Source of the DNA: Knoellia sinensis KCTC 19936
GTDB lineage: Bacteria > Actinomycetota > Actinomycetes > Actinomycetales > Dermatophilaceae
Direction: 5' to 3'
Assembly (NCBI RefSeq): GCF_000768705.1
Contig: NZ_AVPJ01000002.1
Location: 1 to 64,000 of the forward strand
Length of the DNA stretch: 64,000 bases
Shown: in pieces, positions 1 through 64,000 of the stretch
How the letters are laid out: every line of letters starts with the position of its first letter
Position numbering within the stretch: position 1 is the first letter of the stretch
Position numbers and translations under genes: made by a program
Notes under the pieces: model-generated
Told to the model about the DNA's origin: nothing
The model's input: the letters and a program-made list of their open reading frames with translations, nothing else
Database searches by the model: none

Positions 1-74
1 CAGGAGAGCCCGAATTCCTCGGTTGGGCACACGCCGCGCCGTGCCATGGCACTCGTGTGCTGGACTTGGCGACC

Positions 75-770
75 ATGGAGCACACCGCAGTCGTCCTCGT
101 CGCCCACGGAACTCGTGACGTGCGTGGGGCTGAGACCGTGCGGCGGCTGGCGCGCCGCGTCGACGAAGCGCTCCCCACCCAGGAGGTGGCCCTCGCCTAT
201 GTCGACGTGCAGGAACCCCTCGTCGGCGCGGTCCTCGACGACGTCATGACGAGGCACGCCTCGGTGGTGGTGGTGCCGTTGCTGCTGAGCCGTGGCTTCC
301 ATGTCGATGTCGACATCGCCAATGCAGTCGCCGCCCACCCCGGCTCCCGCGCAGTGGCACCTCTGGGCCCCGATCCGCTCCTCGCCCAGCTGCTGGTCGA
401 CCGGCTCGTGGCGGCCGGCGTCGAGCGATCGGCGGACGTCGTGCTCGCCGCCGCCGGATCGAGCCGTCCTGTGGCAGCAGACGATGTGGAGTTCGCCGCC
501 CTTCAGCTGGGCCAGCTCTGGGATGGCCCCGTGACCGTGGCGTATGCCGCTGGCACCGAGCCGTCGGTCGCCTCCGCTGTCGTTGCGGCCAGGGACAGTG
601 GAGCCGACCGCGTGGCCGTCGCGTCGTACCTTCTCGCTGAGGGGTTTTTCCACGACCGACTCGGCGACGCAGGTGCCGACGTCGTCACGCCGGCGCTCGC
701 TGCGGGTGGCGACTCCGACAGCTCAGGACTCGACGCCCTCCTCGCCGTCGTCCTCAGCCGCCTGGTCTAA
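75..770 (+). CDS. CbiX/SirB-like sirohydrochlorin chelatase family protein
   Basis: The 231-aa protein opens with a beta strand and the VAHGTRD motif, which is the N-terminal signature of the CbiX/SirB family. These proteins insert Co2+ or Fe2+ into sirohydrochlorin for cobalamin or siroheme synthesis. Length fits the two-lobed form made of two similar chelatase halves; the second half starts near residue 120 and carries a weak repeat of the fold (VLAAAGSSRP), where G-S-S takes the place of H-G-T. The start is ATG 75; an in-frame GTG at 57 is less likely. The actual metal cannot be told from sequence. Its stop overlaps that of the convergent VOC gene by 4 bp. Whatever lies upstream in the first 74 bases is cut by the window edge. 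Confidence 0.75.
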   Translation: MEHTAVVLVAHGTRDVRGAETVRRLARRVDEALPTQEVALAYVDVQEPLVGAVLDDVMTRHASVVVVPLLLSRGFHVDVDIANAVAAHPGSRAVAPLGPDPLLAQLLVDRLVAAGVERSADVVLAAAGSSRPVAADDVEFAALQLGQLWDGPVTVAYAAGTEPSVASAVVAARDSGADRVAVASYLLAEGFFHDRLGDAGADVVTPALAAGGDSDSSGLDALLAVVLSRLV

Positions 771-1156
771 CTGTCGAGGTTGTGGGCCACGGTGTGGCGC
801 GGCTCGTAGAGCATGACGTCGTCCGCTCCAGGGACGGCCATGAAGACGACGATGCCGAACCCACGGTCCACCGGTTCGGTCGTGAACTCCGCGCCGCGAG
901 ACCGCAGATCGTCCATCGTCGCCGCCAGGTCGTCGCACAGCAGCGAGATCGAATGGTGCTTGGGCGCGTGGAACCCGCCCTCGCCCGTCGTGGGGTGGAC
1001 CCCGAGCTCACTCGGCCCTGACTGGAAGATGAGCCATTCCGGCTCGCCCTCCGGCACCTCGTCGCTGACGAACGGCCACTGCAACACGTCGCGGAAGAAG
1101 GCCCGCGTCGCCGGAGCGTCGTCCGAATAGATGAGCGTGTGCAGTGCGCTGATCAT
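767..1156 (-). CDS. VOC (glyoxalase/bleomycin-resistance) superfamily protein
   Basis: This 129-aa protein has the single-module vicinal-oxygen-chelate pattern. It begins with a beta strand and the LIYSDDAPATRAFFRDVL stretch; the middle has APKHHSISLLCDDL, and the end has a final strand DDVMLYEPRH. Histidines in the first and third strands and a C-terminal glutamate are the expected metal ligands. Members range from glyoxalases and dioxygenases to drug-binding proteins, so the substrate is unknown. The start is ATG 1156, preceded by TACGGT at 1163-1168 with a 6-nt gap and no Shine-Dalgarno sequence, so the transcript is probably leaderless. It converges on the CbiX-like gene with overlapping stops. 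Confidence 0.75.
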   Translation of the reverse strand: MISALHTLIYSDDAPATRAFFRDVLQWPFVSDEVPEGEPEWLIFQSGPSELGVHPTTGEGGFHAPKHHSISLLCDDLAATMDDLRSRGAEFTTEPVDRGFGIVVFMAVPGADDVMLYEPRHTVAHNLDS

Positions 1157-1196
1157 GCTTCGACCGTAGGCCCAAGCGCGCCGCCGTGGCGACCCC

Positions 1197-2333
1197 TCAG
1201 GGGGTGGTTTCCGTCGGGTTCGCTGCGGCGGGCTCCGCAGGGTCATCTTCCGCGGTGATGTCCCGGTGCCATGACTCCGTCTTGTATGCCGTGACCCACC
1301 CCATCGAGAGATACAAACCGTCCGCTCCGGTCGGGGAGTCGTCGTCGACCTCGAGCCCGACCCGATTGCGTCCGCGCTCGGCCGCGTCCTGGATCACGCT
1401 GTGCAGCAGGGCCTTGGCCACGCCACGACCGCGCGCGGTGCGGTGCACACCGATGTAGTCGACGTAGCTGCCTTCGGCGCCGGATGCGTCCGGCTTGAGG
1501 ATGGAGGACACGACGGCTCCTCCGGGGACGACCTCGCCGTCGACCTCGACCTCCGCGATCCACCAGTGGTCCCATCGGTGGCCGGGGTCTTCACGCAGGC
1601 GGGTCAGGAACTCGGGGAAGGACTCCCGATAGCTGTTGAAGTGGTCGGCGAACGACTCCTCGAGCATGCGGTGCACCGTCTGGAGATCCGCAGCCACCGG
1701 CAGGCCGTTGTCGTGCTTCGCCACGCGCCGGATCGTCACGCCCTCACGGGGACCGGGCAGGGCGCCCTCCTCCGCCTCGGCGGCGGACACGGGTCGGGAC
1801 ATCTGCAACCACGTCCGGGTCTGGCGATAGCCGGCAGCGGCCAGCCACCGGCGCTGGCGCTCGTCGGCGGCGTAGGCGCTGGCGTCCAACTGGGTCCCGG
1901 GAAGCTCACGGCCTGCAGCGAACACCCGCCCGGCATCCTCCACCCAGGCGTAGAGCGCAGCGGCGAGCGCGTCGGCCTCCTCGTCGGAGATGCCCTCCAC
2001 GGCGACGATGACCTCGAGCATGGTGCGCCCGCCCGCCCGGTCGTGGACCGACACCCAGCCGAGGATGGTGTTGTCGGCGTCGGTGACGACGGCCTGGTGC
2101 TTCGTCCACGACCCGGTGCCGGCGACATTGCTCTCGACGAGGTCTGGGTCGACCGAACTCGAGCCCTTGGCCGCCACCTGCTCGGCCTCGGTGAGGGCAA
2201 TGAGCGCAGCCACGTCGTCGCGGGACGGGACGCGCGCAACCCAGCCGGACGGCATACCCGTCAGATCGGGCAAACCGGACTGGTGCGGCGGAATCTCGGT
2301 CTCGGACAACGGATCTGGCGTTTGCGAGGTCAT
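1197..2333 (-). CDS. tandem GNAT-fold acetyltransferase (MshD-like architecture)
   Basis: A 378-aa protein with two GNAT regions. The C-terminal one (about residues 200-350) is complete and shows the acetyl-CoA loop in YIGVHRTARGRGVAKALL followed by the strand RVGLEVDDDSPTGADGLYLSMGW. The N-terminal half (about 30-190) has the same overall spacing but lacks a clear R/Q-x-x-G-x-G/A loop, so it looks degenerate. This is the architecture of mycothiol synthase MshD and its many actinobacterial paralogues; I do not see enough to call it MshD itself. Its ATG overlaps the stop of the upstream HAD gene in an ATGA arrangement, so the two are translationally coupled. Confidence 0.75.
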   Translation of the reverse strand: MTSQTPDPLSETEIPPHQSGLPDLTGMPSGWVARVPSRDDVAALIALTEAEQVAAKGSSSVDPDLVESNVAGTGSWTKHQAVVTDADNTILGWVSVHDRAGGRTMLEVIVAVEGISDEEADALAAALYAWVEDAGRVFAAGRELPGTQLDASAYAADERQRRWLAAAGYRQTRTWLQMSRPVSAAEAEEGALPGPREGVTIRRVAKHDNGLPVAADLQTVHRMLEESFADHFNSYRESFPEFLTRLREDPGHRWDHWWIAEVEVDGEVVPGGAVVSSILKPDASGAEGSYVDYIGVHRTARGRGVAKALLHSVIQDAAERGRNRVGLEVDDDSPTGADGLYLSMGWVTAYKTESWHRDITAEDDPAEPAAANPTETTP

Positions 2334-3130
2334 GCGATGGGTCCTCTGGACTCGACGATGTGGACAAGGTCGGCGATCGAGTCCACCACAGCAGTGGGCC
2401 GATAGGGAAACAGCTCGACGGCATCCGGACGCGTGGAACCGGTGAGAACGAGGACCGTGCGCAGCCCTGCCTCGAGCCCCGAGACCATGTCAGTGTCCAT
2501 GCGGTCGCCGACCATCACCGTGGTCTCGGAATGGGCGTCGAGACGGTTGAGGGCGCTGCGCATCATGAGCGGGTTGGGCTTGCCGACGTAGTAGGGCTGG
2601 CGCCCGGTTGCGGTCGAGATGAGGGCGGCGACGGACCCCGTGGCGGGGAGCGTGCCCTCGTGCGACGGGCCACTCACGTCGGGGTTCGTCGCGATGAAGC
2701 GGGCACCCTTCTCGATGAGCCTGATCGCCTGGGTGATCTGCTCGAACGAGTAGGTCCGGGTCTCGCCCAGGACGACGTAGTCGGGCGTGCGGCTCGTGAG
2801 GATGTAGCCGACATCGTGCAGCGCTGTGGTCAGGCCGGCTTCGCCGACGACGTATGCCGTGCCGCCCGGTCGCTGGTCCGCGAGGAACTGCGCGGTCGCC
2901 ATGGCCGAGGTCCAGATCGACTCCTCGGGGATGTCGATCCCGCTGGACAGCAGACGCGCTCGCAGGTCGCGAGGGGTGTAGATCGAGTTGTTCGTGAGCA
3001 CGAGGAAGGGCGTCTCGGCCGCACGCAGCGCGGCGATGAAGTCGGCGGCGCCGGGGATGGCGTGCTCCTCGTGGACGAGGACGCCATCCATGTCGGTGAG
3101 CCAGGTCTCGATCGGATGTGGCTCTGTCAT
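2330..3130 (-). CDS. NagD-type HAD-superfamily hydrolase
   Basis: The 266-aa protein has HAD motif I as WLTDMDGVL near residue 10, motif II as VLTNNS around residue 46, a C2-type cap, and motif IV in [18 protein letters not shown] near residue 210. This pattern fits the NagD/4-nitrophenylphosphatase branch, which removes phosphate from small metabolites such as nucleotides or sugar phosphates; the true substrate cannot be read. The start ATG 3130 fits the motif I position. The six bases 3137-3142 read CACAAT on the coding strand, 6 nt before the ATG, a weak leaderless promoter match. It is the first gene of a two-gene unit with the tandem-GNAT protein and is divergent from fumarase. Confidence 0.85.
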
Positions 3131-3159
3131 TCCGCCATTGTGGTGCCTACCGTGTACCC

Positions 3160-4563
3160 ATGGTGGAACCTCAGGCACACCGCACCGAATCCGACACGAT
3201 GGGGACCATCGAGGTCCCGGCTGACGCGTACTGGGGTGCACAGACCCAGCGCAGCATCGAGAACTTCGACATCGGGCGCGACACGTTCGTGTGGGGGCGC
3301 CCCATGATCAGGGCGTTGGGGATCCTCAAAAAGGCTGCGGCACAGGCGAATGGTGAGCTCGGCGAGCTCCCTGCCGACGTCGCACAGCTCATCGCACGGG
3401 CGGCCGACGACGTCATCTCGGGTGACCTCGACGCGCAGTTCCCGCTCGTCGTCTTCCAGACCGGGTCCGGCACACAGTCCAACATGAACGCCAATGAGGT
3501 CGTGTCGAACCGCGCCATCGAGCTCGCCGGTGGTGAGCGCGGCTCCAAGACACCGGTCCACCCCAACGACCACGTCAATCGCGGGCAGTCGAGCAACGAC
3601 ACCTTCCCCACGGCCATGCACATCGCCGTCGTGCTCGAGGCGGTCGAGCGGTTGGAGCCTGCGGTCGCGGAGCTGCGCGAGGTCCTCGATGGCAAGCGGA
3701 CGGCATACAAGGACGTCGTCATGGTCGGCCGAACCCACCTCCAGGACGCCACCCCGGTGACACTCGGCCAGGTCTTCGGCGGCTGGGTCGCGCAGCTCGA
3801 CGACGCTTCACAAACCCTTGCGTATGCCGTGGAGTCGACTCGCGCTCTCGCCATCGGCGGGACGGCGGTCGGGACGGGACTCAATGCGCATCCCCGGTTC
3901 GGCGCGCTCACGGCGGAGAGGATCTCTGACGAGACGGGGCAGGCGTTCCGGCAGGCACCGGACCTCTTCGCGGCCCTGTCGGCGCACGACGCGCTGGTCA
4001 ATGTGTCAGCTGGTTTGCGCACCCTGGGCGGGGTGCTCATGAAGCTCGCCAACGATGTGCGGTGGTATGCAAGCGGGCCGCGAAATGGCTTGGGGGAGTG
4101 GAGGATTCCCGAGAACGAACCCGGTTCGTCCATCATGCCCGGCAAGGTCAACCCCACCCAGGCCGAGGCGCTGACGATGGTGGCGACCCGGGTCTTCGGC
4201 AACGACGCCACGGTGGCGTTCGCCGGGTCGCAGGGCAACTTCCAGCTCAATGTCTACAAGCCCGTCATGGCGCACGCGGTGCTCGAGTCGATCCGCCTGC
4301 TGGCTGACGGCTGCCGGTCGTTCACCGAACACTGTGCGCGAGGGATCGAGCCCAACACCGAGCGGATCGAGGCGAACCTCGCGAGCAACCTCATGCTCGT
4401 CACGGCCCTGAACCGGCACATCGGCTACGACAAGGCGGCCGCGATCGCCAAGAACGCCCACAAGAAGGGCATCAGCCTGCGCGAGTCCGCGCTCGAGTCC
4501 GGTGATCTGACCGCGGAGCAGTTCGACGAGTGGGTCGTGCCCGAGGACATGACGCACCCCTGA
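3160..4563 (+). CDS. fumC: class II fumarate hydratase
   Basis: The 467-aa protein matches class II fumarases in length and sequence throughout. The fumarase/aspartase signature [11 protein letters not shown] lies near residues 322-332 and includes the catalytic serine loop. [20 protein letters not shown] near residue 134 carries the active-site residues and the B-site motif. The enzyme interconverts fumarate and L-malate in the TCA cycle and needs no iron-sulfur cluster. The chosen start is ATG 3160 rather than upstream in-frame codons inside the divergent gene's start region. TACCGT at 3148-3153 sits 6 nt before the ATG, with no Shine-Dalgarno sequence, so a leaderless transcript is likely. 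Confidence 0.93.
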
Positions 4564-4603
4564 ACGGCACCGTTAGCAAGGCGCAAGCGCGGACGTCAAG
4601 GTC

Positions 4604-4621
4604 GTGGCGAGTTCTCGCCAC
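4604..4621. terminator. short hairpin after fumC
   Basis: GTGGCGA, a 4-nt loop and TCGCCAC form a perfect 7-bp stem 40 bp after the fumarase stop. There is no U-tract. It is probably the fumC terminator. Confidence 0.45.
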
Positions 4622-4661
4622 ATGCTCGACTCGGGGCCACTCGGACAGTCATCCTCATGTC

Positions 4662-4690
4662 GTCACGGGACGGCAGGTGGGTCCCGTGAC
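4662..4690. terminator. inverted repeat between fumC and the convergent LuxR-type gene
   Basis: GTCACGGGAC and GTCCCGTGAC form a perfect 10-bp stem with a 9-nt loop. It lies between two convergent genes, so it can act for both. The rest of 4564-4795 shows no gene. Confidence 0.5.
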
Positions 4691-4795
4691 CTTCGCGTTG
4701 CCGTCGCGCAACGGTCGGCGGGAGGTGTTCGTGGGCAGGGGGAGGGGCGCGCGAACACCCCCGCCAGACCGGCCGCTGCGACAGGTGGCCTGTGC

Positions 4796-5500
4796 TCAGG
4801 TGCGGCTCTGACGGCCACGCCCCAACATGTTGAGCACCGCTTCGGCACGTGAGCGCGCCTCGGTCAGGTCGAGGATCACTGAGACATCCCGGGCCACGGT
4901 GCGCTCGGACGTGCCGAGTTCGCGTGCGATGGCGGCGTCGGTCCTGCCCAGGCACACGCGCCTTGCCACCTCGAGCTGGCGCGCGTTGAGGGGCGGCTCC
5001 TCGCCACTGGAGAGGACGGCGCGCGACTCCTGCCAGGTCGCCGCCCACAGGGCGCGCGCCTGGTCGAGGAACTCGCCGCCGGTCGTCAGCCACGCCGTGG
5101 TGTCCCCGGCCAGGGTCTCCGGACCCTCGAGCACGGCGAACCTTTCGTCGCACAGGATCATCCGGATCGGGACCGGTCCCACGCGCACCCAGGGGCTGAA
5201 CGAGGTGAGGAGGGGGTTGAACCGGATCGTGCGCGGAGAGGTGACGACCTGGAGGTCGACGCCCCGGTTCGTCGATCGGGGGTTGAGTTCGTAGCCCAAG
5301 TCCTCCGGATCGAAGATCAGGTGCGGAAGCAGGCTCCATGCAGAACGCTGAGTCGTGCTCTCGAGCCGGGCCAGGCCCGCCATCACCTCGCGCTGGCCGA
5401 CACCGAGGAGGGTGAGGTTCGGTGGCGCGGTCACGCCGTCGCGGCAGGCCTCGCCGAGGTCGGCCCTGAGCGCCAATGCCAGCCGTTGCGCCTCTGACAT
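4796..5500 (-). CDS. LuxR-type HTH transcriptional regulator
   Basis: The 234-aa protein ends in a LuxR/NarL-type HTH (about residues 170-230): LNARQLEVARRVCLGRTDAAIARELGTSERTVARDVSVIL, with the recognition helix at TSERTVARDV. The preceding 160 residues are not a receiver domain; they resemble the unnamed sensor region of TrmB/LuxR-like regulators that start with a winged-helix-like segment followed by a beta-rich domain. No signal or cognate target can be inferred. The start ATG 5500 is set by a good Shine-Dalgarno GGAAGGTGG just upstream, one of few non-leaderless first genes here. An in-frame extension to 5662 overlaps the next gene and looks non-coding. Confidence 0.7.
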   Translation of the reverse strand: MSEAQRLALALRADLGEACRDGVTAPPNLTLLGVGQREVMAGLARLESTTQRSAWSLLPHLIFDPEDLGYELNPRSTNRGVDLQVVTSPRTIRFNPLLTSFSPWVRVGPVPIRMILCDERFAVLEGPETLAGDTTAWLTTGGEFLDQARALWAATWQESRAVLSSGEEPPLNARQLEVARRVCLGRTDAAIARELGTSERTVARDVSVILDLTEARSRAEAVLNMLGRGRQSRT

Positions 5501-5549
5501 CGACACCACCTTCCACCTGAGATTCTCCGGACCAGTATCCGGCACGACG

Positions 5550-5987
5550 TCAGACAGGATCCGCCGATCCACGCAGTGCCCACCGAATGGTCGGTGGCCT
5601 GACGGCTGCGCAGACCGGCTCACCACGCGCGTCGACGAGCGACAGCCGCCCCTCGAGGACATCGTCCGACTCCGCCGTCACCATCTCCTCGGGGTCGAGG
5701 ACGCCGAGCATGAGCTTCGCCCGGCGCTCCATGACGAACCCGTCGCCCTCGTCCGTGCCCCAGGAGAGGTAGAGGAAGCGGTCACCACGCTTCCCCTGCA
5801 CCCACGGCCCACGGAAATCCACCCCTTCCGGCGTGACCACCACGTCCAGAGCCGCATCGAAGACCATCGACGACCCGGAGATCGGGCGCGGCGTCACGAC
5901 ATCGCGGCCACGCTGCATACCGACAAGGACGGTGCGTCCCCCGATGACGGGAGACGGCAGCGGTTGGCCGACGATGCGCACGTCCAT
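5550..5987 (-). CDS. DUF5990 family protein
   Basis: The 145-aa protein carries the hallmark block of DUF5990: DFRGPWVQGKRGDRFLYLSWGT followed by FVMERRAKLML, here near residues 57-95. The family is small, soluble and of unknown function, common in Actinobacteria. The first 40 residues hold the usual strand and VGMQRGRDVV segment. ATG 5987 is the first reasonable start; the hexamer 5994-5999 reads GACCAT on the coding strand 6 nt upstream, only a partial match to a -10 box. It is divergent from the GlgB-like gene, with 61 bp between the starts. Confidence 0.75.
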   Translation of the reverse strand: MDVRIVGQPLPSPVIGGRTVLVGMQRGRDVVTPRPISGSSMVFDAALDVVVTPEGVDFRGPWVQGKRGDRFLYLSWGTDEGDGFVMERRAKLMLGVLDPEEMVTAESDDVLEGRLSLVDARGEPVCAAVRPPTIRWALRGSADPV

Positions 5988-6048
5988 GCCGCCATGGTCC
6001 CAAGTGTGGCGTCGTGGAAGGGCGACACAGTCGCACTACGTTGTGAGG

Positions 6049-7869
6049 ATGGACTTCACCGCACCCTCCCCCCACGGCGGCATGGGCGCCACGCTGGTCG
6101 ACGGCGGCGTGACCTTCCGGGTGTGGGCGCCCCATGCGCTGCACGTCTGGGTCATCGGCGACTTCAACGAGTGGGACAGCGGCAACAACCCGCAGTTCGA
6201 GCGTGACGGCGACGGCAGCTCGGGCACGTGGTCGGTCCACGTCCCGGGGGTGCAGGCCGGGCAGGAATACCAGTTCCAGGTCGACACCGGCTCCGAGGTC
6301 GTGTGGCGGGCCGACCCCTACGCCCGTCAGATGACCAACTCCGTGGGCAACTGCGTTGTCTACGACCCGGATTCGTTCGACTGGGGAGAGAACGGCTTCC
6401 GTATGCCGGATTGGGACGACGTGGTCATCTACGAGATGCACGTGGGCACCTTCGGAGCCGGCGACGTCGAGGGAAGGGGCAGTTTCGAGGCTGCCATCGG
6501 ACGCCTCGACCACCTGCGCGACCTCGGGGTCTCGGTCATCCAGGTGATGCCGCCGTTCGAGTACGCCGGGGACATCTCCTGGGGCTACAACCCGAGTCAC
6601 GTCTTCGCGGTCGAGTCGGGATATGGCGGACCGGACGCCTTCAAGCAGTTCATCAAGGCTGCGCACGAGCACGGCATGGCCGTCATCGCGGACGTCGTCC
6701 ACAACCACATCGGACCCTCGGACCTTGACCTGTGGCGCTTCGACGGCTGGTCCGAGAACGACGGGGGCGGCATCTACTTCTACAACGACTGGCGCGCCCA
6801 GACTCCTTGGGGCGCGACGCGTCCGGACTACGGGCGGCACGAGGTCCGTGGCTTCCTCCGAGACAGTGCGATGCTCTGGCTCGAGGAGTTCCGATGCGAC
6901 GGACTGCGATTCGACGCGACGAACTACATCCGCTCCGTCACCGGCGGGACGTGGGACGGGGGCGCGGCGATCCCCGACGGCGCCGACTACCTGAGCTGGC
7001 TCACGACCGAGATCCGGGACAGCCAGCCCTGGAAGCTGCTCATCGCCGAGGACCTCCAGAACGACCCGACCGTGACGACGATGACCGAGCAGGGCGGGTT
7101 GGGGTTCCACGCGCAGTGGGACGCCGGCTTCGTGCATCCGGTGCGACGGGCCCTGACCGAGCTGAGTGACGAGCACCGGGACATGGGCGCGGTGGCCGGT
7201 GCCATCGACGGTTCGGGCCGAGGACCGGCGGGCAGTCGAGTCATCTACACCGAGTCGCACGACGAGGTCGCGAACGGCAAGACACGACTGCCGGAGGCCG
7301 TCGCGCCCGGCGACGCCGACTCGTGGGCCGCCAAGAAGCGCGCCGCGCTGGGCTTCGTCACCGTGATGTGCTCACCGGGGATCCCGATGCTCTTCCAGGG
7401 GCAGGAGTTCCTCGAGGACCGGTGGTTCGACGACTCGGTCGCCCTCGACTGGGGCAAGTCCGAGGAGCACTCAGGCATCGTCGCCCTCCACCGGGATCTC
7501 ATTCGCCTGCGGCGCAACGCCGAGGGCGTCAGCCGTGGGCTCCGAGGCGTCGGCGCCAACTTCCTGCGCGTCGACAACGAGGCCAAGGTCATCGCCCTGC
7601 ACCGATGGGCCGAGGGCGGGGTTCACGACGACACCGTCGTCGTCCTGAACTTCTCGACGCAGGTGTTCGGCGAGTTCGCGGTGGGCTTCCCGGCGCCGGG
7701 GCTGTGGAAGGTGCGGTTCAACTCCGACTCACCGCTCTATGCCCCGGAGTTCGGCGGGGTCGATGCCTTCGACGTCGACGCGTCGGGGCCGGAGATGGAC
7801 GGCTGTGAGCAGAGTGCCGTCCTCACCCTCGGCCCCTACAGCGCCGTCGTCCTCACCCGCGAGACCTGA
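6049..7869 (+). CDS. glgB: GH13 alpha-glucan branching enzyme-like protein
   Basis: The 606-aa protein has a CBM48-type N-terminal beta domain (about residues 10-100, FRVWAPHALHVWVIGDFNEW), a GH13 TIM barrel, and an alpha-amylase C-terminal beta domain (VIALHRWAEGG onward). The catalytic residues can be placed: nucleophile D289 in DGLRFDAT, acid/base E334 in LLIAEDLQ, and D405 in YTESHDEVANGK. The ESHDE form of the last motif matches branching enzymes rather than trehalose hydrolases (NHDQ). It would transfer alpha-1,4 chains to alpha-1,6 positions in glycogen. TACGTT at 6037-6042 lies 6 nt before ATG 6049. A GlgC-like gene lies 40 kb away, not in an operon with it. Confidence 0.75.
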   Translation: MDFTAPSPHGGMGATLVDGGVTFRVWAPHALHVWVIGDFNEWDSGNNPQFERDGDGSSGTWSVHVPGVQAGQEYQFQVDTGSEVVWRADPYARQMTNSVGNCVVYDPDSFDWGENGFRMPDWDDVVIYEMHVGTFGAGDVEGRGSFEAAIGRLDHLRDLGVSVIQVMPPFEYAGDISWGYNPSHVFAVESGYGGPDAFKQFIKAAHEHGMAVIADVVHNHIGPSDLDLWRFDGWSENDGGGIYFYNDWRAQTPWGATRPDYGRHEVRGFLRDSAMLWLEEFRCDGLRFDATNYIRSVTGGTWDGGAAIPDGADYLSWLTTEIRDSQPWKLLIAEDLQNDPTVTTMTEQGGLGFHAQWDAGFVHPVRRALTELSDEHRDMGAVAGAIDGSGRGPAGSRVIYTESHDEVANGKTRLPEAVAPGDADSWAAKKRAALGFVTVMCSPGIPMLFQGQEFLEDRWFDDSVALDWGKSEEHSGIVALHRDLIRLRRNAEGVSRGLRGVGANFLRVDNEAKVIALHRWAEGGVHDDTVVVLNFSTQVFGEFAVGFPAPGLWKVRFNSDSPLYAPEFGGVDAFDVDASGPEMDGCEQSAVLTLGPYSAVVLTRET

Positions 7870-7876
7870 CCCTGGT

Positions 7877-7988
7877 GCGCAACGTCAGCGTCAACGGTCG
7901 CTCTAGGAGCCGTTCACGCTGACGCAACGATGAGGGTGTTGCGCAACGTCAGCGTCAAAGGTCGCTCTAGGAGCCGTTCACGCTGACG
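7877..7988. repeat. tandem pair of 48-bp palindromic elements (family A)
   Basis: Two 48-bp copies (7877-7924 and 7941-7988) differ at one base. Each is itself an inverted repeat: GTCAGCGTCAACGG pairs with CCGTTCACGCTGAC with a single mismatch. They fill the gap between convergent genes and the second copy overlaps the last codons of the aminotransferase. They likely act as a bidirectional terminator. A third, diverged copy is at 49813-49866. Confidence 0.8.
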
Positions 7989-9324
7989 TTGTGTAGGTGT
8001 CGGCGACGGCGAGGGCGGCGTCGAGCTTCTCCAGACCCTCACGCATCTCGGAGGCCGTCGTCGTGCACGGCGGCACGACATGCGTCCGGTTGAAGTGGAT
8101 GAACGGCCACAGCCCCTGCTCCCGGCAGGCCGCCGCGAACGCCCCCATCGGCGCGGCCGCCGCTCCGGACGCATTGAACGGGACCAACGGCTCACGGGAT
8201 TCCTGGGAGCGGACGAGCTCCACGGCATACATGAATCCGACGCCACGGACCTCACCCACGGACGGGTGACTGGCCGCCAACGCCTTCAGGCCGGGCCGCA
8301 GCACGGTCTCCTCGACGCCACGGACGTGCTCGAGGATGCCCTCCTCCTTGAAGATGCCGATCGACGCGACCGCGGAGGCGCAGGCAAGAGGGTGGCCCGA
8401 GTAGGTCAGCCCACCGGGATAGGGCCGGTCGGCGAACGTGTCGGCGATCGTCCGCGAGATGACGACCCCACCGATGGGTACGTATCCCGAGTTCACGCCC
8501 TTGGCGAAGCAGATGAGGTCGGGCGTGACGCCCCAGCGGTCGATGGCGAACCACTCGCCGCACCGCCCGAAGCCCGCCATGACCTCGTCGGCGATGAAGA
8601 CGATGCCGTGCTCGTCGCAGATCTCGCGCACCCCGGCGAGGTAGCGACCCGGAGGCACCAGCACGCCGTTGGTGCCCACCACCGTCTCCAGCATGATCGC
8701 CGCTATCGTCGAGGCGCCCTCGACCATGATCGTGTCGCGCAGGTGCTGGAGTGCGCGCTCGCACTCCTCGGTCTCGGTGCTCGCGTGGAAGGCCGACCGA
8801 TACAGATACGGGCCCCAGAAGTGCACGATCCCCGGCACCGAGGGCTCCGACGGCCACCGGCGCGGTTCGCCCGTCGCGGCGATCGCCCCCGCCGTGGCCC
8901 CGTGGTAGCTGCGGTAGGTCGTGAGAACCTTCTGGCGCCCGGTGTGCAGGCGCGCCATGCGCATCGCGTTCTCGGTCGCCTCGGCGCCGCCGTTGGTGAA
9001 GAACACCGAGTCCAGGTCGCCCGGCGCCAGCTCGGCGATGAGGCGCGCTGCTTCGGAGCGCACGTCGTTGGCGAACGCGGGCGAGACGGTGAGGAGTCGC
9101 TCCGCCTGCTGCTGGATCGCGGCGACGAGCTTGGGGTGCTGGTAGCCGATGTTGACGTTGACGAGCTGGCTCGAGAAGTCGAGGTACTTCGTGCCGTCGG
9201 CGGTCCAGAAGTGCGATCCCTGGGCCTTCGTGATCTCCGCAGGGGTGATCTGGGCCTGAGCGGACCAGGAGTGGAAGACGTGCGCGCGGTCGTCGTCAGT
9301 GGTCGTCGTCACCCTTGGCAGCAT
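7978..9324 (-). CDS. class III PLP-dependent aminotransferase
   Basis: The 448-aa protein is a class III (omega-type) aminotransferase. Seen in order are the substrate-side N-terminal region, SVFFTNGGAEATENAMRMAR for the phosphate-binding loop, FIADEVMAGFGRCG with the PLP-ring aspartate, and the Schiff-base lysine in LICFAKGVNSGY. The closest named groups are taurine-pyruvate, beta-alanine-pyruvate and adenosylmethionine-type enzymes; the donor cannot be fixed from sequence, and the neighbours do not suggest a pathway. It starts at ATG 9324 without an evident Shine-Dalgarno sequence. AT-rich DNA with TTGACC and TTGAAC boxes lies upstream on its strand (about 9350-9375). Confidence 0.85.
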   Translation of the reverse strand: MLPRVTTTTDDDRAHVFHSWSAQAQITPAEITKAQGSHFWTADGTKYLDFSSQLVNVNIGYQHPKLVAAIQQQAERLLTVSPAFANDVRSEAARLIAELAPGDLDSVFFTNGGAEATENAMRMARLHTGRQKVLTTYRSYHGATAGAIAATGEPRRWPSEPSVPGIVHFWGPYLYRSAFHASTETEECERALQHLRDTIMVEGASTIAAIMLETVVGTNGVLVPPGRYLAGVREICDEHGIVFIADEVMAGFGRCGEWFAIDRWGVTPDLICFAKGVNSGYVPIGGVVISRTIADTFADRPYPGGLTYSGHPLACASAVASIGIFKEEGILEHVRGVEETVLRPGLKALAASHPSVGEVRGVGFMYAVELVRSQESREPLVPFNASGAAAAPMGAFAAACREQGLWPFIHFNRTHVVPPCTTTASEMREGLEKLDAALAVADTYTTSA

Positions 9325-9594
9325 ATGGGCCGATTTCGCAACGCGTCGTGGGTCACATGGTCAAAAACTGTTCAATGACCCGCGAGTAGGGCTAACGTGG
9401 CCCCCAGCCGGGCGCGCGTCGTGATCTCCCTGTACCGACGCGCGCCCGTGGCGTGTCTCCGGGCAGGTTGTCGAGCCTCGACAGGACAGGCAGTGTGTAT
9501 GCCGTCCGCCCGCCGTCGGATGATTTGTGCACCTTCCGGTGTTGACACCTCCGAGAACGACCCCACCCCTCCCCGAGTTCCAGGAGATATCCGC

Positions 9595-9999
9595 ATGGCC
9601 ACCGTCGAGCTGACCGCCGACTCCTTCGAGAAGACCGTCACGAGCAACGACATCGTGCTCGTCGACTTCTGGGCCGACTGGTGCGGCCCCTGCAAGCGTT
9701 TCGCCCCCGTCTTCGAGGAGGCGTCGGAGAACCACCCCGACGTCGTCTTCGGCAAGATCGACACCGAGGCAGAGCAGCAGCTCGCCGCCGCGGCCCAGAT
9801 CACGTCGATCCCCACGCTCATGGCGTTCCGTGACTCGATCCTCGTCTTCTCGCAGCCCGGCGCCCTCCCCGGCGCGGCGCTCGAGGACCTCATCGGCCAG
9901 ATCAAGGGCATCGACATGGATGAGCTCCACGCCAAGATCGCGGCCCAGAACGGTGCCCCCCAGAACGGTGCACCCCAGGACGGCTCCGCGCCGGCCTGA
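9595..9999 (+). CDS. trxA: thioredoxin with a repetitive C-terminal tail
   Basis: The first 108 residues are a full thioredoxin fold with the active site FWADWCGPCKRFAP near residues 28-41 and the cis-proline loop TSIPTLMAF. It would reduce protein disulfides in the cytoplasm with thioredoxin reductase. The last 20-25 residues are extra compared with ordinary thioredoxins and repeat NGAPQ (QNGAPQNGAPQDGSAPA), probably disordered. ATG 9595 has a good Shine-Dalgarno sequence (AGGAGA). A candidate promoter with TAACGT near 9393-9398 would give a leader of about 190 nt, and 9350-9381 holds an inverted repeat GGGTCA/TGACCC. The 270 bp upstream hold no other gene. Confidence 0.88.
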   Translation: MATVELTADSFEKTVTSNDIVLVDFWADWCGPCKRFAPVFEEASENHPDVVFGKIDTEAEQQLAAAAQITSIPTLMAFRDSILVFSQPGALPGAALEDLIGQIKGIDMDELHAKIAAQNGAPQNGAPQDGSAPA

Positions 10000-10014
10000 C
10001 CCGCGACCACCTCA

Positions 10015-10059
10015 CGACAGAACCCCGCTCGCCCCACGGCTGGCGCGGGGTTCTGTCGT
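10015..10059. terminator. terminator after the thioredoxin gene
   Basis: ACGACAGAACCCCGC pairs perfectly with GCGGGGTTCTGTCGT, a 15-bp stem with a 15-nt loop, starting 16 bp after the stop. No long U-tract follows. Confidence 0.8.
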
Positions 10060-10113
10060 CCGCGGCGTCCGGTGCGCGTGCGGCCTGTCGCTGCCGGCTG
10101 TTTGGATGGGCGC

Positions 10114-11046
10114 ATGTCGATGCCCTACGTCGCCCTTGGCGATTCGTACGCCGCGGGCGTCGGTGGGGGTGCACGCCGCAGCGAGTGCTGGCGGGCGGTG
10201 GAGGGCTATCCCGTGCTCGTGGGCCGCAGGCTCGGGCTCGACGTCGCCTACCAGGCGTGCCTCGGGGCGACCATCGGCAACGTCCTGCGCGACCAGCTCG
10301 CGGCGCTCGGGCCCGAGACGACACACGTGTCGGTGACCATCGGCGGCAACGACATCGGCTTCGTTCCGGTGCTCGTCGAATGCGCGAAGCCGTCGTGGAT
10401 GGTCGACTCCGACCTGGCCATCGGCGAGGCCCTCGTCATCCTCAGGACGCAGTTGCCCGCTCGCCTGGAGGGTATGTTCGCGAGGATCCGCGACGGTGCG
10501 CCGAGAGCGCGAGTGGTGGCGACGGCATACCCCGTGTTGTTCAACGGTGAGGACTGCAACGCGCTGACGTTCTTCAGCCCCCACGAGATGCGGCGCATCG
10601 AGGCCGGGATCGGTGAACTGGCCGGCGTGATCGAGGGTGCAGCGCGGGCTGTGGGCGTCGAGTTCGTCGATCCTCGGAGCGACTTCGACGGGCACGCCAT
10701 CTGCGACCGGGAGGAGTGGCTCAACGGCGTGGCGTGGCCGCTCGAGGAGTCCTATCACCCGAACCTCGCGGGGCACGCTGCCTATGCGCGGCTCGTGGCG
10801 GGCGCGCTTGCGGCGGGAATGGCGGGCGAGGTCGGTCCGGAGCGTTCAGTGCGGGTGGTCGAGGGGCCGGCCCGCAGGGGTGAGGCGCCGACCTTCCGCC
10901 TCCCGGACCTGCTCTCGACGCAGAGTCTCGACGGGGCGCGACGGTTCGGGTTGAACGTCGAGGTTCTCACGAGGCTGGTGCGGGAGGAGCGCCACGACGA
11001 ACTGCATGCCCTCGACGAACGTGTGCGTGAGCTGCGCGGGCGCTGA
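10114..11046 (+). CDS. SGNH/GDSL hydrolase
   Basis: The 310-aa protein has the three diagnostic SGNH blocks: block I YVALGDSYAAG with the nucleophilic serine near residue 11, block III VTIGGNDIGF with the oxyanion asparagine near residue 75, and block V with the catalytic pair in ESYHPNLAGHAAY near residue 215. Its pattern is that of Streptomyces-type SGNH lipases/esterases, but no signal peptide is visible, so it may be cytoplasmic. The 90 residues after block V are an extension without recognised domain. TTGGAT at 10102-10107 lies 6 nt before ATG 10114, a partial leaderless promoter match. Confidence 0.8.
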   Translation: MSMPYVALGDSYAAGVGGGARRSECWRAVEGYPVLVGRRLGLDVAYQACLGATIGNVLRDQLAALGPETTHVSVTIGGNDIGFVPVLVECAKPSWMVDSDLAIGEALVILRTQLPARLEGMFARIRDGAPRARVVATAYPVLFNGEDCNALTFFSPHEMRRIEAGIGELAGVIEGAARAVGVEFVDPRSDFDGHAICDREEWLNGVAWPLEESYHPNLAGHAAYARLVAGALAAGMAGEVGPERSVRVVEGPARRGEAPTFRLPDLLSTQSLDGARRFGLNVEVLTRLVREERHDELHALDERVRELRGR

Positions 11047-11076
11047 GTTCCGGTCGATGACCCCGGACATGAGTCA

Positions 11077-11107
11077 GCGCTGAACCGTGGTGCGGTTCAG
11101 CGCTGGG
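11077..11107. terminator. terminator after the SGNH hydrolase gene
   Basis: CAGCGCTGAACC and GGTTCAGCGCTG form a perfect 12-bp stem with a 7-nt loop, 30 bp after the stop. Confidence 0.75.
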
Positions 11108-11198
11108 CTGCGGGTGCCTGCGCCGGGCCGGTGGGCACGGCGGAGCGATGGATCGGGTGGAGCGGGTGAAGGGGTGCAGGTCGGAGCCGTGGGGGGGC

Positions 11199-11372
11199 TC
11201 AGACGTTGCGGTGGTGCTGCTGGTACTGCGCCGCGACCATGAGCTCGTGGCTCGCGCGGGTGTAGTCCATGTCGACGGTGGTGTTCCAGCCCGAGGCTCC
11301 GGCGCGGCGGAAGTTGCGCAGGCGCTCGGCGATGCGGTGGGCGGAGGTCATGGTCTGGGTGCGGGGGATCAT
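11199..11372 (-). CDS. 57-aa uncharacterised protein divergent from a LysR regulator
   Basis: An ORF of 58 codons runs on the minus strand from ATG 11372 to a TGA at 11199-11201. The product is basic at first (MIPRTQTMTSAHRIAERLRNF) and ends in an HxxxMVAAQYQQHH-type tail rich in glutamine and histidine. Codon use is typical of the window (C or G at almost every third position), which supports coding. I do not recognise the family. An internal ATG at 11351 is an alternative start. It sits 83 bp from the divergent LysR-type gene, and that spacing is typical for a LysR target gene. It fills what would otherwise be a 400-bp gap. Confidence 0.55.
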   Translation of the reverse strand: MIPRTQTMTSAHRIAERLRNFRRAGASGWNTTVDMDYTRASHELMVAAQYQQHHRNV

Positions 11373-11415
11373 GTCGTCAATGATCCCGACTTCAACTGGT
11401 TAGCACAACGTGACT

Positions 11416-11432
11416 TTACTACGGAGTAGTTA
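11416..11432. promoter_or_regulatory. palindrome in the LysR/small-gene intergenic region
   Basis: ACTAC-GGA-GTAGT is a perfect 5-bp inverted repeat, extended imperfectly to TTACTAC/GTAGTTA. It lies just upstream of the LysR -10 box TAGAAT (11443-11448) and between the two divergent genes, so it is a candidate binding site for the LysR-type protein. Confidence 0.45.
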
Positions 11433-11455
11433 AGCAACACTGTAGAATCGGGGAC

Positions 11456-12367
11456 ATGCTCGACCCGCACCGTCTCAGGGTCTTCCGCGCCGTCGTGAGC
11501 AGTGGTGGCGTGCAGGCCGCAGCCGACAATCTCGGACTCACCTCGAGCGCGGTGAGCCAGCACCTCGCCGCGCTCGCCCGCGAGACGGGCCTGACGTTGT
11601 TCCAGCGACAGGGGCGCGGCATCGTCCCAACCCAGGCCGGGGTCGAGCTGGCCGACCAGAGCGAGGAGGCGATGAGCCAGTGGGGGCGCCTCGACTCCGT
11701 CGTTGCCGACCTCCGGGAAGGGCGCACGGGGCGCCTCACCGTGGGGTACTTCGCGTCGGCCGGCTCCGCGTGGATGCCCGCGCTCGTCAAGGAGCTCACG
11801 GCGGAGATGTCCGACCTCACGGTCGACCTCGTCCTCACCGAGGTGACGAGCCGCAACGTCACGCCGGACATCGACATCATCACCGACCTCCCGGACTCGC
11901 CCCCGCGTGCGGGCTATCGACGGGTCTACCTGGCGAACGACCCCTACGTCGCGGTGGTGGCGCGCGACCACGAACTGGCGAGCCAGCGGTCCGTGGCGCT
12001 GGCGGACCTGCGGGGTGAGACCTGGGTGTCGAACGACCTCGTCGGCAATCCCGGGCACAAGATCCTCGTGCAGGCGTGCGCCGCAGCGGGATTCACTCCG
12101 CGGTTCACGGTGCAGGCGCAGGACCACTACTCGGCGATCCAGTTCGCCGCCGCGGGCGTCGGGGTGTCGGTCATGCCGCGGCTGGCGGCCCGATCGCTGC
12201 CGCCCGAGGTCACGCGGTTGCGCATCACCGACCCCGCTCCGGTCCGTGAGATTGCCGCGATGGTGCGCGAGACCGGTCGACCCAACCCCGCGGCCGAGCG
12301 GATGCTCGAGATGCTCATCGACCTCAACACTCACCCGGCTCGCCGAGGTCGCCCCACCATCGCCTGA
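11456..12367 (+). CDS. LysR-family transcriptional regulator
   Basis: The 303-aa protein has the LysR N-terminal HTH (LRVFRAVVSSGGVQAAADNLGLTSSAVSQHLAALARETG, residues 6-44) and a two-lobed effector-binding domain beginning near residue 90 with GRLTVGYFASAGSAW. The ligand cannot be predicted. TAGAAT at 11443-11448 is a strong -10 box 7 nt before ATG 11456, and there is no Shine-Dalgarno sequence, so the mRNA is probably leaderless. The divergent 57-aa gene is its most likely regulatory partner. Confidence 0.88.
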   Translation: MLDPHRLRVFRAVVSSGGVQAAADNLGLTSSAVSQHLAALARETGLTLFQRQGRGIVPTQAGVELADQSEEAMSQWGRLDSVVADLREGRTGRLTVGYFASAGSAWMPALVKELTAEMSDLTVDLVLTEVTSRNVTPDIDIITDLPDSPPRAGYRRVYLANDPYVAVVARDHELASQRSVALADLRGETWVSNDLVGNPGHKILVQACAAAGFTPRFTVQAQDHYSAIQFAAAGVGVSVMPRLAARSLPPEVTRLRITDPAPVREIAAMVRETGRPNPAAERMLEMLIDLNTHPARRGRPTIA

Positions 12368-12373
12368 CCCGCG

Positions 12374-12423
12374 CTTGCGTCCGGGGATGTGGTCGCCCGG
12401 GCAGCCAATGTTGCGGACGCTGC
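12374..12423. repeat. imperfect palindrome (family C) after the LysR gene
   Basis: GCGTCCG near the left end pairs with CGGACGC at the right end. The element shares its ends (TTGCGTCCG and CCAATGTTGCGGACGC) and a central GTGGTCGCC with the one at 15228-15276. It lies just after the LysR stop and probably serves as its terminator. Confidence 0.6.
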
Positions 12424-12462
12424 GGGGAGTGCGTCTCCATCGGCTGGCACAGACATGTGCGA

Positions 12463-12492
12463 TTGACGACACTGTGTGTCACACACTATGGT
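12463..12492 (+). promoter_or_regulatory. sigma70-type promoter of the padR gene, with a GTGTG/CACAC palindrome
   Basis: TTGACG (12463-12468), an 18-bp spacer and TATGGT (12487-12492) precede ATG 12500 by 7 nt. The spacer holds GTGTG-TCA-CACAC, a good candidate for PadR autoregulation. The transcript should start at or next to the ATG. Confidence 0.7.
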
Positions 12493-12499
12493 GTGACGC

Positions 12500-12850
12500 A
12501 TGGACGAAGATCTCATCGCAGGACACCTGCAGGAGCTCCGTCGGGGCACCGTGGTCCTGGCCTGCCTGACGACGCTCTCGCAGCCGCGCTACGGCTATGC
12601 GTTGCTCGAGACCCTCGCCGACGCCGGGTTCGCGGTGGACGGCAACACGCTCTACCCGCTGTTGCGACGGCTCGAGAAGCAGGGGCTCCTCACGAGCGAG
12701 TGGAACACCGACGAGGCACGGCCGCGCAAGTTCTATCGGGTGAGCCCCGACGGCGCGAGCGTCCTCGACCAGCTGATGACCGAATGGCGATCGCTCGACG
12801 CGGCGATCGGGGCCCTGGATGGGGCGCACGACCGAGGAGACAACCAATGA
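12500..12850 (+). CDS. PadR-family transcriptional regulator
   Basis: The 116-aa protein is a PadR winged helix: LQELRRGTVVLACLTTLSQPRYGYALLETL in the first helices, NTLYPLLRRLEKQGLLTSEW for the recognition helix and KFYRVSPDGASVL for the wing, then a short dimerisation helix. PadR proteins usually repress the adjacent operon in response to small molecules. There is no Shine-Dalgarno sequence; the promoter places the transcript start at the ATG. Its stop overlaps the ATG of the membrane-protein gene downstream (ATGA), the usual pairing of PadR with a permease-prefix membrane protein. Confidence 0.9.
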   Translation: MDEDLIAGHLQELRRGTVVLACLTTLSQPRYGYALLETLADAGFAVDGNTLYPLLRRLEKQGLLTSEWNTDEARPRKFYRVSPDGASVLDQLMTEWRSLDAAIGALDGAHDRGDNQ

Positions 12851-13821
12851 CGACCAAGAGCACCTTGACCGACCGCTATGTCTGGACGGTCACCCGCCAC
12901 CTGGGAGCCGACACCGGGCCGGACGTCGCCCGCGAACTGCGCGCCACGATCGCCGACGCCGTCGACGCCAAGGTCGACGCCGGCACCGATCCCGCCGTCG
13001 CGGAGGAGGAGGCCGTCTCGGAACTCGGCGACCCCGAAGTCCTCGCGCGGCAATATGGTGGGCGGCCGGCATACCTCATCGGTCCCGGCGTCTATCCGGA
13101 CTGGGTTCGCCTCATGCGGATTCTGCCCGCGATCGTGCTGCCGCTCGCCTTCGTCGCGAACTTCACGGCAAAGGTCGCCACGACTGACGAGAACTGGGGC
13201 TCGCTCCTGCTGGAAGCGTTCCTCCTCGTGCTGTCGGTCGCGGTTCACCTGGCCTTCTGGGTGACGGTGACGTTCGCGATCATCGAGTGGAAGCGGCCCG
13301 AGTCCGAGCGCGACCAACCCCTCAGCGCGTGGAAGCCCAACCAACTCACGACCGAGGTGCCCTGGCGGCAGGTCGGACTCGGCGAGACGATCGTCGAGGC
13401 GGTCTTCGCCTTCGCGCTGGCGGGGCTCGTGGCGTGGCAGTTCTCGGGTGTCGGTGAGAACGGTGTCCAGGTGCTCAACCCCGACCTGCACGCCGTCTGG
13501 AAGGTGGCTCTCGTGGCGCTGTTCGTCGTCGACGGCCTGCTGGCGATTGCCGTGTGGCGGGTCGGGCGGTGGACGCCCACCCTGGCGGCGATCAACGTGG
13601 CCACGAATGCTGGGGCGGCGATCCTCATGCTGTGGCTGCTCTCCCGAGACGAACTCCTCACCGACCTCCCGCAGGTGCTTGGCGAGAAGTTCGGCTGGTC
13701 GACGGAGTGGGCGATCTCGACGCCCGTGGTCGCGTTCTTCATCGTCGCGATCGCGGCTTGGGACGCGATCACGGCGGTGTTCAAGGCCCGGCGCGCCATC
13801 CAGGGCCAGCGCACCGCCTGA
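12847..13821 (+). CDS. PadR-linked multi-pass membrane protein with permease-prefix domain
   Basis: The 324-aa protein starts with a soluble alpha-helical prefix (about residues 1-75) of the type found in front of bacterial permeases: LTDRYVWTVTRHL then VARELRATIADAVDAKV and AVSELGDPEVLARQYGGRPAYLIGPG. Seven or so hydrophobic segments follow (about residues 92-110, 120-142, 180-197, 220-240, 252-268 and 290-312). It is translationally coupled to PadR, which probably controls it. Function is unknown; such pairs are often linked to envelope stress or drug response. Confidence 0.7.
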   Translation: MTTKSTLTDRYVWTVTRHLGADTGPDVARELRATIADAVDAKVDAGTDPAVAEEEAVSELGDPEVLARQYGGRPAYLIGPGVYPDWVRLMRILPAIVLPLAFVANFTAKVATTDENWGSLLLEAFLLVLSVAVHLAFWVTVTFAIIEWKRPESERDQPLSAWKPNQLTTEVPWRQVGLGETIVEAVFAFALAGLVAWQFSGVGENGVQVLNPDLHAVWKVALVALFVVDGLLAIAVWRVGRWTPTLAAINVATNAGAAILMLWLLSRDELLTDLPQVLGEKFGWSTEWAISTPVVAFFIVAIAAWDAITAVFKARRAIQGQRTA

Positions 13822-13830
13822 GGACCGCCC

Positions 13831-13911
13831 GTCCCGAACTCACCCAATAGCACGCTTGGGGACATTGAACTTTCAATGTCCCCAAGCGTCCTATTGGGTG
13901 GCTTAGGGACG
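13831..13911. repeat. long convergent palindrome (family B)
   Basis: The left arm begins CACCCAATAGCACGCTTGGG at 13841 and the right arm ends CTATTGGGTG at 13900; they pair over about 28 bp with one bulge around a 1-3 nt loop. Outside it, GTCCC and GGGAC extend the symmetry. It exactly fills the gap between two convergent genes. A relative lies at 55118-55209. Confidence 0.8.
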
Positions 13912-14256
13912 GGTGTGGGGTGGGTGGAGGAGCTGGGTCTCGATGACGGCCGACGGGTTGATCGGGCCGTAGATGTGCGGGAACGTCTCGCCCGTCTCGG
14001 GATTGCCGACCTCCCGGACCAGCCGCGACTCCAGCAGTTCAGGGTCGATCGTCAGCAGGAGCAATTCGTGCTCCACGTCCCCATAGAACGTCGTGAGCAC
14101 GAAGCCGAGTTGCTCCGGGTCGCAGCAGTGGATGAACCCCTCCTCGGCCAGTGACCGGCCCAGCGTGGACTCGGTGAACGCGCCGTCGGACACGGCCTGC
14201 TCCCACGTCCGAGGCGACGTCACGTGGTGGATGTGGCCGGGGCCGATGACGCTCAC
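13903..14256 (-). CDS. DUF952 family protein
   Basis: The 117-aa protein has the DUF952 pattern: IHHVTSPRTWEQAVSDG at the N terminus, SLAEEGFIHCCDPEQL in the middle, and LLLLTIDPELLESRLVRE and FPHIYGPINPSAVI at the end. The fold resembles ADP-ribosyl-binding proteins of the DUF952/DarT-like group, but no activity is established. The start is GTG 14256, which overlaps the stop of the PPOX gene upstream as GTGA, so the two are coupled. Its 3' end runs into the family B palindrome. Confidence 0.85.
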   Translation of the reverse strand: MSVIGPGHIHHVTSPRTWEQAVSDGAFTESTLGRSLAEEGFIHCCDPEQLGFVLTTFYGDVEHELLLLTIDPELLESRLVREVGNPETGETFPHIYGPINPSAVIETQLLHPPHTRP

Positions 14257-14648
14257 CGCTTCGTCACCTTGTCGATCGACATGACGAGGATGACGCGGTC
14301 GGCCTTGTCCGGCGGGATCGGCGTCATCGGGTTGCCGTAGCGCGCCCCGAGCACCGGGTAGAACCCACCATCGGGATCAGGGATGACCTCGACGAGCCGA
14401 CCCCGGACCTCGACGAACCTCATGGGGTCGTCGGGGTCGATGACCTCCAGGGCCATCGCCGGGTTCGCCTGCAGGTTGCGGAACTTCGCCCGCTTGTTGG
14501 TGTGCGTGAATCGCAGTGTGTTGGACTCCTTGTCCCACAGGAACCACATCGGGTTGACCTGGGGGGAGCCGTCGGGCCGCACGGTGGCCAAGTGGCCGAA
14601 GTTCGGGTCCTCGAGCAGGTGGGCATGGGCTTCGGGAACGGACGCCAT
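14253..14648 (-). CDS. PPOX-class (pyridoxamine oxidase-fold) F420- or flavin-dependent oxidoreductase
   Basis: The 131-aa protein is a split-barrel flavin/F420-binding protein: FGHLATVRPDGSPQVNPMWFLWD at residues 21-43, RFTHTNKRAKFRNLQANP, and RFVEVRGRLVEVIPDPDG near residue 80. This matches small actinobacterial PPOX-class proteins, many of which use F420. The substrate is unknown. TAGGTT at 14656-14661 ends 7 nt before ATG 14648 and no Shine-Dalgarno sequence is present. It is the first gene of a two-gene unit with the DUF952 protein, and its start is 36 bp from a divergent GNAT gene that has its own -10 box. Confidence 0.8.
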   Translation of the reverse strand: MASVPEAHAHLLEDPNFGHLATVRPDGSPQVNPMWFLWDKESNTLRFTHTNKRAKFRNLQANPAMALEVIDPDDPMRFVEVRGRLVEVIPDPDGGFYPVLGARYGNPMTPIPPDKADRVILVMSIDKVTKR

Positions 14649-14684
14649 GGCACCCAACCTACGTCGCGGCATACCCTCGCCTCC

Positions 14685-15161
14685 ATGCCAATTCGCGAGG
14701 CCACCCCCGACGACGTCCCGGCCATCCTCGAACTCGTGCACGCGCTCGCGGTCTATGAGAAGGAGCCGGACGCGGTCGAGGCGACCGAGGAGCACTTCCA
14801 CGCCGCGCTCTTCCCGGAGTCGGGCACGCCGACGACGTTCGCGCACGTCGCCGAGGTCGATGGTGAGGTCGTCGGGCTGGCGGTCTGGTTCCTCACCTTC
14901 TCGACGTGGACCGGCGTCAACGGCATCTGGCTCGAGGACCTCTTCGTCCAGCCGGAGCACCGGGGGAGCGGGCTGGGGCGCGACCTGCTGGCGTCGCTGG
15001 CGGGGGTGTGCGTCGAGCGCGGCTACCAGCGTCTCGAGTGGTGGGTCCTCGACTGGAACGAGCCGTCGATCGGTTTCTATCGCAGCCTGGGTGCGGTCCC
15101 GCAGGACGAGTGGACGACCTTCCGCATGGACGGTGCAGCGCTCGCCGAACTCGGCGCCTGA
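14685..15161 (+). CDS. GNAT-family N-acetyltransferase (diamine acetyltransferase-like)
   Basis: The 158-aa protein has all GNAT motifs: IREATPDDVPAILELVHALA at the start, the beta4 strand IWLEDLFVQPEHRGSGLGRDLLASLA with the acetyl-CoA loop R-G-S-G-L-G, and LEWWVLDWNEPSIGFYRSLGA. The EKEPDAVEATEEHFHAALF segment and the IWLEDLFV strand resemble the spermidine/thialysine acetyltransferase (SSAT) branch, so a polyamine or amino-acid amine is a plausible acceptor. TACCCT at 14672-14677 lies 7 nt before ATG 14685, consistent with a leaderless transcript. Confidence 0.85.
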   Translation: MPIREATPDDVPAILELVHALAVYEKEPDAVEATEEHFHAALFPESGTPTTFAHVAEVDGEVVGLAVWFLTFSTWTGVNGIWLEDLFVQPEHRGSGLGRDLLASLAGVCVERGYQRLEWWVLDWNEPSIGFYRSLGAVPQDEWTTFRMDGAALAELGA

Positions 15162-15227
15162 GCGGATACCTTGAAAACCGGGAGCAAAGAGCGGTGTGTA
15201 TGCCGTCCGCCCACCTTCCGCTCACCC

Positions 15228-15276
15228 CTTGCGTCCGCAACTGTGGTCGCCATCACGACCAATGTTGCGGACGCAG
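15228..15276. repeat. convergent palindrome (family C)
   Basis: TGCGTCCGCAAC (15230-15241) pairs perfectly with GTTGCGGACGCA (15264-15275). It separates the GNAT gene from the convergent nuclease gene and probably terminates both. It is related to 12374-12423. The octamer GTATGCCG followed by TCCGC lies just before it. Confidence 0.75.
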
Positions 15277-15285
15277 TGGGAGGGG

Positions 15286-16494
15286 TCAGGGCCAGATCGA
15301 GGTGACCCACTCGGGGTGGTCGATGAACGGGTTGCGGTTGCCCTGCCACTGGCTGTGGATGCGGTCGTTGCGCCGCTTCTCGAAGGCGTCCGGCGGGTCG
15401 CCCGCGCTCCACGCCTTGAGGGTCGTGAGCCGCCCGACGTAGGGCGTGGACCCGTTGCCCGTGACGTTGTTGGGCTCCAGGTTGGCGAAGCCGTCGCCAC
15501 CCTCGTAGCGAATCGCCATGTAGAGGATCATTCGCGCGACGTCGCCCTTGACCGAGTCGCGCGGCTCGAACGAGTCGCCGTCACGCCAGCAGTCCGAGCA
15601 CTGGTTCACGGCCGAGCCACCGTTGTCGAAGTCGAGGTTCCCGCGCTCGGAGTTCACCGTGACGTCCTCGGGGCGGAGGTGGTGGACGTCGGTGCCGGGG
15701 CCGGGCGTCGTGCCGAAGCTGCCGTGGCTCTGCGGCCAGACGTGCTCGCGGTTCCACTGGTCGACGCCGCCACCGTTGTTGGACTTGGCAATCGAGCGAC
15801 CGGAGTAGATCTCGATGACGTTGGCCGCGTTGTTCGGGTCCTGGTCCGTGTCCTTGAGCGCCGTCCACACCTGGTCGTACGTGAGCACCGACTGGTCGCT
15901 GATGATCCCGTGCAGTGCGCTGCGCAGGGCCGAGCCGGACTTGCCAAGTGCGCCGGCGTAGTAGGTGTCGGTCGGGTTCGATGACGTGGGAGTCGGGGTG
16001 GGTGTGGAGGTGCCGGTCGGCGTGGGAGTGGGCGTTGCACCCACGGACGCGATGGCCGTCGGCGACTTCAGGCCGGCGTGGGAGAAGTAGGCGGTCAGCT
16101 GACCGGTGACGTCGACCCGCTTGCCCAAGAGCGAAGGGTTCGTCCTGAGGCCCCATGCGTTGCGCCACTGCGTCGTCAGCTGGACGTAGACCATCTTGGT
16201 CGTGTCCGTGGTGCTCGCCGAGTCGGCCAGGGCGATGGCGTAGTCGGCCGAGAAGTTGCTCCGGTTGACCGTCGACGTCGCCACGGGCTCGCCGACGATG
16301 TAGCCGCGAACCGTCTGCGACGTGCCGTTCTGAGTCGCGATCGCCTGGCTCACCGTCAGGGGAGTGGCGGCGGTGGCGGTGCGTGCCGTGACGGCGGTGA
16401 GCGCGAGGGCGCTGAGGAGGGCGACGAGGAGCAGCGCGACGAGGGTGGTGACGCGGGTCTGGCTGCGCGACGTGAGGGGCGCGGTGGTGGGCAT
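15286..16494 (-). CDS. secreted endonuclease I-family nuclease with N-terminal OB-like domain
   Basis: The 402-aa protein has a signal peptide (MPTTAPLTSRSQTRVTTLVA, then a hydrophobic core to about residue 43), a beta-rich domain of about 115 residues that resembles the OB-fold module of bacterial extracellular nucleases, and a Pro/Thr-rich linker (PTPTPTGTSTPTPTPTSS). The C-terminal endonuclease I domain shows WNREHVWPQSHG, TDVHHLRPED and NSERGNLDFDN, the family's catalytic and metal-binding blocks. It should degrade extracellular DNA and possibly RNA for nutrients. CAGGCT at 16502-16507 is the likely -10 box, and 11-bp direct repeats sit just upstream of the -35 region. Confidence 0.88.
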   Translation of the reverse strand: MPTTAPLTSRSQTRVTTLVALLLVALLSALALTAVTARTATAATPLTVSQAIATQNGTSQTVRGYIVGEPVATSTVNRSNFSADYAIALADSASTTDTTKMVYVQLTTQWRNAWGLRTNPSLLGKRVDVTGQLTAYFSHAGLKSPTAIASVGATPTPTPTGTSTPTPTPTSSNPTDTYYAGALGKSGSALRSALHGIISDQSVLTYDQVWTALKDTDQDPNNAANVIEIYSGRSIAKSNNGGGVDQWNREHVWPQSHGSFGTTPGPGTDVHHLRPEDVTVNSERGNLDFDNGGSAVNQCSDCWRDGDSFEPRDSVKGDVARMILYMAIRYEGGDGFANLEPNNVTGNGSTPYVGRLTTLKAWSAGDPPDAFEKRRNDRIHSQWQGNRNPFIDHPEWVTSIWP

Positions 16495-16535
16495 GGCGCA
16501 CAGCCTGCACCCGGCATACGAGGCATGGGGCAAAG

Positions 16536-16566
16536 GCTCGGTGAGCGTTCGGCAAGGGTTCGGCAA
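16536..16566 (-). promoter_or_regulatory. three 11-bp direct repeats upstream of the nuclease promoter (PHO-box-like)
   Basis: GCTCGGTGA (16536), GTTCGGCAA (16547) and GTTCGGCAA (16558) repeat with an exact 11-bp period. The array begins about 30 bp upstream of the -10 box CAGGCT (16502-16507) of the nuclease gene, where an activator of the OmpR/PhoB type would bind. The GTTC half-site and spacing resemble actinobacterial PHO boxes. Confidence 0.5.
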
Positions 16567-16676
16567 AGAACCCTGACTCGGGGTGGGGACCCTGAGGCGA
16601 CTCGGGGTGATCCAAGGGGCCGATCGGGTCCCGTCCCCGATGTGAAGGCGGGGGTCCCGACGCGAGGCTTGCCGTC

Positions 16677-17576
16677 ATGATCACTGTCGAATCACTCACC
16701 AGGAAGTACGGCGACCACGTCGCCGTCGACAACATCTCCTTCACCGCCCGCCCAGGGCGGGTCACCGGATTCCTCGGCCCCAACGGCGCCGGGAAGTCCA
16801 CGACGATGCGCGTGATGGTCGGGCTGACACCGCCCACCAGCGGATCGGCCACCATCGAGGGCAGGCACTTCGCCGACCTGCCCAACCCGGGCCGCGAGGT
16901 CGGCGTCCTGCTCGACGCCTCGGCCCAGCACGCCGGCCGCACTGGACGAGAGATCCTCACCGTCGCCGCCATGACGATGGGCCTCCCCACGTCCCGCGTC
17001 GACGAGATGCTCGAACGGGTGAGTCTCACCCCGACAGAGGCCGGCCGGCGCGTGCGCGACTATTCGCTCGGCATGCGGCAGCGGCTGGGCATCGCCACCG
17101 CTCTCATCGGCGACCCGCACGTGCTGATCCTCGACGAGCCGGCCAACGGTCTCGACCCCGCAGGCATCCGATGGATGCGCGACCTCCTCCGTGGTTATGC
17201 CAATGACGGTGGCACCGTCCTGCTCTCCTCCCACCTGCTCCACGAGATCGAGGTCATCGCCGACGACATCGTCGTGATCGGAAACGGCCGCATCGTCGCC
17301 CACGGGACCAAGGACGAGCTCCTCGCCGCCGCCGGCACCGTCGTTCGCACCCCGGATCGCGCGGCCCTTGCCGACGCACTCACCCGTGGCGGCGTGGAGT
17401 TCACCGCGTCCGATGACGGGGCACTGCGCACCGTGGCCGACCCCACGCTCGTCGGCCGGATCGCCCGGGATGCCGGGTGTGCCCTCACCGAACTCAAGTC
17501 CGCAGACGGCGCGGGCCTCGAGGAGATGTTCCTCGAGCTCACCGCCGACACCCAGCGAGAAGGAGTAGCGGCATGA
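16677..17576 (+). CDS. ABC transporter ATP-binding protein
   Basis: The 299-aa protein is a DrrA/CcmA-type ATPase: Walker A GPNGAGKST (about residues 37-45), the signature in YSLGMRQRLGIA, Walker B LILDEPANGLDPAG, and the H-loop LLSSHLLHEIE. A C-terminal extension of about 80 residues follows the nucleotide-binding domain. It pairs with the membrane protein encoded next, whose ATG overlaps its stop (ATGA). The pair probably exports a hydrophobic compound or confers antibiotic or lantibiotic tolerance; the substrate is unknown. GAGGCT at 16664-16669 lies 7 nt before ATG 16677. Confidence 0.92.
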   Translation: MITVESLTRKYGDHVAVDNISFTARPGRVTGFLGPNGAGKSTTMRVMVGLTPPTSGSATIEGRHFADLPNPGREVGVLLDASAQHAGRTGREILTVAAMTMGLPTSRVDEMLERVSLTPTEAGRRVRDYSLGMRQRLGIATALIGDPHVLILDEPANGLDPAGIRWMRDLLRGYANDGGTVLLSSHLLHEIEVIADDIVVIGNGRIVAHGTKDELLAAAGTVVRTPDRAALADALTRGGVEFTASDDGALRTVADPTLVGRIARDAGCALTELKSADGAGLEEMFLELTADTQREGVAA

Positions 17577-18394
17577 CCGCCACGACCCTGACCCCGACCG
17601 AACGCCCTGCCAGTTCGGCTGCCGCGCAACGGCGCCCGACGCACTCAGCCATCCCCACCGGCCGACTGTTGAAGGTCGAGCTGCGCAAGATGTTCAACAC
17701 CCGCTCCGGCATGTGGCTGATGTGCAGCATCGGGATCCTCGCGATTCTGGCCACGGCAGCCGTCCTGGTCTTCGCTCCCGAGGCGGACCTGACCTACGAC
17801 AACTTCGGTGCGGCGGTCGGCATGCCGATGGTGATCATCCTCCCGATCATCGCGGCCCTCTCCGTGACCAGCGAATGGAGCCAGAGGAGCGGTCTCACGA
17901 CCTTCACGCTCGTGCCGCATCGCGGTCGGGTCATCACTGCCAAGCTGGTCGTGGCGATCGCTGTCGGGGTCGCCGCCATGGTCGTGGCCCTGGCCGTCGG
18001 CGCCCTGGGGAACCTGCTCGGAGCCGCGATCGCCGGCATCGACCCCGTGTGGGACCTCGCATTCGGCCAAGCGCTCACCATCACGCTCGCCACCGTGCTC
18101 AACATGCTGATCGGCTTCATGCTCGGCGTCCTCATCCGCAACTCACCGGGCGCCATGGTGGCCTACTTCGTCTACAACTTCGCCCTCGCGCCGCTGGCCA
18201 TGCTGCTGGCCTCCAGCCAGAAGTGGTTCCGGGACCTGCAGCCGTGGGTGGACTTCAACTTCGCCCAAGGCGCCCTGTTCGAGGGCGGCCTGACGGGTAC
18301 TCAGTGGGCCCAATTGGGCGTCACAGGACTGTTCTGGCTGGCCATCCCTCTCGCGATCGGGCTTCTCCTCGTCCGTCGCTCCGAGGTCAAGTAG
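17573..18394 (+). CDS. ABC-2-type transporter permease
   Basis: The 273-aa protein starts with a cytoplasmic tail of about 30 residues, then LLKVELRKMFNTRSGMWLM, the elbow segment typical of ABC-2 permeases. Six hydrophobic segments follow (about residues 52-70, 83-100, 128-152, 165-187, 194-212 and 245-268). EWSQRSGLTTFTLVP in the second loop is common to this branch of actinobacterial permeases. It is coupled to the ATPase upstream, and the two form a complete exporter. Confidence 0.88.
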   Translation: MTATTLTPTERPASSAAAQRRPTHSAIPTGRLLKVELRKMFNTRSGMWLMCSIGILAILATAAVLVFAPEADLTYDNFGAAVGMPMVIILPIIAALSVTSEWSQRSGLTTFTLVPHRGRVITAKLVVAIAVGVAAMVVALAVGALGNLLGAAIAGIDPVWDLAFGQALTITLATVLNMLIGFMLGVLIRNSPGAMVAYFVYNFALAPLAMLLASSQKWFRDLQPWVDFNFAQGALFEGGLTGTQWAQLGVTGLFWLAIPLAIGLLLVRRSEVK

Positions 18395-18433
18395 GCGGCC
18401 CACCCTCGGGTTCGCACACCAACATCACCTCGT

Positions 18434-18469
18434 CCGGCACCGTTCCCCTGCGAGGGGGAGCGGTGCCGG
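18434..18469. terminator. terminator after the ABC transporter operon
   Basis: CCGGCACCG-t-TCCCC pairs with GGGGGAgCGGTGCCGG around a 4-nt loop, a stem of about 15 bp beginning 40 bp after the permease stop. Confidence 0.75.
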
Positions 18470-18498
18470 TCCGCTGTGGTGAGAATTTCCGGTGGGGC

Positions 18499-18525
18499 TG
18501 TCACAGCAGCCCGGCGACCGGCGTC
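18499..18525 (+). promoter_or_regulatory. ECF41-type promoter
   Basis: TGTCACA (18499-18505), exactly 16 bp, then CGTC (18522-18525). This is the promoter pattern described for ECF41 sigma factors, and it lies upstream of the gene pair that encodes an ECF41 factor and its usual partner. A second TGTCACA at 18530-18536 has no CGTC at the right distance. Confidence 0.75.
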
Positions 18526-18570
18526 TTCATGTCACAGGGCAGCATCCGCCGCCCACGACAGGAGGACACC

Positions 18571-19167
18571 ATGAGCACCACGGCACGCATCCCCGCAGCA
18601 CCGGTTGACGGAATCCTCGGGCAGATCGTCAAGACCATGTCGCGCCGGATGTTCGGCAAGGTCCCGGAGTCCATGGGGGTGCTGTGGCACCACAAGGACG
18701 CACTCAAAGCCTCGATGGCCTACGGCCGGAAGCTGGACTCGTGGGACAAGCTCGACAAGAACCTCAGCACCTACGCCACGATGGCCGCGGCCGCGACAAT
18801 CGGCTGCAGCTTCTGCCTCGACTTCGGCTACTTCATGGCGCACAACCACGGCCTCGACGAGACCAAGGCGCGTGAGGTCCCGCGCTGGCGCGAGTCGGCC
18901 GTCTTCACGCCGGTCGAGCGGCGGGTCATGGAGTACGCCGAGGCCATGTGCCAGACCCCCGTCGAGGTCACCGACGAGTTGTCCGCGGCCCTCCTCGACG
19001 ACCTGGGCCCGGCTGGTCTGGTGGAACTCACGACCAAGGTCGGCTTCATGAACGCCACGGCCCGCGGCAACGTCGCCCTTGGCATCCACTCCGAAGAGTT
19101 CGCGGACGCCTGTGGGCTGGCGCCCCTCGCGACCCCTGCCGCAGCCGCCGTAACGTCGAGCGCATGA
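18571..19167 (+). CDS. carboxymuconolactone decarboxylase/AhpD-like protein (ECF41 partner)
   Basis: The 198-aa helical protein has the AhpD-type active-site motif GCSFCLDFGYFMAH (CxxC with a histidine, near residues 75-88). Proteins of this family act as peroxide-linked thiol oxidoreductases or decarboxylases. Its neighbour encodes an ECF41 sigma factor, and this pairing is the standard context of ECF41 regulons, where the enzyme gene is the sigma factor's target. ATG 18571 has a strong Shine-Dalgarno AGGAGG. The stop overlaps the sigma factor ATG (ATGA). What the enzyme oxidises is not known. Confidence 0.85.
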   Translation: MSTTARIPAAPVDGILGQIVKTMSRRMFGKVPESMGVLWHHKDALKASMAYGRKLDSWDKLDKNLSTYATMAAAATIGCSFCLDFGYFMAHNHGLDETKAREVPRWRESAVFTPVERRVMEYAEAMCQTPVEVTDELSAALLDDLGPAGLVELTTKVGFMNATARGNVALGIHSEEFADACGLAPLATPAAAAVTSSA

Positions 19168-20054
19168 CGCAACCCGCCGCGGACATCGCAGACCCGTTCA
19201 CGACGCATCGGAGCCTGCTCTTCACCGTCGCGTACGAGATGCTCGGCTCTGCGGCCGACGCCGAGGACGTCGTCCAGGACGCGTGGCTCAAGTGGGAGCG
19301 CGTGGACCACGCCGAGGTCAACGATCCGCGCGCCTACCTCGTGCGGATCGTCAGCCGGACCGCCTTGGACAGGCTGCGGACGGTGTCGCGCCGGCGCGAG
19401 GACTATGTCGGGCCGTGGTTGCCCGAGCCGCTCATGACGACCCGTGACGTCGCCGAGGACGTCGAACTGGCCGAGAGTGTCTCGATGGCGATGCTGCTCG
19501 TCCTCGAGACGCTGTCGCCCACGGAGCGCGCGGTGTTCGTGCTGCGGGAGGTCTTCGGGCTGGACTACGACGAGTTGGCGCAGGCCGTCGACAAGAGCGA
19601 GGCGGCGGTACGCCAGATCGCCCACCGGGCCCGCTCCCACGTCCAGTCGAGGCGGCCGCGCGTCGACGTCACTCGGGCCGAGGCGGAGACTGCCGTGGTT
19701 GCCTTCCGGACGGCTTTGCAGACCGGCGACCTGCAGGGGCTCGCCGACATCCTCGCGCCCGATGTCGTGGCCCTGGCCGATGGTGGCGGCGTCAAGCAGG
19801 CCCTGCCGCGACCGGTGCATGGCCGAGACAAGGTGTCGCGGTTGTTCACCGCCGGCTTCGCGCAGTTCCCGGGCACGATCACCTTCGAGCCACTTGAGGT
19901 CAACGGCTGGCCGGCGCTGCTGGTGCGTCTCGACGGCGAGGTCGACAGCGTTTTCACCTTCGCCGTCGAAGGTGGGCTCATCACCGGGAGCTACGCGATC
20001 CGCAACCCCGAGAAGCTCTCCCGGATCCTCGCGGAAGTGCCGCTGACCCGATGA
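19164..20054 (+). CDS. sigJ: ECF41-family sigma factor with SnoaL-like C-terminal extension
   Basis: The 296-aa protein has sigma region 2 (RSLLFTVAYEMLGSAADAEDVVQDAWLKW), region 4 (LETLSPTERAVFVLREVFGLDYDELAQAVDKSEAAVRQIAHRAR), and then a SnoaL/NTF2-like domain of about 120 residues (from AVVAFRTALQTGDLQGLADILAPDVV). This extra domain replaces an anti-sigma factor and controls activity, a hallmark of ECF41 (SigJ-type) factors. No anti-sigma gene is adjacent. It is translationally coupled to the AhpD-like gene. The sequence TAACGT at 19151-19156, 7 nt before its ATG, could also give an internal leaderless transcript. Confidence 0.9.
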   Translation: MTQPAADIADPFTTHRSLLFTVAYEMLGSAADAEDVVQDAWLKWERVDHAEVNDPRAYLVRIVSRTALDRLRTVSRRREDYVGPWLPEPLMTTRDVAEDVELAESVSMAMLLVLETLSPTERAVFVLREVFGLDYDELAQAVDKSEAAVRQIAHRARSHVQSRRPRVDVTRAEAETAVVAFRTALQTGDLQGLADILAPDVVALADGGGVKQALPRPVHGRDKVSRLFTAGFAQFPGTITFEPLEVNGWPALLVRLDGEVDSVFTFAVEGGLITGSYAIRNPEKLSRILAEVPLTR

Positions 20055-20057
20055 CGT

Positions 20058-20105
20058 GAGCGGACGGCATACCGGGGTATTGAAGCCTCGGTATGCCGTC
20101 CGCTC
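20058..20105. terminator. terminator hairpin built from the GTATGCCG octamer
   Basis: GAGCGGACGGCATACCG pairs perfectly with CGGTATGCCGTCCGCTC, a 17-bp stem with a 14-nt loop. It lies between convergent genes (sigma factor and YhgE-like protein). Confidence 0.8.
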
Positions 20106-20121
20106 GCCTACCCGTTTCGGC

Positions 20122-21165
20122 TCAGCTCTGCTTGCGGGCCGGGAGCGCGAGGAGGGCCAGTCCGGCGAGGGCCCAGACCGCGAGGACGATCCAGCCTTGG
20201 GTCGCGCCGGCGCCGTCGAAGAAGGCGACTGACCGCAGCACCTGCGATCCTGCACCCGGAGGCATGGCCTGACCGATCTGCTGCCACGGAGCGGCGAGGA
20301 ACTCGGGCGCGGAGGAGGCTCCGGAGAGCGGGTTGCCGAGCAGTACGAGCGCTGCGGCGCCGAGCCCGAAGCCGGCCATGCCCAGAACGCGGTGGAGCCC
20401 GAGGAGCGCGAACAGCCCGGCGGCGATCGTCGCGGTCATGACCGCAGCCTCGGCGAGGTAGCTCCCGTTGAGGCTGCCGAACCAGAAGTGCACGATGGCG
20501 GCGAACGTCAGACCGGCGACCACGGCATACACGCTCGCGGCAGCCAGCGTGACGCGACGGCGGGCGCCGAAGCGGGCGAGGACGAGTGCCGGCGCGATGG
20601 CCCCGATGACGAGCGGCAGCATCGACGCGCCCAGCCCCGCGCCACGCGGGTCCTCTTGGGGCAATGGCACGACGTCCCGGACCGCAGGCCTTGCGCCGGA
20701 CTGCTGCGCCATGCCGGTCGCCATCGCCGTGAGCGTCTGTGCGACCACCGGGCTGGCAGCCGAGGCGGTGAGCACGGTCGGACCGGACGGGGAGGCGACG
20801 ATGCCGCCGTAGACCTCGCGGTCGCGGATGGCGGCGGTGAGTGCCGCTTCGTCGGCGTAGGCCTCCACCTCGAAGGCGCCCGGCTGGGCCTGGTCCAGCG
20901 TGCCGGTGATCTGGCTGACCGCGGCCTGGGGGCCGGCGACGCCGACCGGGACGTCGTGCGGGGCGGCCTTGACGCCCGGGAGGCCGAAGGCGAGGAGCAC
21001 CAGGGCGATGACGGCGGCCAGCGCGACCGGGATGGCGCCGATGATGGCTGCGGTCGGCGGGCGGTGGCTCCCCGCGGTGACGGCGGTGGCGGGGGAATGG
21101 GTGATGTCGGCTGCGCCGCGGGTGGTGTCCGGTCCGGATCCGGCGACCGTGTCGGTGGTGGTCAT
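20122..21165 (-). CDS. YhgE/ABC-2-like membrane protein under TetR control
   Basis: The 347-aa protein has one membrane segment near residues 40-62, a soluble extracytoplasmic domain of about 120 residues (GVKAAPHDVPVGVAGPQAAVSQI, then EAYADEAALTAAIRDREVYGGIVAS), and five or six C-terminal membrane segments. This layout, with the PVGVVG and A-I-x-x-R-x-x-Y-G-G-I/A motifs, is that of YhgE/Pip-type ABC-2 membrane proteins, here without an ATPase partner. Transport of an envelope component or drug is plausible. ATG 21165 has a Shine-Dalgarno AAGGAG. It is divergent from a TetR gene, and two palindromic operators lie between them. Confidence 0.7.
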   Translation of the reverse strand: MTTTDTVAGSGPDTTRGAADITHSPATAVTAGSHRPPTAAIIGAIPVALAAVIALVLLAFGLPGVKAAPHDVPVGVAGPQAAVSQITGTLDQAQPGAFEVEAYADEAALTAAIRDREVYGGIVASPSGPTVLTASAASPVVAQTLTAMATGMAQQSGARPAVRDVVPLPQEDPRGAGLGASMLPLVIGAIAPALVLARFGARRRVTLAAASVYAVVAGLTFAAIVHFWFGSLNGSYLAEAAVMTATIAAGLFALLGLHRVLGMAGFGLGAAALVLLGNPLSGASSAPEFLAAPWQQIGQAMPPGAGSQVLRSVAFFDGAGATQGWIVLAVWALAGLALLALPARKQS

Positions 21166-21195
21166 CGCGCTCTCCTTCTCGTGTTCTCGTGAGGT

Positions 21196-21256
21196 TTCAA
21201 CAACTGTTGAGATTCACGGTAGAGGAGATTCCGGCGAAATTCAACACTTGTTGAAT
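21196..21256. promoter_or_regulatory. pair of TetR-type operators
   Basis: TTCAACA-AC-TGTTGAG (21196-21211) and ATTCAACA-CT-TGTTGAAT (21239-21256; a perfect palindrome) share the core TTCAACA-N2-TGTTGAA. They lie in the divergent intergenic region; the second covers the -35 zone of the tetR promoter (-10 TACGGT at 21274-21279). Confidence 0.75.
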
Positions 21257-21285
21257 TGGAAGGGGTGGGCGATTACGGTGGGGGC

Positions 21286-21957
21286 ATGCCGCGCACCCCT
21301 TCCACACCCGCTTCCCGTCCCGCCGGTCCTGCCGGTCCTGCGCGTCGTGCTCCGAAGGCGACGTCGCGGCCCGGCCCCCGTGGTGATGTGGACACGCGCG
21401 AGCTGATCCTCACCGAGGCGCGAAAGTCGTTCAGCGAGAACGGATATGCCGCGACGAGCCTGCGCGGGATCGCCCGTTCGGCGGGTGTCGATGTGGCCCT
21501 GGTGCCCTACTACTTCGGCAACAAGAGAGACCTCTTCGTGGCGGCCGTGGAGATGCCGGTCAAGCCGGCGGAGGCCATCGCCCACGCCTTCGCCGAAGGG
21601 CCGGAGGTCGCCGGCGCCCGGCTCGTCGACACCTTCGTCGGCATCTGGGAGGACCCGGCGACGGGCCCGGCGTTCGTCGCAATGTTCCGGTCCGCAATGA
21701 CCCATGACGACGCGCGCCAGGCGCTCGCGGAGTTCGCATCGAAGGAGATTCTCGGCCTGTATGCGCGGGGGCTGGGCGACATCGACCCCGAGGAAGCGCG
21801 GCTTCGGGCAGGTCTCGCGGCCTCACAACTCGTCGGCATGGTCATGCTCCGGCATGTCATGCGGATCGAGCCGCACGCGAGCCTGACGCACGAGCAGGTC
21901 GTCGCCCTGCTCGGCCCGACGGTGCAGCACTACCTCACCGGGGATCTTGGCGCCTGA
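21286..21957 (+). CDS. TetR-family regulator of the divergent YhgE-like gene
   Basis: The 223-aa protein begins with a Pro/Ala-rich basic tail of about 30 residues (MPRTPSTPASRPAGPAGPAR), then a TetR HTH: TRELILTEARKSFSENGYAATSLRGIARSAGVDVALVPYYFGNKRDLF. The C-terminal helical domain (from EDPATGPAFVAMFRSAMT) is like those of the TetR_C_17 group. ATG 21286 is chosen because TACGGT (21274-21279) ends 6 nt before it and because an upstream in-frame TTG lies within the operator. It most likely represses itself and the divergent YhgE-like gene. Confidence 0.88.
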   Translation: MPRTPSTPASRPAGPAGPARRAPKATSRPGPRGDVDTRELILTEARKSFSENGYAATSLRGIARSAGVDVALVPYYFGNKRDLFVAAVEMPVKPAEAIAHAFAEGPEVAGARLVDTFVGIWEDPATGPAFVAMFRSAMTHDDARQALAEFASKEILGLYARGLGDIDPEEARLRAGLAASQLVGMVMLRHVMRIEPHASLTHEQVVALLGPTVQHYLTGDLGA

Positions 21958-21966
21958 CCCGCGGAG

Positions 21967-22016
21967 GTGAGCGGACGGCATACGGGATTTCATGCCTTCG
22001 TATGCCGTGTGCTCAC
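21967..22016. terminator. hairpin after the tetR gene, built from the GTATGCCG octamer
   Basis: GTGAGCGGACGGCATACG pairs with CGTATGCCGTGTGCTCAC with a single internal mismatched step, about 16 bp with a 14-nt loop. It is a second hairpin made from octamer copies, like 20058-20105. Confidence 0.75.
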
Positions 22017-22032
22017 CGCACGCTCGCGACGT

Positions 22033-22061
22033 CCCAAGTCGTTCCCAAGTGGGGCTCAAGC
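22033..22061 (+). promoter_or_regulatory. three heptamer direct repeats at 11-bp period upstream of the MMPL gene
   Basis: CCCAAGT (22033), CCCAAGT (22044) and CTCAAGC (22055) repeat at exactly 11 bp. Heptamers separated by 4 bp are the known binding pattern of SARP and OmpR-type regulators. A SARP-family regulator is encoded immediately beyond the MMPL gene. Confidence 0.5.
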
Positions 22062-22113
22062 GGGTGATCCGACGCTGGTCGTGACCCATTCACCACCAGC
22101 CAAGGACATCACC

Positions 22114-24342
22114 ATGTCTCTGTCCTCGTTCCTCCACAGGCTCGGCCGCGCCAGCGCAGCCCATCCGTGGCGCACGATCTGCGCCTGGCTCATCGCAGCG
22201 GGAGCCCTCTTCGGCCTGGCAGCAGCCTTCGGCGGCACGCCTCAGGAGGACTACAACATTCCCGGCGCTCGGGCCCAGGTGGGCATCGAGCAACTCCGGG
22301 AGCATCTGCCCGGTGCGGGCAACGCCTCCGCCAGGGTGGTCGTGCACGATCCGACCGGGGATCGGCTCGGCGACGCCGACCTGGCGACCCTCGAGAGCCG
22401 GCTCAAGGGAATGCCCCACGTCGTTTCGGCGGTGCCGGCCCAGAGGTCCGCGGACGGTGACACGGCCGTCGTCGCCGTGGCCTACGACGTCCCCGTCACC
22501 GACCCGGACCTCATGGGCAATCTCGACCCACTCGACAGGGCCGTCACGCCATTGCGTGACGCCGGGCTCCAGGTCGAACTGGGTGGGGACGTGCCGGAGA
22601 GTGCCGCCGCGCCGATGAAGGGCCAGGGCGAGATCATCGGCATTGCAGCAGCACTGGTGATCCTGGTGTTCGCCTTCGGCTCCGTCGTCAGTGCCGGGCT
22701 ACCGATCGCCAGTGCGCTCGTCGGCCTGGGTGTCGGCTCCGCCGGCATCACCCTGCTCGCCGCGACCATGAACGTGAGCAACTCCGCGCCGATGGTGGCT
22801 TCCATGGTCGGCATCGGGGTGGGGATCGACTACGCGCTGCTGCTCGTCACGCGCCACGGCGAGTTCTTGGCGGAGGGTCACCCCGTGACCGAGGCGGCGG
22901 GCCGTGCGGTCGCGACGGCTGGGCGCTCGGTCGTCTTTGCGTCCAGCACCGTGCTCGTATCGCTCATGGGGCTGCGGCTCGCTGGCCTCCCGACCTACAG
23001 CGCGTTCGGTTTTGCCACGGCGATCGCCGTGGTGAGCGTGGCTGCGGCGTCGCTCACCCTCGTGCCCGTGCTGGCCCGTTTTGCCGGTCGGCGGATCCTG
23101 CCGCGTCGCGTGCGTCGCGAGCTCGCCCGCACGGACGGAGCCGTGGCCACGACTCCTGGCGGGGTGGGTGCTCCTGACGGTCGGCTCTCTCGGATGCCGC
23201 TCACCGCGCGCTGGGCTCGCAAGGTCTCGCGCCGCCCGGTGCTGTGGGCGGTGGCCGCCACGGTCGTTCTGATGACCCTGGCGCTGCCGGCCCTCCAGAT
23301 GCGCACCTGGCCGCAGGACCCGAGCAGCCAGTCGACCGAACTCACCACGCGCCGCGCCTACGACCTCGTCAGTGCGGAGTTCGGACCCGGCGCCAACGGT
23401 CCACTCACGATCGTCACCGACCGAACCGCGCTGAGTGAGGGGGACGTGGCCGAGGTGGCCGGTGCCCTCGACGAGCGCGCCGACATCGTGGCGATCACCC
23501 CTTCGGTGACTTCCCCGGATGGTGCGATCACCGTGTTCGATGCGATCCCGGCATACGGGCCCACCGATGAGCGGATGGGCGATCTCGTCCGCGACGTGCG
23601 CGCAGACCTGCCGTCGGGTGTCGAACTGACGGGTGGCACCGCGTTCTTCTCCGACATCGCGGATCTGCTCGCCGGACGGCTCTGGATCGTCATCGCCTTC
23701 GTCGTGGCGGTGTCGGTGCTCTTCCTCGCGATGGTCTTCCGGTCGGTGGTCATCCCGATCAAGGCGGCCGTGATGAACCTGCTGAGCATCGCTGCGGCCT
23801 ATGGCGTGATGACCGCCGTTTTCCAGTGGGGTTGGGCCACCGACCTGCTCGGACTCGATCAGGCCATGCCCATCTCGAGCTGGGTGCCGATCCTCATGTT
23901 CGCGATCCTCTTCGGGCTGTCGATGGACTACGAGGTGTTCCTGCTGTCACGGATCCGCGAGGAGTGGCTGCGCACCGGTGACAGCCGCGCCAGCGTGGTG
24001 CAGGGACTGTCGGCCACCGGCCGGGTGATCACGAGCGCCGCGGCGATCATGGTCGCCGTCTTCCTCGGCTTCGCCACGGAGGTCGACGTCGTGGTCAAGC
24101 AGATCGGGATCGGCATGGCCGTCGCGATCCTGCTCGACGCCACGGTGGTCCGAATGGTGCTGGTGCCCTCGACGATGGCGTTGCTCGGTGACTGGAACTG
24201 GTGGCTGCCCCGCTGGCTCGACCGACTGCTGCCGACCGTTCGTGCCGAGGTCACCGAGGTGCCGGACGCAACCCCCGACGGGGCTTTCGCCGAGGACCAG
24301 GTCGCCGACGAACAGGAACGCGAGCTCATCGGAACTCGGTGA
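22114..24342 (+). CDS. MMPL-family RND transporter
   Basis: The 742-aa protein has the two-fold MMPL layout: a first membrane segment near residue 25, a periplasmic loop (about 45-185), five to six segments (about 185-330), a cytoplasmic linker, a seventh segment near 375, a second periplasmic loop (400-530) and five more segments to about 700. GVGIDYALLLVTRHGEF and GLSMDYEVFLLSRIREEW carry the paired D-Y proton-relay residues typical of the family. Such pumps export lipids, polyketides or drugs. ATG 22114 has a weak Shine-Dalgarno AAGGA. The regulator gene downstream is convergent and close. Confidence 0.9.
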   Translation: MSLSSFLHRLGRASAAHPWRTICAWLIAAGALFGLAAAFGGTPQEDYNIPGARAQVGIEQLREHLPGAGNASARVVVHDPTGDRLGDADLATLESRLKGMPHVVSAVPAQRSADGDTAVVAVAYDVPVTDPDLMGNLDPLDRAVTPLRDAGLQVELGGDVPESAAAPMKGQGEIIGIAAALVILVFAFGSVVSAGLPIASALVGLGVGSAGITLLAATMNVSNSAPMVASMVGIGVGIDYALLLVTRHGEFLAEGHPVTEAAGRAVATAGRSVVFASSTVLVSLMGLRLAGLPTYSAFGFATAIAVVSVAAASLTLVPVLARFAGRRILPRRVRRELARTDGAVATTPGGVGAPDGRLSRMPLTARWARKVSRRPVLWAVAATVVLMTLALPALQMRTWPQDPSSQSTELTTRRAYDLVSAEFGPGANGPLTIVTDRTALSEGDVAEVAGALDERADIVAITPSVTSPDGAITVFDAIPAYGPTDERMGDLVRDVRADLPSGVELTGGTAFFSDIADLLAGRLWIVIAFVVAVSVLFLAMVFRSVVIPIKAAVMNLLSIAAAYGVMTAVFQWGWATDLLGLDQAMPISSWVPILMFAILFGLSMDYEVFLLSRIREEWLRTGDSRASVVQGLSATGRVITSAAAIMVAVFLGFATEVDVVVKQIGIGMAVAILLDATVVRMVLVPSTMALLGDWNWWLPRWLDRLLPTVRAEVTEVPDATPDGAFAEDQVADEQERELIGTR

Positions 24343-24389
24343 CCCAAACGTTCGGGTGGCTCGAGCACAGTGGGCGACACGCTCGTGGG

Positions 24390-27300
24390 CTAGAAGTCGA
24401 ACCGATCCCGCTGGCCGCGGAACCACTCCGCGGCCAGCGGGATCTGCCACGCATCGCAGAGTTCGAGAGCGCGCTCGGCATGCTCGGCGGCGGCTGCCCT
24501 GTCACCGACCGCAGCCGCTGCCTGGGCAAGGAACATGTCCACCGGACCCATCGCGTTGCCCGACCCGGCGGAGGCCGCTCGATCGGCGTAGGGCGCCATC
24601 CGTTCATGGGCCTCAGCCGCGATCGCGGGGTCGTCGAGCCAGAGACCGGCTTCACCGGCTGCGCACCAGTTGAGCATGCTGAACCAGTCGTCGCCGGTCA
24701 GGTCGATCGAGTGGCTTCGGCGGAAGGTCCGAGCTCGCTCGAGTTCGCCGGAGCGGGCCAACAACACGATCAGCGTGGACGTGGCCGGTAGCGGGCTCCG
24801 CTGGGCGAAGCCCTCGAGCTGGGGGACCACCTCAGCGGACCGACCCTGCCAGTGCCGCAAGGTCGTGAATGCCGCCGTGAGGGCGTCCTCGCTCTGTGTC
24901 AGCCGCATCTGCTGGTGCGCCGACGCGATGCTGGCGAGCAAGACCTCACATTCCTCGAACCGCCCGGCCATGGCCAACCACGGGAGGGTCAGGGAGTCGA
25001 TCACGATCAGCCCATAGGGGAGCCGTAGCCGGGTGGCTTCGTCGCGAGCCACCGCCGCGTGTTGCCACATCTCCTCGATCAGGCCCAGTTCGGCAGCCAC
25101 CACCGCGCACAACGCCGTCGTCACGACGTAGGCCCGCTCGTCACCCAACCGGTGTGCGAGGTGCATTGCCTCGGTGATGAGGGCATGACGTTCGACAGCC
25201 GTGGACGGTCGCCAGAGTGACGTGTAGGCCAGCTGACAGGCATCGAGGAGCAGGCCGTCGTCGCCGAGTCGCCGTGCCATCGCCATGCCCTCGTCGACCA
25301 ACTGGCGCCGCTCCTCGAAGGCCGAGCCGTGGTAGAGCTCCAGCGCGAGAGTGAGCAGCACGCGGCAGCGCAGCGGTCCGTCCGCATCAGGCAGGCGCTC
25401 CAGCGCTCGTCGCAAGCCGTCCACGATGACGGTGTTGACCGTGCCGTGGTGGGCCGACTGCCACAACGCCCCCACCGACGTCATGGTGCCGGCCTCTGCG
25501 AGCAGGTCGACGTCGTCGAGGAGGTCCGCGATGGCGATCATCTCCTCCGCCGTGGCGACCACGCCCTGCCAGTCGCCCGCCCAGCGTTGGGCCACAGCGA
25601 GGTCCACGAGGACGTCGTGGCGTTCGCGCGGACTGGCATCGGGGTCGTCGCTCATCACCATCAGGGCGCGTCGCAGCAGGTCGACAGCCTCCTCGTACGC
25701 GTTGAGGCGCCGGGCGACGGTGGCGGCTGCGACCGCAGCGGGCCAGGCGCGGCCGGCGTGGTCCGGACCGCCGGCCAGCCAGTGACGAGCGGCCTCCGTC
25801 TCACGGCCGCGCACGCCGTCCACCGCTGCCGCCACCCGAGCGTGGGCCCGCGCTCGCCGGGTCGGCGGCGTTGCCGAATACAGCGTGTCGCGGACGAGAG
25901 CGTGCCCGAACCGGTATCGCCCGTCGCCTTCGTCGCGCACCAGTCCGGCGGCGAGGGCGGTGTCGAGTTCGTCGAGCAGGTCGTCCTCGTCGATGTCCGA
26001 CGCTGTGACAACGGTGGTGAGGTCGAAGTGGCGGCCGACCACCGCAGCCCACTTCAGGGACTGCGTGGTGGTGTGGGGCAGTCGTTGCAGGCGGCGCACC
26101 ACCACGTCGTGAACCGCCGTGGGTGGGTGATCCTCGGTGAGCAGTGAGTGTAGGTCGCCGCCGTCGCGCGCCAACCGGGCGTACTCCACGAGGAAGAAAG
26201 GATTGCCGTCGGTGCGATCCCGCAGCGCGTTGGCCTCGGCGCGAGTGGGTGCCGTGCTGCTCACCGCTGCGACCACCTCGGACGACTGCTCCAGGGTGAG
26301 CCCCGCCAGGTCCAACCGGATGGCGAAGGCCCGGGCGAAAGCCTCGGCAACGTCGGCGAGTGCGTCGACCGGCTCCGGGTGCCCACGCCAGGTGGCAAGC
26401 ACCATGAGCCGGACGTCGTGCATCGACTCGGCGAGGAGACGGAGCGCCCTCAGCGTGGCGGCGTCTGCCCAATGGAGGTCTTCGAGGACGACGAGGAGAG
26501 GGCGGCCTGTGGCGACATCGCGCACGTCGTCGACGATGGCCGACCACCGCTGGAACTGGCCTCTTCCGTCATTGGATTCGTCGTCCGGCACGGAGCGACC
26601 CAGCGAGCGCAGGACCTGTTGCCACGCCCACAGGGGTGGGGCTCCGTCGTCCTGCGAGCAGCGCCCGACGGCTACCGTCACCCCGAGGTCGACGGCGAGG
26701 GACGCCAGTTCGGCCGCGAGCCGGCTCTTGCCGATTCCGGGATCGCCCACGAGAGCCGCGAGAGCGGGAGTGCCCGCCACAGATTCCTTCAGTGCCGACT
26801 CCAACGTCGTGAGCTGGTCGGCGCGGCCGACGAGAGGCCAGTCCGGGAGTCGTGGCTGATACGACGTGATCGGAGGGGGTGGGGACACAGGGGAGGTCGT
26901 GACCGGGGTCGACGGGGTCGATGGGGCGGGCTGCCACAACAGGCTGGCGTCCTGTCGGAGGACGAGGGCCTGAAGGTCGCGGAGTTCGGCGCTGGGCTCG
27001 AGCCCGAGTTCGTCGGCGAGGACATCACGCACCTCACGCAGCGAGTCGAGGGCGTCCGCCTGCCGTCCGGAGCGCGTGAGGGCCAGCGCCCGCAGACCCC
27101 ACAGCCGTTCCCTCAGTGGATAGGTCGCGGTGAGTGCCTCGAGTTCCGCGGCCACGGTCGCATGCTCGCCGAGTTCGAGCGCGGCAATCGCACGGTCCTC
27201 GAGGGCGACGGTGCGCAACTCCTCGAGGCGGGCCCGTTCGGCGACCGCGTCGGGCGCATCGTCGAGGTCGACGTAGGGCTTCCCTCGCCAGAGACCCAGC

Positions 27301-27734
27301 GCGCCATCGAGATCGGCCACCACCCCGCGCAATTCGTCGTGGGTGAGGCCGCGCGGCGTGTGCAGTTGTGACACCTGCCCGAGGCGGCGGTGGCTGCGAC
27401 TCACGGTCCGGTCGAACCGGGCGGCATCGAGGTCATCCTCGGCAACGCGCAGTGCGTATCCCGGGGAGACCGTCACGAGGACGGTCGACGGGGCCCGCGC
27501 AGGACGGTCCGGTTCCAGGGCCCGCCGAAGTCCGGCAACGTAGGCCTGGAGCGTCCCGTTGACGCCGGGGGGAGGCTGGTCGGACCACAACAGGTCGACG
27601 ATCGCATCGACCGAGACAGGGCGGCCGTGATGCATCGCGAGTGCGGCGACGAGCGCGCGCTGCTTGCGCGTGCCCAGGTCGACCGGCTGGTCCCCGGCGA
27701 ACGCCTCAACCGAGCCGAGGACACCCACTCTCAC
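24390..27734 (-). CDS. SARP-type regulator with AAA ATPase and TPR-like domains (AfsR/LuxR-large architecture)
   Basis: A 1114-aa protein. The N terminus is an OmpR-like DNA-binding domain (residues 1-95, LGTRKQRALVAALAMHHGRPVSVDAIVDLLW), then a bacterial transcriptional activator domain (about 110-260, LEELRTVALEDRAIAALELGEHATV). After a Pro-rich linker (270-295) comes an AAA-type NTPase with Walker A GDPGIGKS at 330-337 and Walker B LLVVLEDLHWAD ending near 421, and then about 500 residues of helical, TPR-like repeats. Such proteins activate secondary metabolism or stress genes and bind heptameric direct repeats. The start is GTG 27734, 6 nt after TAGGCT (27741-27746). It is convergent with the MMPL gene. 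Confidence 0.88.
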   Translation of the reverse strand: MRVGVLGSVEAFAGDQPVDLGTRKQRALVAALAMHHGRPVSVDAIVDLLWSDQPPPGVNGTLQAYVAGLRRALEPDRPARAPSTVLVTVSPGYALRVAEDDLDAARFDRTVSRSHRRLGQVSQLHTPRGLTHDELRGVVADLDGALGLWRGKPYVDLDDAPDAVAERARLEELRTVALEDRAIAALELGEHATVAAELEALTATYPLRERLWGLRALALTRSGRQADALDSLREVRDVLADELGLEPSAELRDLQALVLRQDASLLWQPAPSTPSTPVTTSPVSPPPPITSYQPRLPDWPLVGRADQLTTLESALKESVAGTPALAALVGDPGIGKSRLAAELASLAVDLGVTVAVGRCSQDDGAPPLWAWQQVLRSLGRSVPDDESNDGRGQFQRWSAIVDDVRDVATGRPLLVVLEDLHWADAATLRALRLLAESMHDVRLMVLATWRGHPEPVDALADVAEAFARAFAIRLDLAGLTLEQSSEVVAAVSSTAPTRAEANALRDRTDGNPFFLVEYARLARDGGDLHSLLTEDHPPTAVHDVVVRRLQRLPHTTTQSLKWAAVVGRHFDLTTVVTASDIDEDDLLDELDTALAAGLVRDEGDGRYRFGHALVRDTLYSATPPTRRARAHARVAAAVDGVRGRETEAARHWLAGGPDHAGRAWPAAVAAATVARRLNAYEEAVDLLRRALMVMSDDPDASPRERHDVLVDLAVAQRWAGDWQGVVATAEEMIAIADLLDDVDLLAEAGTMTSVGALWQSAHHGTVNTVIVDGLRRALERLPDADGPLRCRVLLTLALELYHGSAFEERRQLVDEGMAMARRLGDDGLLLDACQLAYTSLWRPSTAVERHALITEAMHLAHRLGDERAYVVTTALCAVVAAELGLIEEMWQHAAVARDEATRLRLPYGLIVIDSLTLPWLAMAGRFEECEVLLASIASAHQQMRLTQSEDALTAAFTTLRHWQGRSAEVVPQLEGFAQRSPLPATSTLIVLLARSGELERARTFRRSHSIDLTGDDWFSMLNWCAAGEAGLWLDDPAIAAEAHERMAPYADRAASAGSGNAMGPVDMFLAQAAAAVGDRAAAAEHAERALELCDAWQIPLAAEWFRGQRDRFDF

Positions 27735-27797
27735 GCTTGAAGCCTACGTGGGACGGAGGTCTCGGACCTGCGCTTTGCTCCGGACCCCAGACGCGGG

Positions 27798-29888
<2,091 letters not shown>

Positions 29889-29926
29889 GGCTGGAGTCTG
29901 TCAGAGCGGGGTGCGACGGTGGGTTC

Positions 29927-30955
29927 ATGCTCATCCACGCCGATGCCGATGCGTTCTTCGCGTCGGTCGAGCAACGCGACTTCCCGCACCTGCGCGGCCG
30001 GCCCATGGTCGTCGGTCCGCAGGTGGTCGCCTGTGCGAGCTACGAGGCCCGAGCGCTCGGCGTTCATGCCGGTATGCCGTTGCGCCAGGCCCTGCGTCGC
30101 TGGCCCGATCTCGTCGTGGCCGAGTTCCGGGGCGACGTCTACGAGTCGGTGAGTGCCGACCTGATGGCGCTCTTCCGCGACGTCACACCGCTCGTCGAAC
30201 CCGGGTCCATGGAGGAGGCGTTCCTCGACGTCTCCGCACTCGACGGAGGCTCGGTCGAGGAGGCGGGGCGGATTGCCGCCGACCTGCGCGCGCGGGCCCG
30301 GCGCGATCTTGGCCTCCCCGTGTCGGCGGGCGTCGCCCGCGCCAAACTCTTCGCCAAGCTCGCGAGTCGTCGAGCCAAACCCGACGGGCTCTTCGTCGTC
30401 GATGCCGAGACCGAGGCGCGAGTGCGTCCCCGTCTTCCCGTCTCCGACCTCTGGGGTGTCGGGCCTGCCAGCACGACCAAGCTCCACGACGCCGGGGTCC
30501 GCTACGTCGCGGACCTCGCCGGCTGGACGGTCGACACGCTCGTCGACCGGCGCATCACCAAAGCCATGGCGCGCAACCTCATAGCCATCCGCGACGGTGT
30601 CGACGACGCCACGATCAAGCTGCCCGGGCCCCGCAAGTCGATCTCCTCGACTCGGTCCCTGGGTCGTGCCACGAGGCAGCGCTCCGTCGTTGAGAATGCG
30701 TTGCGGGACAACGTCATCCGCGCGATGGACCGTCTCGGTGACGACCCACGAGCTCCCACCCGGATCGACGTCCATCTGCGCTACGACGATCAGCACGCCA
30801 TCATCCAGCCCGGCTCACTGGACCAGCCGACTCGCGACGTCACCACGCTGGTGGGTGCGGCGCTCGCAGCGCTGGAGCGGACGGCATACGAGGAGGACGG
30901 CAGGGGAGTCGCGATGGTGGGGGTGGCCTTCGCGCTGCCCGCCCCGCCAGCGTGA
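29927..30955 (+). CDS. dinB: Y-family DNA polymerase IV
   Basis: The 342-aa protein has the Y-family palm and finger motifs: the first metal-binding aspartate in LIHADADAFFASVE and the steric region VVGPQVVACASYEARALGV. The second catalytic pair lies in GSMEEAFLDV (E96, E97) where most family members have S-x-D-E-A; the first carboxylate is glutamate here. The thumb HhH (DLWGVGPASTTKL) and the little-finger domain (ISSTRSLGR) complete it. It performs translesion synthesis. There is no beta-clamp motif of obvious type at the C-terminal end (FALPAPPA). GACGGT at 29915-29920 lies 6 nt before ATG 29927. Confidence 0.88.
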   Translation: MLIHADADAFFASVEQRDFPHLRGRPMVVGPQVVACASYEARALGVHAGMPLRQALRRWPDLVVAEFRGDVYESVSADLMALFRDVTPLVEPGSMEEAFLDVSALDGGSVEEAGRIAADLRARARRDLGLPVSAGVARAKLFAKLASRRAKPDGLFVVDAETEARVRPRLPVSDLWGVGPASTTKLHDAGVRYVADLAGWTVDTLVDRRITKAMARNLIAIRDGVDDATIKLPGPRKSISSTRSLGRATRQRSVVENALRDNVIRAMDRLGDDPRAPTRIDVHLRYDDQHAIIQPGSLDQPTRDVTTLVGAALAALERTAYEEDGRGVAMVGVAFALPAPPA

Positions 30956-30986
30956 CTGCTGCCGCCGGTAGTGAATGCTTGCGCCC

Positions 30987-32156
30987 ATGCGCTCGAGGAG
31001 ACACCCGTATGCCGTCCGCGCGGCTGTCCTGGTGGCCTCACTGGCGCTCGGCGGCTGTTCGATCCTGCCGGGAAGCGGATCGGGCGACGACTCGGAAGGT
31101 GAGCGGGCGGCATACGAGCTGTCGGTCGACTGCCCGGCGCCCCCGGAGGCGGGCACGATCCGCCCGACCGTTGCGCAGTTGAACTCCGTTCTGGCAGAGG
31201 CAGACCTGCCGCACTGGCAGGCGGCTGACATCGGTGCGAGCGCGCACCTGAGCGACGGGCGCTTCGTCTGGGTCTTCGGTGACACCATCCGTCGCCGCGG
31301 GATCGCTCCAGGCATGGTCGCCAATTCGATGCTCATCACCTCGGGACTCTGCGTCAGCCAGCTCATGTCGGCATCGCGTGGGCCGATCGTCCCCGACGTG
31401 TCGCCGGGGACGGTCCGCTGGCCGATGTCCGTGGCGCTCATCAGGGACGACGGCGTCGAGAAGATCGTGGTCTTCACGGCGCGGATCCGTCGCGGCAGCG
31501 GCGACGACGTGTGGGGCTTCCGCTATCTCGGGTCGGACGCGGTGACGTTCTCCGTCGAACCGGGAGAGGCCCCCCAACTCGACGACATCCTGCCGCTGAC
31601 CCCCGACGTGGACAGCGCAACCCAGATCAACTGGGGGTCGGCCTCGATGGTGCACGACGGTCACATCTATGTCTACGGGACCGAACTCCCTGCAGGGATG
31701 GCGTTCGGTCGCTCCCTGCGGGTCGGCCGGAGCTCGCTCGCCGATCCCACCGACAAGCGCACGTGGCAGTTCTGGAACGGCGCGACCTGGCAGGCGGACC
31801 CGGGCAAGGCGACTCCGATCATCCCGGCGGAGGGCGGTGTCTCGCAGACGCTCTCCGTGGACGAGATCGACGGGACCTTCGTCGCCGTGTCCAAGAAGGA
31901 CGGCGACCTCGGATCCACCGTCGCGACGTGGACGTCGGCCTCGCCGGTCGGGCCGTGGAAGGTCAGCGCTGCGCTCGAGGCGCCGTTCCTCACCGGGAAG
32001 GACGAGTTCGCCTACGCGCCGCTGGCCCACCCAGAGGTGCCTCTCGCGAACGGCAAGCTCGTCGTGTCGATCTCACGCAACACCACCGACCTGGCGCGGC
32101 TGCGGCAGAACCCGGTGATCGGCCGACCGAGGTTCGCCGAGATCGACCGCCCCTGA
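30987..32156 (+). CDS. DUF4185-like secreted lipoprotein
   Basis: The 389-aa product has a lipoprotein signal peptide: a basic n-region (MRSRRHPYAVR), a hydrophobic core and the lipobox LGGC with the lipid-anchored cysteine at residue 24. The rest is beta-rich and resembles DUF4185 proteins: FVWVFGDTIRR near residue 95, then PMSVALIRDD, SASMVHDGHIYVYGTE and related blade-like strands, suggesting a five-bladed propeller-type fold. Function is unknown. The start could also be ATG 30975, but AATGCT at 30974-30979 ends 7 nt before 30987, matching the leaderless spacing seen elsewhere. Confidence 0.7.
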   Translation: MRSRRHPYAVRAAVLVASLALGGCSILPGSGSGDDSEGERAAYELSVDCPAPPEAGTIRPTVAQLNSVLAEADLPHWQAADIGASAHLSDGRFVWVFGDTIRRRGIAPGMVANSMLITSGLCVSQLMSASRGPIVPDVSPGTVRWPMSVALIRDDGVEKIVVFTARIRRGSGDDVWGFRYLGSDAVTFSVEPGEAPQLDDILPLTPDVDSATQINWGSASMVHDGHIYVYGTELPAGMAFGRSLRVGRSSLADPTDKRTWQFWNGATWQADPGKATPIIPAEGGVSQTLSVDEIDGTFVAVSKKDGDLGSTVATWTSASPVGPWKVSAALEAPFLTGKDEFAYAPLAHPEVPLANGKLVVSISRNTTDLARLRQNPVIGRPRFAEIDRP

Positions 32157-32163
32157 AGCGCCG

Positions 32164-32223
32164 ACTGATTGCCCCGCGCTGCACGTGCTCGCTGCGCTCG
32201 CCGTGCAGCGCGGGGCAATCAGT
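32164..32223. repeat. 22-bp-arm perfect palindrome between convergent genes (family D)
   Basis: The left arm starts ACTGATTGCCCCGCGCTGCA at 32164; the right arm 32202-32223 is its exact reverse complement (22 bp), with a 16-nt loop. It is located 7 bp after one stop and 7 bp before the other, so it is a strong bidirectional terminator candidate. I see no second copy in the window. Confidence 0.85.
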
Positions 32224-32229
32224 GGGGTG

Positions 32230-33195
32230 TCAGGGGGTGAGGAGGATCTTGCCGGTGGCGCGGCGCTCGTCGATGTCGCGCAACGCCACCGATACCTCGT
32301 CGAGGGAGCGCACCGACCCGATGACCGGGTCGAGCCGACCCGACTCGAGCAGGGGCACGAGCTCGTCCCACTGACGGCGCACGAATCCGGGCCGACCCAT
32401 CCAGTACCCGCCCCACGCGACGCCGACCACATCGAGGTTGTTGAGCAGCAACCGGTTGACCTTGACCTCGGGGATCGCTCCAGCCGTGAACCCGATGACG
32501 AGCAGCCGCCCCAGGGGAGCCAGCGAACGCAGCGAGTCCGTGAAGCGATCACCACCGACGGGGTCGACCACGACATCGACACCATGACCCGCCGTGAGGT
32601 CGGCCACCGAGTCCTTGAAGCCGTCCACCAGGACGACCTCATCTGCCCCGGCCGACCGTGCAACGTCCGCCTTCCCGGAATCGGAGACGACGGCATACAC
32701 GGTGGCGCCCCACGCCTTCGCGAGCTGGATCGCCGCCGTGCCGATGCCACCGGCGGCTCCGTGGACGAGGACCTTCTCGCCCTTGGCGAGCCGCCCGCGG
32801 GTCTTCAGCGCGAAGTGGCAGGTGAGGTAGTTCATCGGCAGGGAGGCGCCCTGGTCGAACGTCACGCCGTCCGGCAGCGGGAAGACGAGCTCCGGGTCGC
32901 ACACGACCTGCTCCGCGAACCCACCCAGGAACGGGAAGGCCGCCACGCGGTCGCCCACCTCGAGGCCACTCCCGGCGGGCGCCACCCGGACGAATCCGGC
33001 GACCTCGGATCCCGGGACGAAGGGGACCGGCGGCTTGATCTGGTATTCACCGCGGGTGAGCAACACGTCAGGGAAAGACACTCCCGCTGCCGCCACGTCG
33101 ATGAGCACCTGACCCTCCGGCACGTCGGGAGTGGGGACGTCGACGACCTCGATCGCATCGGGTCCGTCGAGGCGGGTCACGAGAGCAGCGCGCAT
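32230..33195 (-). CDS. NADPH:quinone oxidoreductase (MDR/zeta-crystallin type)
   Basis: The 321-aa protein is a zinc-free medium-chain dehydrogenase. The N-terminal catalytic domain has GVSFPDVLLTRGEYQIKPPVPFVPGSEVAG (near residues 37-66), which is the quinone-oxidoreductase block. The NADPH-binding Rossmann fold shows VLVHGAAGGIGTAAIQLAKAWGA near residues 140-165. It lacks the cysteine cluster of zinc alcohol dehydrogenases. It would reduce quinones or conjugated carbonyls. TAGGAT at 33203-33208 ends 7 nt before ATG 33195 and there is no Shine-Dalgarno sequence, giving a leaderless transcript. Confidence 0.88.
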   Translation of the reverse strand: MRAALVTRLDGPDAIEVVDVPTPDVPEGQVLIDVAAAGVSFPDVLLTRGEYQIKPPVPFVPGSEVAGFVRVAPAGSGLEVGDRVAAFPFLGGFAEQVVCDPELVFPLPDGVTFDQGASLPMNYLTCHFALKTRGRLAKGEKVLVHGAAGGIGTAAIQLAKAWGATVYAVVSDSGKADVARSAGADEVVLVDGFKDSVADLTAGHGVDVVVDPVGGDRFTDSLRSLAPLGRLLVIGFTAGAIPEVKVNRLLLNNLDVVGVAWGGYWMGRPGFVRRQWDELVPLLESGRLDPVIGSVRSLDEVSVALRDIDERRATGKILLTP

Positions 33196-33270
33196 GCCCG
33201 TGATCCTAGGAGGCCGACGCTGGGCGGGCACGACCCTGACGAGGACTGGGCACGAGCACAGACATGACAA

Positions 33271-33301
33271 AGACCCGTCGTCAGCCGGGGGCGACGGGTC
33301 T
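33271..33301. terminator. terminator after the small secreted-protein gene
   Basis: AGACCCGTCG and CGACGGGTCT form a perfect 10-bp stem with an 11-nt loop. It lies 32 bp downstream of the stop at 33333 on the minus strand and ahead of the quinone oxidoreductase start. Confidence 0.75.
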
Positions 33302-33332
33302 CTGCCGGTCCTGGGGCGAGCTCAGTCGTGGC

Positions 33333-33743
33333 TCAGTCGCAGGGCGTTGCCGCCGCGGCGCCCATCCACACGTCAAGCATCTCGAAGGCCAGCGGCGATT
33401 CCTCCAAGTCCTCGAGGCCCTTGCCGTTGCCACGGTTCGGGTTGTTGCTGCCCTCGCCGATGACCTTCTTCATCGAGATCTTGATGCCGACGGGCAGACG
33501 GTCCGCCCGGAGCGCTGCGTAGCCCGCGTCCACCTGAGCGTCGCACTCGGCGGCGAAACCGAAGATCTCGGCCGCCCCATCCTCGGCCGAGACCACGAGC
33601 CAGTTGGCGGAGGCGGGTCCGTTGAGTGAGTACATCGGGATGAAGCAGTGGTGTGCAGACGCGGCGCCCACGCCCAGACCGAGGGCAGCGACACCGCCAA
33701 CGGTGCTCAGCAGGGCGCGTCGGCCCCATCGGGACATGCTCAT
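33333..33743 (-). CDS. small secreted protein of unknown function
   Basis: The 136-aa product begins with MSMSRWGRRALLSTVGGVAA, followed by a hydrophobic stretch and a likely cleavage site after ASA near residue 30. The GRRALL segment resembles a weak twin-arginine motif, so Sec or Tat export are both possible. The mature part of about 105 residues starts HHCFIPMYSLNG and contains three cysteines, suggesting one disulfide plus one free residue. I do not recognise the family. ATG 33743 has a strong Shine-Dalgarno AGGAGGAAACC. A palindrome TGGTCGCGCCC/GGGCGCGACCA (33761-33787) lies 18 bp upstream and may be an operator or leader hairpin. Confidence 0.65.
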   Translation of the reverse strand: MSMSRWGRRALLSTVGGVAALGLGVGAASAHHCFIPMYSLNGPASANWLVVSAEDGAAEIFGFAAECDAQVDAGYAALRADRLPVGIKISMKKVIGEGSNNPNRGNGKGLEDLEESPLAFEMLDVWMGAAAATPCD

Positions 33744-33760
33744 GGTTTCCTCCTGCGTAG

Positions 33761-33787
33761 TGGTCGCGCCCCCTCCGGGCGCGACCA
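33761..33787. promoter_or_regulatory. perfect palindrome in the 5' region of the secreted-protein gene
   Basis: TGGTCGCGCCC (33761-33771) and GGGCGCGACCA (33777-33787), 11-bp arms with a 5-nt loop, 18 bp before the start codon and upstream of its Shine-Dalgarno sequence. It could form a hairpin in the leader or bind a regulator. Confidence 0.4.
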
Positions 33788-33875
33788 TTACGACGCTAGG
33801 TCCGGCACGCAGTCGTCCGCCTCGGGTTTCGCCGATCTGCTCATGAAACCTGCTCATGGGTGATGAGATTGATTC

Positions 33876-34823
33876 ATGAACCTCGAGCAGGTTCGCGCCC
33901 TGGCCGCCATCGTCGACACCGGCAGTTTCGAGTTGGCGGCGCGAACGCTGCACCTCACGCCCTCGGCGATCAGCCAGCGCATCCGCACGCTCGAGTCGAG
34001 CGTCGGACAGGTCGTCGTGCGGCGGGGGCAGCCGTGCACCCCCACGGAGGCAGGCGCGGTTCTCGTGCGGCTGGCTCGCCAGGTGGAGCTGCTCGAAGAG
34101 GAGTCCAAGGATCACCTCGGAGTCGCCCGCACTGCCCCTGCGGTGTTGCGAGTGGCGATCAACGCGGACTCGCTCGACACCTGGCTCGTGCCGCTGCTCG
34201 AGTGTGCGTCGGGGTGGGAGGACACCCGCCTCAACTTCGTCATTGCCGACGAGGACCACACGTTGGCTCTCCTGCGGGACGGGAGGGTCAGTGCCGCCGT
34301 GTCGACGGACGTGCGGCCCGTCCCGGGGTGCAGGACCTTCCCCCTCGGCGTGATGCGCTACCTCGCCGTGGCGGCGAAGGGACTGGCGCACCGCTTCCAC
34401 CTGGCCGACGGCGGGGTCGACTGGGCGGGACTGCCCGCGCTCCGCTACGACGAGCGTGACGACCTGCTCGAGCAGTTCCTCGCCGCTCGGGGCCTCGAGT
34501 CGGCAAGCCCACCGTCGCAGATTCCGTCGGCGCCGGGGCTGCGCTCCGCTCTGGGCGCCGGGTTGGGCTGGTTGCTCGCCCCCGAGGTGACAGTCGCCGA
34601 AGACGTGGAGAAGGGAAATCTGGTCACCCTGGGCGGGGCGGACGACGTCGCCGACGTGTCCCTCCACTGGCACGTCTGGAAGGTGGATTCCCACCGGATC
34701 GACCGCCTCAACGACGCGATCACCCACGCGGCCCGCGTGGGTTTGCGCCCCCTGGTCGAGGCGGCTGTCGACACGCGGCACCTCCGCACTCGCCCGCTCG
34801 TCGGCACCCGTCCGGGAATGTGA
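33876..34823 (+). CDS. LysR-family regulator of the ArgP/LysG type
   Basis: The 315-aa protein has the LysG/IciA N terminus: MNLEQVRALAAIVDTGSFEL, then AARTLHLTPSAISQRIRTLESSVGQVVVRRGQPCTPTEAG. This sequence, with a P at the start of the wing, defines the ArgP/LysG branch, which controls export of basic amino acids. The usual lysE partner is absent; instead an MFS exporter gene follows 25 bp downstream, in the same direction. TGAGAT lies 6 nt before ATG 33876. TCATGA palindromes at 33841 and 33873 flank the promoter and could be its own operator. Confidence 0.85.
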   Translation: MNLEQVRALAAIVDTGSFELAARTLHLTPSAISQRIRTLESSVGQVVVRRGQPCTPTEAGAVLVRLARQVELLEEESKDHLGVARTAPAVLRVAINADSLDTWLVPLLECASGWEDTRLNFVIADEDHTLALLRDGRVSAAVSTDVRPVPGCRTFPLGVMRYLAVAAKGLAHRFHLADGGVDWAGLPALRYDERDDLLEQFLAARGLESASPPSQIPSAPGLRSALGAGLGWLLAPEVTVAEDVEKGNLVTLGGADDVADVSLHWHVWKVDSHRIDRLNDAITHAARVGLRPLVEAAVDTRHLRTRPLVGTRPGM

Positions 34824-34848
34824 CGGCCCTCCAGCGGATTGTTCTTCT

Positions 34849-36039
34849 GTGACCCAACCGCGACATGCCCTCCTCGCCACCATCGCCCTCGTCGTCGGCG
34901 GAGTGGCCATCGGGACCACCGAGTTCGTCACGATGGGGCTGTTGCCCGACATCGCCCAAGGCATCTCGGTGTCGATCCCCGAGGCGGGTCACAGCATCTC
35001 TGCCTATGCGGCAGGTGTCGTCGTGGGAGCGCCGCTGCTCGCGATGCTCGGGGCGACGTGGCCGCGCAAGGAACTCCTCGTCGGGCTCACTGTTGCGTTC
35101 GTCATCGGCAATGTCATGACGGCGCTGGCTCCCGACTACGGCTGGCTTCTGGTGGCCCGCTTCGTTGCCGGTATGCCGCATGGTGCCTTCTTCGGCGTGG
35201 CCGCCCTCGTGGCGGTGGACCTGGCCGCCAAGGGGCGAGAAGGCCGTGCGGTGAGCCGCGTGATGCTCGGCATCCCCATCGCCAATGTGCTCGGTGTGCC
35301 CGGAGCGACGTGGCTCGGCCAGAACTTCGGCTGGCGATCGGCCTACTGGCTGGTGGCCGTCCTCGGCATCGTGACAGTGGGCCTGCTCATGGCATACATC
35401 CCCCACCTCGAACGCAACATCGAGGGGACGATCAGGCGCGAGCTCCAGGGTTTCGCCACGGTTCAGGTGGCCCTCACCCTCCTCGTCGGGGCGATCGGCT
35501 TCGGTGGCATGTTCGCCATGGCGAGCTACATCGCACCGACGGTCACGGACGTCACCGGCCTCGATGCGAGTGCGGTCCCACTCTTCCTGCTGGCGTCGGG
35601 CATCGGCGGTCTCGTGGGCACGCCGCTCGCCGGACGCCTGGGCGAGTGGTCGGTCCTGCGCGCCATCACCATTGGCTGCGTCGGCATGGGGGTCAACCTC
35701 GTCGCGTTCGCCCTCACCGCGCACTGGTGGCCGACGGCGCTCTTCTTCTACTTCCTGTCCTCGGTCCTCGCCGGAATCCTTGTCGTGAACCTCCAGCTCC
35801 GGCTCATGCAGGTGGCTGGGGAGGCGCAGACCCTCGCCGCCGCGAGCAACCACGCGGCCCTCAACACCGCCAACGCACTGGGCGCGTGGCTCGGCGGCCT
35901 GGTCATCGCGAACGGCCTCGGCTACACCGCACCGAGCTGGGTCGGCGCGGGGTTGTCCGTCCTCGGAGCCGCCGTTCTCGGTCTCAGCCTGCTCAAGCAC
36001 CGCGCCGACACGCGACCGAGCCTCGCGCGAGTGAGCTGA
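34849..36039 (+). CDS. MFS transporter of the AraJ/DHA1 group
   Basis: The 396-aa protein has twelve predicted membrane segments and the MFS motif region LLVARFVAGMPHGAFFGVAALVAVDLA in the fourth and fifth segments. The N terminus VVGGVAIGTTEFVTMGLLPDIAQGISVSIPEAGHSISAYAAGVVVGAPLLA is typical of the AraJ/YdhP arabinose-efflux-like group of the DHA1 family. These export sugars, purines or drugs. It probably forms a regulator/transporter pair with the LysG-like gene upstream. The start is GTG 34849, 6 nt after GATTGT (34837-34842). Confidence 0.85.
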   Translation: MTQPRHALLATIALVVGGVAIGTTEFVTMGLLPDIAQGISVSIPEAGHSISAYAAGVVVGAPLLAMLGATWPRKELLVGLTVAFVIGNVMTALAPDYGWLLVARFVAGMPHGAFFGVAALVAVDLAAKGREGRAVSRVMLGIPIANVLGVPGATWLGQNFGWRSAYWLVAVLGIVTVGLLMAYIPHLERNIEGTIRRELQGFATVQVALTLLVGAIGFGGMFAMASYIAPTVTDVTGLDASAVPLFLLASGIGGLVGTPLAGRLGEWSVLRAITIGCVGMGVNLVAFALTAHWWPTALFFYFLSSVLAGILVVNLQLRLMQVAGEAQTLAAASNHAALNTANALGAWLGGLVIANGLGYTAPSWVGAGLSVLGAAVLGLSLLKHRADTRPSLARVS

Positions 36040-36122
36040 GGCGAGCCTCCACGCCGGGGGATCACTGTCACCCCTGCCACGGTCGCTGTCGGACGCGAGG
36101 CGCCCGGGCCTAGATTGGGCGC

Positions 36123-36935
36123 ATGGCAGAACTCGTCACCACCCGTATCGAGAACGGCGTCGCTCACGTCGCTCTCAACCGCCCGGACAAGCTCAATGCG
36201 CTGACCATCGACACGCTCGAGCAGCTCATTGCGACGGCGCGGCGACTGCGCTCCGACCGCGCGCTGCGGTCGGTCGTCCTCTCGGGTGAGGGTGACTCGT
36301 TCTGCGCCGGTCTCGACTTCGCCACGGTCATGCGCGACCCCAAGCGTGTCGCTGCCGCCTTCGCCCCTCGCCCGTGGCGCGGCACGAACACCTTCCAGGA
36401 AGCGTGCTGGGCCTGGCGCCGTGTGCCAGTGCCCGTCATCGCAGCAGTGCAGGGCCACTGCCTGGGCGGCGGGGTCCAGATCGCCCTCGCGGCCGACTTC
36501 CGCGTGACCACGCCGGACGCGAAGTGGAGTGTCCTGGAGGCACGCTGGGGCATCATCCCCGACATGACCGGCATCAAGGCCCTGCAGCAGCAGGTCGGCA
36601 TGGACGTCGCCAAGCGCCTCACGATGACGGGCGAGACGATCTCGGGCACCGAAGCCGTCCGACTCGGCCTCGCGACCGAAGAAAACGCCGATCCGTATGC
36701 CGGCGCGCTGGCTCTCGCGTCCGCCATCGCCGAGCGGTCACCGGACTCCGTCGCCGCCACCAAGCGCCTCTTCAACCGCACCTGGTCGGCGAGTGACCGG
36801 CGCACGTTCATGTGGGAGCGGCTCGAGCAGGCCCGCCTGCTCATGGGAGCGAACGCAGCCGAGGCGCGGCGCGCGGCCACCAAGAGGGAGCAGCCGGCAT
36901 ACCGACCGCGTGCAGGAATCGACCCGCGAGGCTGA
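36123..36935 (+). CDS. crotonase/enoyl-CoA hydratase family protein
   Basis: The 270-aa protein has the crotonase fold with the two oxyanion-hole segments GEGDSFCAGLDFATVM (near residues 55-70) and AAVQGHCLGGGVQIALAADFRV (near residues 105-126). The usual two catalytic glutamates are not both obvious: the region SVLEARWGIIPDMTG supplies one acidic residue near position 140, with D instead of E later. So hydration, isomerisation or another thioester reaction is possible. TAGATT at 36111-36116 lies 6 nt before ATG 36123. It is probably co-transcribed with the molybdopterin gene, 6 bp downstream. Confidence 0.82.
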   Translation: MAELVTTRIENGVAHVALNRPDKLNALTIDTLEQLIATARRLRSDRALRSVVLSGEGDSFCAGLDFATVMRDPKRVAAAFAPRPWRGTNTFQEACWAWRRVPVPVIAAVQGHCLGGGVQIALAADFRVTTPDAKWSVLEARWGIIPDMTGIKALQQQVGMDVAKRLTMTGETISGTEAVRLGLATEENADPYAGALALASAIAERSPDSVAATKRLFNRTWSASDRRTFMWERLEQARLLMGANAAEARRAATKREQPAYRPRAGIDPRG

Positions 36936-36941
36936 GTCACG

Positions 36942-39086
36942 ATGACAGTCGAGGGGGTAACCACCAAGCACATCACCTGCGTGCTGTGCGAGGCGTTGTG
37001 CGGGCTGGAGGTCTCGCTCCGCGGCGACGAGATCCTCAGCATCAAGGGGCATGACGCGGACCCGCTGTCGCGCGGCCACATCTGCCCCAAAGGTGTTGCG
37101 CTGCAGGACATTCACGCTGACCCGGATCGGCTCAGGCGGCCGGTCAAACGTGTGGGCGAGGAGTGGGTCGAGATCGGCTGGGACGAGGCGGTCGACCTCG
37201 CAGCGGATCTTCTCCACGCCGTGCAGCAGCGGCACGGTCGGGACGCCGTCGCGACCTACCTCGGCAACCCGAACGTCCACAGCCTGGGTGCCCTGACGCA
37301 TGGCACTGCCATCCCACGCACGCTCGGCAGCAAGCACGTCTTCAGTGCGACCAGCGTCGACCAGTTGCCGCACCACGTCGTGGCGTGGGCGATGTATGGC
37401 CACCAGTTCCTCCTGCCCGTCCCCGACATCGACCGCACTCGGCTGCTCGTGCTCATCGGCACGAACCCTATGGCGTCCAACGGGTCGCTCTGGACCGTCC
37501 CGGACTTCCCGGGGAGATTGCGCGAACTGCATTCTCGGGGTGGGAGATTGGTTGTCATCGATCCGCGGCGCACCGAGACGGCGGCCGTCGCGGACGAGCA
37601 CCACTTCGTGCGACCGGGCACTGACGCCGCCGTGCTGCTGGCCCTCGTCCACGTCGTGCTCGCCGACGGGCTGGCCCGTCCGGCGGACTACGTCGAACAC
37701 CTCGACGAGCTGCGCGTTCTGGTTGCCGACTTCACACCCGAACTGGCGGAGTCGGTCAGTGGTGTCCCCGCAGTCGTGATCCGCGACCTCGCCCACGATG
37801 TCGCCGCGGGCGAGGCGGCGGTGCACGGCCGCATGGGTGTGTCGACCCAGGAGTTCGGGGTGATCTGCCAGTGGGCGATCCAGTGCCTCATGGCGATCAC
37901 CGGCAACCTCGACAGCCCGGGCGGGACGATGTTCACCACCCCGGCCATCGACATCGTGGGGCGGGCGTTCATGGGGCGACCGCTGGTGGGGCGAGGACAC
38001 CGTGGTCGAACCTCCTCTGGCGTGCGCGGGTTGCCGGAGTTCGGCGGTGAGCTCCCCGTCTCAGTGCTCGCAGAGGAGATGGAGGGACCGACGCCCGCGA
38101 TTCGCGGGATCATCACCATCGGGGGCAATCCGGTGTCGTCCACCCCTGCGGGATCGCGTCTGGGCGAGTACCTGGCTGAACTCGAGGCCTTCGTCGCGAT
38201 CGACCCGTGGATCAACGAGACCACGCGCCACGCCCACGTCATCCTCCCGCCGACCGGACCTCTCGAGCGAGACCACTACGACCTGATCTTCCACACGCTT
38301 GCGGTCCGCAACACGGCGCGGTGGTCGTCGGCGCTCTTCCCGCGCGGCGAGGACCAGCGGCACGACTGGGAGATCGCCCGGGACCTCGTGTTCGCACTGA
38401 ACCACCGGCGAGGTCGGCGCCTCCCGGTGAAGCAGCAGATCCGACTGCGGTCCTCCCCTCGCCTGGGGATCGATGCGCTGCTTCGCACGAGTCGGCGCGG
38501 GCTCTCGGTGCGGCGGCTGGCTCGAACTCCCGGGGGTGTCGATCTCGGGCCCCTCCAGTCGTGTCTGCCCGGTCGACTCCGCACCGAGGACAAGCGAGTC
38601 GTGCTCACGCCTGCCGTGGTCACTGCCGGGCTCGCGGCGCTGCGGCGCCGGCTCCCGGAGCTGCGTGCCGCCCGCGAGAGTGATGACCTCCTGCTCGTCG
38701 GTCGTCGGCACCAACGCGACAACAACTCGTGGATGCACAACACGCCGCGGCTCACGAAGGGTCGACCGCGCCACCAGCTGCTCATGCACCCCGACGACCT
38801 CGCCGCCCGCGGCATCACCGACGGCTCCCTCGTCACCGTCACCTCCGAGGTGTCGTCGCTCCAGGTCGAGGTGCGTGCGAGCGACGAGGTCATGCGTGGC
38901 GTGGTCTCCCTGCCCCACGGCTACGGCCACAAGCGACCGGGCGTCCGGCTCAGCAACGCCGTCGATGTCCCCGGCGTGACGATGAACGACCTCACGGACC
39001 CGGCCAGAGTCGAAGGTGTGTCGGGCAACGCGGTGCTCAACGGCATACCCGTCGTCGTGACGGCTGCGGCCACGGCGGCGACGTGA
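36942..39086 (+). CDS. molybdopterin oxidoreductase, single-subunit BisC/NarB-like
   Basis: The 714-aa protein starts with a [4Fe-4S] site: C13, C16, C20 and C48 in ITCVLCEALCGLEV and GHICPKG. The Mo-bis-MGD domains follow (WDEAVDLAADLL, then VLIGTNPMASNGSLW and VIDPRRTETAAVADEH), and a C-terminal molydopterin dinucleotide-binding domain at about residues 580-700 (LLLVGRRHQRDNNSWMHN onward). No signal peptide is seen, so it is cytoplasmic. No electron-transfer or membrane subunit gene is near. Its substrate is unknown; the crotonase in front hints at a CoA-linked or acid substrate. Confidence 0.85.
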   Translation: MTVEGVTTKHITCVLCEALCGLEVSLRGDEILSIKGHDADPLSRGHICPKGVALQDIHADPDRLRRPVKRVGEEWVEIGWDEAVDLAADLLHAVQQRHGRDAVATYLGNPNVHSLGALTHGTAIPRTLGSKHVFSATSVDQLPHHVVAWAMYGHQFLLPVPDIDRTRLLVLIGTNPMASNGSLWTVPDFPGRLRELHSRGGRLVVIDPRRTETAAVADEHHFVRPGTDAAVLLALVHVVLADGLARPADYVEHLDELRVLVADFTPELAESVSGVPAVVIRDLAHDVAAGEAAVHGRMGVSTQEFGVICQWAIQCLMAITGNLDSPGGTMFTTPAIDIVGRAFMGRPLVGRGHRGRTSSGVRGLPEFGGELPVSVLAEEMEGPTPAIRGIITIGGNPVSSTPAGSRLGEYLAELEAFVAIDPWINETTRHAHVILPPTGPLERDHYDLIFHTLAVRNTARWSSALFPRGEDQRHDWEIARDLVFALNHRRGRRLPVKQQIRLRSSPRLGIDALLRTSRRGLSVRRLARTPGGVDLGPLQSCLPGRLRTEDKRVVLTPAVVTAGLAALRRRLPELRAARESDDLLLVGRRHQRDNNSWMHNTPRLTKGRPRHQLLMHPDDLAARGITDGSLVTVTSEVSSLQVEVRASDEVMRGVVSLPHGYGHKRPGVRLSNAVDVPGVTMNDLTDPARVEGVSGNAVLNGIPVVVTAAATAAT

Positions 39087-39116
39087 CCAGCAAAGACGAG
39101 CGAGCCAAGGATTCGT

Positions 39117-39163
39117 GAGCGCGGCACCGAGGGGTGGGGGGCTCACCAATCGGTGCCTCGCTC
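39117..39163. terminator. hairpin after the molybdopterin oxidoreductase gene
   Basis: GAGCGCGGCACCGA (39117) pairs with TCGGTGCCTCGCTC (39150-39163) with one mismatch pair, a stem of about 13 bp and a 19-nt loop. Confidence 0.6.
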
Positions 39164-39183
39164 GTGTGTGAGGAAGTCCCCCC

Positions 39184-39212
39184 TTCCGACTAAGCGAGCG
39201 CTCACCTAGGGT
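39184..39212 (+). promoter_or_regulatory. promoter of the acyl-CoA dehydrogenase operon with a TetR-type operator in its spacer
   Basis: TTCCGA (39184-39189) and TAGGGT (39207-39212) are spaced by 17 bp. The spacer holds TAAGCGAGCGCTCACCTA (39191-39208), an imperfect 18-bp palindrome centred on GAGCGCTC, the form of many actinobacterial TetR operators for fatty-acid genes. The TSS would be at or next to ATG 39220. Confidence 0.65.
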
Positions 39213-39219
39213 CTGGTCC

Positions 39220-40515
39220 ATGGACTTCTCACCGTCGGAGCGTTCACTCGATCTCGCACTGCGTGTGCGCAGCTTCATCGACACCGAGATCGAGCCGGCG
39301 GAGCGCATCGTCGCGGCCGACATCGCCGACCGGCGAGCGCGCGGCGAGGACCCGTGGCCGGCGCACCCTCTGCTCAAGGAACTCCAGGTCAAGGCGCGCG
39401 AGCAGGGCCTCTGGAACCTTTTCCTCCCGGCAGGACACGAGGGCCCGTATGCCGTGCAGTTCGGCACCGACGGCGGCTCCGGTCTGTCGAACGCGGACTA
39501 CGCACCCATCGCCGAGGAGATGGGTCGCTCGTTCTCCGCGCCGCTCGTCTTCAACTGCAACGCCCCGGACACGGGCAACATGGAGGTGTTGCTCAAGTAC
39601 GGCACGGACGAGCAGAAGTCCGAGTGGCTCGAGCCCCTGCTGGACGGTCGCATTCGCAGTGCCTTCCTCATGACCGAGCCGGGTGTCGCGTCGTCGGACG
39701 CGACCACCATGGAGGCGACCGCCACCGTCGATGGTGACGAGGTCGTGCTCAACGGACGCAAGTGGTGGTCCACCGGTGTGGGCAACCCCGACTGCAAGGT
39801 CGGGATCTTCATGGGCGTCACCGACCCCGAGGCGTCGCGCCACTCACGCCACTCCATGGTCATCGTGCCGCTCGACCACCCAGGGGTGAAGGTCGAGCGA
39901 ATGCTCTCGGCGCTCGGCCACTACGACGAGCCGATCGGGCACGGGGAGGTTTCGCTCACCGACGTCCGACTGCCGGTCACCAACATCATCGCCGGGCCGG
40001 GACGGGCCTTCGAGATCGCTCAGGGACGGCTGGGTCCGGGTCGCGTCCACCACTGCATGCGGCTCATCGGTCTGGCCGAGCGCGCGCTGGAGCTGGCCTG
40101 CGAGCGGTCGACGACCCGCGAGGCGTTCGGCAAGCCCATCGCGAACCTCGGCGGCAACCGGGAGCGCCTGGCCAAGGCGCGCATCGCGATCAACCAGGCC
40201 CGCCTGCTCGTGCACCACGCGGCGTGGAAGCTCGACACCGTCGGCGCGTGGGGAGCGATGAGCGAGGTCAGCGAGATCAAGGCCGTCGTGCCGCAGATGG
40301 CCTGCGACGTCATCGATATGGCCATCCAGCTCCACGGTGGCGCGGGAATGTCCGAGGACTTCCCGCTGTCCGCGGCCTACGCCGGGGCGCGCTCGCTGCG
40401 CTTGGCCGACGGTCCGGACGAGGTCCACCTCGGAGTCGTCGCGCGCATCCTCCTCCACCCGTATGGGGAGAAGGCTGCTGCCGCCAAGGAGAACGCGAAG
40501 GGGTCCCGGTCATGA
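39220..40515 (+). CDS. acyl-CoA dehydrogenase of the ACAD10/11 (LvaC-like) group
   Basis: The 431-aa protein has the acyl-CoA dehydrogenase fold: a helical N domain, the FAD-binding strand domain with MTEPGVASSDATTMEATA and WWSTGVGNPDCKV (residues 146-195), and the C-terminal helical domain with RLGPGRVHHCMRLIGLAERALE and LHGGAGMSEDFPLS. The GPGRVHHCMR segment is typical of ACAD10/11 and plant IBR3 rather than of standard FadE. It is gene 1 of an operon with SDR, kinase, phosphatase and SDR genes. The family is now known to act on 4-phosphoacyl-CoAs. TAGGGT at 39207-39212 ends 7 nt before ATG 39220. Confidence 0.9.
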   Translation: MDFSPSERSLDLALRVRSFIDTEIEPAERIVAADIADRRARGEDPWPAHPLLKELQVKAREQGLWNLFLPAGHEGPYAVQFGTDGGSGLSNADYAPIAEEMGRSFSAPLVFNCNAPDTGNMEVLLKYGTDEQKSEWLEPLLDGRIRSAFLMTEPGVASSDATTMEATATVDGDEVVLNGRKWWSTGVGNPDCKVGIFMGVTDPEASRHSRHSMVIVPLDHPGVKVERMLSALGHYDEPIGHGEVSLTDVRLPVTNIIAGPGRAFEIAQGRLGPGRVHHCMRLIGLAERALELACERSTTREAFGKPIANLGGNRERLAKARIAINQARLLVHHAAWKLDTVGAWGAMSEVSEIKAVVPQMACDVIDMAIQLHGGAGMSEDFPLSAAYAGARSLRLADGPDEVHLGVVARILLHPYGEKAAAAKENAKGSRS

Positions 40516-41303
40516 GTCGGCGCGTCCTCATCACGGGCGGTGCGTCCGGGCTCGGCCTGGCGCTGGCCAAGGCGTTCATCGCACGCGGTGACCGGGTTCT
40601 CGTGGGCGACCTGAGCGAGAGCCGACCCGGCAGCGTGCCGGATGACACGGCATACGTGCGCTTGGATGTTCGCAGCCAGCAGGACTGGGACGCAGCGCTC
40701 GCCCACGTCCGTGAGACGTGGGGCGGGCTCGACGTGCTGGTCAACAACGCCGGCGTCGCGACGGGCGGCCGCATCGACGTGGAGTCGATCGCCGACTGGG
40801 AGCGCGTCCTCGACATCAACCTGCTCGGTGTCGTGCGCGGTTGCCAGACATTCACACCGCTGTTCAAGGAGCAACGGTCCGGTCACATCGTCAACACCGC
40901 GTCCCTGGCGGGCCTCGTGCATGGTCCGGGGATGTCGTCCTACAACGCGGCCAAGGCCGGGGTCGTCGCGCTGTCCGAGACGCTCGGCTTCGAACTCGGG
41001 CCCTGGGACATCCACGTCTCGGCGATCTGCCCGGCGTTCTTCCGCACGAACCTCCACGAGTCGCTGCAGGGCAAGGACGTGGCGATGGAGGAGACCGCGG
41101 TCAAGCTCATCACTCGTGCGTCCATGACGGCTGAGGAGGTCGCCGCGATCGTCCTCAAGGGCATCGACAAGCGGAAGAACGTCATCCTCACGGACAAGCT
41201 GGGCAAGCGGGCCTACTGGACCAAGCGGCTGGCGCGACCGGCATACGCGCTCATGGCGACCAAGGCGGGCGAGCGGTTGGCGCGGAAGTCTCACCATGCC
41301 TGA
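40512..41303 (+). CDS. short-chain dehydrogenase/reductase (LvaD-like)
   Basis: The 263-aa protein is a classical SDR: the nucleotide-binding TGGASGLGLALA (near residue 8), LVNNAGVATGG (near residue 78), the catalytic Ser in NTASLAGLVHG and the YNAAK pair near residues 140-145. The aspartate after beta2 (VGDLS) suggests NAD(H). Its ATG overlaps the acyl-CoA dehydrogenase stop (ATGA), and its stop overlaps the kinase start by 8 bp. In an Lva-type pathway the SDR oxidises or reduces a 3- or 4-hydroxyacyl-CoA. Confidence 0.88.
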   Translation: MSRRVLITGGASGLGLALAKAFIARGDRVLVGDLSESRPGSVPDDTAYVRLDVRSQQDWDAALAHVRETWGGLDVLVNNAGVATGGRIDVESIADWERVLDINLLGVVRGCQTFTPLFKEQRSGHIVNTASLAGLVHGPGMSSYNAAKAGVVALSETLGFELGPWDIHVSAICPAFFRTNLHESLQGKDVAMEETAVKLITRASMTAEEVAAIVLKGIDKRKNVILTDKLGKRAYWTKRLARPAYALMATKAGERLARKSHHA

Positions 41304-42399
41304 TTCTTCGCTGCCGACCACGCCGAGCAACGCGGTCGAGGTGCGCGATGAGGACGCCTTCGACGTCGCGGCCGTCGCGGAGTGGTTGCGGCAGAACGCT
41401 CCTGACGAGCCAGGACTCGACGGCGTGCCCGAGGTGCGGCAGTTCAAGGGCGGCGCGTCGAACCTCACCTACCTGCTCCGGTATGCCGGTTCGCCGGGTC
41501 GCGATGTCATCCTGCGCCGTCCGCCGATCGGGACCAAGGCCAAGGGCGCGCACAACATGAAGCGCGAGAGCGACATCCAGGATGCGCTCGGTCAGGTCTA
41601 TGACAAGGTCCCGCGGATCATCGCGTGGTGCGGTGACGAGTCCGTCATCGGGTCCGAGTTCTATGTCATGGAGCGGCTCGTCGGGACGATCCTCCGTCGA
41701 GACATCCCGGCGTCGCTGGGTCTCTCCCGTGATGGCGTGCACCAGTTGTGCCGCAACGCTCTTGACGCTCTGGTCGACCTCCACAGCGTCGACGTCGAGG
41801 CCGCTGGACTGGGCTCGCTCGGCAAGGGGCCGGGATACGTCGAGCGCCAGGTCACGGGGTGGTCGGCGCGCTACCGCAAGGCGCGCACGCCGGATGTCGG
41901 TTCGTTCGAACGGGTCATGGCGTGGCTCGAGGCCAACCGCCCCGACGATGTCGGGCAGGTCCTCATCCACAACGACTTCCGGTTCGACAACCTCGTGCTC
42001 GCCGAGGACGACCCGACGCGGATCGTCGGTGTGCTCGACTGGGAGATGGCGACGGTCGGTGACCCCCTCATGGACCTGGGTGGGGCGATGGCCTACTGGG
42101 TCGAGGCGGGCAGTGACCCGATCGCCAAGAAGCTCAGGCTCCAGCCGACGCACACCCCGGGGATGCTCACGCAGGTCGAGGCCGTCCGCTACTACTGCGA
42201 CCGCATGGGCATCGAGATGGATGCCGAGCGATGGGCGTTCTATGAGCTCTTCGGACTCTTCCGGCTGGCGGTCATCGCCCAGCAGATCTACCTGCGGGCC
42301 CATCGTGGCGAGACGACGAATCCGCAGGCGAAGCAGATGCGGTGGTTCGTGCGCTACCTCGACCTGCGCTGCCGATGGCTCCTGTGGCGGCGTCGATGA
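41296..42399 (+). CDS. APH-type phosphotransferase (LvaA/ACAD10 kinase-like)
   Basis: The 367-aa protein has the aminoglycoside-phosphotransferase fold. FKGGASNLTYLLRYA is the nucleotide loop; the catalytic loop is LIHNDFRFDNLVLAE (near residues 222-236), and the metal-binding motif is VLDWEMATVGDPLMDLG. GKGPGYVERQVTGWSARYRKAR matches the kinase domain that is fused to the dehydrogenase in ACAD10/11. Such kinases phosphorylate the 4-hydroxyl group of 4-hydroxyacyl-CoAs. The gene overlaps the SDR by 8 bp and the next gene by 4 bp. Confidence 0.88.
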   Translation: MPDSSLPTTPSNAVEVRDEDAFDVAAVAEWLRQNAPDEPGLDGVPEVRQFKGGASNLTYLLRYAGSPGRDVILRRPPIGTKAKGAHNMKRESDIQDALGQVYDKVPRIIAWCGDESVIGSEFYVMERLVGTILRRDIPASLGLSRDGVHQLCRNALDALVDLHSVDVEAAGLGSLGKGPGYVERQVTGWSARYRKARTPDVGSFERVMAWLEANRPDDVGQVLIHNDFRFDNLVLAEDDPTRIVGVLDWEMATVGDPLMDLGGAMAYWVEAGSDPIAKKLRLQPTHTPGMLTQVEAVRYYCDRMGIEMDAERWAFYELFGLFRLAVIAQQIYLRAHRGETTNPQAKQMRWFVRYLDLRCRWLLWRRR

Positions 42400-43085
42400 G
42401 CCGCATCATCCTCGTCCGGCACGGTCAGGCGTCGTGGGGGGAGAAGGACTACGACAACCTCTCCGACCTCGGCCACGAACAGGCACGTGTCGTGGGGCGC
42501 GAGTTGGCCGAGCGCGGGGTCGAGCCGTCGAGGGTCGTCAGCGGCTCCATGCGTCGCCAGTGCGACACCGCGGGCGGTCTCGTCGAGGCGGCGGGCTGGC
42601 CGCTTGAACCGGTGACCGACAGCGCGTGGGACGAATACGCGCACACGCAGATCCTCACGGCATACAAGCCGGCCTATCGGTCGATGGCGCTGATGAAGGC
42701 CGACTTGGCTCGCACGCTCCGTCCCTATCGTGCGTTCGACGAGATGTATGCCGTGGCAACCGAACGCTGGGTCGCCGGTGAGCATGCCGGCGACTACGAC
42801 GAACCGTTCCTGGCCTTCGGGGAGCGCGTCTTGGCGGGGCTGCACAGCGTGGTCGAGAACCTGGGGCGCGGTGAGACAGCCGTCGTGGTGAGTTCGGCCG
42901 GCGCGATCTCCTGGGCCGTCGCCGCATTGCTCGGCGGAGGCGGAGCGACCTGGACCCAGTTGCAGCGCGTCATTGCCAACGCCTCCCTCACCAGCCTCGC
43001 CGTCGGCGCCAGCGGAGCGTCGCTGCGCACCTTCAACGACACGACACACCTCGAGCGGGTCCCCGACCTGCTCACCACCCGCTGA
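42396..43085 (+). CDS. histidine phosphatase family protein
   Basis: The 229-aa protein belongs to the phosphoglycerate mutase/SixA superfamily: the catalytic-loop LVRHGQASWG at residues 6-15 carries the phospho-accepting H9, and a downstream histidine is not obvious, since VVVSSAGAISWAVA replaces the usual V-S-H-G motif. Lack of that second histidine would weaken or change the activity. ATG 42396 overlaps the kinase stop (ATGA). In an operon with a kinase acting on hydroxyacyl-CoA, it could remove or process phosphate. Confidence 0.78.
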   Translation: MSRIILVRHGQASWGEKDYDNLSDLGHEQARVVGRELAERGVEPSRVVSGSMRRQCDTAGGLVEAAGWPLEPVTDSAWDEYAHTQILTAYKPAYRSMALMKADLARTLRPYRAFDEMYAVATERWVAGEHAGDYDEPFLAFGERVLAGLHSVVENLGRGETAVVVSSAGAISWAVAALLGGGGATWTQLQRVIANASLTSLAVGASGASLRTFNDTTHLERVPDLLTTR

Positions 43086-43097
43086 GGAGCACCCAAC

Positions 43098-43853
43098 ATG
43101 ACGACCACCCTCATCACCGGCGCCAGCTCAGGCCTCGGTGCCGAAATGGCCCGCCAGTTGGCCGCGGCCGGCAACGACCTGGCGCTGTGCGCCCGCCGCA
43201 CTGAGAATCTCGAGGCATTGCGCGCCGAGATCGTTGCGGCAAACCCTGATCGGCGAGTGGTCATCGCCGCGCTCGACGTCACCGATGACGCGGCGGTGTT
43301 CGAGGTCTTCCGTGGCTTCGCCGCCGAACTGGGTGGGCTGGACCGTGTCGTGGTCAACGCGGGACTGGGCAAGGGCGCGCCGATCGGGAAGGGACGCTAC
43401 GACGCCAACCGCGAGACGGCGATGACGAACTTCATCGGAGCCCTGGCCCAGTGTGAGGCGGCGATGGAGCTCTTCCGCGAGGCGCGGCGCGGCCACCTCG
43501 TGGTCATCTCGTCGATCTCTGCGCTGCGCGGCATGCCCAAGTCGATGACCGTGTATGCCGCGACGAAGGCCGGCGTGGCCGCCCTTGCCGAGGGCATCCG
43601 GTCCGAGATGCTCGGTCGCCCCGACCTCGACATCACCGTCAGCACGATCTATCCGGGCTACATCCGGTCGGAGATGAATGAGCGGGTCGAGCAGAAGACC
43701 AGGTGGATGGTCGACACCGAGACCGGGGTTCGCAGCATGGTCGAGGCGATCGAGAAGGGCGTCGACAACGCACGGGTGCCCGGCTGGCCGTGGAAGCCGC
43801 TCGGCACGGCGATACGTCACCTGCCGTTGCGCGCCGTCCGAAAACTCACCTGA
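43098..43853 (+). CDS. short-chain dehydrogenase/reductase
   Basis: The 251-aa SDR has TGASSGLGAEMARQLA at residues 7-22, VVVNAGLGKGAPIG (the N-A-G motif, with one N missing from the usual NNAG), and the active-site Ser and YAATK motifs in ISSISALRGM and TVYAATKAGVAALAEG. The arginine after the second strand (LCARRTENL) suggests NADP(H). It follows the histidine phosphatase by 12 bp with a Shine-Dalgarno GAGGAG, and is probably the last gene of the acyl-CoA dehydrogenase operon. YPGYIRSEM at the C-terminal side resembles bacterial oxidoreductases of the SDR1 group. Confidence 0.85.
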   Translation: MTTTLITGASSGLGAEMARQLAAAGNDLALCARRTENLEALRAEIVAANPDRRVVIAALDVTDDAAVFEVFRGFAAELGGLDRVVVNAGLGKGAPIGKGRYDANRETAMTNFIGALAQCEAAMELFREARRGHLVVISSISALRGMPKSMTVYAATKAGVAALAEGIRSEMLGRPDLDITVSTIYPGYIRSEMNERVEQKTRWMVDTETGVRSMVEAIEKGVDNARVPGWPWKPLGTAIRHLPLRAVRKLT

Positions 43854-44020
43854 TCAACCGAGGCTGACCGCGGCAATCCGGCTCCCGAGCCCGCGACTGA
43901 GCCCCAAGACGGGCGGCGCCCTACGGGCGGACGATCAGCTCCGGCGGACGGTGGGCCATTGTCGGCGTGTCGCGCCTCTCGGCGGTCGAGCTGGTCGTCG
44001 GCCGGCAGGGCTCCGAGGCA

Positions 44021-44509
44021 TCAGAGGTACTGGTGCATGACGTGGAGTCCGACGCGGCCGTGCGCCCGACTGTCGAACGCCTCGGGGACTGTCCCGATGA
44101 TGGTGAACCCCAGGTCCTGCCACAGGGTCACGGCCACCGTGTTGGTCTCGACCACGGCGTTGAACTGCATTGCGGCATAACCCTGCTCGCGCGCCCACGC
44201 AAGCACCCACTCGCCGAGCGCTCGTCCCACGCCCTGCCCACGCGCGGCGTACGTCACCATGAACGACGCCGTGGAGACGTGTGACCCGCGGCCAGGGCGG
44301 TTGGGCCCGGTCTTGGCGGAGCCAAGGAGCTCACCCGACTCACCGATGGCCACGACTGTCACACCGGGAGGCGACTCGAGCCACCAGCTGCGCGCCTCGT
44401 CGATCGCCAGCCCCTCGGGGAACGCATACGTCTCGCCCGCGTCGACCACCTCGGTGAACGTGGGGAAGAACTCGACCCAGTCGGCCTCGGTGATCTCGCG
44501 GATGATCAT
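44021..44509 (-). CDS. GNAT-family N-acetyltransferase
   Basis: The 162-aa protein is a GNAT with IIREITEADWVEFFPTFTEVVDAGETY at the start and FMVTYAARGQGVGRALGEWVLAWAREQGYAAMQFNAVVETNTVAVTLWQDLGF containing the acetyl-CoA loop A-R-G-Q-G-V-G and the motif B strand. The TYAFPEGLAIDEARSWW segment resembles L-amino-acid acetyltransferases. Its ATG overlaps the stop of the YhhN-like gene, so this is the last gene of a three-gene coupled unit. Substrate unknown. Confidence 0.85.
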   Translation of the reverse strand: MIIREITEADWVEFFPTFTEVVDAGETYAFPEGLAIDEARSWWLESPPGVTVVAIGESGELLGSAKTGPNRPGRGSHVSTASFMVTYAARGQGVGRALGEWVLAWAREQGYAAMQFNAVVETNTVAVTLWQDLGFTIIGTVPEAFDSRAHGRVGLHVMHQYL

Positions 44510-45237
44510 GCAGGTGTTGCCTCACGATGCGGTGGTGTTTGGTCGGGGTCGTCGCGCAGACCGTGGACCAGGAGGGCGAGGGCTGCGGTGTAGGTCGACA
44601 GGACGATGCCAGAGACCACGGCGCGGTGTCGCGGGGTTTTCGCGACGTGCTCCCCGACGATGATCGCCGCATCGGACAGCAGGAAGAGGCCGCCACCGAG
44701 CGCGACCGCACGCCGCGCCCGAGGTGGCCGTCCGTCGCTCATGGACAGGGCGGACATGGAGCCGAGCAGCAGCCCATAGCCGGTGAGCACCGGATCGGGC
44801 TCGCCGGTGGAGCCCAACTCGAGCGCCCCGAGGCCGGCCATCACCGTGCCTGCGGTGGCCGCGGCCCCGACCTTCGGGCGGACCCCGTCCGAGAGCAGGA
44901 GAGCGAGGAGTCCGGACTGCTGGACGGCGAAGGCACTGGCGCCGCGGCGCATGAAGTGGCGGCGCTCCGGGCTCTCGGGAGCGGAGACCTCTGACCGGTT
45001 CATGAACCAGTCACCGACCACCGAGCCCACGAGGGCTGCGGTCAAGGTCGCGGTGCGGGCGGTGCTTCGTCCATTGCGAGTCGCGAGAACGCCGCCGGCC
45101 AACGTCGGGGCGAGCAACATCTTGCTCACGAGGTGCGTGCGCGGTTTGCCCACGACCGCGGCGACCGTGGTCGCGGCGGCGAGGGGTACGTAGGCGAGGA
45201 GGTCGGCTCGGCGTCGGAGGATGCTCATGGGCTTCAC
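44506..45237 (-). CDS. YhhN/TMEM86-family membrane protein
   Basis: The 243-aa protein has eight or so hydrophobic segments and the YhhN pattern: RTHLVSKMLLAPTLAGG near residue 30, ALVGSVVGDWFMNRS with the conserved G-D (near residue 70), and GGGLFLLSDAAIIVGEHV near residue 190. Animal homologues (TMEM86) are lysoplasmalogenases; bacterial members may act on lysolipids. GTG 45237 overlaps the stop of the upstream gene as GTGA, so I use it; ATG 45228 is an alternative. The gene also overlaps the GNAT gene downstream. Confidence 0.75.
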   Translation of the reverse strand: MKPMSILRRRADLLAYVPLAAATTVAAVVGKPRTHLVSKMLLAPTLAGGVLATRNGRSTARTATLTAALVGSVVGDWFMNRSEVSAPESPERRHFMRRGASAFAVQQSGLLALLLSDGVRPKVGAAATAGTVMAGLGALELGSTGEPDPVLTGYGLLLGSMSALSMSDGRPPRARRAVALGGGLFLLSDAAIIVGEHVAKTPRHRAVVSGIVLSTYTAALALLVHGLRDDPDQTPPHREATPA

Positions 45238-46502
45238 CGGCGGGTCGTCGTGAACTCGAAATCGAAGCCCTCAAGGCGCGTGACCAGCGCCTCGCCGAGA
45301 GCCACTGAAGGCGTGAGCACTCCACTGCGAGCAGGGAGTTCATCGAGTGCGAGAGCCAGACCTGCCTGTCCCAGCATGATCGCGGTGCCCGAATAACCTG
45401 GATCGTATGCCGCACCCACGCGTTGCGTGTAGCGCGCACCAGTCGTCGTGGTCGTCTCGATTTCGAAGACGAAGCGACCTCGATCCATCGTCTCGTCGGA
45501 CGGGCCCTCTCCGGGCTTGGGGAGGATTCGGTCCAGGAGCGTGCGGGTGGGCGCAGTCGACATCCCGGCGAAGAGGCCACCGAGCACTGCTGCGGTCAGT
45601 CCCGCCTTGACGGCCCCCATCGGCCCCCGACCGGTGTCCATGACCTCGGAGTAGCGGAACTCGCGGCCGTAGGACCAGTTCGTCAACGAGTTGCTGCGAC
45701 GCACGATGCGGGTGTTGAAGGACGCCATGAAGAACGGGGCCACCCAGCGCTGCGTCACCTGGTCGTAGCGCGTGCCGGCCACGGCCTGCACCTTGCCCAC
45801 CAGACCGAACTCGTCCTGGGTCCGGTTGCGCGACGGGGGCTCGGCGTCCCTGTCCGGTGACAACCCGTGCGGGTCGGTCACGGCGCGCCGCCGCTCGGGG
45901 GAGCCCGAGATCTCGATGGCCTGTTGGCGCAGCGAGTCGATCGTCCCGCCGCTGACCCCACCGCGCAGCGTCCGCACGTGGGTCACCGTCTCGCCGAGGG
46001 TGCCCTCGCCGTCGGCGGCGACCTGCTGGGCGATCTTCCACACACCGAGGTCGGACGGGATGGAGTCGAAGCCGCACGCGTGCACGATCTTTGCGCCGCT
46101 CACCTCGGCGAGGGCGTGATTGGTGTCCACGCTGTCCTTGACGAAGAGCACCTCGCCCGTGAGGTCCGCATAGTGGGTGCCGGCGGCGGCACATGCGGAT
46201 GCGAGCGGCATACCCAATTTGGCGTAGGGACCCACGGTGGTGACGACGACGCGGGTCCGCGCGGCAAGGTCGACGACCGCAGCCGAGTCGGTCGTGTCGA
46301 CGACCACGAGGGGCCAGTCGGCGGCAGCGCCCGGCAGGGACGATCGCACCTCGGCCAACCGTTCGTCGGAGCGGCCGGCCAGAGCGATCCGCACGGACGT
46401 CGGCGCATGTTCGGCGAGATGGGCTGCGGTGAGGCGACCCACGAATCCGGTGGCGCCGACGAGGACGAGGTCGAACTCGCGGGCAGTGGGTGGTGCAGTC
46501 AT
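45234..46502 (-). CDS. saccharopine dehydrogenase-like (trans-acting enoyl reductase-type) protein
   Basis: The 422-aa protein starts with an NAD(P)-binding Rossmann fold LVLVGATGFVGRLTAAHLAEHAP (residues 12-34) and the cap region THYADLTGEVLFVKDSVD, which is the pattern of the mycobacterial trans-acting enoyl reductase and other saccharopine-dehydrogenase-like proteins. The family's C-terminal half (from FMASFNTRIV) is present. A role in lipid or polyketide reduction is possible but not shown. TACCGT at 46509-46514 lies 6 nt before ATG 46502. It heads a coupled unit with the YhhN-like and GNAT genes. Confidence 0.8.
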   Translation of the reverse strand: MTAPPTAREFDLVLVGATGFVGRLTAAHLAEHAPTSVRIALAGRSDERLAEVRSSLPGAAADWPLVVVDTTDSAAVVDLAARTRVVVTTVGPYAKLGMPLASACAAAGTHYADLTGEVLFVKDSVDTNHALAEVSGAKIVHACGFDSIPSDLGVWKIAQQVAADGEGTLGETVTHVRTLRGGVSGGTIDSLRQQAIEISGSPERRRAVTDPHGLSPDRDAEPPSRNRTQDEFGLVGKVQAVAGTRYDQVTQRWVAPFFMASFNTRIVRRSNSLTNWSYGREFRYSEVMDTGRGPMGAVKAGLTAAVLGGLFAGMSTAPTRTLLDRILPKPGEGPSDETMDRGRFVFEIETTTTTGARYTQRVGAAYDPGYSGTAIMLGQAGLALALDELPARSGVLTPSVALGEALVTRLEGFDFEFTTTRR

Positions 46503-46543
46503 CCGCCCACGGTAGGCGAACGGCATACGGCAGAGTGAGGCGC

Positions 46544-47791
46544 ATGGCGCAACGCACACGCGCACGGCGACCCAAGGTCCTCGCGATCGTCCAGGCCGGT
46601 GGCAAGGGCTCCCGAATGGACGTCCTCACCCGTGAACGTGCGAAACCCGCCCTTCCGTATGCCGGCCAGTTCCAACTCGTGGACTTCGCCCTCTCGTCAC
46701 TCGCGCACAGCGGTGTCGCTGACGTGTGGCTGTCCGTGCAGTACCTCGCGACGAGCCTGCACAAGCACGTCGCGAGCGGCCGCCCGTGGGACCTGGACCG
46801 GACCCGTGGCGGGTTGCAGTGGCTGCCGCCGCAGGAGGGGAGCGGTGCCGCCTCGCAGGACGGGTTCAGCGAGGGCAACGGGGACGACCTCTATCGCAAC
46901 CTCGACGCGATCCGGGACTTCGGGGCGGACGTGGTCCTCGTCCTCAGCGCGGACTCGGTGTACTCCCTCGACCTGCGGGACGTCATCGACCAGCACCTTG
47001 ACGGTGGCTCCTCGTGCACCATCGTGACGAAGGATGTGACGCGGAGTCAGGCTGTCGCCAAGGGTGTCGTCACTTTGGGCCCCGGACAGCGGGTGACGAG
47101 GTTCGACTACAAGCCCGACGACCCGGCCACGACGACGATCGCCGCCGAGATCTTCGCCTACGACCCCACGAGCCTGACGGAGACGCTGGAGGCGATCCGT
47201 GCAGAGCGGGTCAACGACGCAGAGGGGGACGACTCGGGGGTCGGCGACTTCGGGGAGCACCTCATCCCACGGCTCGTCGCCGGCGGGGACGTCCATGCGT
47301 TCGAGCTCCCGGGCTACTGGCGAGACCTGGGGACGCCGAGCGAGTACGTCGCGGCCCATCGGGACCTACTCGCCGGGCGGGTGGATGTCTTCGACGATCC
47401 CGCGTGGCCGATGCTCACGCGCTGGCCCGAGCTGCCGTGCGCGATGGTGCGCCGGGGCGCCACGGTCGACGGGTCCGTGGTCAGTGCCGGGTGCGACGTG
47501 GCGGGCACGGTGGTGCGCAGTGTCCTCGGTCCGGGAGTTCGCGTGGCCAAGGGTGCCCTCGTCGAGGACTCCATCGTCTTCGCCGAGACGACTGTCGAGG
47601 CGCAGGCCGAGGTGCGTGCCGCCATCATCGACTCGCGCTGTGTGGTCGCCCGCGGGGCTCGCGTCGGTGAGACGCCGCCCGGAACGCGGATCGGTGAGGA
47701 TCGCCTCGTCCTCGTTGGCCGCGACAGCGGCATCGGCCGGGGCGCCGTCGTGGCACCGGGTGCGCGCCTTGAGCCGGGCACGCACGCCTGA
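46544..47791 (+). CDS. glgC: GlgC-like sugar-1-phosphate nucleotidyltransferase
   Basis: The 415-aa protein has the nucleotidyltransferase core: VLAIVQAGGKGSRMDVLTRERAKPALPYAG at residues 12-41, with S-R-M in place of the usual T-R-L, and VVLVLSADSVYSLDLRDVIDQH near residues 125-145. The C-terminal part (from PAWPMLTRWPELPCA) has left-handed beta-helix hexapeptide-like repeats. ADP-glucose pyrophosphorylase of glycogen synthesis is the best call, but glucose-1-phosphate specificity is not certain, since the AGGKGTRL and PAxP motifs are slightly altered. CAGAGT at 46531-46536 lies 7 nt before ATG 46544. Confidence 0.75.
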   Translation: MAQRTRARRPKVLAIVQAGGKGSRMDVLTRERAKPALPYAGQFQLVDFALSSLAHSGVADVWLSVQYLATSLHKHVASGRPWDLDRTRGGLQWLPPQEGSGAASQDGFSEGNGDDLYRNLDAIRDFGADVVLVLSADSVYSLDLRDVIDQHLDGGSSCTIVTKDVTRSQAVAKGVVTLGPGQRVTRFDYKPDDPATTTIAAEIFAYDPTSLTETLEAIRAERVNDAEGDDSGVGDFGEHLIPRLVAGGDVHAFELPGYWRDLGTPSEYVAAHRDLLAGRVDVFDDPAWPMLTRWPELPCAMVRRGATVDGSVVSAGCDVAGTVVRSVLGPGVRVAKGALVEDSIVFAETTVEAQAEVRAAIIDSRCVVARGARVGETPPGTRIGEDRLVLVGRDSGIGRGAVVAPGARLEPGTHA

Positions 47792-47804
47792 AGTCCTCGC
47801 AAAC

Positions 47805-47822
47805 CACCCATCCGAGGGTGGC
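47805..47822. terminator. short hairpin after the glgC-like gene
   Basis: CCACCC and GGGTGG flank a 6-nt loop, about 14 bp after the stop. The stem is only 6 bp, so the call is weak. Confidence 0.35.
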
Positions 47823-47894
47823 GGGGCGCCGGGCGTGGGCGTAGACAGGAGGGACCGGCATCGCCGGATGCCGGTGCGCTCTTGGAGGTGCGCG

Positions 47895-48083
47895 ATGACG
47901 ACTCAGCACATCAACCGCGACCCGCTGGCCGACCTCAACATGGGCCAGGGCCCGGATGTCCTCCCCGAGGGGAGCCGCCATGAACCCGAGGGAGGGCGCC
48001 CCTGGGAGCCGATCGAGGGTGACGCGGCCGAGCTCGACAAGGGTGGAGGGGAGACAGCCGAGGGCGACGACTACGACATCTGA
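47895..48083 (+). CDS. small acidic uncharacterised protein (62 aa)
   Basis: The 62-aa product is strongly acidic and disordered-looking (PDVLPEGSRHEPEGGRPWEP, then EGDAAELDKGGGETAEGDDYDI). A clear Shine-Dalgarno GGAGG at 47884-47888 precedes ATG 47895, and third codon positions are C or G throughout. A hairpin ACCGGCATC/GATGCCGGT lies just upstream (about 47855-47873). I do not recognise the family. It lies between the glgC-like gene and an ABC-F gene in opposite orientation. Confidence 0.6.
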   Translation: MTTQHINRDPLADLNMGQGPDVLPEGSRHEPEGGRPWEPIEGDAAELDKGGGETAEGDDYDI

Positions 48084-48137
48084 CGGCCGTGCTGGCCACG
48101 TCCGATCAGCCCGGCTCAGGTCGGGGTCGGGTCACGG

Positions 48138-49775
48138 TCAGGTCTTGGTGACCTGACCGTTGTCGACGTGCCAGTGCTGGTCCAGGTCCACGTTCTCCAG
48201 GAGCCGCCGGTCATGTGAGACGAGGAGGAGTGTGCCGTCGTAGGACCGGAGGGCCTGTTCGAGTTGCTCGATGGCGGGCAGGTCGAGGTGGTTGGTGGGC
48301 TCGTCGAGAACGAGGAGGTTCACGCCGCGCGCCTGGAGCAGCGCCATCGCGGCCCTGGTCCGTTCGCCGGGGGAGAGGCGTCCGACGAGGCTCGTGACCT
48401 GGTCGGCGCGGAGCCCGAACTTGGCGAGGAGGGTGCGTCGATCGGCGGGCTCCATGTCCGGCACGGCCAGACCGAAGGCGTCCGCCAGGCTGAGGTCCTC
48501 GCGGAGGCCGGTCCGGGCCTGGTCGATCTCGCCGATGGCGACACTGGCTCCGAGACTGGCCGTTCCCGAGTCGGGTGCGAGGCGTCCGAGGAGGAGCCTG
48601 AGCAAGGTGGTCTTGCCTGCGCCGTTGGGGCCGGTGATCCCGATGCGGGTGCGCGACTCGACGTGGAGCGACACCGGTCCGAGGGTGAAGTCGCCTCGGG
48701 TGACAGTGGCCTCGTTGAGGGTGGCCACGACCGAGCTCGACCGCGGGGCCTGCCCGATGGAGAACTGCAGCACCCACTCCTTGCGTGGCTCCTCGACCTC
48801 GTCGAGGCGAGCGATGCGCGACTCCATCTGGCGCACCTTCCTGGCCTGCTTCTCGGCAGAGTCGATGCTCGCGGCCCGACGGATCTTGTCGTTGTCGGGG
48901 CTCTTCTTGATCGCGTTGCGGACACCCTTGCTGCTCCACTCGCGCTGGGTGCGGGCGCGGGCGACCAGATCGGCCTTGGTCTCGGCGTACTCCTCGTAGG
49001 CCTCGCGGGCGTGCCGCCGTGCGATCTCCCGTTCCTCGAGGTACGACTCGTAGCCGCCGTCGTGGACGCTGACGGAGTTCTGCGCCAGTTCGAGTTCGAC
49101 GATGCGGGTGATGCAACGCGACAGGAACTCACGGTCGTGCGAGACGAGGACGACTCCGCCGCGCAGTCCGGTGACGAACTCCTCGAGCCGGGCGAGGCCG
49201 GCGAGGTCGAGGTCGTTGGTCGGCTCGTCGAGCAGCACGATGTCGAATCGGCTGAGGAGCAGGGCAGCGAGGGCAGCCCGGGCTGCCTGGCCGCCTGACA
49301 GGGCGGTCATGTGGGCATCGGGCCCAACGTCGAGGCCGAGTTCGGCAAGCATCGGCGGGATGCGGTCCTCGAGGTCAGGAGCACCGCTGGCGAGCCAATG
49401 GTCGAGGGCGTGGGCGTAGGTGTCGGCAGCGCGGGGGTCGTCGCTGTCGAGGGCTGCCGCTGCCGACTCCATGGCGTCGGTCGCGGCGGTCGCTCCGGTG
49501 CGGCGAGCGATGTAGCCGGCCACGGTCTCGCCGGGGACGCGCTCGTGTTCCTGCGGCAGCCAGCCGACGAAGGCGTCGGACGGTGCGGTGGTGACGCTCC
49601 CCGCCAGCGGGGTGGACTCGCCCGCCAGAAGACGCAGCAGCGTGGTCTTGCCGGCGCCATTGGCCCCGACGACCCCGACGACGTCGCCGGGCGCGACCGT
49701 GAGGTCGAGGTTCTCGAACAGGGTCCGATGGGCGTGCCCTCCGGACAGGTCCTTCGCCACGAGGGTCGCGTTCAC
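48138..49775 (-). CDS. ABC-F family ATPase
   Basis: The 545-aa soluble protein has two ATP-binding cassettes and no membrane segments. The first has Walker A GANGAGKTT, signature LSGGQAARAALAALLLS and Walker B IVLLDEPTNDLDL; the second has GPNGAGKTT, LSPGERTRAAMALLQ and LLVLDEPTNHLDL. The linker of about 85 residues between them is rich in charged residues (REIARRHAREAYEEYAETK), as in the ribosome-protecting and translation-factor ABC-F proteins. It may give antibiotic resistance or modulate translation. The start GTG 49775 is 6 nt after TAGTCT (49782-49787). Confidence 0.92.
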   Translation of the reverse strand: MNATLVAKDLSGGHAHRTLFENLDLTVAPGDVVGVVGANGAGKTTLLRLLAGESTPLAGSVTTAPSDAFVGWLPQEHERVPGETVAGYIARRTGATAATDAMESAAAALDSDDPRAADTYAHALDHWLASGAPDLEDRIPPMLAELGLDVGPDAHMTALSGGQAARAALAALLLSRFDIVLLDEPTNDLDLAGLARLEEFVTGLRGGVVLVSHDREFLSRCITRIVELELAQNSVSVHDGGYESYLEEREIARRHAREAYEEYAETKADLVARARTQREWSSKGVRNAIKKSPDNDKIRRAASIDSAEKQARKVRQMESRIARLDEVEEPRKEWVLQFSIGQAPRSSSVVATLNEATVTRGDFTLGPVSLHVESRTRIGITGPNGAGKTTLLRLLLGRLAPDSGTASLGASVAIGEIDQARTGLREDLSLADAFGLAVPDMEPADRRTLLAKFGLRADQVTSLVGRLSPGERTRAAMALLQARGVNLLVLDEPTNHLDLPAIEQLEQALRSYDGTLLLVSHDRRLLENVDLDQHWHVDNGQVTKT

Positions 49776-49812
49776 GAGCACAGACTAGGCGGGTCCGTCC
49801 GCAGTGTCAGAA

Positions 49813-49866
49813 CCGCAACGTCAGTGTCCACGGCTGCAAGAGAAGCCGTTCACGCTGACGTTGCGG
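49813..49866. repeat. palindrome (family A, third copy)
   Basis: CCGCAACGTCAG at the left pairs with CTGACGTTGCGG at the right, with inner ACGGCT/AGCCGT pairing and a few mismatches. It is the same element as the two copies at 7877-7988, and lies after the methionine aminopeptidase gene on its minus strand. Confidence 0.75.
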
Positions 49867-49892
49867 AGGGCCGCGCGTCAGGCGGTTAGGGG

Positions 49893-50660
49893 TCACACGC
49901 GGGTGAGGACCTCAGCGCCGTCGTCGGTGATGACGATCGTGTGTTCGCTGTGCGCGGTCCGGCACCCGGTGGCGCTGCGCAGCGTCCAGCCGTCGGCATC
50001 CGTGACGAGTCGGTCGGTGTCCTCCATGACCCAGGGTTCGAGGGCCAACATCAGCCCCGGACGCAGCGTGAAGCCCCGGCCGGGACGACCGGAGTTGGAC
50101 ACGTGCGGGTCCTGGTGCATCGTCGAACCGATGCCATGACCGCCGAACTCGAGGTTGATCGGGTAGCCGGCGCCGCTCAGCACCGTCCCGATGGCGTGCT
50201 CGAGGTCTCCGATCCGCTGGCCCGGGCCGGCTGCTGCGATGGCGGCAGCCAGGGCGCGTTCGGTCGTCTCGATGAGTGCCACGCTCCGCGTCGGTCGGGA
50301 GTCGCCGACGATGAAGCTGATCGCCGAGTCGGCCGCAAGGCCGGCCTTCGACACGGCGAGATCGAGGGAGAGCAGGTCACCGTCCGCCAGTGCGTAGTCG
50401 TGCGGCAGGCCGTGCAGCACTCCGTCGTTGACAGACGTGCAGATGTAGTGCCCGAAGGGTCCCCTGCCGAACGACGGCGCGTAGTCGACGTAGCACGATT
50501 CAGCACCCGCGTCCGCGATCATCTGCTTCGTCCAGGCGTCGATCTCGAGGAGGTTGGTGCCGACGGTGACCCGCTCCCGCAGCGTGCTGAGGATGCTGCC
50601 CACAAGGGCGCCGGTGACACGGGCCCGGTCCACCTCGGCCGGCGTGAGGATCTCGATCAT
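49893..50660 (-). CDS. map: type I methionine aminopeptidase
   Basis: The 255-aa protein has the pita-bread fold with the metal ligands: the aspartates in LLSLDLAVSKAGLAADS, H and E in FGGHGIGSTMHQDP and MLALEPWVME, and the final E in RTAHSEHTIVI. ICTSVNDGVLHGLP is the substrate loop with the conserved asparagine and histidine (HG). It removes the initiator methionine from new proteins. CACAGT at 50667-50672 lies 6 nt before ATG 50660. An upstream extension to 51320 overlaps the divergent gene and is not needed. Confidence 0.93.
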   Translation of the reverse strand: MIEILTPAEVDRARVTGALVGSILSTLRERVTVGTNLLEIDAWTKQMIADAGAESCYVDYAPSFGRGPFGHYICTSVNDGVLHGLPHDYALADGDLLSLDLAVSKAGLAADSAISFIVGDSRPTRSVALIETTERALAAAIAAAGPGQRIGDLEHAIGTVLSGAGYPINLEFGGHGIGSTMHQDPHVSNSGRPGRGFTLRPGLMLALEPWVMEDTDRLVTDADGWTLRSATGCRTAHSEHTIVITDDGAEVLTRV

Positions 50661-50781
50661 GCGCCCACTGTGACACCTCCGCCACGGCCGGCATGCGGGA
50701 GGCCGCACTGGAATCCGGCGCTCGCGAACCGCATGTGGACGGGGCGCGGCTCCCGGAGGTGCGCGTCGTAGCATCGACGCC

Positions 50782-51678
50782 GTGAGTCCGGACACCACGC
50801 GCTGCTCCAACGCCTTCCGTGAGCGCGGCGAACCCATGATCGGGTCGGCGCCGGTCGCGCGTCGCTGGCTCCTCATCGAGCACCCCGGGCCGTGGTCCAA
50901 GGACCATCTCGAGACACCGCCGATCGCCGGTCCGGTGGCACAGGCCATCGAGGCCGCCTGCGCCGAGCACCAGGGGCGGTCGCTTCTCGTGCGCCGCACC
51001 GGCCGCCGTGAGCCGGGAGAAGCCAACGCCTGGTATGCCGTGGACACCAGTCTCGGGACCTGGGTCACCGGCACGTGGCGCACCACCGACGACCTGCTCG
51101 ATGCGGTCAGGGCACTGGGGACACCGCTCACGCACTCCGAGACGTTCGCCCCGCCGATGCTGCTCGTCTGCACCCAGGGGACTCGGGACGCCTGCTGCGC
51201 GTTGCGCGGCCGACCAGTCACCGCTGCCCTCGCCAAGGTGTGGCCCGACGAGGTGTGGGAGTGCACCCACCTATCCGGCCACCGCTTCGCCGGGACATTC
51301 ATCTCCATGCCCGACGGCACCTGCTACGGCATGGTGGATCTCCCCATTGCCGTGGAGGTTGTCCGCGCGCACCGAGCGGGCCTGGTCGACACGACCCATC
51401 TGCGGGGACTTGCCCGCTACTCACCCGCGGTGCAGGCGGCGACCGGACTGGTTCTTGCCGAGCACGGGCCTGCGGCGATCACGTCGGCGCGGCCAGGAAC
51501 GGTCGAGGTCCTCTCCGAGACGGTGACGCGGGTCGAGGTCATCGGCGACGAACCCCTCCCCGACACGACGTGGGTCGAGGTGACGGCGGAGGCACTTGAG
51601 CCGGCCCCGCTGTCGTGCGGAAAAGGCCCGGGTGAGCACACGGCATACAGAGCGGTTGTCGTCCCCGACCCCCGCTGA
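50782..51678 (+). CDS. sucrase/ferredoxin-like [2Fe-2S] thioredoxin-fold protein
   Basis: The 298-aa protein is of the sucrase/ferredoxin-like family: LLVCTQGTRDACCALRGRPV (near residues 130-150) supplies the cysteine cluster and ECTHLSGHRFAGTFISMPDG the conserved histidines, a [2Fe-2S]-binding thioredoxin fold. The N-terminal RWLLIEHPGPWSKDHLETPPI motif is typical for the actinobacterial branch. Redox partner and function are unknown. GTG 50782 is used because TAGCAT (50769-50774) ends 7 nt before it. It is divergent from map. Confidence 0.8.
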   Translation: MSPDTTRCSNAFRERGEPMIGSAPVARRWLLIEHPGPWSKDHLETPPIAGPVAQAIEAACAEHQGRSLLVRRTGRREPGEANAWYAVDTSLGTWVTGTWRTTDDLLDAVRALGTPLTHSETFAPPMLLVCTQGTRDACCALRGRPVTAALAKVWPDEVWECTHLSGHRFAGTFISMPDGTCYGMVDLPIAVEVVRAHRAGLVDTTHLRGLARYSPAVQAATGLVLAEHGPAAITSARPGTVEVLSETVTRVEVIGDEPLPDTTWVEVTAEALEPAPLSCGKGPGEHTAYRAVVVPDPR

Positions 51679-51691
51679 CCCCGCCCATTCC

Positions 51692-51770
51692 TTCGACTTT
51701 GTGCCCCACTGGGACACGCTGATTGGGCCTTCGGCCGACGAACCATGTCCCAGTGGGGCACAAAGTCGAA
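51692..51770. repeat. 25-bp-arm perfect palindrome between convergent genes (family E)
   Basis: The left arm 51692-51716 begins TTCGACTTTGTGCCCCACTG; the right arm 51746-51770 is its exact reverse complement, with a 29-nt loop. It lies between two convergent genes. A relative is at 58041-58117. Probably a bidirectional terminator. Confidence 0.85.
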
Positions 51771-51773
51771 AGG

Positions 51774-52169
51774 TCAGGCGAGGGCGGCCTTGACCTTGTC
51801 GATGACGGCCTGCTCCTCGGCGTTGACGCCGTCGGAGGCGTCCGCCACGGCCTGGGCCGCCTCGAGGATGACGCCCTTGAACGCCTCGGCCGAGCCGTCG
51901 GCCTTGGCGTTGAGGATCCCGACGGCCTGGGTCAGCCCGCTCATGACGGACTGTTCCTGCGCGGCGGCATCACCCGACGGAGGGGTGGGGAAGCCGCCGC
52001 CCCGGAGGATCTCGGTGATCTCCTTGGGGCCGGAGGCGAGGGCCTTGGACCCGGCGAGGCTCTCCTTGAACGACGAGAAGAAGCCGGGGTCAGCCTTGCT
52101 CACGAGGGCGATCGCCCCGAAAGCAGCGTTGCGGACGGTGTCGCGTTCTGCATCGGTGTATTCAGCCAT
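51774..52169 (-). CDS. small helical protein with TerB-like C-terminal half
   Basis: The 131-aa protein is mostly helical. Its second half ends in LEAAQAVADASDGVNAEEQAVIDKVKAALA, which resembles the TerB/tellurite-resistance-like helical module where an acidic D-x-D-G-x-x-x-x-E-E turn precedes the last helix. The first half has AFGAIALVSKADPGFFSSFKESLAG. I call it uncharacterised. It follows the metallophosphoesterase fusion gene on the minus strand, with only 5 bp between the stop of that gene and this start, and the hexamer AAACTG 6 nt upstream is a poor -10 match, so it is more likely part of that operon. Confidence 0.65.
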   Translation of the reverse strand: MAEYTDAERDTVRNAAFGAIALVSKADPGFFSSFKESLAGSKALASGPKEITEILRGGGFPTPPSGDAAAQEQSVMSGLTQAVGILNAKADGSAEAFKGVILEAAQAVADASDGVNAEEQAVIDKVKAALA

Positions 52170-52174
52170 GCACG

Positions 52175-54373
52175 TCAGTTTGCCTCGGTCGGCTCCGTCT
52201 CGGGGGAAGGCGCGGCGGGGATCTCGCGCAGCGTGAGCGAGTCGAGCGGGCCGTCGCCGGGCTCGGGCCGCAAGCACGATCGCTCCGCGGGCTCCTCGGC
52301 AGCGTCCACGCGCGTCCCGTTGACGAGGCTCACGTCGTCGTAGGCAGGCCGCCCCTCGATGACGTTGCGGTAGCGGTAGCGCGTCACCGACGTGAGCCGA
52401 CACGTCTCACCGAACGTCAGGACGTCGAAGGCCGACGGCTGCCCCACGAGTTCCTCGCCGTCCTCCTGACCGACGAAGTGCGTGAGAGGACCTCCGCCGG
52501 TGAACGTGCCGGCCTGGATGCGGTTCCCCTCGAGGTCGGGCGTGTGCATGTGCCCGTTGGCCGTCACGTCGGCGAAGGGCACGTCCTGCACAGCCCACGG
52601 CTCGTGCGAGACCAACAGGTCGAGACGGTCCTGTCCCTCGAACGTGTTGATGAAGGCCTGCTTGGCCGGCTGCTGCTTGTCTCGGCTGCGTTTGCCGTCG
52701 TCGCCGAACCAGCGTGGGTCGTTGAACCCAGCGATTCGTATGCCGCCCACTTCCACGTGCGTGTAGGTCTCCGAATCGGGCTGCAACAGAACGACATTGG
52801 GGATGCTCGCCATGCGGGAGAGGATCGACCGGTCGGTCGGGGAGGTGGCGTCGTGGTTGCCTCGCGTGAAGAGGTAGGGCACCGGAAGTGAGGCGATGCC
52901 CTCGAACATTCCGGAGGCCTCGCCCTCTGCGACGGTCCCGAAGTTCACGAAGTCGCCGGTGTCGATGACGAGGTCGATGTCCTCTTCTTCGACGATCGTG
53001 CGCATGAGGGCGTACTGGTTGCCAGCGTGCAGGTCGGACACGAGGAGCACCCGCAGGGCCACCGGCTGGTTGAGCTCGGTCGGGGAGTACTTGTCCTGGA
53101 GGGCCGCCGACAGCGCGATGAGGTTCCGGAGATAGGGCGAGACCTGCGCGGTGCGCGCCTCCACATCGGAGAGCAGGGACTGGTTGCGCTGGACTGTGCC
53201 GAGGACGCTGGTCGAGGTGAACTCACGTGTGCGCTCGGGCTTGTAGGTCTGCCAGATGGCGACGCCGGTCGCGCCGCACGCAATCGTCCACGCGGTCGCC
53301 GCCGCGACGACGGCCCGAGTGGGTGGTCGGCGGCGTCTCATCAGTGCCGATACACCGAGGCCGAGGAGGGCGACCGCGAGGGCGCCGCCGCCGAAGCGCA
53401 GCCCCACATCCCTTGTGGCTCGCGTGATCGCCGCGCTGAGTTCCAACGGTCCCGGCTGGAGGCTCGACACGCTGATGCCCGGCCGGCTCAGGACATCGGC
53501 GATGGATGACTTCACCTGGGGAGTCGCCTCGATTCCCGGCGCGAGTCCGCTGAAGCTGACGTCGATGTCACCGAAGAGGGTGCGGGCGAGCAAGTGCGTC
53601 GAGTCCCGCGGATCCATGGAGAGCTGGACCTGCGCCGAGTAGTGCGTCGTCTCGGCCGTCGCCGGCGCCAGCCGTGTCCCGGCGACACCTCCCGCTGCAC
53701 ACGCGACCGTGAGGGCGACGACTCCGAGGATTCCGCGCACGCGACGGCTGCCCACGCGGTGGCCCAGCGCCCACCACACCGAGACGGCAGAGGCGAGCGG
53801 CCACAGCGCGAGCAGTCCGGCGACGATGCGCTCGTGGGCACCGAACGGCATACCGGCTCGGAGGCCGACGGTCAGGGAGGCGACGAGGATGAGGAGAACG
53901 ATCGCGGCGGGACGTGCGACGCGAGTTCGGAGGAGCGGTGCCGCAGACGATCCCGCTGCGAACCACGGCCAGCTCGCGAGGAGTGCGAAGCTCAGCGCCG
54001 CGACCACCGTGTGGGCAACCGACCCGTCCGATCGCGACGGCAGGGGCACCAGTGCCACGGCGACGGTGGCCAGGCCCGCGGCGCCCAGCACCCAGCGGCC
54101 GGCCCGGCGCATCCCCGGGATCATCAGCGCCGAACCGATGTGGGCCAGTCCCGTGATGACCAGGGCGGACGTCATGATCCAGCGGTGTGGCGTCTCGACG
54201 GCTGCCAACGCACTGATCGACTCACGCACCCAGTCGAAGCCCGGGGGCTGCTGCATCGCCGCCCAGGTCCATCCGCCCACGAGGGCAAGGAACGCGGTGG
54301 CCGAGCTGAGCAGCGCGCCGCGGGGAAGTCCCGCGGACACGTCCACGCTTCGTTCCTCGCCTTGCTCGGACAT
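52175..54373 (-). CDS. DUF998-metallophosphoesterase fusion membrane protein
   Basis: The 732-aa protein starts with a DUF998-type membrane domain of six or seven segments (residues 20-235; GFDWVRESISALA then GLAHIGSALMIPGMRRAGRW). A stretch of about 80 extracytoplasmic residues and two more membrane segments follow (about 325-375). The C-terminal half (about 435-640) is a calcineurin-like metallophosphoesterase with all five motifs: VSDLHAG, DTGDFVNFG, RGNHD, VSHEPW and NGHMHTPD. A cytoplasmic or periplasmic catalytic head on a membrane anchor fits a lipid or nucleotide phosphate substrate. TAGGGT at 54380-54385 is 6 nt before ATG 54373. Confidence 0.82.
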   Translation of the reverse strand: MSEQGEERSVDVSAGLPRGALLSSATAFLALVGGWTWAAMQQPPGFDWVRESISALAAVETPHRWIMTSALVITGLAHIGSALMIPGMRRAGRWVLGAAGLATVAVALVPLPSRSDGSVAHTVVAALSFALLASWPWFAAGSSAAPLLRTRVARPAAIVLLILVASLTVGLRAGMPFGAHERIVAGLLALWPLASAVSVWWALGHRVGSRRVRGILGVVALTVACAAGGVAGTRLAPATAETTHYSAQVQLSMDPRDSTHLLARTLFGDIDVSFSGLAPGIEATPQVKSSIADVLSRPGISVSSLQPGPLELSAAITRATRDVGLRFGGGALAVALLGLGVSALMRRRRPPTRAVVAAATAWTIACGATGVAIWQTYKPERTREFTSTSVLGTVQRNQSLLSDVEARTAQVSPYLRNLIALSAALQDKYSPTELNQPVALRVLLVSDLHAGNQYALMRTIVEEEDIDLVIDTGDFVNFGTVAEGEASGMFEGIASLPVPYLFTRGNHDATSPTDRSILSRMASIPNVVLLQPDSETYTHVEVGGIRIAGFNDPRWFGDDGKRSRDKQQPAKQAFINTFEGQDRLDLLVSHEPWAVQDVPFADVTANGHMHTPDLEGNRIQAGTFTGGGPLTHFVGQEDGEELVGQPSAFDVLTFGETCRLTSVTRYRYRNVIEGRPAYDDVSLVNGTRVDAAEEPAERSCLRPEPGDGPLDSLTLREIPAAPSPETEPTEAN

Positions 54374-54395
54374 TCCTCCACCCTAGGCTGGCGAC
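54374..54395. promoter_or_regulatory. bidirectional leaderless promoter with overlapping mirror-image -10 boxes
   Basis: The 22 bp between two divergent start codons hold ACCCTAGGCT. The plus strand has TAGGCT (54384-54389) and the minus strand TAGGGT (54380-54385); each ends exactly 6 nt before its ATG and the two share the central TA. Confidence 0.75.
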
Positions 54396-55088
54396 ATGTC
54401 CGGACCCCATGCCGCGCCCCTCGCCGGAGCCTTCCCCTCGGGGACGTTCGGCGGAGTCCTCTTCGACATGGACGGGACTCTCATCAACTCGTTGGCCGCT
54501 GTCGTGCGGTCCTGGATGCAGTGGTGCGAGGAGTTCGGGATCGACCCCGAGGACCTCAAGGGGTCGCACGGCCGGACGAGCGCCAACACGATCGCCGTCG
54601 TCATGGCCGATCGTTCCGAGGCCGAACGCCGCGAGGCCCATCGACGGATCACCGAGATCGAGGTGGCCGACACCGACGACATCGTCGTCCTACCGGGCGC
54701 ACGCGAGGCCTTCGAGGAGCTGGACCGTCTGGGCATCCCCCACGCGATCGTCACGTCATGCGACCGTGAGCTGGCCGAGGCCCGGATCGGGGCGAGCGGG
54801 CTGCCCCGTCCGCAGGTCGTCGTCACGGCGAGCGACGTCTCCCACGGCAAGCCCGGCCCGGAGCCCTACGAGCGCGGAGCTGCCCTGCTCGGGCTGGAGC
54901 CCGGCGCGTGCATCGTCGTCGAGGACGCGCCGGCGGGCCTCGTCTCCGGGCGGGCTGCGAGCGCCGGTGCCCTTGTGGCCGTGCTCGGGACGACCCCGGT
55001 GGAGGTGCTCGCCCGCGACGCCGACGTGGTCCTCGAGTCCGTCGCCGACATCCCCTGGCCCACCCTGGTCACCCCGACCGTTCCCTGA
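54396..55088 (+). CDS. HAD-superfamily sugar phosphatase
   Basis: The 230-aa protein is a HAD-IA enzyme: motif I LFDMDGTLINS near residues 22-33, a C1 cap of about 70 helical residues, motif II ITSCDREL (VTSCD), motif III with K in HGKPGPEPY, and motif IV VVEDAPAGLVSGRAA. This pattern fits phosphoglycolate/2-deoxyglucose-6-phosphate/sugar phosphatases. It starts at ATG 54396, 6 nt after the -10 box TAGGCT, and is divergent from the fusion protein with only 22 bp between the start codons. Confidence 0.88.
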   Translation: MSGPHAAPLAGAFPSGTFGGVLFDMDGTLINSLAAVVRSWMQWCEEFGIDPEDLKGSHGRTSANTIAVVMADRSEAERREAHRRITEIEVADTDDIVVLPGAREAFEELDRLGIPHAIVTSCDRELAEARIGASGLPRPQVVVTASDVSHGKPGPEPYERGAALLGLEPGACIVVEDAPAGLVSGRAASAGALVAVLGTTPVEVLARDADVVLESVADIPWPTLVTPTVP

Positions 55089-55117
55089 CCTGCAGGTTCC
55101 CGTTCATCCGTACCGAG

Positions 55118-55209
55118 CTCACCCAATTGGACGGTTGGGAACGGACGGACTGTGTGCTCAACCGTCCAATTGGGTGAGTTCGGGACAGTGAAGATTCAAT
55201 GTCCCGAAC
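55118..55209. repeat. double palindrome after the HAD gene (family B)
   Basis: The first stem: CTCACCCAATTGGACGGTTG (55118-55137) pairs perfectly with 55159-55178 (20 bp). The second: GTTCGGGACA (55178-55187) pairs with TGTCCCGAAC (55200-55209). The CACCCAAT and TTCAATGTCCC pieces are shared with the element at 13831-13911. Confidence 0.75.
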
Positions 55210-55326
55210 CGAGGAATTCGGTGAGATCGGGACTCGCGGGACGGGACCGGGACTGGGGAGACCGGCATACGGGCACTGCCGACACGGGAGGCTTGCCGCA
55301 CGTCATCGGACGATAGGTTGGCCGGC

Positions 55327-56979
55327 ATGGACGCTGACGCACTTGTCGTCGGGGCTGGACTCGCCGGTCTCGTCGCCGCCAACGAACTCGCCGATGCCGG
55401 ACGCTCCGTCGTCCTCCTCGACCAGGAGAGCGAGGCCAACCTCGGCGGCCAGGCGTGGTGGAGCTTTGGCGGACTGTTCCTCGTCGACAGCCCCGAGCAG
55501 CGCCGCATGGGCATCAAGGACACCGTCGACCTCGCCTGGCAGGACTGGCAGGGCACGGCGGGATGGGACCGTGCTGAGGACTACTGGCCGCAGAAGTGGG
55601 GCCGCGCCTATGTCGAGTGGGCGGCCGGCGAGAAGCGAGAGTGGTTGCGCGAGTTCGGGATCAGCTTCTTTCCGGTTGTCGGATGGGCCGAGCGAGGCGA
55701 CGGCCGCGCAGGGGGCCACGGCAACTCGGTCCCGCGGTTCCACATCCCCTGGGGAACGGGGACGGGCGTCGTCACGCCCTTCATCGAGCGCGTGCGCGCG
55801 CACATCGCCGGTGGGCGCATCATCTACCGTCCTCGGCATCGCGTCGACGAGGTCGTGACCTCTGGCGGGGCAGTCACCGGCGTTCGCGGATCCGTTCTCG
55901 GACAGGACAATTCAGCACGAGGTGTCGCCTCCAACCGGGATGTCGTCGGGACCTTCGAGTTCGGTGCACAATGCGTGCTCGTCACGAGCGGCGGAATCGG
56001 CGGCAACCACGACCTCGTGCGCGCCAACTGGCCCGATCGCCTGGGGAAGCCGCCGGAGCACATGATCACCGGTGTGCCCGAATACGTCGACGGCCGAATG
56101 CTGGCCATCACGGAGAAGGCCGGCGGCACGGTCATCAACCGCGACCGCATGTGGCACTACGTGGAGGGCATCAACAACTGGAACCCCGTCTGGCCCAACC
56201 ATGCCATCCGCATCCTTCCGGGCCCGTCGTCGCTGTGGTTCGACGGCAAGGGCGATCGGCTGCCGCCGCCGAACTTCCCGGGCTTCGACACCCTTGGCAC
56301 GCTGTCGCACTTGCGCCAGACCGGCCATGACCACTCCTGGTTCGTCACCAACCATGCTCTGGTCGGCAAGGAGTTCGCGCTGTCCGGTAGCGAGCAGAAC
56401 CTCGACCTCACCGAGCGCAACTACCGCGACGTCGCGAAGCGGCCCATCACCGCGGTGCCGCCTGCGGTGCAGGCGTTCCTCGATCACGGCATCGACTTCG
56501 TCCAGGCCGCGACCCTGCGGGAGCTCGTGGACAAGATGAACGCCTTGACGCCCCACGCACCCGTCGATTTCGCGCACATCGAGCGCCAGGTCCTCGAGCG
56601 GGATCGTCAGATCGACAACCCCTTCACGAAGGACGCGCAGATCGCGGCGATGCACGTGGCGCGTCAGTACCGCGGCGACAAGCTCACCAAGCGCGCCTTC
56701 CCGCCGCACAAGATCCTCGACCCCAAGCGCGGACCGCTCGTGGCCGTGCGCCTCAACATCCTCACCCGCAAGTCACTGGGTGGACTGCAGACCAACCTGG
56801 ATTCGCAGGTCATCGGGACCAACGGCGACCCGGTCGACGGACTGTATGCCGCGGGCGAGGTTGCCGGGTTCGGCGGCGGTGGCGTGCATGGCTACCGCGC
56901 TCTCGAGGGCACGTTCCTCGGCGGGTGCCTCTTCTCGGGTCGCGCAGCGGGACGCGCGGCGGCCGCCCAACTCGGCTGA
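55327..56979 (+). CDS. FAD-dependent dehydrogenase (KstD/fumarate-reductase fold)
   Basis: The 550-aa protein is an FAD-binding-2 family flavoprotein. It opens with ALVVGAGLAGLVAANELADAG (residues 5-25), followed by NLGGQAWWSFGGLFLVDSPEQRRMG, typical of an actinobacterial subgroup of FAD-binding dehydrogenases. The C-terminal FAD site is GLYAAGEVAGFGGGGVHGYRALEGTFLGGCLFSGR (residues 505-540). The substrate could be a steroid or other large lipid, but the active-site residues of KstD are not visible to me. ATG 55327 is 7 nt after TAGGTT (55314-55319), giving a leaderless transcript. Confidence 0.82.
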   Translation: MDADALVVGAGLAGLVAANELADAGRSVVLLDQESEANLGGQAWWSFGGLFLVDSPEQRRMGIKDTVDLAWQDWQGTAGWDRAEDYWPQKWGRAYVEWAAGEKREWLREFGISFFPVVGWAERGDGRAGGHGNSVPRFHIPWGTGTGVVTPFIERVRAHIAGGRIIYRPRHRVDEVVTSGGAVTGVRGSVLGQDNSARGVASNRDVVGTFEFGAQCVLVTSGGIGGNHDLVRANWPDRLGKPPEHMITGVPEYVDGRMLAITEKAGGTVINRDRMWHYVEGINNWNPVWPNHAIRILPGPSSLWFDGKGDRLPPPNFPGFDTLGTLSHLRQTGHDHSWFVTNHALVGKEFALSGSEQNLDLTERNYRDVAKRPITAVPPAVQAFLDHGIDFVQAATLRELVDKMNALTPHAPVDFAHIERQVLERDRQIDNPFTKDAQIAAMHVARQYRGDKLTKRAFPPHKILDPKRGPLVAVRLNILTRKSLGGLQTNLDSQVIGTNGDPVDGLYAAGEVAGFGGGGVHGYRALEGTFLGGCLFSGRAAGRAAAAQLG

Positions 56980-57005
56980 CCGGCATACGGGCTCGTTGCC
57001 GCTGC

Positions 57006-57058
57006 CTGACCAACCCGCTTCCGGCGGGGAAGCTGGGGCGAGCGGCGGGGTTGGTCAG
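57006..57058. terminator. convergent palindrome between the FAD dehydrogenase and desaturase genes
   Basis: CTGACCAACCCGC pairs with GCGGGGTTGGTCAG with one bulge, about 13 bp and a 25-nt loop. The right arm overlaps the last codons of the desaturase gene. Confidence 0.7.
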
Positions 57059-57990
57059 AGGTTCATGCGGGCGGCGAGCGTGTCGCGCTTGTCCTCGAAC
57101 CGTGAAGCCTTGGTGTCGAGGTCGTCCATGAACGCCGACAGCTCGAGCCGCGCGGCCTCGCCCTCGTCCGAGAGGCCCTCGAGGTCCCAGACCTTCCAGA
57201 AGCGCAGCACGGGCGCGACGACGTCGTCGCGGTGCTGGCGCAGGTCATAGATCCCTGCCACCGCCATCTCGACGGCCTTGCGCTGGAAGCCCGGGATGTC
57301 GGTGCCGGGCATCTGGAATCCCTTGACGACATCGCGGATCGCCATCATCGACCCGTTGGGGTCGAGCTCGAGTGCAGCGCCCAACAGGTTGCGATAGAAG
57401 ATCATGTGGAGGTTCTCGTCGGCAGCGATCCGCTGGAGCAGCTGGTCGGCCATGGGGTCATCCGTGAACTTGCCGGTGTTGCGGTGCGACACACGCGTCG
57501 CGAGCTCCTGGAAGGACACATAGGCGAGTGAGTGGAGGAGCTCCCCACTGTGGGCGGACTCGTAGCCCTGCGACATGTGCGTCATCCGGAAGTCCTCGAG
57601 CGCCTTGGGGTCGACCATGCGCTTGACGAGCATGTAGTCACGCATCGCGATCCCGTGCCGCCCCTCCTCGGCGGTCCAGCGGTGGACCCACTCACCCCAG
57701 GCGTCGTCGCGACCGAAGATCAGCGCGATCTCGTGGTGGTAGCTCGGGAGGTTGTCCTCGGTGAGCAGGTTGACGATGAGCGCCGAGCGGGCGACCTCCG
57801 AGATCGGTGCGTCGTCCGGGCTCCAGGCCTCGCCATCCATGAGGCCATCGAAGTTGCGGCCGTCGCTCCATGGGATGAACTCGTGCGGATACCACTCCTT
57901 GGCGACGCCGATGTGGCGGTTGAGGTTGGTCTCGACCACCTGGTTCATCTCGCGGAGGAGGTCGGTCTGGCTCCACTGGGTCGCGGTCAT
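57055..57990 (-). CDS. acyl-ACP desaturase (diiron, DesA1/DesA2-like)
   Basis: The 311-aa protein is a soluble fatty-acid desaturase of the acyl-ACP type. The ferritin-like diiron site is visible: EDNLPSYHHEIA near residue 80, TAEEGRHGIAMRD near residue 112 and IAADENLHMIFYRN near residue 190, each supplying E-x-x-H pairs. It would introduce a double bond into acyl-ACP or acyl-CoA and is related to mycobacterial DesA enzymes. ATG 57990 is 7 nt after TAGGTT (57998-58003 on the minus strand). A palindrome overlaps this -10 box and probably binds a repressor. Confidence 0.9.
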   Translation of the reverse strand: MTATQWSQTDLLREMNQVVETNLNRHIGVAKEWYPHEFIPWSDGRNFDGLMDGEAWSPDDAPISEVARSALIVNLLTEDNLPSYHHEIALIFGRDDAWGEWVHRWTAEEGRHGIAMRDYMLVKRMVDPKALEDFRMTHMSQGYESAHSGELLHSLAYVSFQELATRVSHRNTGKFTDDPMADQLLQRIAADENLHMIFYRNLLGAALELDPNGSMMAIRDVVKGFQMPGTDIPGFQRKAVEMAVAGIYDLRQHRDDVVAPVLRFWKVWDLEGLSDEGEAARLELSAFMDDLDTKASRFEDKRDTLAARMNL

Positions 57991-57997
57991 GTTCGCC

Positions 57998-58017
57998 AAC
58001 CTACGCTTCCGTAGGTT
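57998..58017. promoter_or_regulatory. inverted repeat covering the desaturase -10 box
   Basis: AACCTAC-N6-GTAGGTT has perfect 7-bp arms. The left arm read on the minus strand is the -10 box TAGGTT. A protein bound here would block transcription of the desaturase, so this is a repressor-type operator. Confidence 0.6.
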
Positions 58018-58040
58018 AGGTCCGCCAGTTACTCGTCAGT

Positions 58041-58117
58041 TCGACCTTGTGCCCCATCGGGACAGGTGTCGAGCGCCCACGGTCGGGCGTTCCTGTCCCG
58101 ATGGGGCACAAGGTCGA
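58041..58117. repeat. 26-bp-arm perfect palindrome (family E, second copy)
   Basis: The left arm 58041-58066 begins TCGACCTTGTGCCCCATCGG; the right arm 58092-58117 is its exact reverse complement, with a 25-nt loop. It is nearly identical in its arms to the element at 51692-51770. It follows the BNR-repeat gene on the minus strand and precedes the desaturase start region. Confidence 0.85.
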
Positions 58118-58123
58118 TGGGGG

Positions 58124-59206
58124 TCAGAGGGTGCCGACGCGGCCTCGGCCGCCCGCGGCCCAGCAGGCGCCGTCCGCAGTGCAGTCGAGTGTGTGGAACC
58201 CGACCTCGCTGAACTGGCGCCACGTCCGACCGCCGTCCCCGGAGACGCTGCTACCGCCGACCGGCCCGCTTTCGCCCACGACGATGAGCGAACGACGCAG
58301 GTATGCCGCGTCCTCGCCCAAGTGGGTCAGGTCGCCTCCGCTCGTCCAGGACTCCCCGTTCCGCGTGGTGGCCGACGCGTCGACTCCGTCGGTGGGGGCG
58401 GCAAAGTCGCCACCGACGGCCACACCCTGGCGCGGGTTCTTGAACGCCAGCCCGAAGACACCCGCTGCCTCCCCGGCCGGGATGGTCGACTCGGCCGCGG
58501 TCCACGTGAGCCCGCGGTCGGTCGAGTGGAAGATCCGTGACTTGGCCCCGCCCGAGCCGAACCAGGCGTCGCGACCGGAGATCGTCAGGCAGTCGCCGCT
58601 GGCGGAGAAGTTGAACTCACCTGTCGAGTCGGGCATGCCCGCGTCTGGGAGCACGGACCACGAGCGGCCACCGTCCTCCGTCGAGGCCACCCGGAACTTC
58701 CCGTCGACCGGGTCGCTCACCGCGAGCCCCCGCTTGCCGCCCGGATAGAAGTCGAGGCAGTTGTAGAAGGCCGTCGGCTCGGTGTTGCGGAACGTCTCGG
58801 ACCACGTCTCGCCACCGTCGGTCGTGCGATAGATCCGCGAGTCCTCGCCCTCGCCGATCGCGAGAACCGTTGCAGTCAGGGCGTCCTGGGCCTCGACGTC
58901 CCGGAAGTTCAGACCCGTCGAGCCGGGCGGGCTGACGTCGTCCCAGGAGTCACCGCCGTCCTGTGTGAGATAGACGCGCGCCGCGCCCCCGCTCACGCTG
59001 GCGCCGCTCACCCACGCCGTTGACCGATCCACCGCGTCGAGTCCGCGGAAGCTCTGATCGGCGTCGACGGTCGACACCGACCAGTCGAGTTCGGCCAGTG
59101 AGCCGGGCGGTCCCGAGGAAGGGGCGGCCATCGCGGCGGGAGCCGACAACGCGACGAGCGCGACGGCATACAGGGGAGTGGTGAGCAGTCTCGAGAAGGT
59201 GCGCAT
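58124..59206 (-). CDS. secreted BNR/Ycf48-like beta-propeller protein
   Basis: The 360-aa product has a signal peptide (MRTFSRLLTTPLYAVALVAL, cleavage near AMA-A at residue 29) and then a beta propeller built from BNR-type repeats: RVYLTQDGGDSWDDV, RIYRTTDGGETWSET, RVASTEDGGRSWSVL, RIFHSTDRGLTWTAA, ATTRNGESWTSG and SVSGDGGRTWRQF. S/T-x-D-G-G-x-x-W Asp-box repeats mark five or six blades. Function may be binding rather than hydrolysis. CAGGGT lies 6 nt before ATG 59206, a partial leaderless promoter match. Confidence 0.85.
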   Translation of the reverse strand: MRTFSRLLTTPLYAVALVALSAPAAMAAPSSGPPGSLAELDWSVSTVDADQSFRGLDAVDRSTAWVSGASVSGGAARVYLTQDGGDSWDDVSPPGSTGLNFRDVEAQDALTATVLAIGEGEDSRIYRTTDGGETWSETFRNTEPTAFYNCLDFYPGGKRGLAVSDPVDGKFRVASTEDGGRSWSVLPDAGMPDSTGEFNFSASGDCLTISGRDAWFGSGGAKSRIFHSTDRGLTWTAAESTIPAGEAAGVFGLAFKNPRQGVAVGGDFAAPTDGVDASATTRNGESWTSGGDLTHLGEDAAYLRRSLIVVGESGPVGGSSVSGDGGRTWRQFSEVGFHTLDCTADGACWAAGGRGRVGTL

Positions 59207-59242
59207 TCCAGCACCCTGCCCCAAAGTCGGGCAGCGCGCGCG

Positions 59243-59896
59243 TCAGAGGTACTGGCCGGTGCCCTCTGCGTGGCCACCCTCGGCAGGGCGACTCGAGCCT
59301 CCCGGCATGTTGGGCATGCCCATCGGCGAGCCCGGCATGCCTTGCGCCGGAGCGTGGCCGGGCGGGAGAGCGCGCATCTGCTGAAGTTGTGCCTGGGCCG
59401 CCATCTGCTGGGCGACGAGGGCCGTCTGGATGCCGTGGAAGAGGCCCTCGAGCCACCCGACGAGCTGGGCCTGCGCGATCCGGAGTTCGGCGTCAGTCGG
59501 GGACTCCTCGCTGAACGGCAGCGAGATGCGTTCGAGCTCTTCGACGAGCTCGGGGGCGAGACCGTCCTTGAGTTCGGAGAGGGAGCGATCGTGGATCTCG
59601 GCGAGGCGGGCGCGACCCTTCTCGTCGAGCGGTGCGTTGCGCACCTCCTCGAGGAGCTGTTTGATCATCGACCCGATCCGCATGACCTTGGCCGGCTGCT
59701 CGACGAGGTCGGCCGGGTTCTGCGTCGGCTTCCCCTCGTCGTCACGGTCGGCGACACCCATCCCCTCGGGTGTCACGACCACGACCCTGTCGTCGTCGAT
59801 GGTCGCGGTGCCGTGGACCTCACGACGGCCGGTGCCGGGCTCCTGCGGCTTCGGCTCGTCGGTGGATTCCGGCTGCGCGGGCTGCTGGTCGCTCAT
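59243..59896 (-). CDS. bpa: bacterial proteasome activator Bpa/PafE
   Basis: The 217-aa protein ends in GTGQYL, the HbYX-type C-terminal motif through which Bpa docks on the 20S proteasome. Its central helical region (residues 60-165; KVMRIGSMIKQLLEEVRNAPLDEKGRARLAEIHDRSLSELKDGLAPELVEELERI) matches the Bpa core that forms the 12-mer ring. The last 45 residues before the motif are Q, M, G and P rich (QMAAQAQLQQMRALPPGHAP). It is ATP-independent and opens the gate for unfolded proteins. CAGGAT at 59904-59909 lies 7 nt before ATG 59896. No proteasome subunits are in the window. Confidence 0.9.
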   Translation of the reverse strand: MSDQQPAQPESTDEPKPQEPGTGRREVHGTATIDDDRVVVVTPEGMGVADRDDEGKPTQNPADLVEQPAKVMRIGSMIKQLLEEVRNAPLDEKGRARLAEIHDRSLSELKDGLAPELVEELERISLPFSEESPTDAELRIAQAQLVGWLEGLFHGIQTALVAQQMAAQAQLQQMRALPPGHAPAQGMPGSPMGMPNMPGGSSRPAEGGHAEGTGQYL

Positions 59897-60143
59897 GCCA
59901 CCCATCCTGCCCCACGACGACCTGCGCCTTCCCGCGGTCTGCGCGCCGGCAGTCATTTCCCCGGCTGGCCGAGCCATGGGCATCCTCGTGCGCCGAGCCG
60001 AACTCGCGGGTAGCGTGACCGCTGGCTGGGAACGAACAGGCACGAACGGACACCACACCGAGCATGCGGGGCCTCCCAGCGCACAGGGATCCGACCCATT
60101 CAGTGGCGGCCCGGCGAGGCGGGGCCCGGCGAGAGAAGGATTC

Positions 60144-61952
60144 GTGGCAGAAGCGCACACATCGGGGCAAGGCCCTCATCCGCGACCTCAGGTCCAGGCC
60201 CCGTCACGGCAGCATGCTCACACCACAGAACGCGCTCCCTTCCGCGAAGTGGTGCGCCGCAACCGCTATGTCATCCTCCTGACCGTCATCGCGACGGTGC
60301 CCGTGCTGGCAGCCTTCCTCAAGGCCGTCGCGCACGGGTGGTGGCCCGATGGTGACGACGCCATCCTGGGGATGAAGGTCGCCGACGTCTTCAGCAGTCA
60401 TCCGCCGACGATGGGTATGCGCTCCACATCCGGCAATGCCGACCCGAGCCTCGCATCGCATCATCCGGGACCGATGGCGATGTATCTCCTCGCCATCCCT
60501 GCAGGCCTCTTCGGATTCCACCCCATCGGGTTGCTGCTGGGTTCGGCACTGACGCACATCGCGCTGATCGTCGGTGTCGTCATCGTGGCCCGCCGCCGTG
60601 GTGGCATGACGTGGGTGCTCATGGCACTCACCGCCGTCCTGGTCATCCAGTGGGCCGTGGGTCCGGAGGCCCTGTTCCGACCACTCAATCCGTATCCGGC
60701 CTCCATCGGGGTCTTCCTCCTGCTCCTGCTCACGTGGAGCCTCGTCGTCGGAGACACGGCCTGCGCCTGGGGTTTCGTGCTCGTCGCGAGCCTCGTGGCC
60801 CAGGCCAACCTCGCCTTCCTTCCCCTGGTCGTGGCACTGACGCTCCTCGTCGTCGTGACCGCACTGCTCCGGAGGCGGCGAAGCCCGTCGCGAGGGTCGA
60901 TCTGGGCAGGGCTGGGACTGGGGCGTGGCGCAAGCCGCACGAGCAGGCTCGCCGCCGGGGCGCTCGTCCTGTGCTGGCTTCCGCCGCTCGTGGAAATGGT
61001 GACGTACCGCAAGAGCAATCCCCTCCAGGTCGCCAGCTACATCTTCTCGGGTGTCGACAAGGACCAGATGGGTTGGGCTTCTGCCCTCAAGGCGTTCCTT
61101 CCGCAGTTGGTCCCGTTCCCCGGTGGGTTCTCCAGCGCCAACAATGCGCTCATCGAGCGCTCGGGACTGTGGGTGGTGTTGGGGCTCGTCGTCGTGGCGA
61201 TGCTCGCGGGGCTGGCGGTGCCTGCCGCCGAGCAGCTGCCGGGTTGGGACTCACCGCACCGTATGGCCGCCGTGGTGGCGTTGGTTGCCCTCGTGCTCGT
61301 GGGGTGGTCCTTCGCATCGGCGCCCACGAGTGTCGTGGGGGTCCCGTTCTACTGGCTGCTTCCGATCTGGGGGTGTGTGACGTTCGCCTGGCTCGTGCTC
61401 GGCTCGGCAGTCTTCCGGGCCGCCCGTCACATCGCGTCCGCGCGGCGCGGTCGCGCGGCGGCCCCGGCGGCTCCTGCTGCGGCTGTTCCTGCGCGCGGAG
61501 TCAGTGTGGTCCTGCTGGGCATCCTCGCGATCGTGGCGACGCAATCACCGGTCGTGCTGACCTGGCGGGACGAGCCCGGAAGGAAGGCTTCGGCGATCGT
61601 CGCCGAGGAATACAGCTCGCACACCCCACCACCGCACCCCGTGCGGGTCACCTCCGGTGGCGGATGGGTGGCCTGGGCGAGCGTCGCACCGGCGATCGCC
61701 TATCAGCTGCGTGCGCGGGGCTACGACGTGTACTCGATGACCGACTGGCCCCTGCCCGAGGACGTGTCCTTCCGTCACGCCACCAAGGCACCGACGAACT
61801 CCTCCCAGATCTTCGTTCGTGAGAAGGCCGCGAACGGGCAGTGGGTCGGCGAGCCCGACGGCTCCGGGTGGCGGCTGCTCGGCACGGTGGAGGGCAAGCC
61901 CGTCACGGGTCAGGGCGAACTGGAGGTCTATCTGCGCGAGCCCGGTTGGTGA
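60144..61952 (+). CDS. multi-pass membrane protein, GT-C glycosyltransferase-like
   Basis: The 602-aa protein has a Pro/His-rich cytoplasmic tail of about 40 residues, then ten or more hydrophobic segments (about residues 45-65, 115-135, 140-158, 162-180, 205-225, 232-248, 275-295, 350-370, 385-405 and 420-450), and a C-terminal soluble domain of about 130 residues. The first loop has WWPDGDDAILGMKVADVF with two acidic residues and HHPGPMAMYLLAIP, in the style of GT-C glycosyltransferases, but the call is not secure. GTG 60144 has a Shine-Dalgarno AGAAGGA. The frame stays open upstream to 59430 against bpa and should not be used. Confidence 0.6.
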   Translation: MAEAHTSGQGPHPRPQVQAPSRQHAHTTERAPFREVVRRNRYVILLTVIATVPVLAAFLKAVAHGWWPDGDDAILGMKVADVFSSHPPTMGMRSTSGNADPSLASHHPGPMAMYLLAIPAGLFGFHPIGLLLGSALTHIALIVGVVIVARRRGGMTWVLMALTAVLVIQWAVGPEALFRPLNPYPASIGVFLLLLLTWSLVVGDTACAWGFVLVASLVAQANLAFLPLVVALTLLVVVTALLRRRRSPSRGSIWAGLGLGRGASRTSRLAAGALVLCWLPPLVEMVTYRKSNPLQVASYIFSGVDKDQMGWASALKAFLPQLVPFPGGFSSANNALIERSGLWVVLGLVVVAMLAGLAVPAAEQLPGWDSPHRMAAVVALVALVLVGWSFASAPTSVVGVPFYWLLPIWGCVTFAWLVLGSAVFRAARHIASARRGRAAAPAAPAAAVPARGVSVVLLGILAIVATQSPVVLTWRDEPGRKASAIVAEEYSSHTPPPHPVRVTSGGGWVAWASVAPAIAYQLRARGYDVYSMTDWPLPEDVSFRHATKAPTNSSQIFVREKAANGQWVGEPDGSGWRLLGTVEGKPVTGQGELEVYLREPGW

Positions 61953-61980
61953 CGCACCTGCGCCATCCGGCGAGCGGCAC

Positions 61981-62556
61981 TCAGGCGGGCGGGGTCCACG
62001 ACGGGTCGCGCCCGATGAATCCGACGAGCTTGTCGGTGATGTCGGCGCTGGTCGGGACGGGCACCCGCGGACCGTACTGACCCGACTGCCGCAGCATCTC
62101 GTCGTATTGCTCCATCCCGCTGAAGAGCTCGTTCGCGAACTCCTCGTCCATCCGATCCGGCTGACCGGTCGCCCGCGCGAGATCCCAGGTGTGCATGAAG
62201 ACGTCGGCCGTGTAGAACTGGTCGATCGCCTGCGGCAGCGGCACGTCGCCCATGTGGCGATTGCTCAGCACCTTGCCCTCCGACTCCGGGTCGTCGAGGA
62301 TCGCCTGCACCGCGTCCGCATGGGCTGTCCACGCCCCCACCGGGTCGTCGTCGACGCTCGGCCCCTGCGGCAGCCGGATGCCTGCCCCGGCCTCGAGGAA
62401 CCCCGCGAACCACTCGACGAGGTGCCGCACGACATCGCGTGCGGTCCACTCCTCGACGGGCGACGGCACGTCCCAGTCGCTCACCCCTCGCACACGCTCG
62501 GTGAAGGTGCCCGCGATGGCGCGGTGACGTCCGGCTGGGTCTGTCGGCAACGGCAT
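61981..62556 (-). CDS. TIGR03086/maleylpyruvate isomerase-like metal-binding protein
   Basis: The 191-aa protein has the DinB-like four-helix MDMPI fold: TERVRGVSDWDVPSPVEEWTARDVVRHLVEWFAGF at the start, with the metal histidine in VVRHLVEW, and FYTADVFMHTWDLARATGQPDRM with a second histidine. The TIGR03086 group is one of several actinobacterial maleylpyruvate isomerase N-domain families; mycothiol-dependent activity is common but unproven here. CAGACT at 62563-62568 lies 6 nt before ATG 62556. It is close to the FtsX-like gene upstream. Confidence 0.8.
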   Translation of the reverse strand: MPLPTDPAGRHRAIAGTFTERVRGVSDWDVPSPVEEWTARDVVRHLVEWFAGFLEAGAGIRLPQGPSVDDDPVGAWTAHADAVQAILDDPESEGKVLSNRHMGDVPLPQAIDQFYTADVFMHTWDLARATGQPDRMDEEFANELFSGMEQYDEMLRQSGQYGPRVPVPTSADITDKLVGFIGRDPSWTPPA

Positions 62557-62586
62557 ACGAGAAGTCTGTCAGCGATGTCCGACAGA

Positions 62587-64000
62587 TCACGCCGTTCGGT
62601 GGGTCGCGTCCGGAGCCTTCCGTATGCCGGCCGCAGCCAGTCCCGCTGCGACCGCCGGGACCGCGATGGCGAACCCGAGCAGGACGAGCCACGGGAACAC
62701 GAGGACGGGGTCACCGAACTTCTCCATGCCCGTGAGCGGATCCCACGTCCGCGCGGTGAGCGGGTAGGCCAAGGCGATTCCGGGGACGATGCCGACGGCG
62801 ATGCCAAGCACCGCCCCGATGAGGCAGAGCACGAACGCCTGCGCTGCCGCCATGATGCGGCGAGTGCCGCGGCCTGAGCCGAGAGCGGCAAGCGTCGCCT
62901 GGTCGTTCTCCTGCTCAGCCAGCGTGAGCGCCGTCGAGGTCAGGGTGATGACCAGGAGCAGGAGGGTGAAGATCCCGAGGAGGACGGCGATGATCGGGCC
63001 CAGTTCGGAGACGAAGCCACGCTCGGTGACGAGGTAGACCTCGTCGGCAACCCCGAACCCGAGCTGGTCGGACAGGTCCTGGGAGATCGGGCCGGCGGGG
63101 TCGAACATCGTCAACTGGTGGGTTCGTACCGGCCAGCCCTGTGCATTCGCCGTCTCGAGGGTGCCGAGCAGACTGGAGTTCAACAGCGCGCCGAGAGTCG
63201 ATTCCGTGAGCTCGACCTCGATGGCCGGGATGCTCTCGGTCCGGATGTCACGCAGATCGGCCGAGGGGTCGACGATTTCGTTCTCCGCCGGGTCGACCGT
63301 CTGGCTCGCGGTCATGACGCTGATGGTGCCGTCGGTGAGCATGCTGGGTGACCCCGGGGGGCGCGCAACGACCACCGCACCGTCGAGTACGGCGGGGATG
63401 GCAGCGGTCTGGCCGATCGCGGTGAGGCGACGGCGCATCTCGTCCGGCGCCACGAAGTTCATCGATGAGCCGGTGCCGGAGACGCCATGCGTGCCGATCC
63501 GTTGACACGGCGGGCTCTGCACGCTCTCTGTCCAGTTGAACCCGACGTCGAAGACCGTCTGCTTCGCCGTGCATCCCGGAGGCACGACGTTGACTGCCTT
63601 GACGTCGTAGGGCTTGGTCGGCGGGACCGGGTTCACTGAGTTCATCATCGGGTCGCCCGAGTCGATGGCCGCCACCGGTGAGACGACCAAACCGGGGCGG
63701 ATTGCGCGGAAGTCCGCACTGATGCGTTCGACAGCTGCGGCGTCGAGGTTCGTCCCTCCAGCGAAGACCGTCGTGTCCCCGGGGAGGTTCTGCGCGACGT
63801 ACTCGCGGCGGCTCTGCTCCTCGTCGCTGCCGCTCGCGATGAGGGTCATCGTGAGAACGGCGACCCCGGCGAGGATGGCCGCGATGGCCGGGACGCTGCG
63901 GGTGCGCTGGCGACCGGCGTCGCGGGTGGCCATGCGGAGCGAGACGGGGAGGCGAGAACTGATCCGCGCGATGCCCACGAGGATCACCGGCGACAGCATC
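62587..64000 (-). CDS. FtsX-like ABC permease, C-terminal part (5' end cut by window)
   Basis: The visible 471 residues are the second half of an FtsX/MacB-type permease. It starts with ARISSRLPVSLRMATRDAGRQRTRSVPAIAAILAGVAVL, the junction before a membrane segment, then a large extracytoplasmic domain (about residues 50-335) and three C-terminal membrane segments (about 338-360, 385-415 and 435-460) with LAEQENDQATLAALGSGRGTRRIMAAAQAF between the first two. The protein continues off the right edge on its 5' side. With an ATPase it would form an exporter or regulate cell-wall hydrolases. The stop is at 62587-62589. Confidence 0.8.
   Translation of the reverse strand, partial: MLSPVILVGIARISSRLPVSLRMATRDAGRQRTRSVPAIAAILAGVAVLTMTLIASGSDEEQSRREYVAQNLPGDTTVFAGGTNLDAAAVERISADFRAIRPGLVVSPVAAIDSGDPMMNSVNPVPPTKPYDVKAVNVVPPGCTAKQTVFDVGFNWTESVQSPPCQRIGTHGVSGTGSSMNFVAPDEMRRRLTAIGQTAAIPAVLDGAVVVARPPGSPSMLTDGTISVMTASQTVDPAENEIVDPSADLRDIRTESIPAIEVELTESTLGALLNSSLLGTLETANAQGWPVRTHQLTMFDPAGPISQDLSDQLGFGVADEVYLVTERGFVSELGPIIAVLLGIFTLLLLVITLTSTALTLAEQENDQATLAALGSGRGTRRIMAAAQAFVLCLIGAVLGIAVGIVPGIALAYPLTARTWDPLTGMEKFGDPVLVFPWLVLLGFAIAVPAVAAGLAAAGIRKAPDATHRTA

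What the first reader, a model, noticed from the sequence alone, without database searches (positions are those of the whole stretch)
542..62627. Window-wide enrichment of the octamer GTATGCCG/CGGCATAC
Reading both strands, I counted about 52 copies (24 as GTATGCCG, 28 as CGGCATAC), one per about 1.2 kb. A composition estimate for about 69% G+C gives only 2-3. The copies lie in coding DNA (as Ala-Tyr GCA TAC or Tyr-Ala TAT GCC, with GCA a rare alanine codon) and in non-coding DNA (9498, 15197, 16511, 55265, 56982). There is no strand preference. A longer form GTATGCCGTCCGC recurs (9498, 15197, 20091, 31007) with its reverse complement. It has the spacing of a highly iterated genomic word such as HIP1 of cyanobacteria or an uptake or chromosome-organisation signal.
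Basis: partly seen in the sequence, partly recalled or inferred. Interest (0 to 1): 0.72.

Follow-up and report, generated by a model that had tools for sequence, protein, structure and literature searches.

The report
Uptake-like DNA tag in Knoellia genomes
A soil actinobacterium and many of its relatives carry thousands of copies of one eight-letter DNA word, conserved in place and spaced separately on each strand, which looks like a tag for recognising and taking up DNA of their own kind, a trick known from two other bacterial families.

Summary
GTATGCCG occurs 53 times in the window (25+, 28-; 2.3 expected, third-order Markov) and 2,485 times in the 3.99-Mb genome (reversed word 68). The genome is a Knoellia (genus of K. 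remsis). 82 of 149 genomes sampled from its family are rich; by eye none of 290 sampled class members outside it stands out. The exact octamer is conserved: 146 of 182 aligned copies match in a second Knoellia, against 27% for octamers of equal G+C. Opposed copies form hairpins, mostly near gene ends, as uptake sequences do. One relative mainly uses GAATGCCG. Same-orientation copies avoid each other (0.39 of expectation at 60-1,000 bp, normal from 1.4 kb) while opposite ones are independent; strands are balanced beyond chance. One-mismatch words show no such rule, nor did I see it in the papers' passages. ComEA, ComEC, DprA and Tad genes are present; type IV pilin signatures and RecC were not detected. 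Best reading: an actinobacterial analogue of DNA uptake sequences, recognised strand by strand. No uptake was tested, no receptor found, and octamer-poor relatives share ComEA, ComEC and TadE. A Chi-like signal for another nuclease is the main rival.

The parts
542..549 (+). octamer GTATGCCG
   Evidence: exact match
1284..1291 (+). octamer
   Evidence: exact match
2250..2257 (-). octamer
   Evidence: exact match
2852..2859 (+). octamer
   Evidence: exact match
3696..3708 (-). octamer (3701-3708) in the 13-mer GTATGCCGTCCGC
3822..3829 (+). octamer
   Evidence: exact match
6401..6408 (+). octamer
   Evidence: exact match
8223..8230 (-). octamer
   Evidence: exact match
9497..9509 (+). octamer (9497-9504) in the 13-mer
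10523..10530 (-). octamer
   Evidence: exact match
13067..13074 (-). octamer
   Evidence: exact match
14667..14674 (-). octamer
   Evidence: exact match
15198..15210 (+). octamer (15198-15205) in the 13-mer, outside called genes
16512..16519 (-). octamer
   Evidence: exact match
20060..20072 (-). octamer (20065-20072) in the 13-mer; left arm of a hairpin between convergent genes
   Evidence: predicted folding energy of the stretch -49.2 kcal/mol
20091..20103 (+). octamer (20091-20098) in the 13-mer; right arm of the same hairpin
20523..20530 (-). octamer
   Evidence: exact match
21971..21983 (-). octamer (21976-21983) in the 13-mer; left arm of a second hairpin, 18 bp after a called gene (a called ORF with uncertain start overlaps it)
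   Evidence: predicted folding energy -35.7 kcal/mol
22000..22007 (+). octamer; right arm of the second hairpin
23549..23556 (-). octamer
   Evidence: exact match
27858..27865 (-). octamer
   Evidence: exact match
27999..28006 (+). octamer
   Evidence: exact match
30072..30079 (+). octamer
   Evidence: exact match
30877..30889 (-). octamer (30882-30889) in the 13-mer
31007..31019 (+). octamer (31007-31014) in the 13-mer
31108..31115 (-). octamer
   Evidence: exact match
32691..32698 (-). octamer
   Evidence: exact match
35171..35178 (+). octamer
   Evidence: exact match
36695..36702 (+). octamer
   Evidence: exact match
36895..36902 (-). octamer
   Evidence: exact match
39041..39048 (-). octamer
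   Evidence: exact match
39447..39454 (+). octamer
   Evidence: exact match
40648..40655 (-). octamer
   Evidence: exact match
41239..41246 (-). octamer
   Evidence: exact match
41481..41488 (+). octamer
   Evidence: exact match
42658..42665 (-). octamer
   Evidence: exact match
42746..42753 (+). octamer
   Evidence: exact match
43553..43560 (+). octamer
   Evidence: exact match
45405..45412 (+). octamer
   Evidence: exact match
46206..46213 (-). octamer
   Evidence: exact match
46521..46528 (-). octamer
   Evidence: exact match
46657..46664 (+). octamer
   Evidence: exact match
51033..51040 (+). octamer
   Evidence: exact match
51641..51648 (-). octamer, outside called genes
52738..52745 (+). 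octamer
   Evidence: exact match
53846..53853 (-). octamer
   Evidence: exact match
55263..55270 (-). octamer, outside called genes
56844..56851 (+). octamer
   Evidence: exact match
56981..56988 (-). octamer, outside called genes
58301..58308 (+). octamer
   Evidence: exact match
59164..59171 (-). octamer
   Evidence: exact match
62551..62558 (-). octamer, outside called genes
62622..62629 (+). octamer
   Evidence: exact match

Best explanation
GTATGCCG is the core of a self-DNA tag that works like the DNA uptake sequences of Neisseriaceae and Pasteurellaceae, in a lineage of Gram-positive Intrasporangiaceae (window: a Knoellia). Shown: extreme, lineage-limited enrichment; conservation of exactly these eight bases; inverted pairs forming hairpins, mostly outside genes and near gene ends; a one-base dialect in one relative; and orientation-specific self-spacing over about 1.3 kb in Knoellia. 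Inferred: during natural transformation through Flp (Tad) pili and ComEA/ComEC, a receptor or import step reads the octamer in one orientation relative to the entering strand. A fragment therefore benefits from one copy per strand per roughly 1.3 kb, a second copy in the same orientation adds nothing, and a copy in the other orientation serves the other strand. Preferential uptake and recombination of tagged fragments then spreads and preserves the word (molecular drive), and the hairpin pairs are secondarily used as terminators.
For: Copies: 2,485 against 68 reversed-word copies in the genome; 82 of 149 family genomes rich by my thresholds, median 492 copies per Mb. Conservation: 146 of 182 aligned copies against 22,785 of 84,124 (27%) for other octamers of equal G+C; excess conservation at positions 0-7 only. 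Spacing: same-orientation pairs at 0.26-0.65 of expectation in the bins between 60 and 1,000 bp, opposite pairs at 0.89-1.13 between 150 and 1,400 bp (2.1-3.4 below 150 bp); the octamer is the extreme of 60 common octamers; permutation: 56 same pairs against 104.3, sd 7.1; a second Knoellia agrees; 35 other loci, 33 of them from other genera, agree below 600 bp; whole-genome strand counts of nine Knoellia have 0.12 of the Poisson variance, reversed words 1.14. 623 one-mismatch sites show no orientation rule. 27 opposed pairs under 60 bp: 20 lie outside called genes, and 9 of these 20 between converging genes, against 124 of 618 neighbouring gene pairs. Dialect GAATGCCG: 1561+1574 against 19+8 in one Phycicoccus MAG, with 21 opposite to 8 same cross pairs with GTATGCCG at 60-600 bp. 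Competence genes: ComEC in 145 of 149, ComEA next to it in 20 of 20 regions fetched, TadE in 40 of 41, DprA in the own genome. Flp pili are the transformation pili of the actinobacterium Micrococcus luteus (PMC4322843, passages).
Against: No uptake experiment exists here. ComEC, ComEA and TadE are equally present in octamer-poor genomes, so no gene yet explains who has the word; of the four genomes without a ComEC match (all in 330 or more contigs) three are rich and one intermediate. No candidate receptor was found: type IV pilin N-termini (PF07963) were not detected in the own genome nor in 53 of the other 55 tested, so a ComP-like receptor is unlikely, and the Tad core genes do not separate rich from poor genomes. 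For H. influenzae uptake is reported not to depend on orientation (PMC1939737, passages), so the orientation rule is not a known property of uptake sequences. The rule is weaker and shorter outside Knoellia. In the dialect MAG, GTATGCCG itself does not follow it (60-1,000 bp: 9 same, 6 opposite) and GAATGCCG has 5 same and 2 opposite pairs below 60 bp. In the window, neighbours 1.4 kb or more apart are same in 14 of 18 cases, though not so in the whole sample. A 15-bp form was found in 35 viral stretches, 14 for the reversed word, which is uninformative.
Confidence: 0.6

Rival explanations
1. A Chi-like recombination signal: a helicase-nuclease other than RecBCD (for example AdnAB) reads the exact octamer in one orientation while degrading from a double-strand end, so each orientation is needed once per 1-2 kb.
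For: Exact asymmetric octamer, one-mismatch words inert, two independent orientation-specific arrays: just what a directional reader of DNA ends would select.
Against: RecC, the Chi-reading subunit (recalled), was not detected in any of the 9 Knoellia genomes and is present in 25 of 82 rich against 29 of 53 poor genomes. No strand bias in any 40-kb block, unlike E. coli Chi (recalled). The word is limited to part of one family in the class sample whereas end-processing enzymes are general (recalled). Hairpins near gene ends and a dialect are uptake-sequence traits. AdnAB and AddAB were not searched.
Confidence: 0.17
2. A chromosome-organisation or methylation word (HIP1-like): an abundant nucleoid protein or orphan methyltransferase recognises it and repair or selection keeps it.
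For: Density and wide spread resemble HIP1; 10-kb counts have variance/mean 0.94, close to random.
Against: Not a palindrome; HIP words are palindromes tied to methyltransferases (PMC4390886, abstract). A bound protein has no obvious reason to keep same-orientation sites apart while ignoring opposite ones. Methyltransferases and methylation were not tested.
Confidence: 0.13
3. Codon-pair or compositional bias (Tyr-Ala, Ala-Tyr).
For: 145 of 196 coding placements read TAT GCC or GCA TAC.
Against: Denser outside called genes (0.914 against 0.519 per kb), all frames used, one-substitution variants at most 2.4 times expectation against 22 times for the octamer, conservation at all eight positions.
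Confidence: 0.01
4. A dispersed mobile repeat (REP/MITE-like element) that carries the octamer.
For: Some intergenic copies share a longer consensus near GTATGCCGTCCGCTCRCC.
Against: Most copies share only the octamer and weak flank preferences; 198 of the first 279 (71%) are in called genes, in all frames; excess conservation ends at the octamer.
Confidence: 0.02

Closest known systems
DNA uptake sequence (DUS) of Neisseriaceae
   Same: Some two thousand copies per genome, inverted pairs at terminators, single-base dialects including two dialects in one genome (PMC3630211, passages), competence genes present. The 13-mer GTATGCCGTCCGC even shares ATGCCGTC with the 12-mer ATGCCGTCTGAA (as printed in PMC2346458).
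   Different: Lacks the CTG core common to the DUS dialects; shorter conserved core; no type IV pilin signature detected, hence probably no ComP-type receptor; Gram-positive host; orientation-specific spacing is not described in the passages seen.
Uptake signal sequence (USS) of Pasteurellaceae
   Same: Short asymmetric core, average spacing about 1 kb (PMC7811141, passages), about 10% of uptake sequences in inverted pairs (PMC1939737, passages).
   Different: Unrelated sequence (AAAGTGCGGT in PMC2346458); reported independent of orientation in uptake.
Chi (RecBCD, AddAB)
   Same: Exact asymmetric octamer that could act directionally.
   Different: No RecC detected, no strand bias, lineage-limited, stronger enrichment than Chi (Chi figures recalled).
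HIP1 of cyanobacteria
   Same: Highly iterated octamer.
   Different: HIP1 is a palindrome linked to methyltransferases (PMC4390886, abstract).

Membership tests
Neisseriaceae DUS | hundreds to thousands of copies, far above expectation | tested here: met
   2,485 against 68
Neisseriaceae DUS | CTG core in every dialect | tested here: not met
   GTATGCCG and GTATGCCGTCCGC contain no CTG; core rule from PMC3630211 passages
Neisseriaceae DUS | inverted pairs at terminators | tested here: met
   27 opposed pairs under 60 bp, 20 outside called genes; folding energies -13 to -55 kcal/mol, no shuffle control made. Termination itself not tested
Neisseriaceae DUS | ComP, a type IV minor pilin receptor | tested here: not met
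   no PF07963 and no PF11104 match in G000; a very divergent pilin could be missed
Neisseriaceae DUS | raises uptake or transformation | not testable with these tools
   needs experiment
Pasteurellaceae USS | core AAGTGCGGT or ACAAGCGGT | tested here: not met
   different word
uptake sequence in the broad sense (works like) | competence machinery in the genome | tested here: met
   ComEC, ComEA, DprA, Tad
uptake sequence in the broad sense (works like) | dialects among relatives | tested here: met
   GAATGCCG in one MAG, G012; a second candidate, GTACGCCG, failed
uptake sequence in the broad sense (works like) | word present only where competence genes are intact | tested here: inconclusive
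   ComEC in 145 of 149, rich and poor alike
Chi of RecBCD | RecC present | tested here: not met
   no match in G000 and 8 other Knoellia
Chi of RecBCD | replication-strand bias (recalled) | tested here: not met
   none of 23 blocks of up to 40 kb is clearly biased (widest 20 against 13); origin not located
HIP1 | palindrome | tested here: not met
   GTATGCCG is not its own reverse complement
HIP1 | cognate methyltransferase | not tested
   -
KOPS | polarised toward the terminus (recalled) | tested here: not met
   same caveat

The most novel reading that the evidence does not exclude
The first DNA uptake sequence of a Gram-positive lineage, read strand by strand by a Flp-pilus/ComEA-ComEC machine with a receptor unrelated to type IV minor pilins. 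Its two orientations form two independent self-spacing arrays, a direct genomic imprint of strand-specific import and of the length of DNA served by one tag (about 1.3 kb).
Probability: 0.5. Interest if true: 0.92.

Novelty: new variant of a known kind. Interest (0 to 1): 0.82.

Why it matters
The passages seen here describe uptake sequences in Neisseriaceae and Pasteurellaceae only. A third, independent case in Actinobacteria would make convergent evolution of self-DNA recognition testable, would imply frequent natural transformation in Knoellia, Phycicoccus, Terrabacter, Ornithinimicrobium and relatives, and would point to a new kind of receptor. The orientation-specific spacing is a quantitative signature that can be looked for in any genome with an iterated word, and separates strand-reading signals from words bound without regard to orientation. 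If the word is instead Chi-like, it would be a directional signal of an unknown reader in genomes where no RecC was detected.

Tried and rejected
Dialect GTACGCCG: raised counts in octamer-poor or intermediate genomes (G040 1942+1961, G048 1309+1309, G081 1185+1181, G023 1081+1135, G069 737+726, G024 687+672), but in 400 kb of G040 it lacks clear orientation spacing, an excess of opposed close pairs and flank preferences, and rises together with CGTACGCC, CGTCGTAC and CGTACGAC; some other actinomycetes also have it at up to 9 times its one-substitution neighbours. I do not count it as a dialect.

Competence-gene loss as the explanation of poor genomes: ComEC is in 145 of 149 and ComEA/ComEC in 20 of 20 regions fetched. 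The ComEC of G069 aligns in two frames, but partial ComEC matches occur in rich and poor genomes alike, so I see no association.

Type IVa pilus as the machine: PilM in 5 of 149, N_methyl pilins in 2 of 56. Tad locus as source of a rich-only receptor: of 22 regions compared, 9 rich and 4 poor ones held core genes of the own locus; the other 9 held another TadE locus and could not be compared. RecBCD-Chi: rejected. GC of 10-kb bins does not predict octamer number (rho 0.05). Foreign-DNA depletion: of the four regions with the largest gaps two are lower-GC polysaccharide-type clusters, two are not, so this is only suggestive. Viral scans were uninformative. Orientation bias by gene position: same-orientation depletion at 150-1,000 bp holds within one gene (12 same, 53 opposite), between genes (16, 30) and with intergenic copies (19, 47).
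Full report
Check of the observation. GTATGCCG occurs 53 times in the window, 25 on + and 28 on -; dinucleotide shuffles give 0.81, a third-order Markov model 2.34. In the whole genome G000 (3,987,063 bases, 61 contigs) it occurs 1251 + 1234 times; the same word read backwards occurs 35 + 33 times. The 13-mer GTATGCCGTCCGC occurs 349 times against 0.

Where it is. The ComEC alignment scan of named genomes gave Knoellia remsis as best match (the tool may leave out the window's own record). Its octamer counts (1622 + 1655, reversed 114 + 162) are identical to those of G111, which the tool places in the window's genus. The window is therefore from the genus that holds Knoellia remsis; NCBI puts this species in Intrasporangiaceae, Micrococcales. 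Other named rich genomes are Phycicoccus elongatus Lp2, Intrasporangium oryzae, Humibacillus xanthopallidus, Arsenicicoccus bolidensis, an uncultured Tetrasphaera, Terrabacter sp. Root85 and three Ornithinimicrobium; poor ones are Janibacter indicus, Intrasporangium flavum, Dermacoccus abyssi and one uncultured Phycicoccus (24 of the 79 loci). By thresholds that I set (rich: at least 120 copies per Mb and 2.4 times the reversed word; poor: under 40 per Mb), 82 of 149 family genomes (30 genera) are rich, 53 (21 genera) poor and 14 between; two genera (g25, g35) hold both rich and poor genomes. Of 296 genomes sampled across the class, 6 were of this family; none of the other 290 stood out, the highest density that I saw being 196 + 190 in 7.5 Mb (about 51 per Mb) against 92 + 84 reversed (read by eye).

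Anatomy. In the first 464 kb of the own genome examined (279 copies) the core is followed by T in 59%; outside called genes the weak preferences are A at -8, T at +8 and a tail near CCGCTCRCCT. In 852 kb (511 copies) the density is 0.914 per kb outside and 0.519 per kb inside called genes (my own simple gene caller, starts uncertain). Of 27 opposed pairs within 60 bp, 20 lie outside called genes, many within 10-45 bp of a called 3' end; 9 of the 20 lie between converging genes, against 124 of 618 neighbouring gene pairs; folding energies are -13 to -55 kcal/mol (no shuffle control), some with a T run beside the stem. About 10% of the copies (54 of 511) are in such pairs, like uptake sequences (about 10%, PMC1939737, passage; terminator pairs in H. 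influenzae, PMC7811141, passage).

Conservation. I compared contig C1 of G000 with 400 kb of a second Knoellia (G129); blastn segments under 300 bp, or overlapping better ones by more than 30%, were dropped. 265,807 bases aligned at 80% mean identity and held 182 of the 343 C1 octamers; 146 of the 182 are exactly conserved, against 22,785 of 84,124 (27%) for other octamers with five G+C. Of 421 common octamers (median 24%) only GGCATACC, which overlaps it, scores higher. In the other direction 146 of 199 aligned G129 copies are conserved. Excess identity over the codon-position baseline is +0.08 to +0.24 at each of the eight positions and at most +0.044 in the flanks tested, with -0.05 at the enriched T at +8. 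The exact octamer is what is kept.

The orientation rule. Same-orientation pairs are at 0.26-0.65 of the independent expectation in the bins between 60 and 1,000 bp (56 seen, 144 expected, 0.39), 0.49-0.62 at 1,000-1,400 bp and 0.86-1.15 beyond; opposite pairs are at 0.89-1.13 between 150 and 1,400 bp and 0.79-1.45 beyond, apart from the hairpin excess below 150 bp. Among 60 octamers with 300-900 copies and at least 60 pairs this one has the lowest same/opposite ratio (log2 -1.19; the 60 have mean 0.14, sd 0.28). Shuffling orientations within 40-kb blocks gives 104.3 (sd 7.1, minimum 80 in 2,000) same-orientation pairs at 60-1,000 bp; 56 are observed. In the window itself neighbours closer than 1.4 kb are opposite in 30 of 34 cases; those further apart are same in 14 of 18, but in the whole sample neighbours 1.5 kb or more apart are opposite in 137 and same in 87 cases. 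The strands are thus balanced far beyond chance: chi-square 5.98 on 22 degrees of freedom over blocks of up to 40 kb, and over the whole-genome counts of nine Knoellia the strand difference has 0.12 of the Poisson variance, against 1.14 for the reversed word over all 149 genomes and 0.60 for the octamer over all 82 rich genomes. The rule holds in G129 (192 opposite, 89 same neighbours) and, over a shorter range (below 600 bp), in 35 further loci, 33 of them from other genera and two from Knoellia remsis; some genomes there, such as G148 (18 opposite, 16 same) and G060 (6, 8), show little of it. The 623 single-mismatch sites show no rule among themselves or toward true octamers. Plus and minus copies therefore behave as two independent arrays, each with a refractory length of about 1.3 kb in Knoellia.

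Dialects. In one Phycicoccus MAG (G012) the main word is GAATGCCG: 1561 + 1574 against 19 + 8 reversed; the other 56 genomes have 5-220 per strand except G051 with 367 + 363. In 108 kb of it, GAATGCCG pairs at 60-1,000 bp are 16 same and 32 opposite, and GAATGCCG-GTATGCCG cross pairs at 60-600 bp are 8 same and 21 opposite, so the two words seem to stand in for each other; against this, GTATGCCG alone gives 9 same and 6 opposite, and GAATGCCG pairs below 60 bp are 5 same and 2 opposite. This recalls Simonsiella muelleri with two DUS dialects (PMC3630211, passages). GTACGCCG looked like a further dialect by counts but failed the anatomical tests.

Machinery. ComEC is in 145 of 149 family genomes, ComEA beside ComEC in 20 of 20 fetched regions, a Tad locus in the own genome and DprA (searched in G000 only). 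Flp pili made by tad genes are needed for transformation of Micrococcus luteus, which also has comEA and comEC (PMC4322843, passages); that paper's text has no hit for 'uptake sequence'. Type IVa markers were not detected in G000. ComEC, ComEA and TadE are equally present in poor genomes, so the gene that confers word specificity is unidentified.

Why uptake rather than Chi. Both predict exact, asymmetric, orientation-dependent action. Against Chi: RecC was not detected in any of nine Knoellia and is commoner among poor genomes (29 of 53) than rich ones (25 of 82); there is no strand bias in any block; the word is confined to part of one family in the class sample; and hairpins and a dialect are uptake-sequence traits. 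AdnAB cannot be excluded. If uptake is right, independence of the orientations means that one orientation cannot do the work of the other, hence recognition tied to the entering strand or threading direction; orientation-blind recognition would have thinned out opposite pairs too. This step is inference.

Literature. In ten searches of the held library no listed title or abstract reports uptake sequences in Actinobacteria, and no paper prints GTATGCCG as a separate word; most subscription papers and preprints are not held, and the listed papers were mostly not opened. PMC2346458 was read in its first of three parts; PMC7811141, PMC1939737, PMC4322843 and PMC3630211 as passages; PMC4390886 as abstract and outline.

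Noticed in passing
G000 contig C2 about 57,100-57,630 (L021); also window 55122 and 55165: A second repeated element around the palindrome CCAATTGG (34 occurrences of the palindrome in 852 kb): 17 copies form a tandem array with 29-bp period in C2, others are single or in facing pairs.
   Followed up: partly
L042, L043, L075, L076, L093 (genera g37, g38 and Janibacter indicus): Octamer-poor genomes G037, G038, G126 and Janibacter indicus have another enriched word, CCCCCTTC(G) / (C)GAAGGGGG, up to 23 copies in 20 kb against 1.5 expected.
   Followed up: no
L226-L245 (G040 C1:1,000,001-1,400,000): GTAC-containing words (GTACGCCG, CGTACGCC, CGTCGTAC, CGTACGAC) and TATCGAGA/CTCGATAC are strongly enriched in this octamer-poor genome.
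   Followed up: partly
L071 (G069 ComEC region): ComEC of this single-contig genome aligns in two reading frames, as if frame-shifted; the genome is poor in GTATGCCG although two genomes of the same genus are rich.
   Followed up: partly
G000 C1 35.6-48.3 kb and 218-240 kb: Two long octamer-poor stretches are lower-GC (0.63-0.65) clusters with proteins that look like surface-polysaccharide genes, perhaps recently acquired (gene roles judged by eye).
   Followed up: no
window 9497-9509 and other 13-mers: GTATGCCGTCCGC shares the eight letters ATGCCGTC with the Neisseria DUS ATGCCGTCTGAA; probably coincidence, since the essential CTG core is absent.
   Followed up: no
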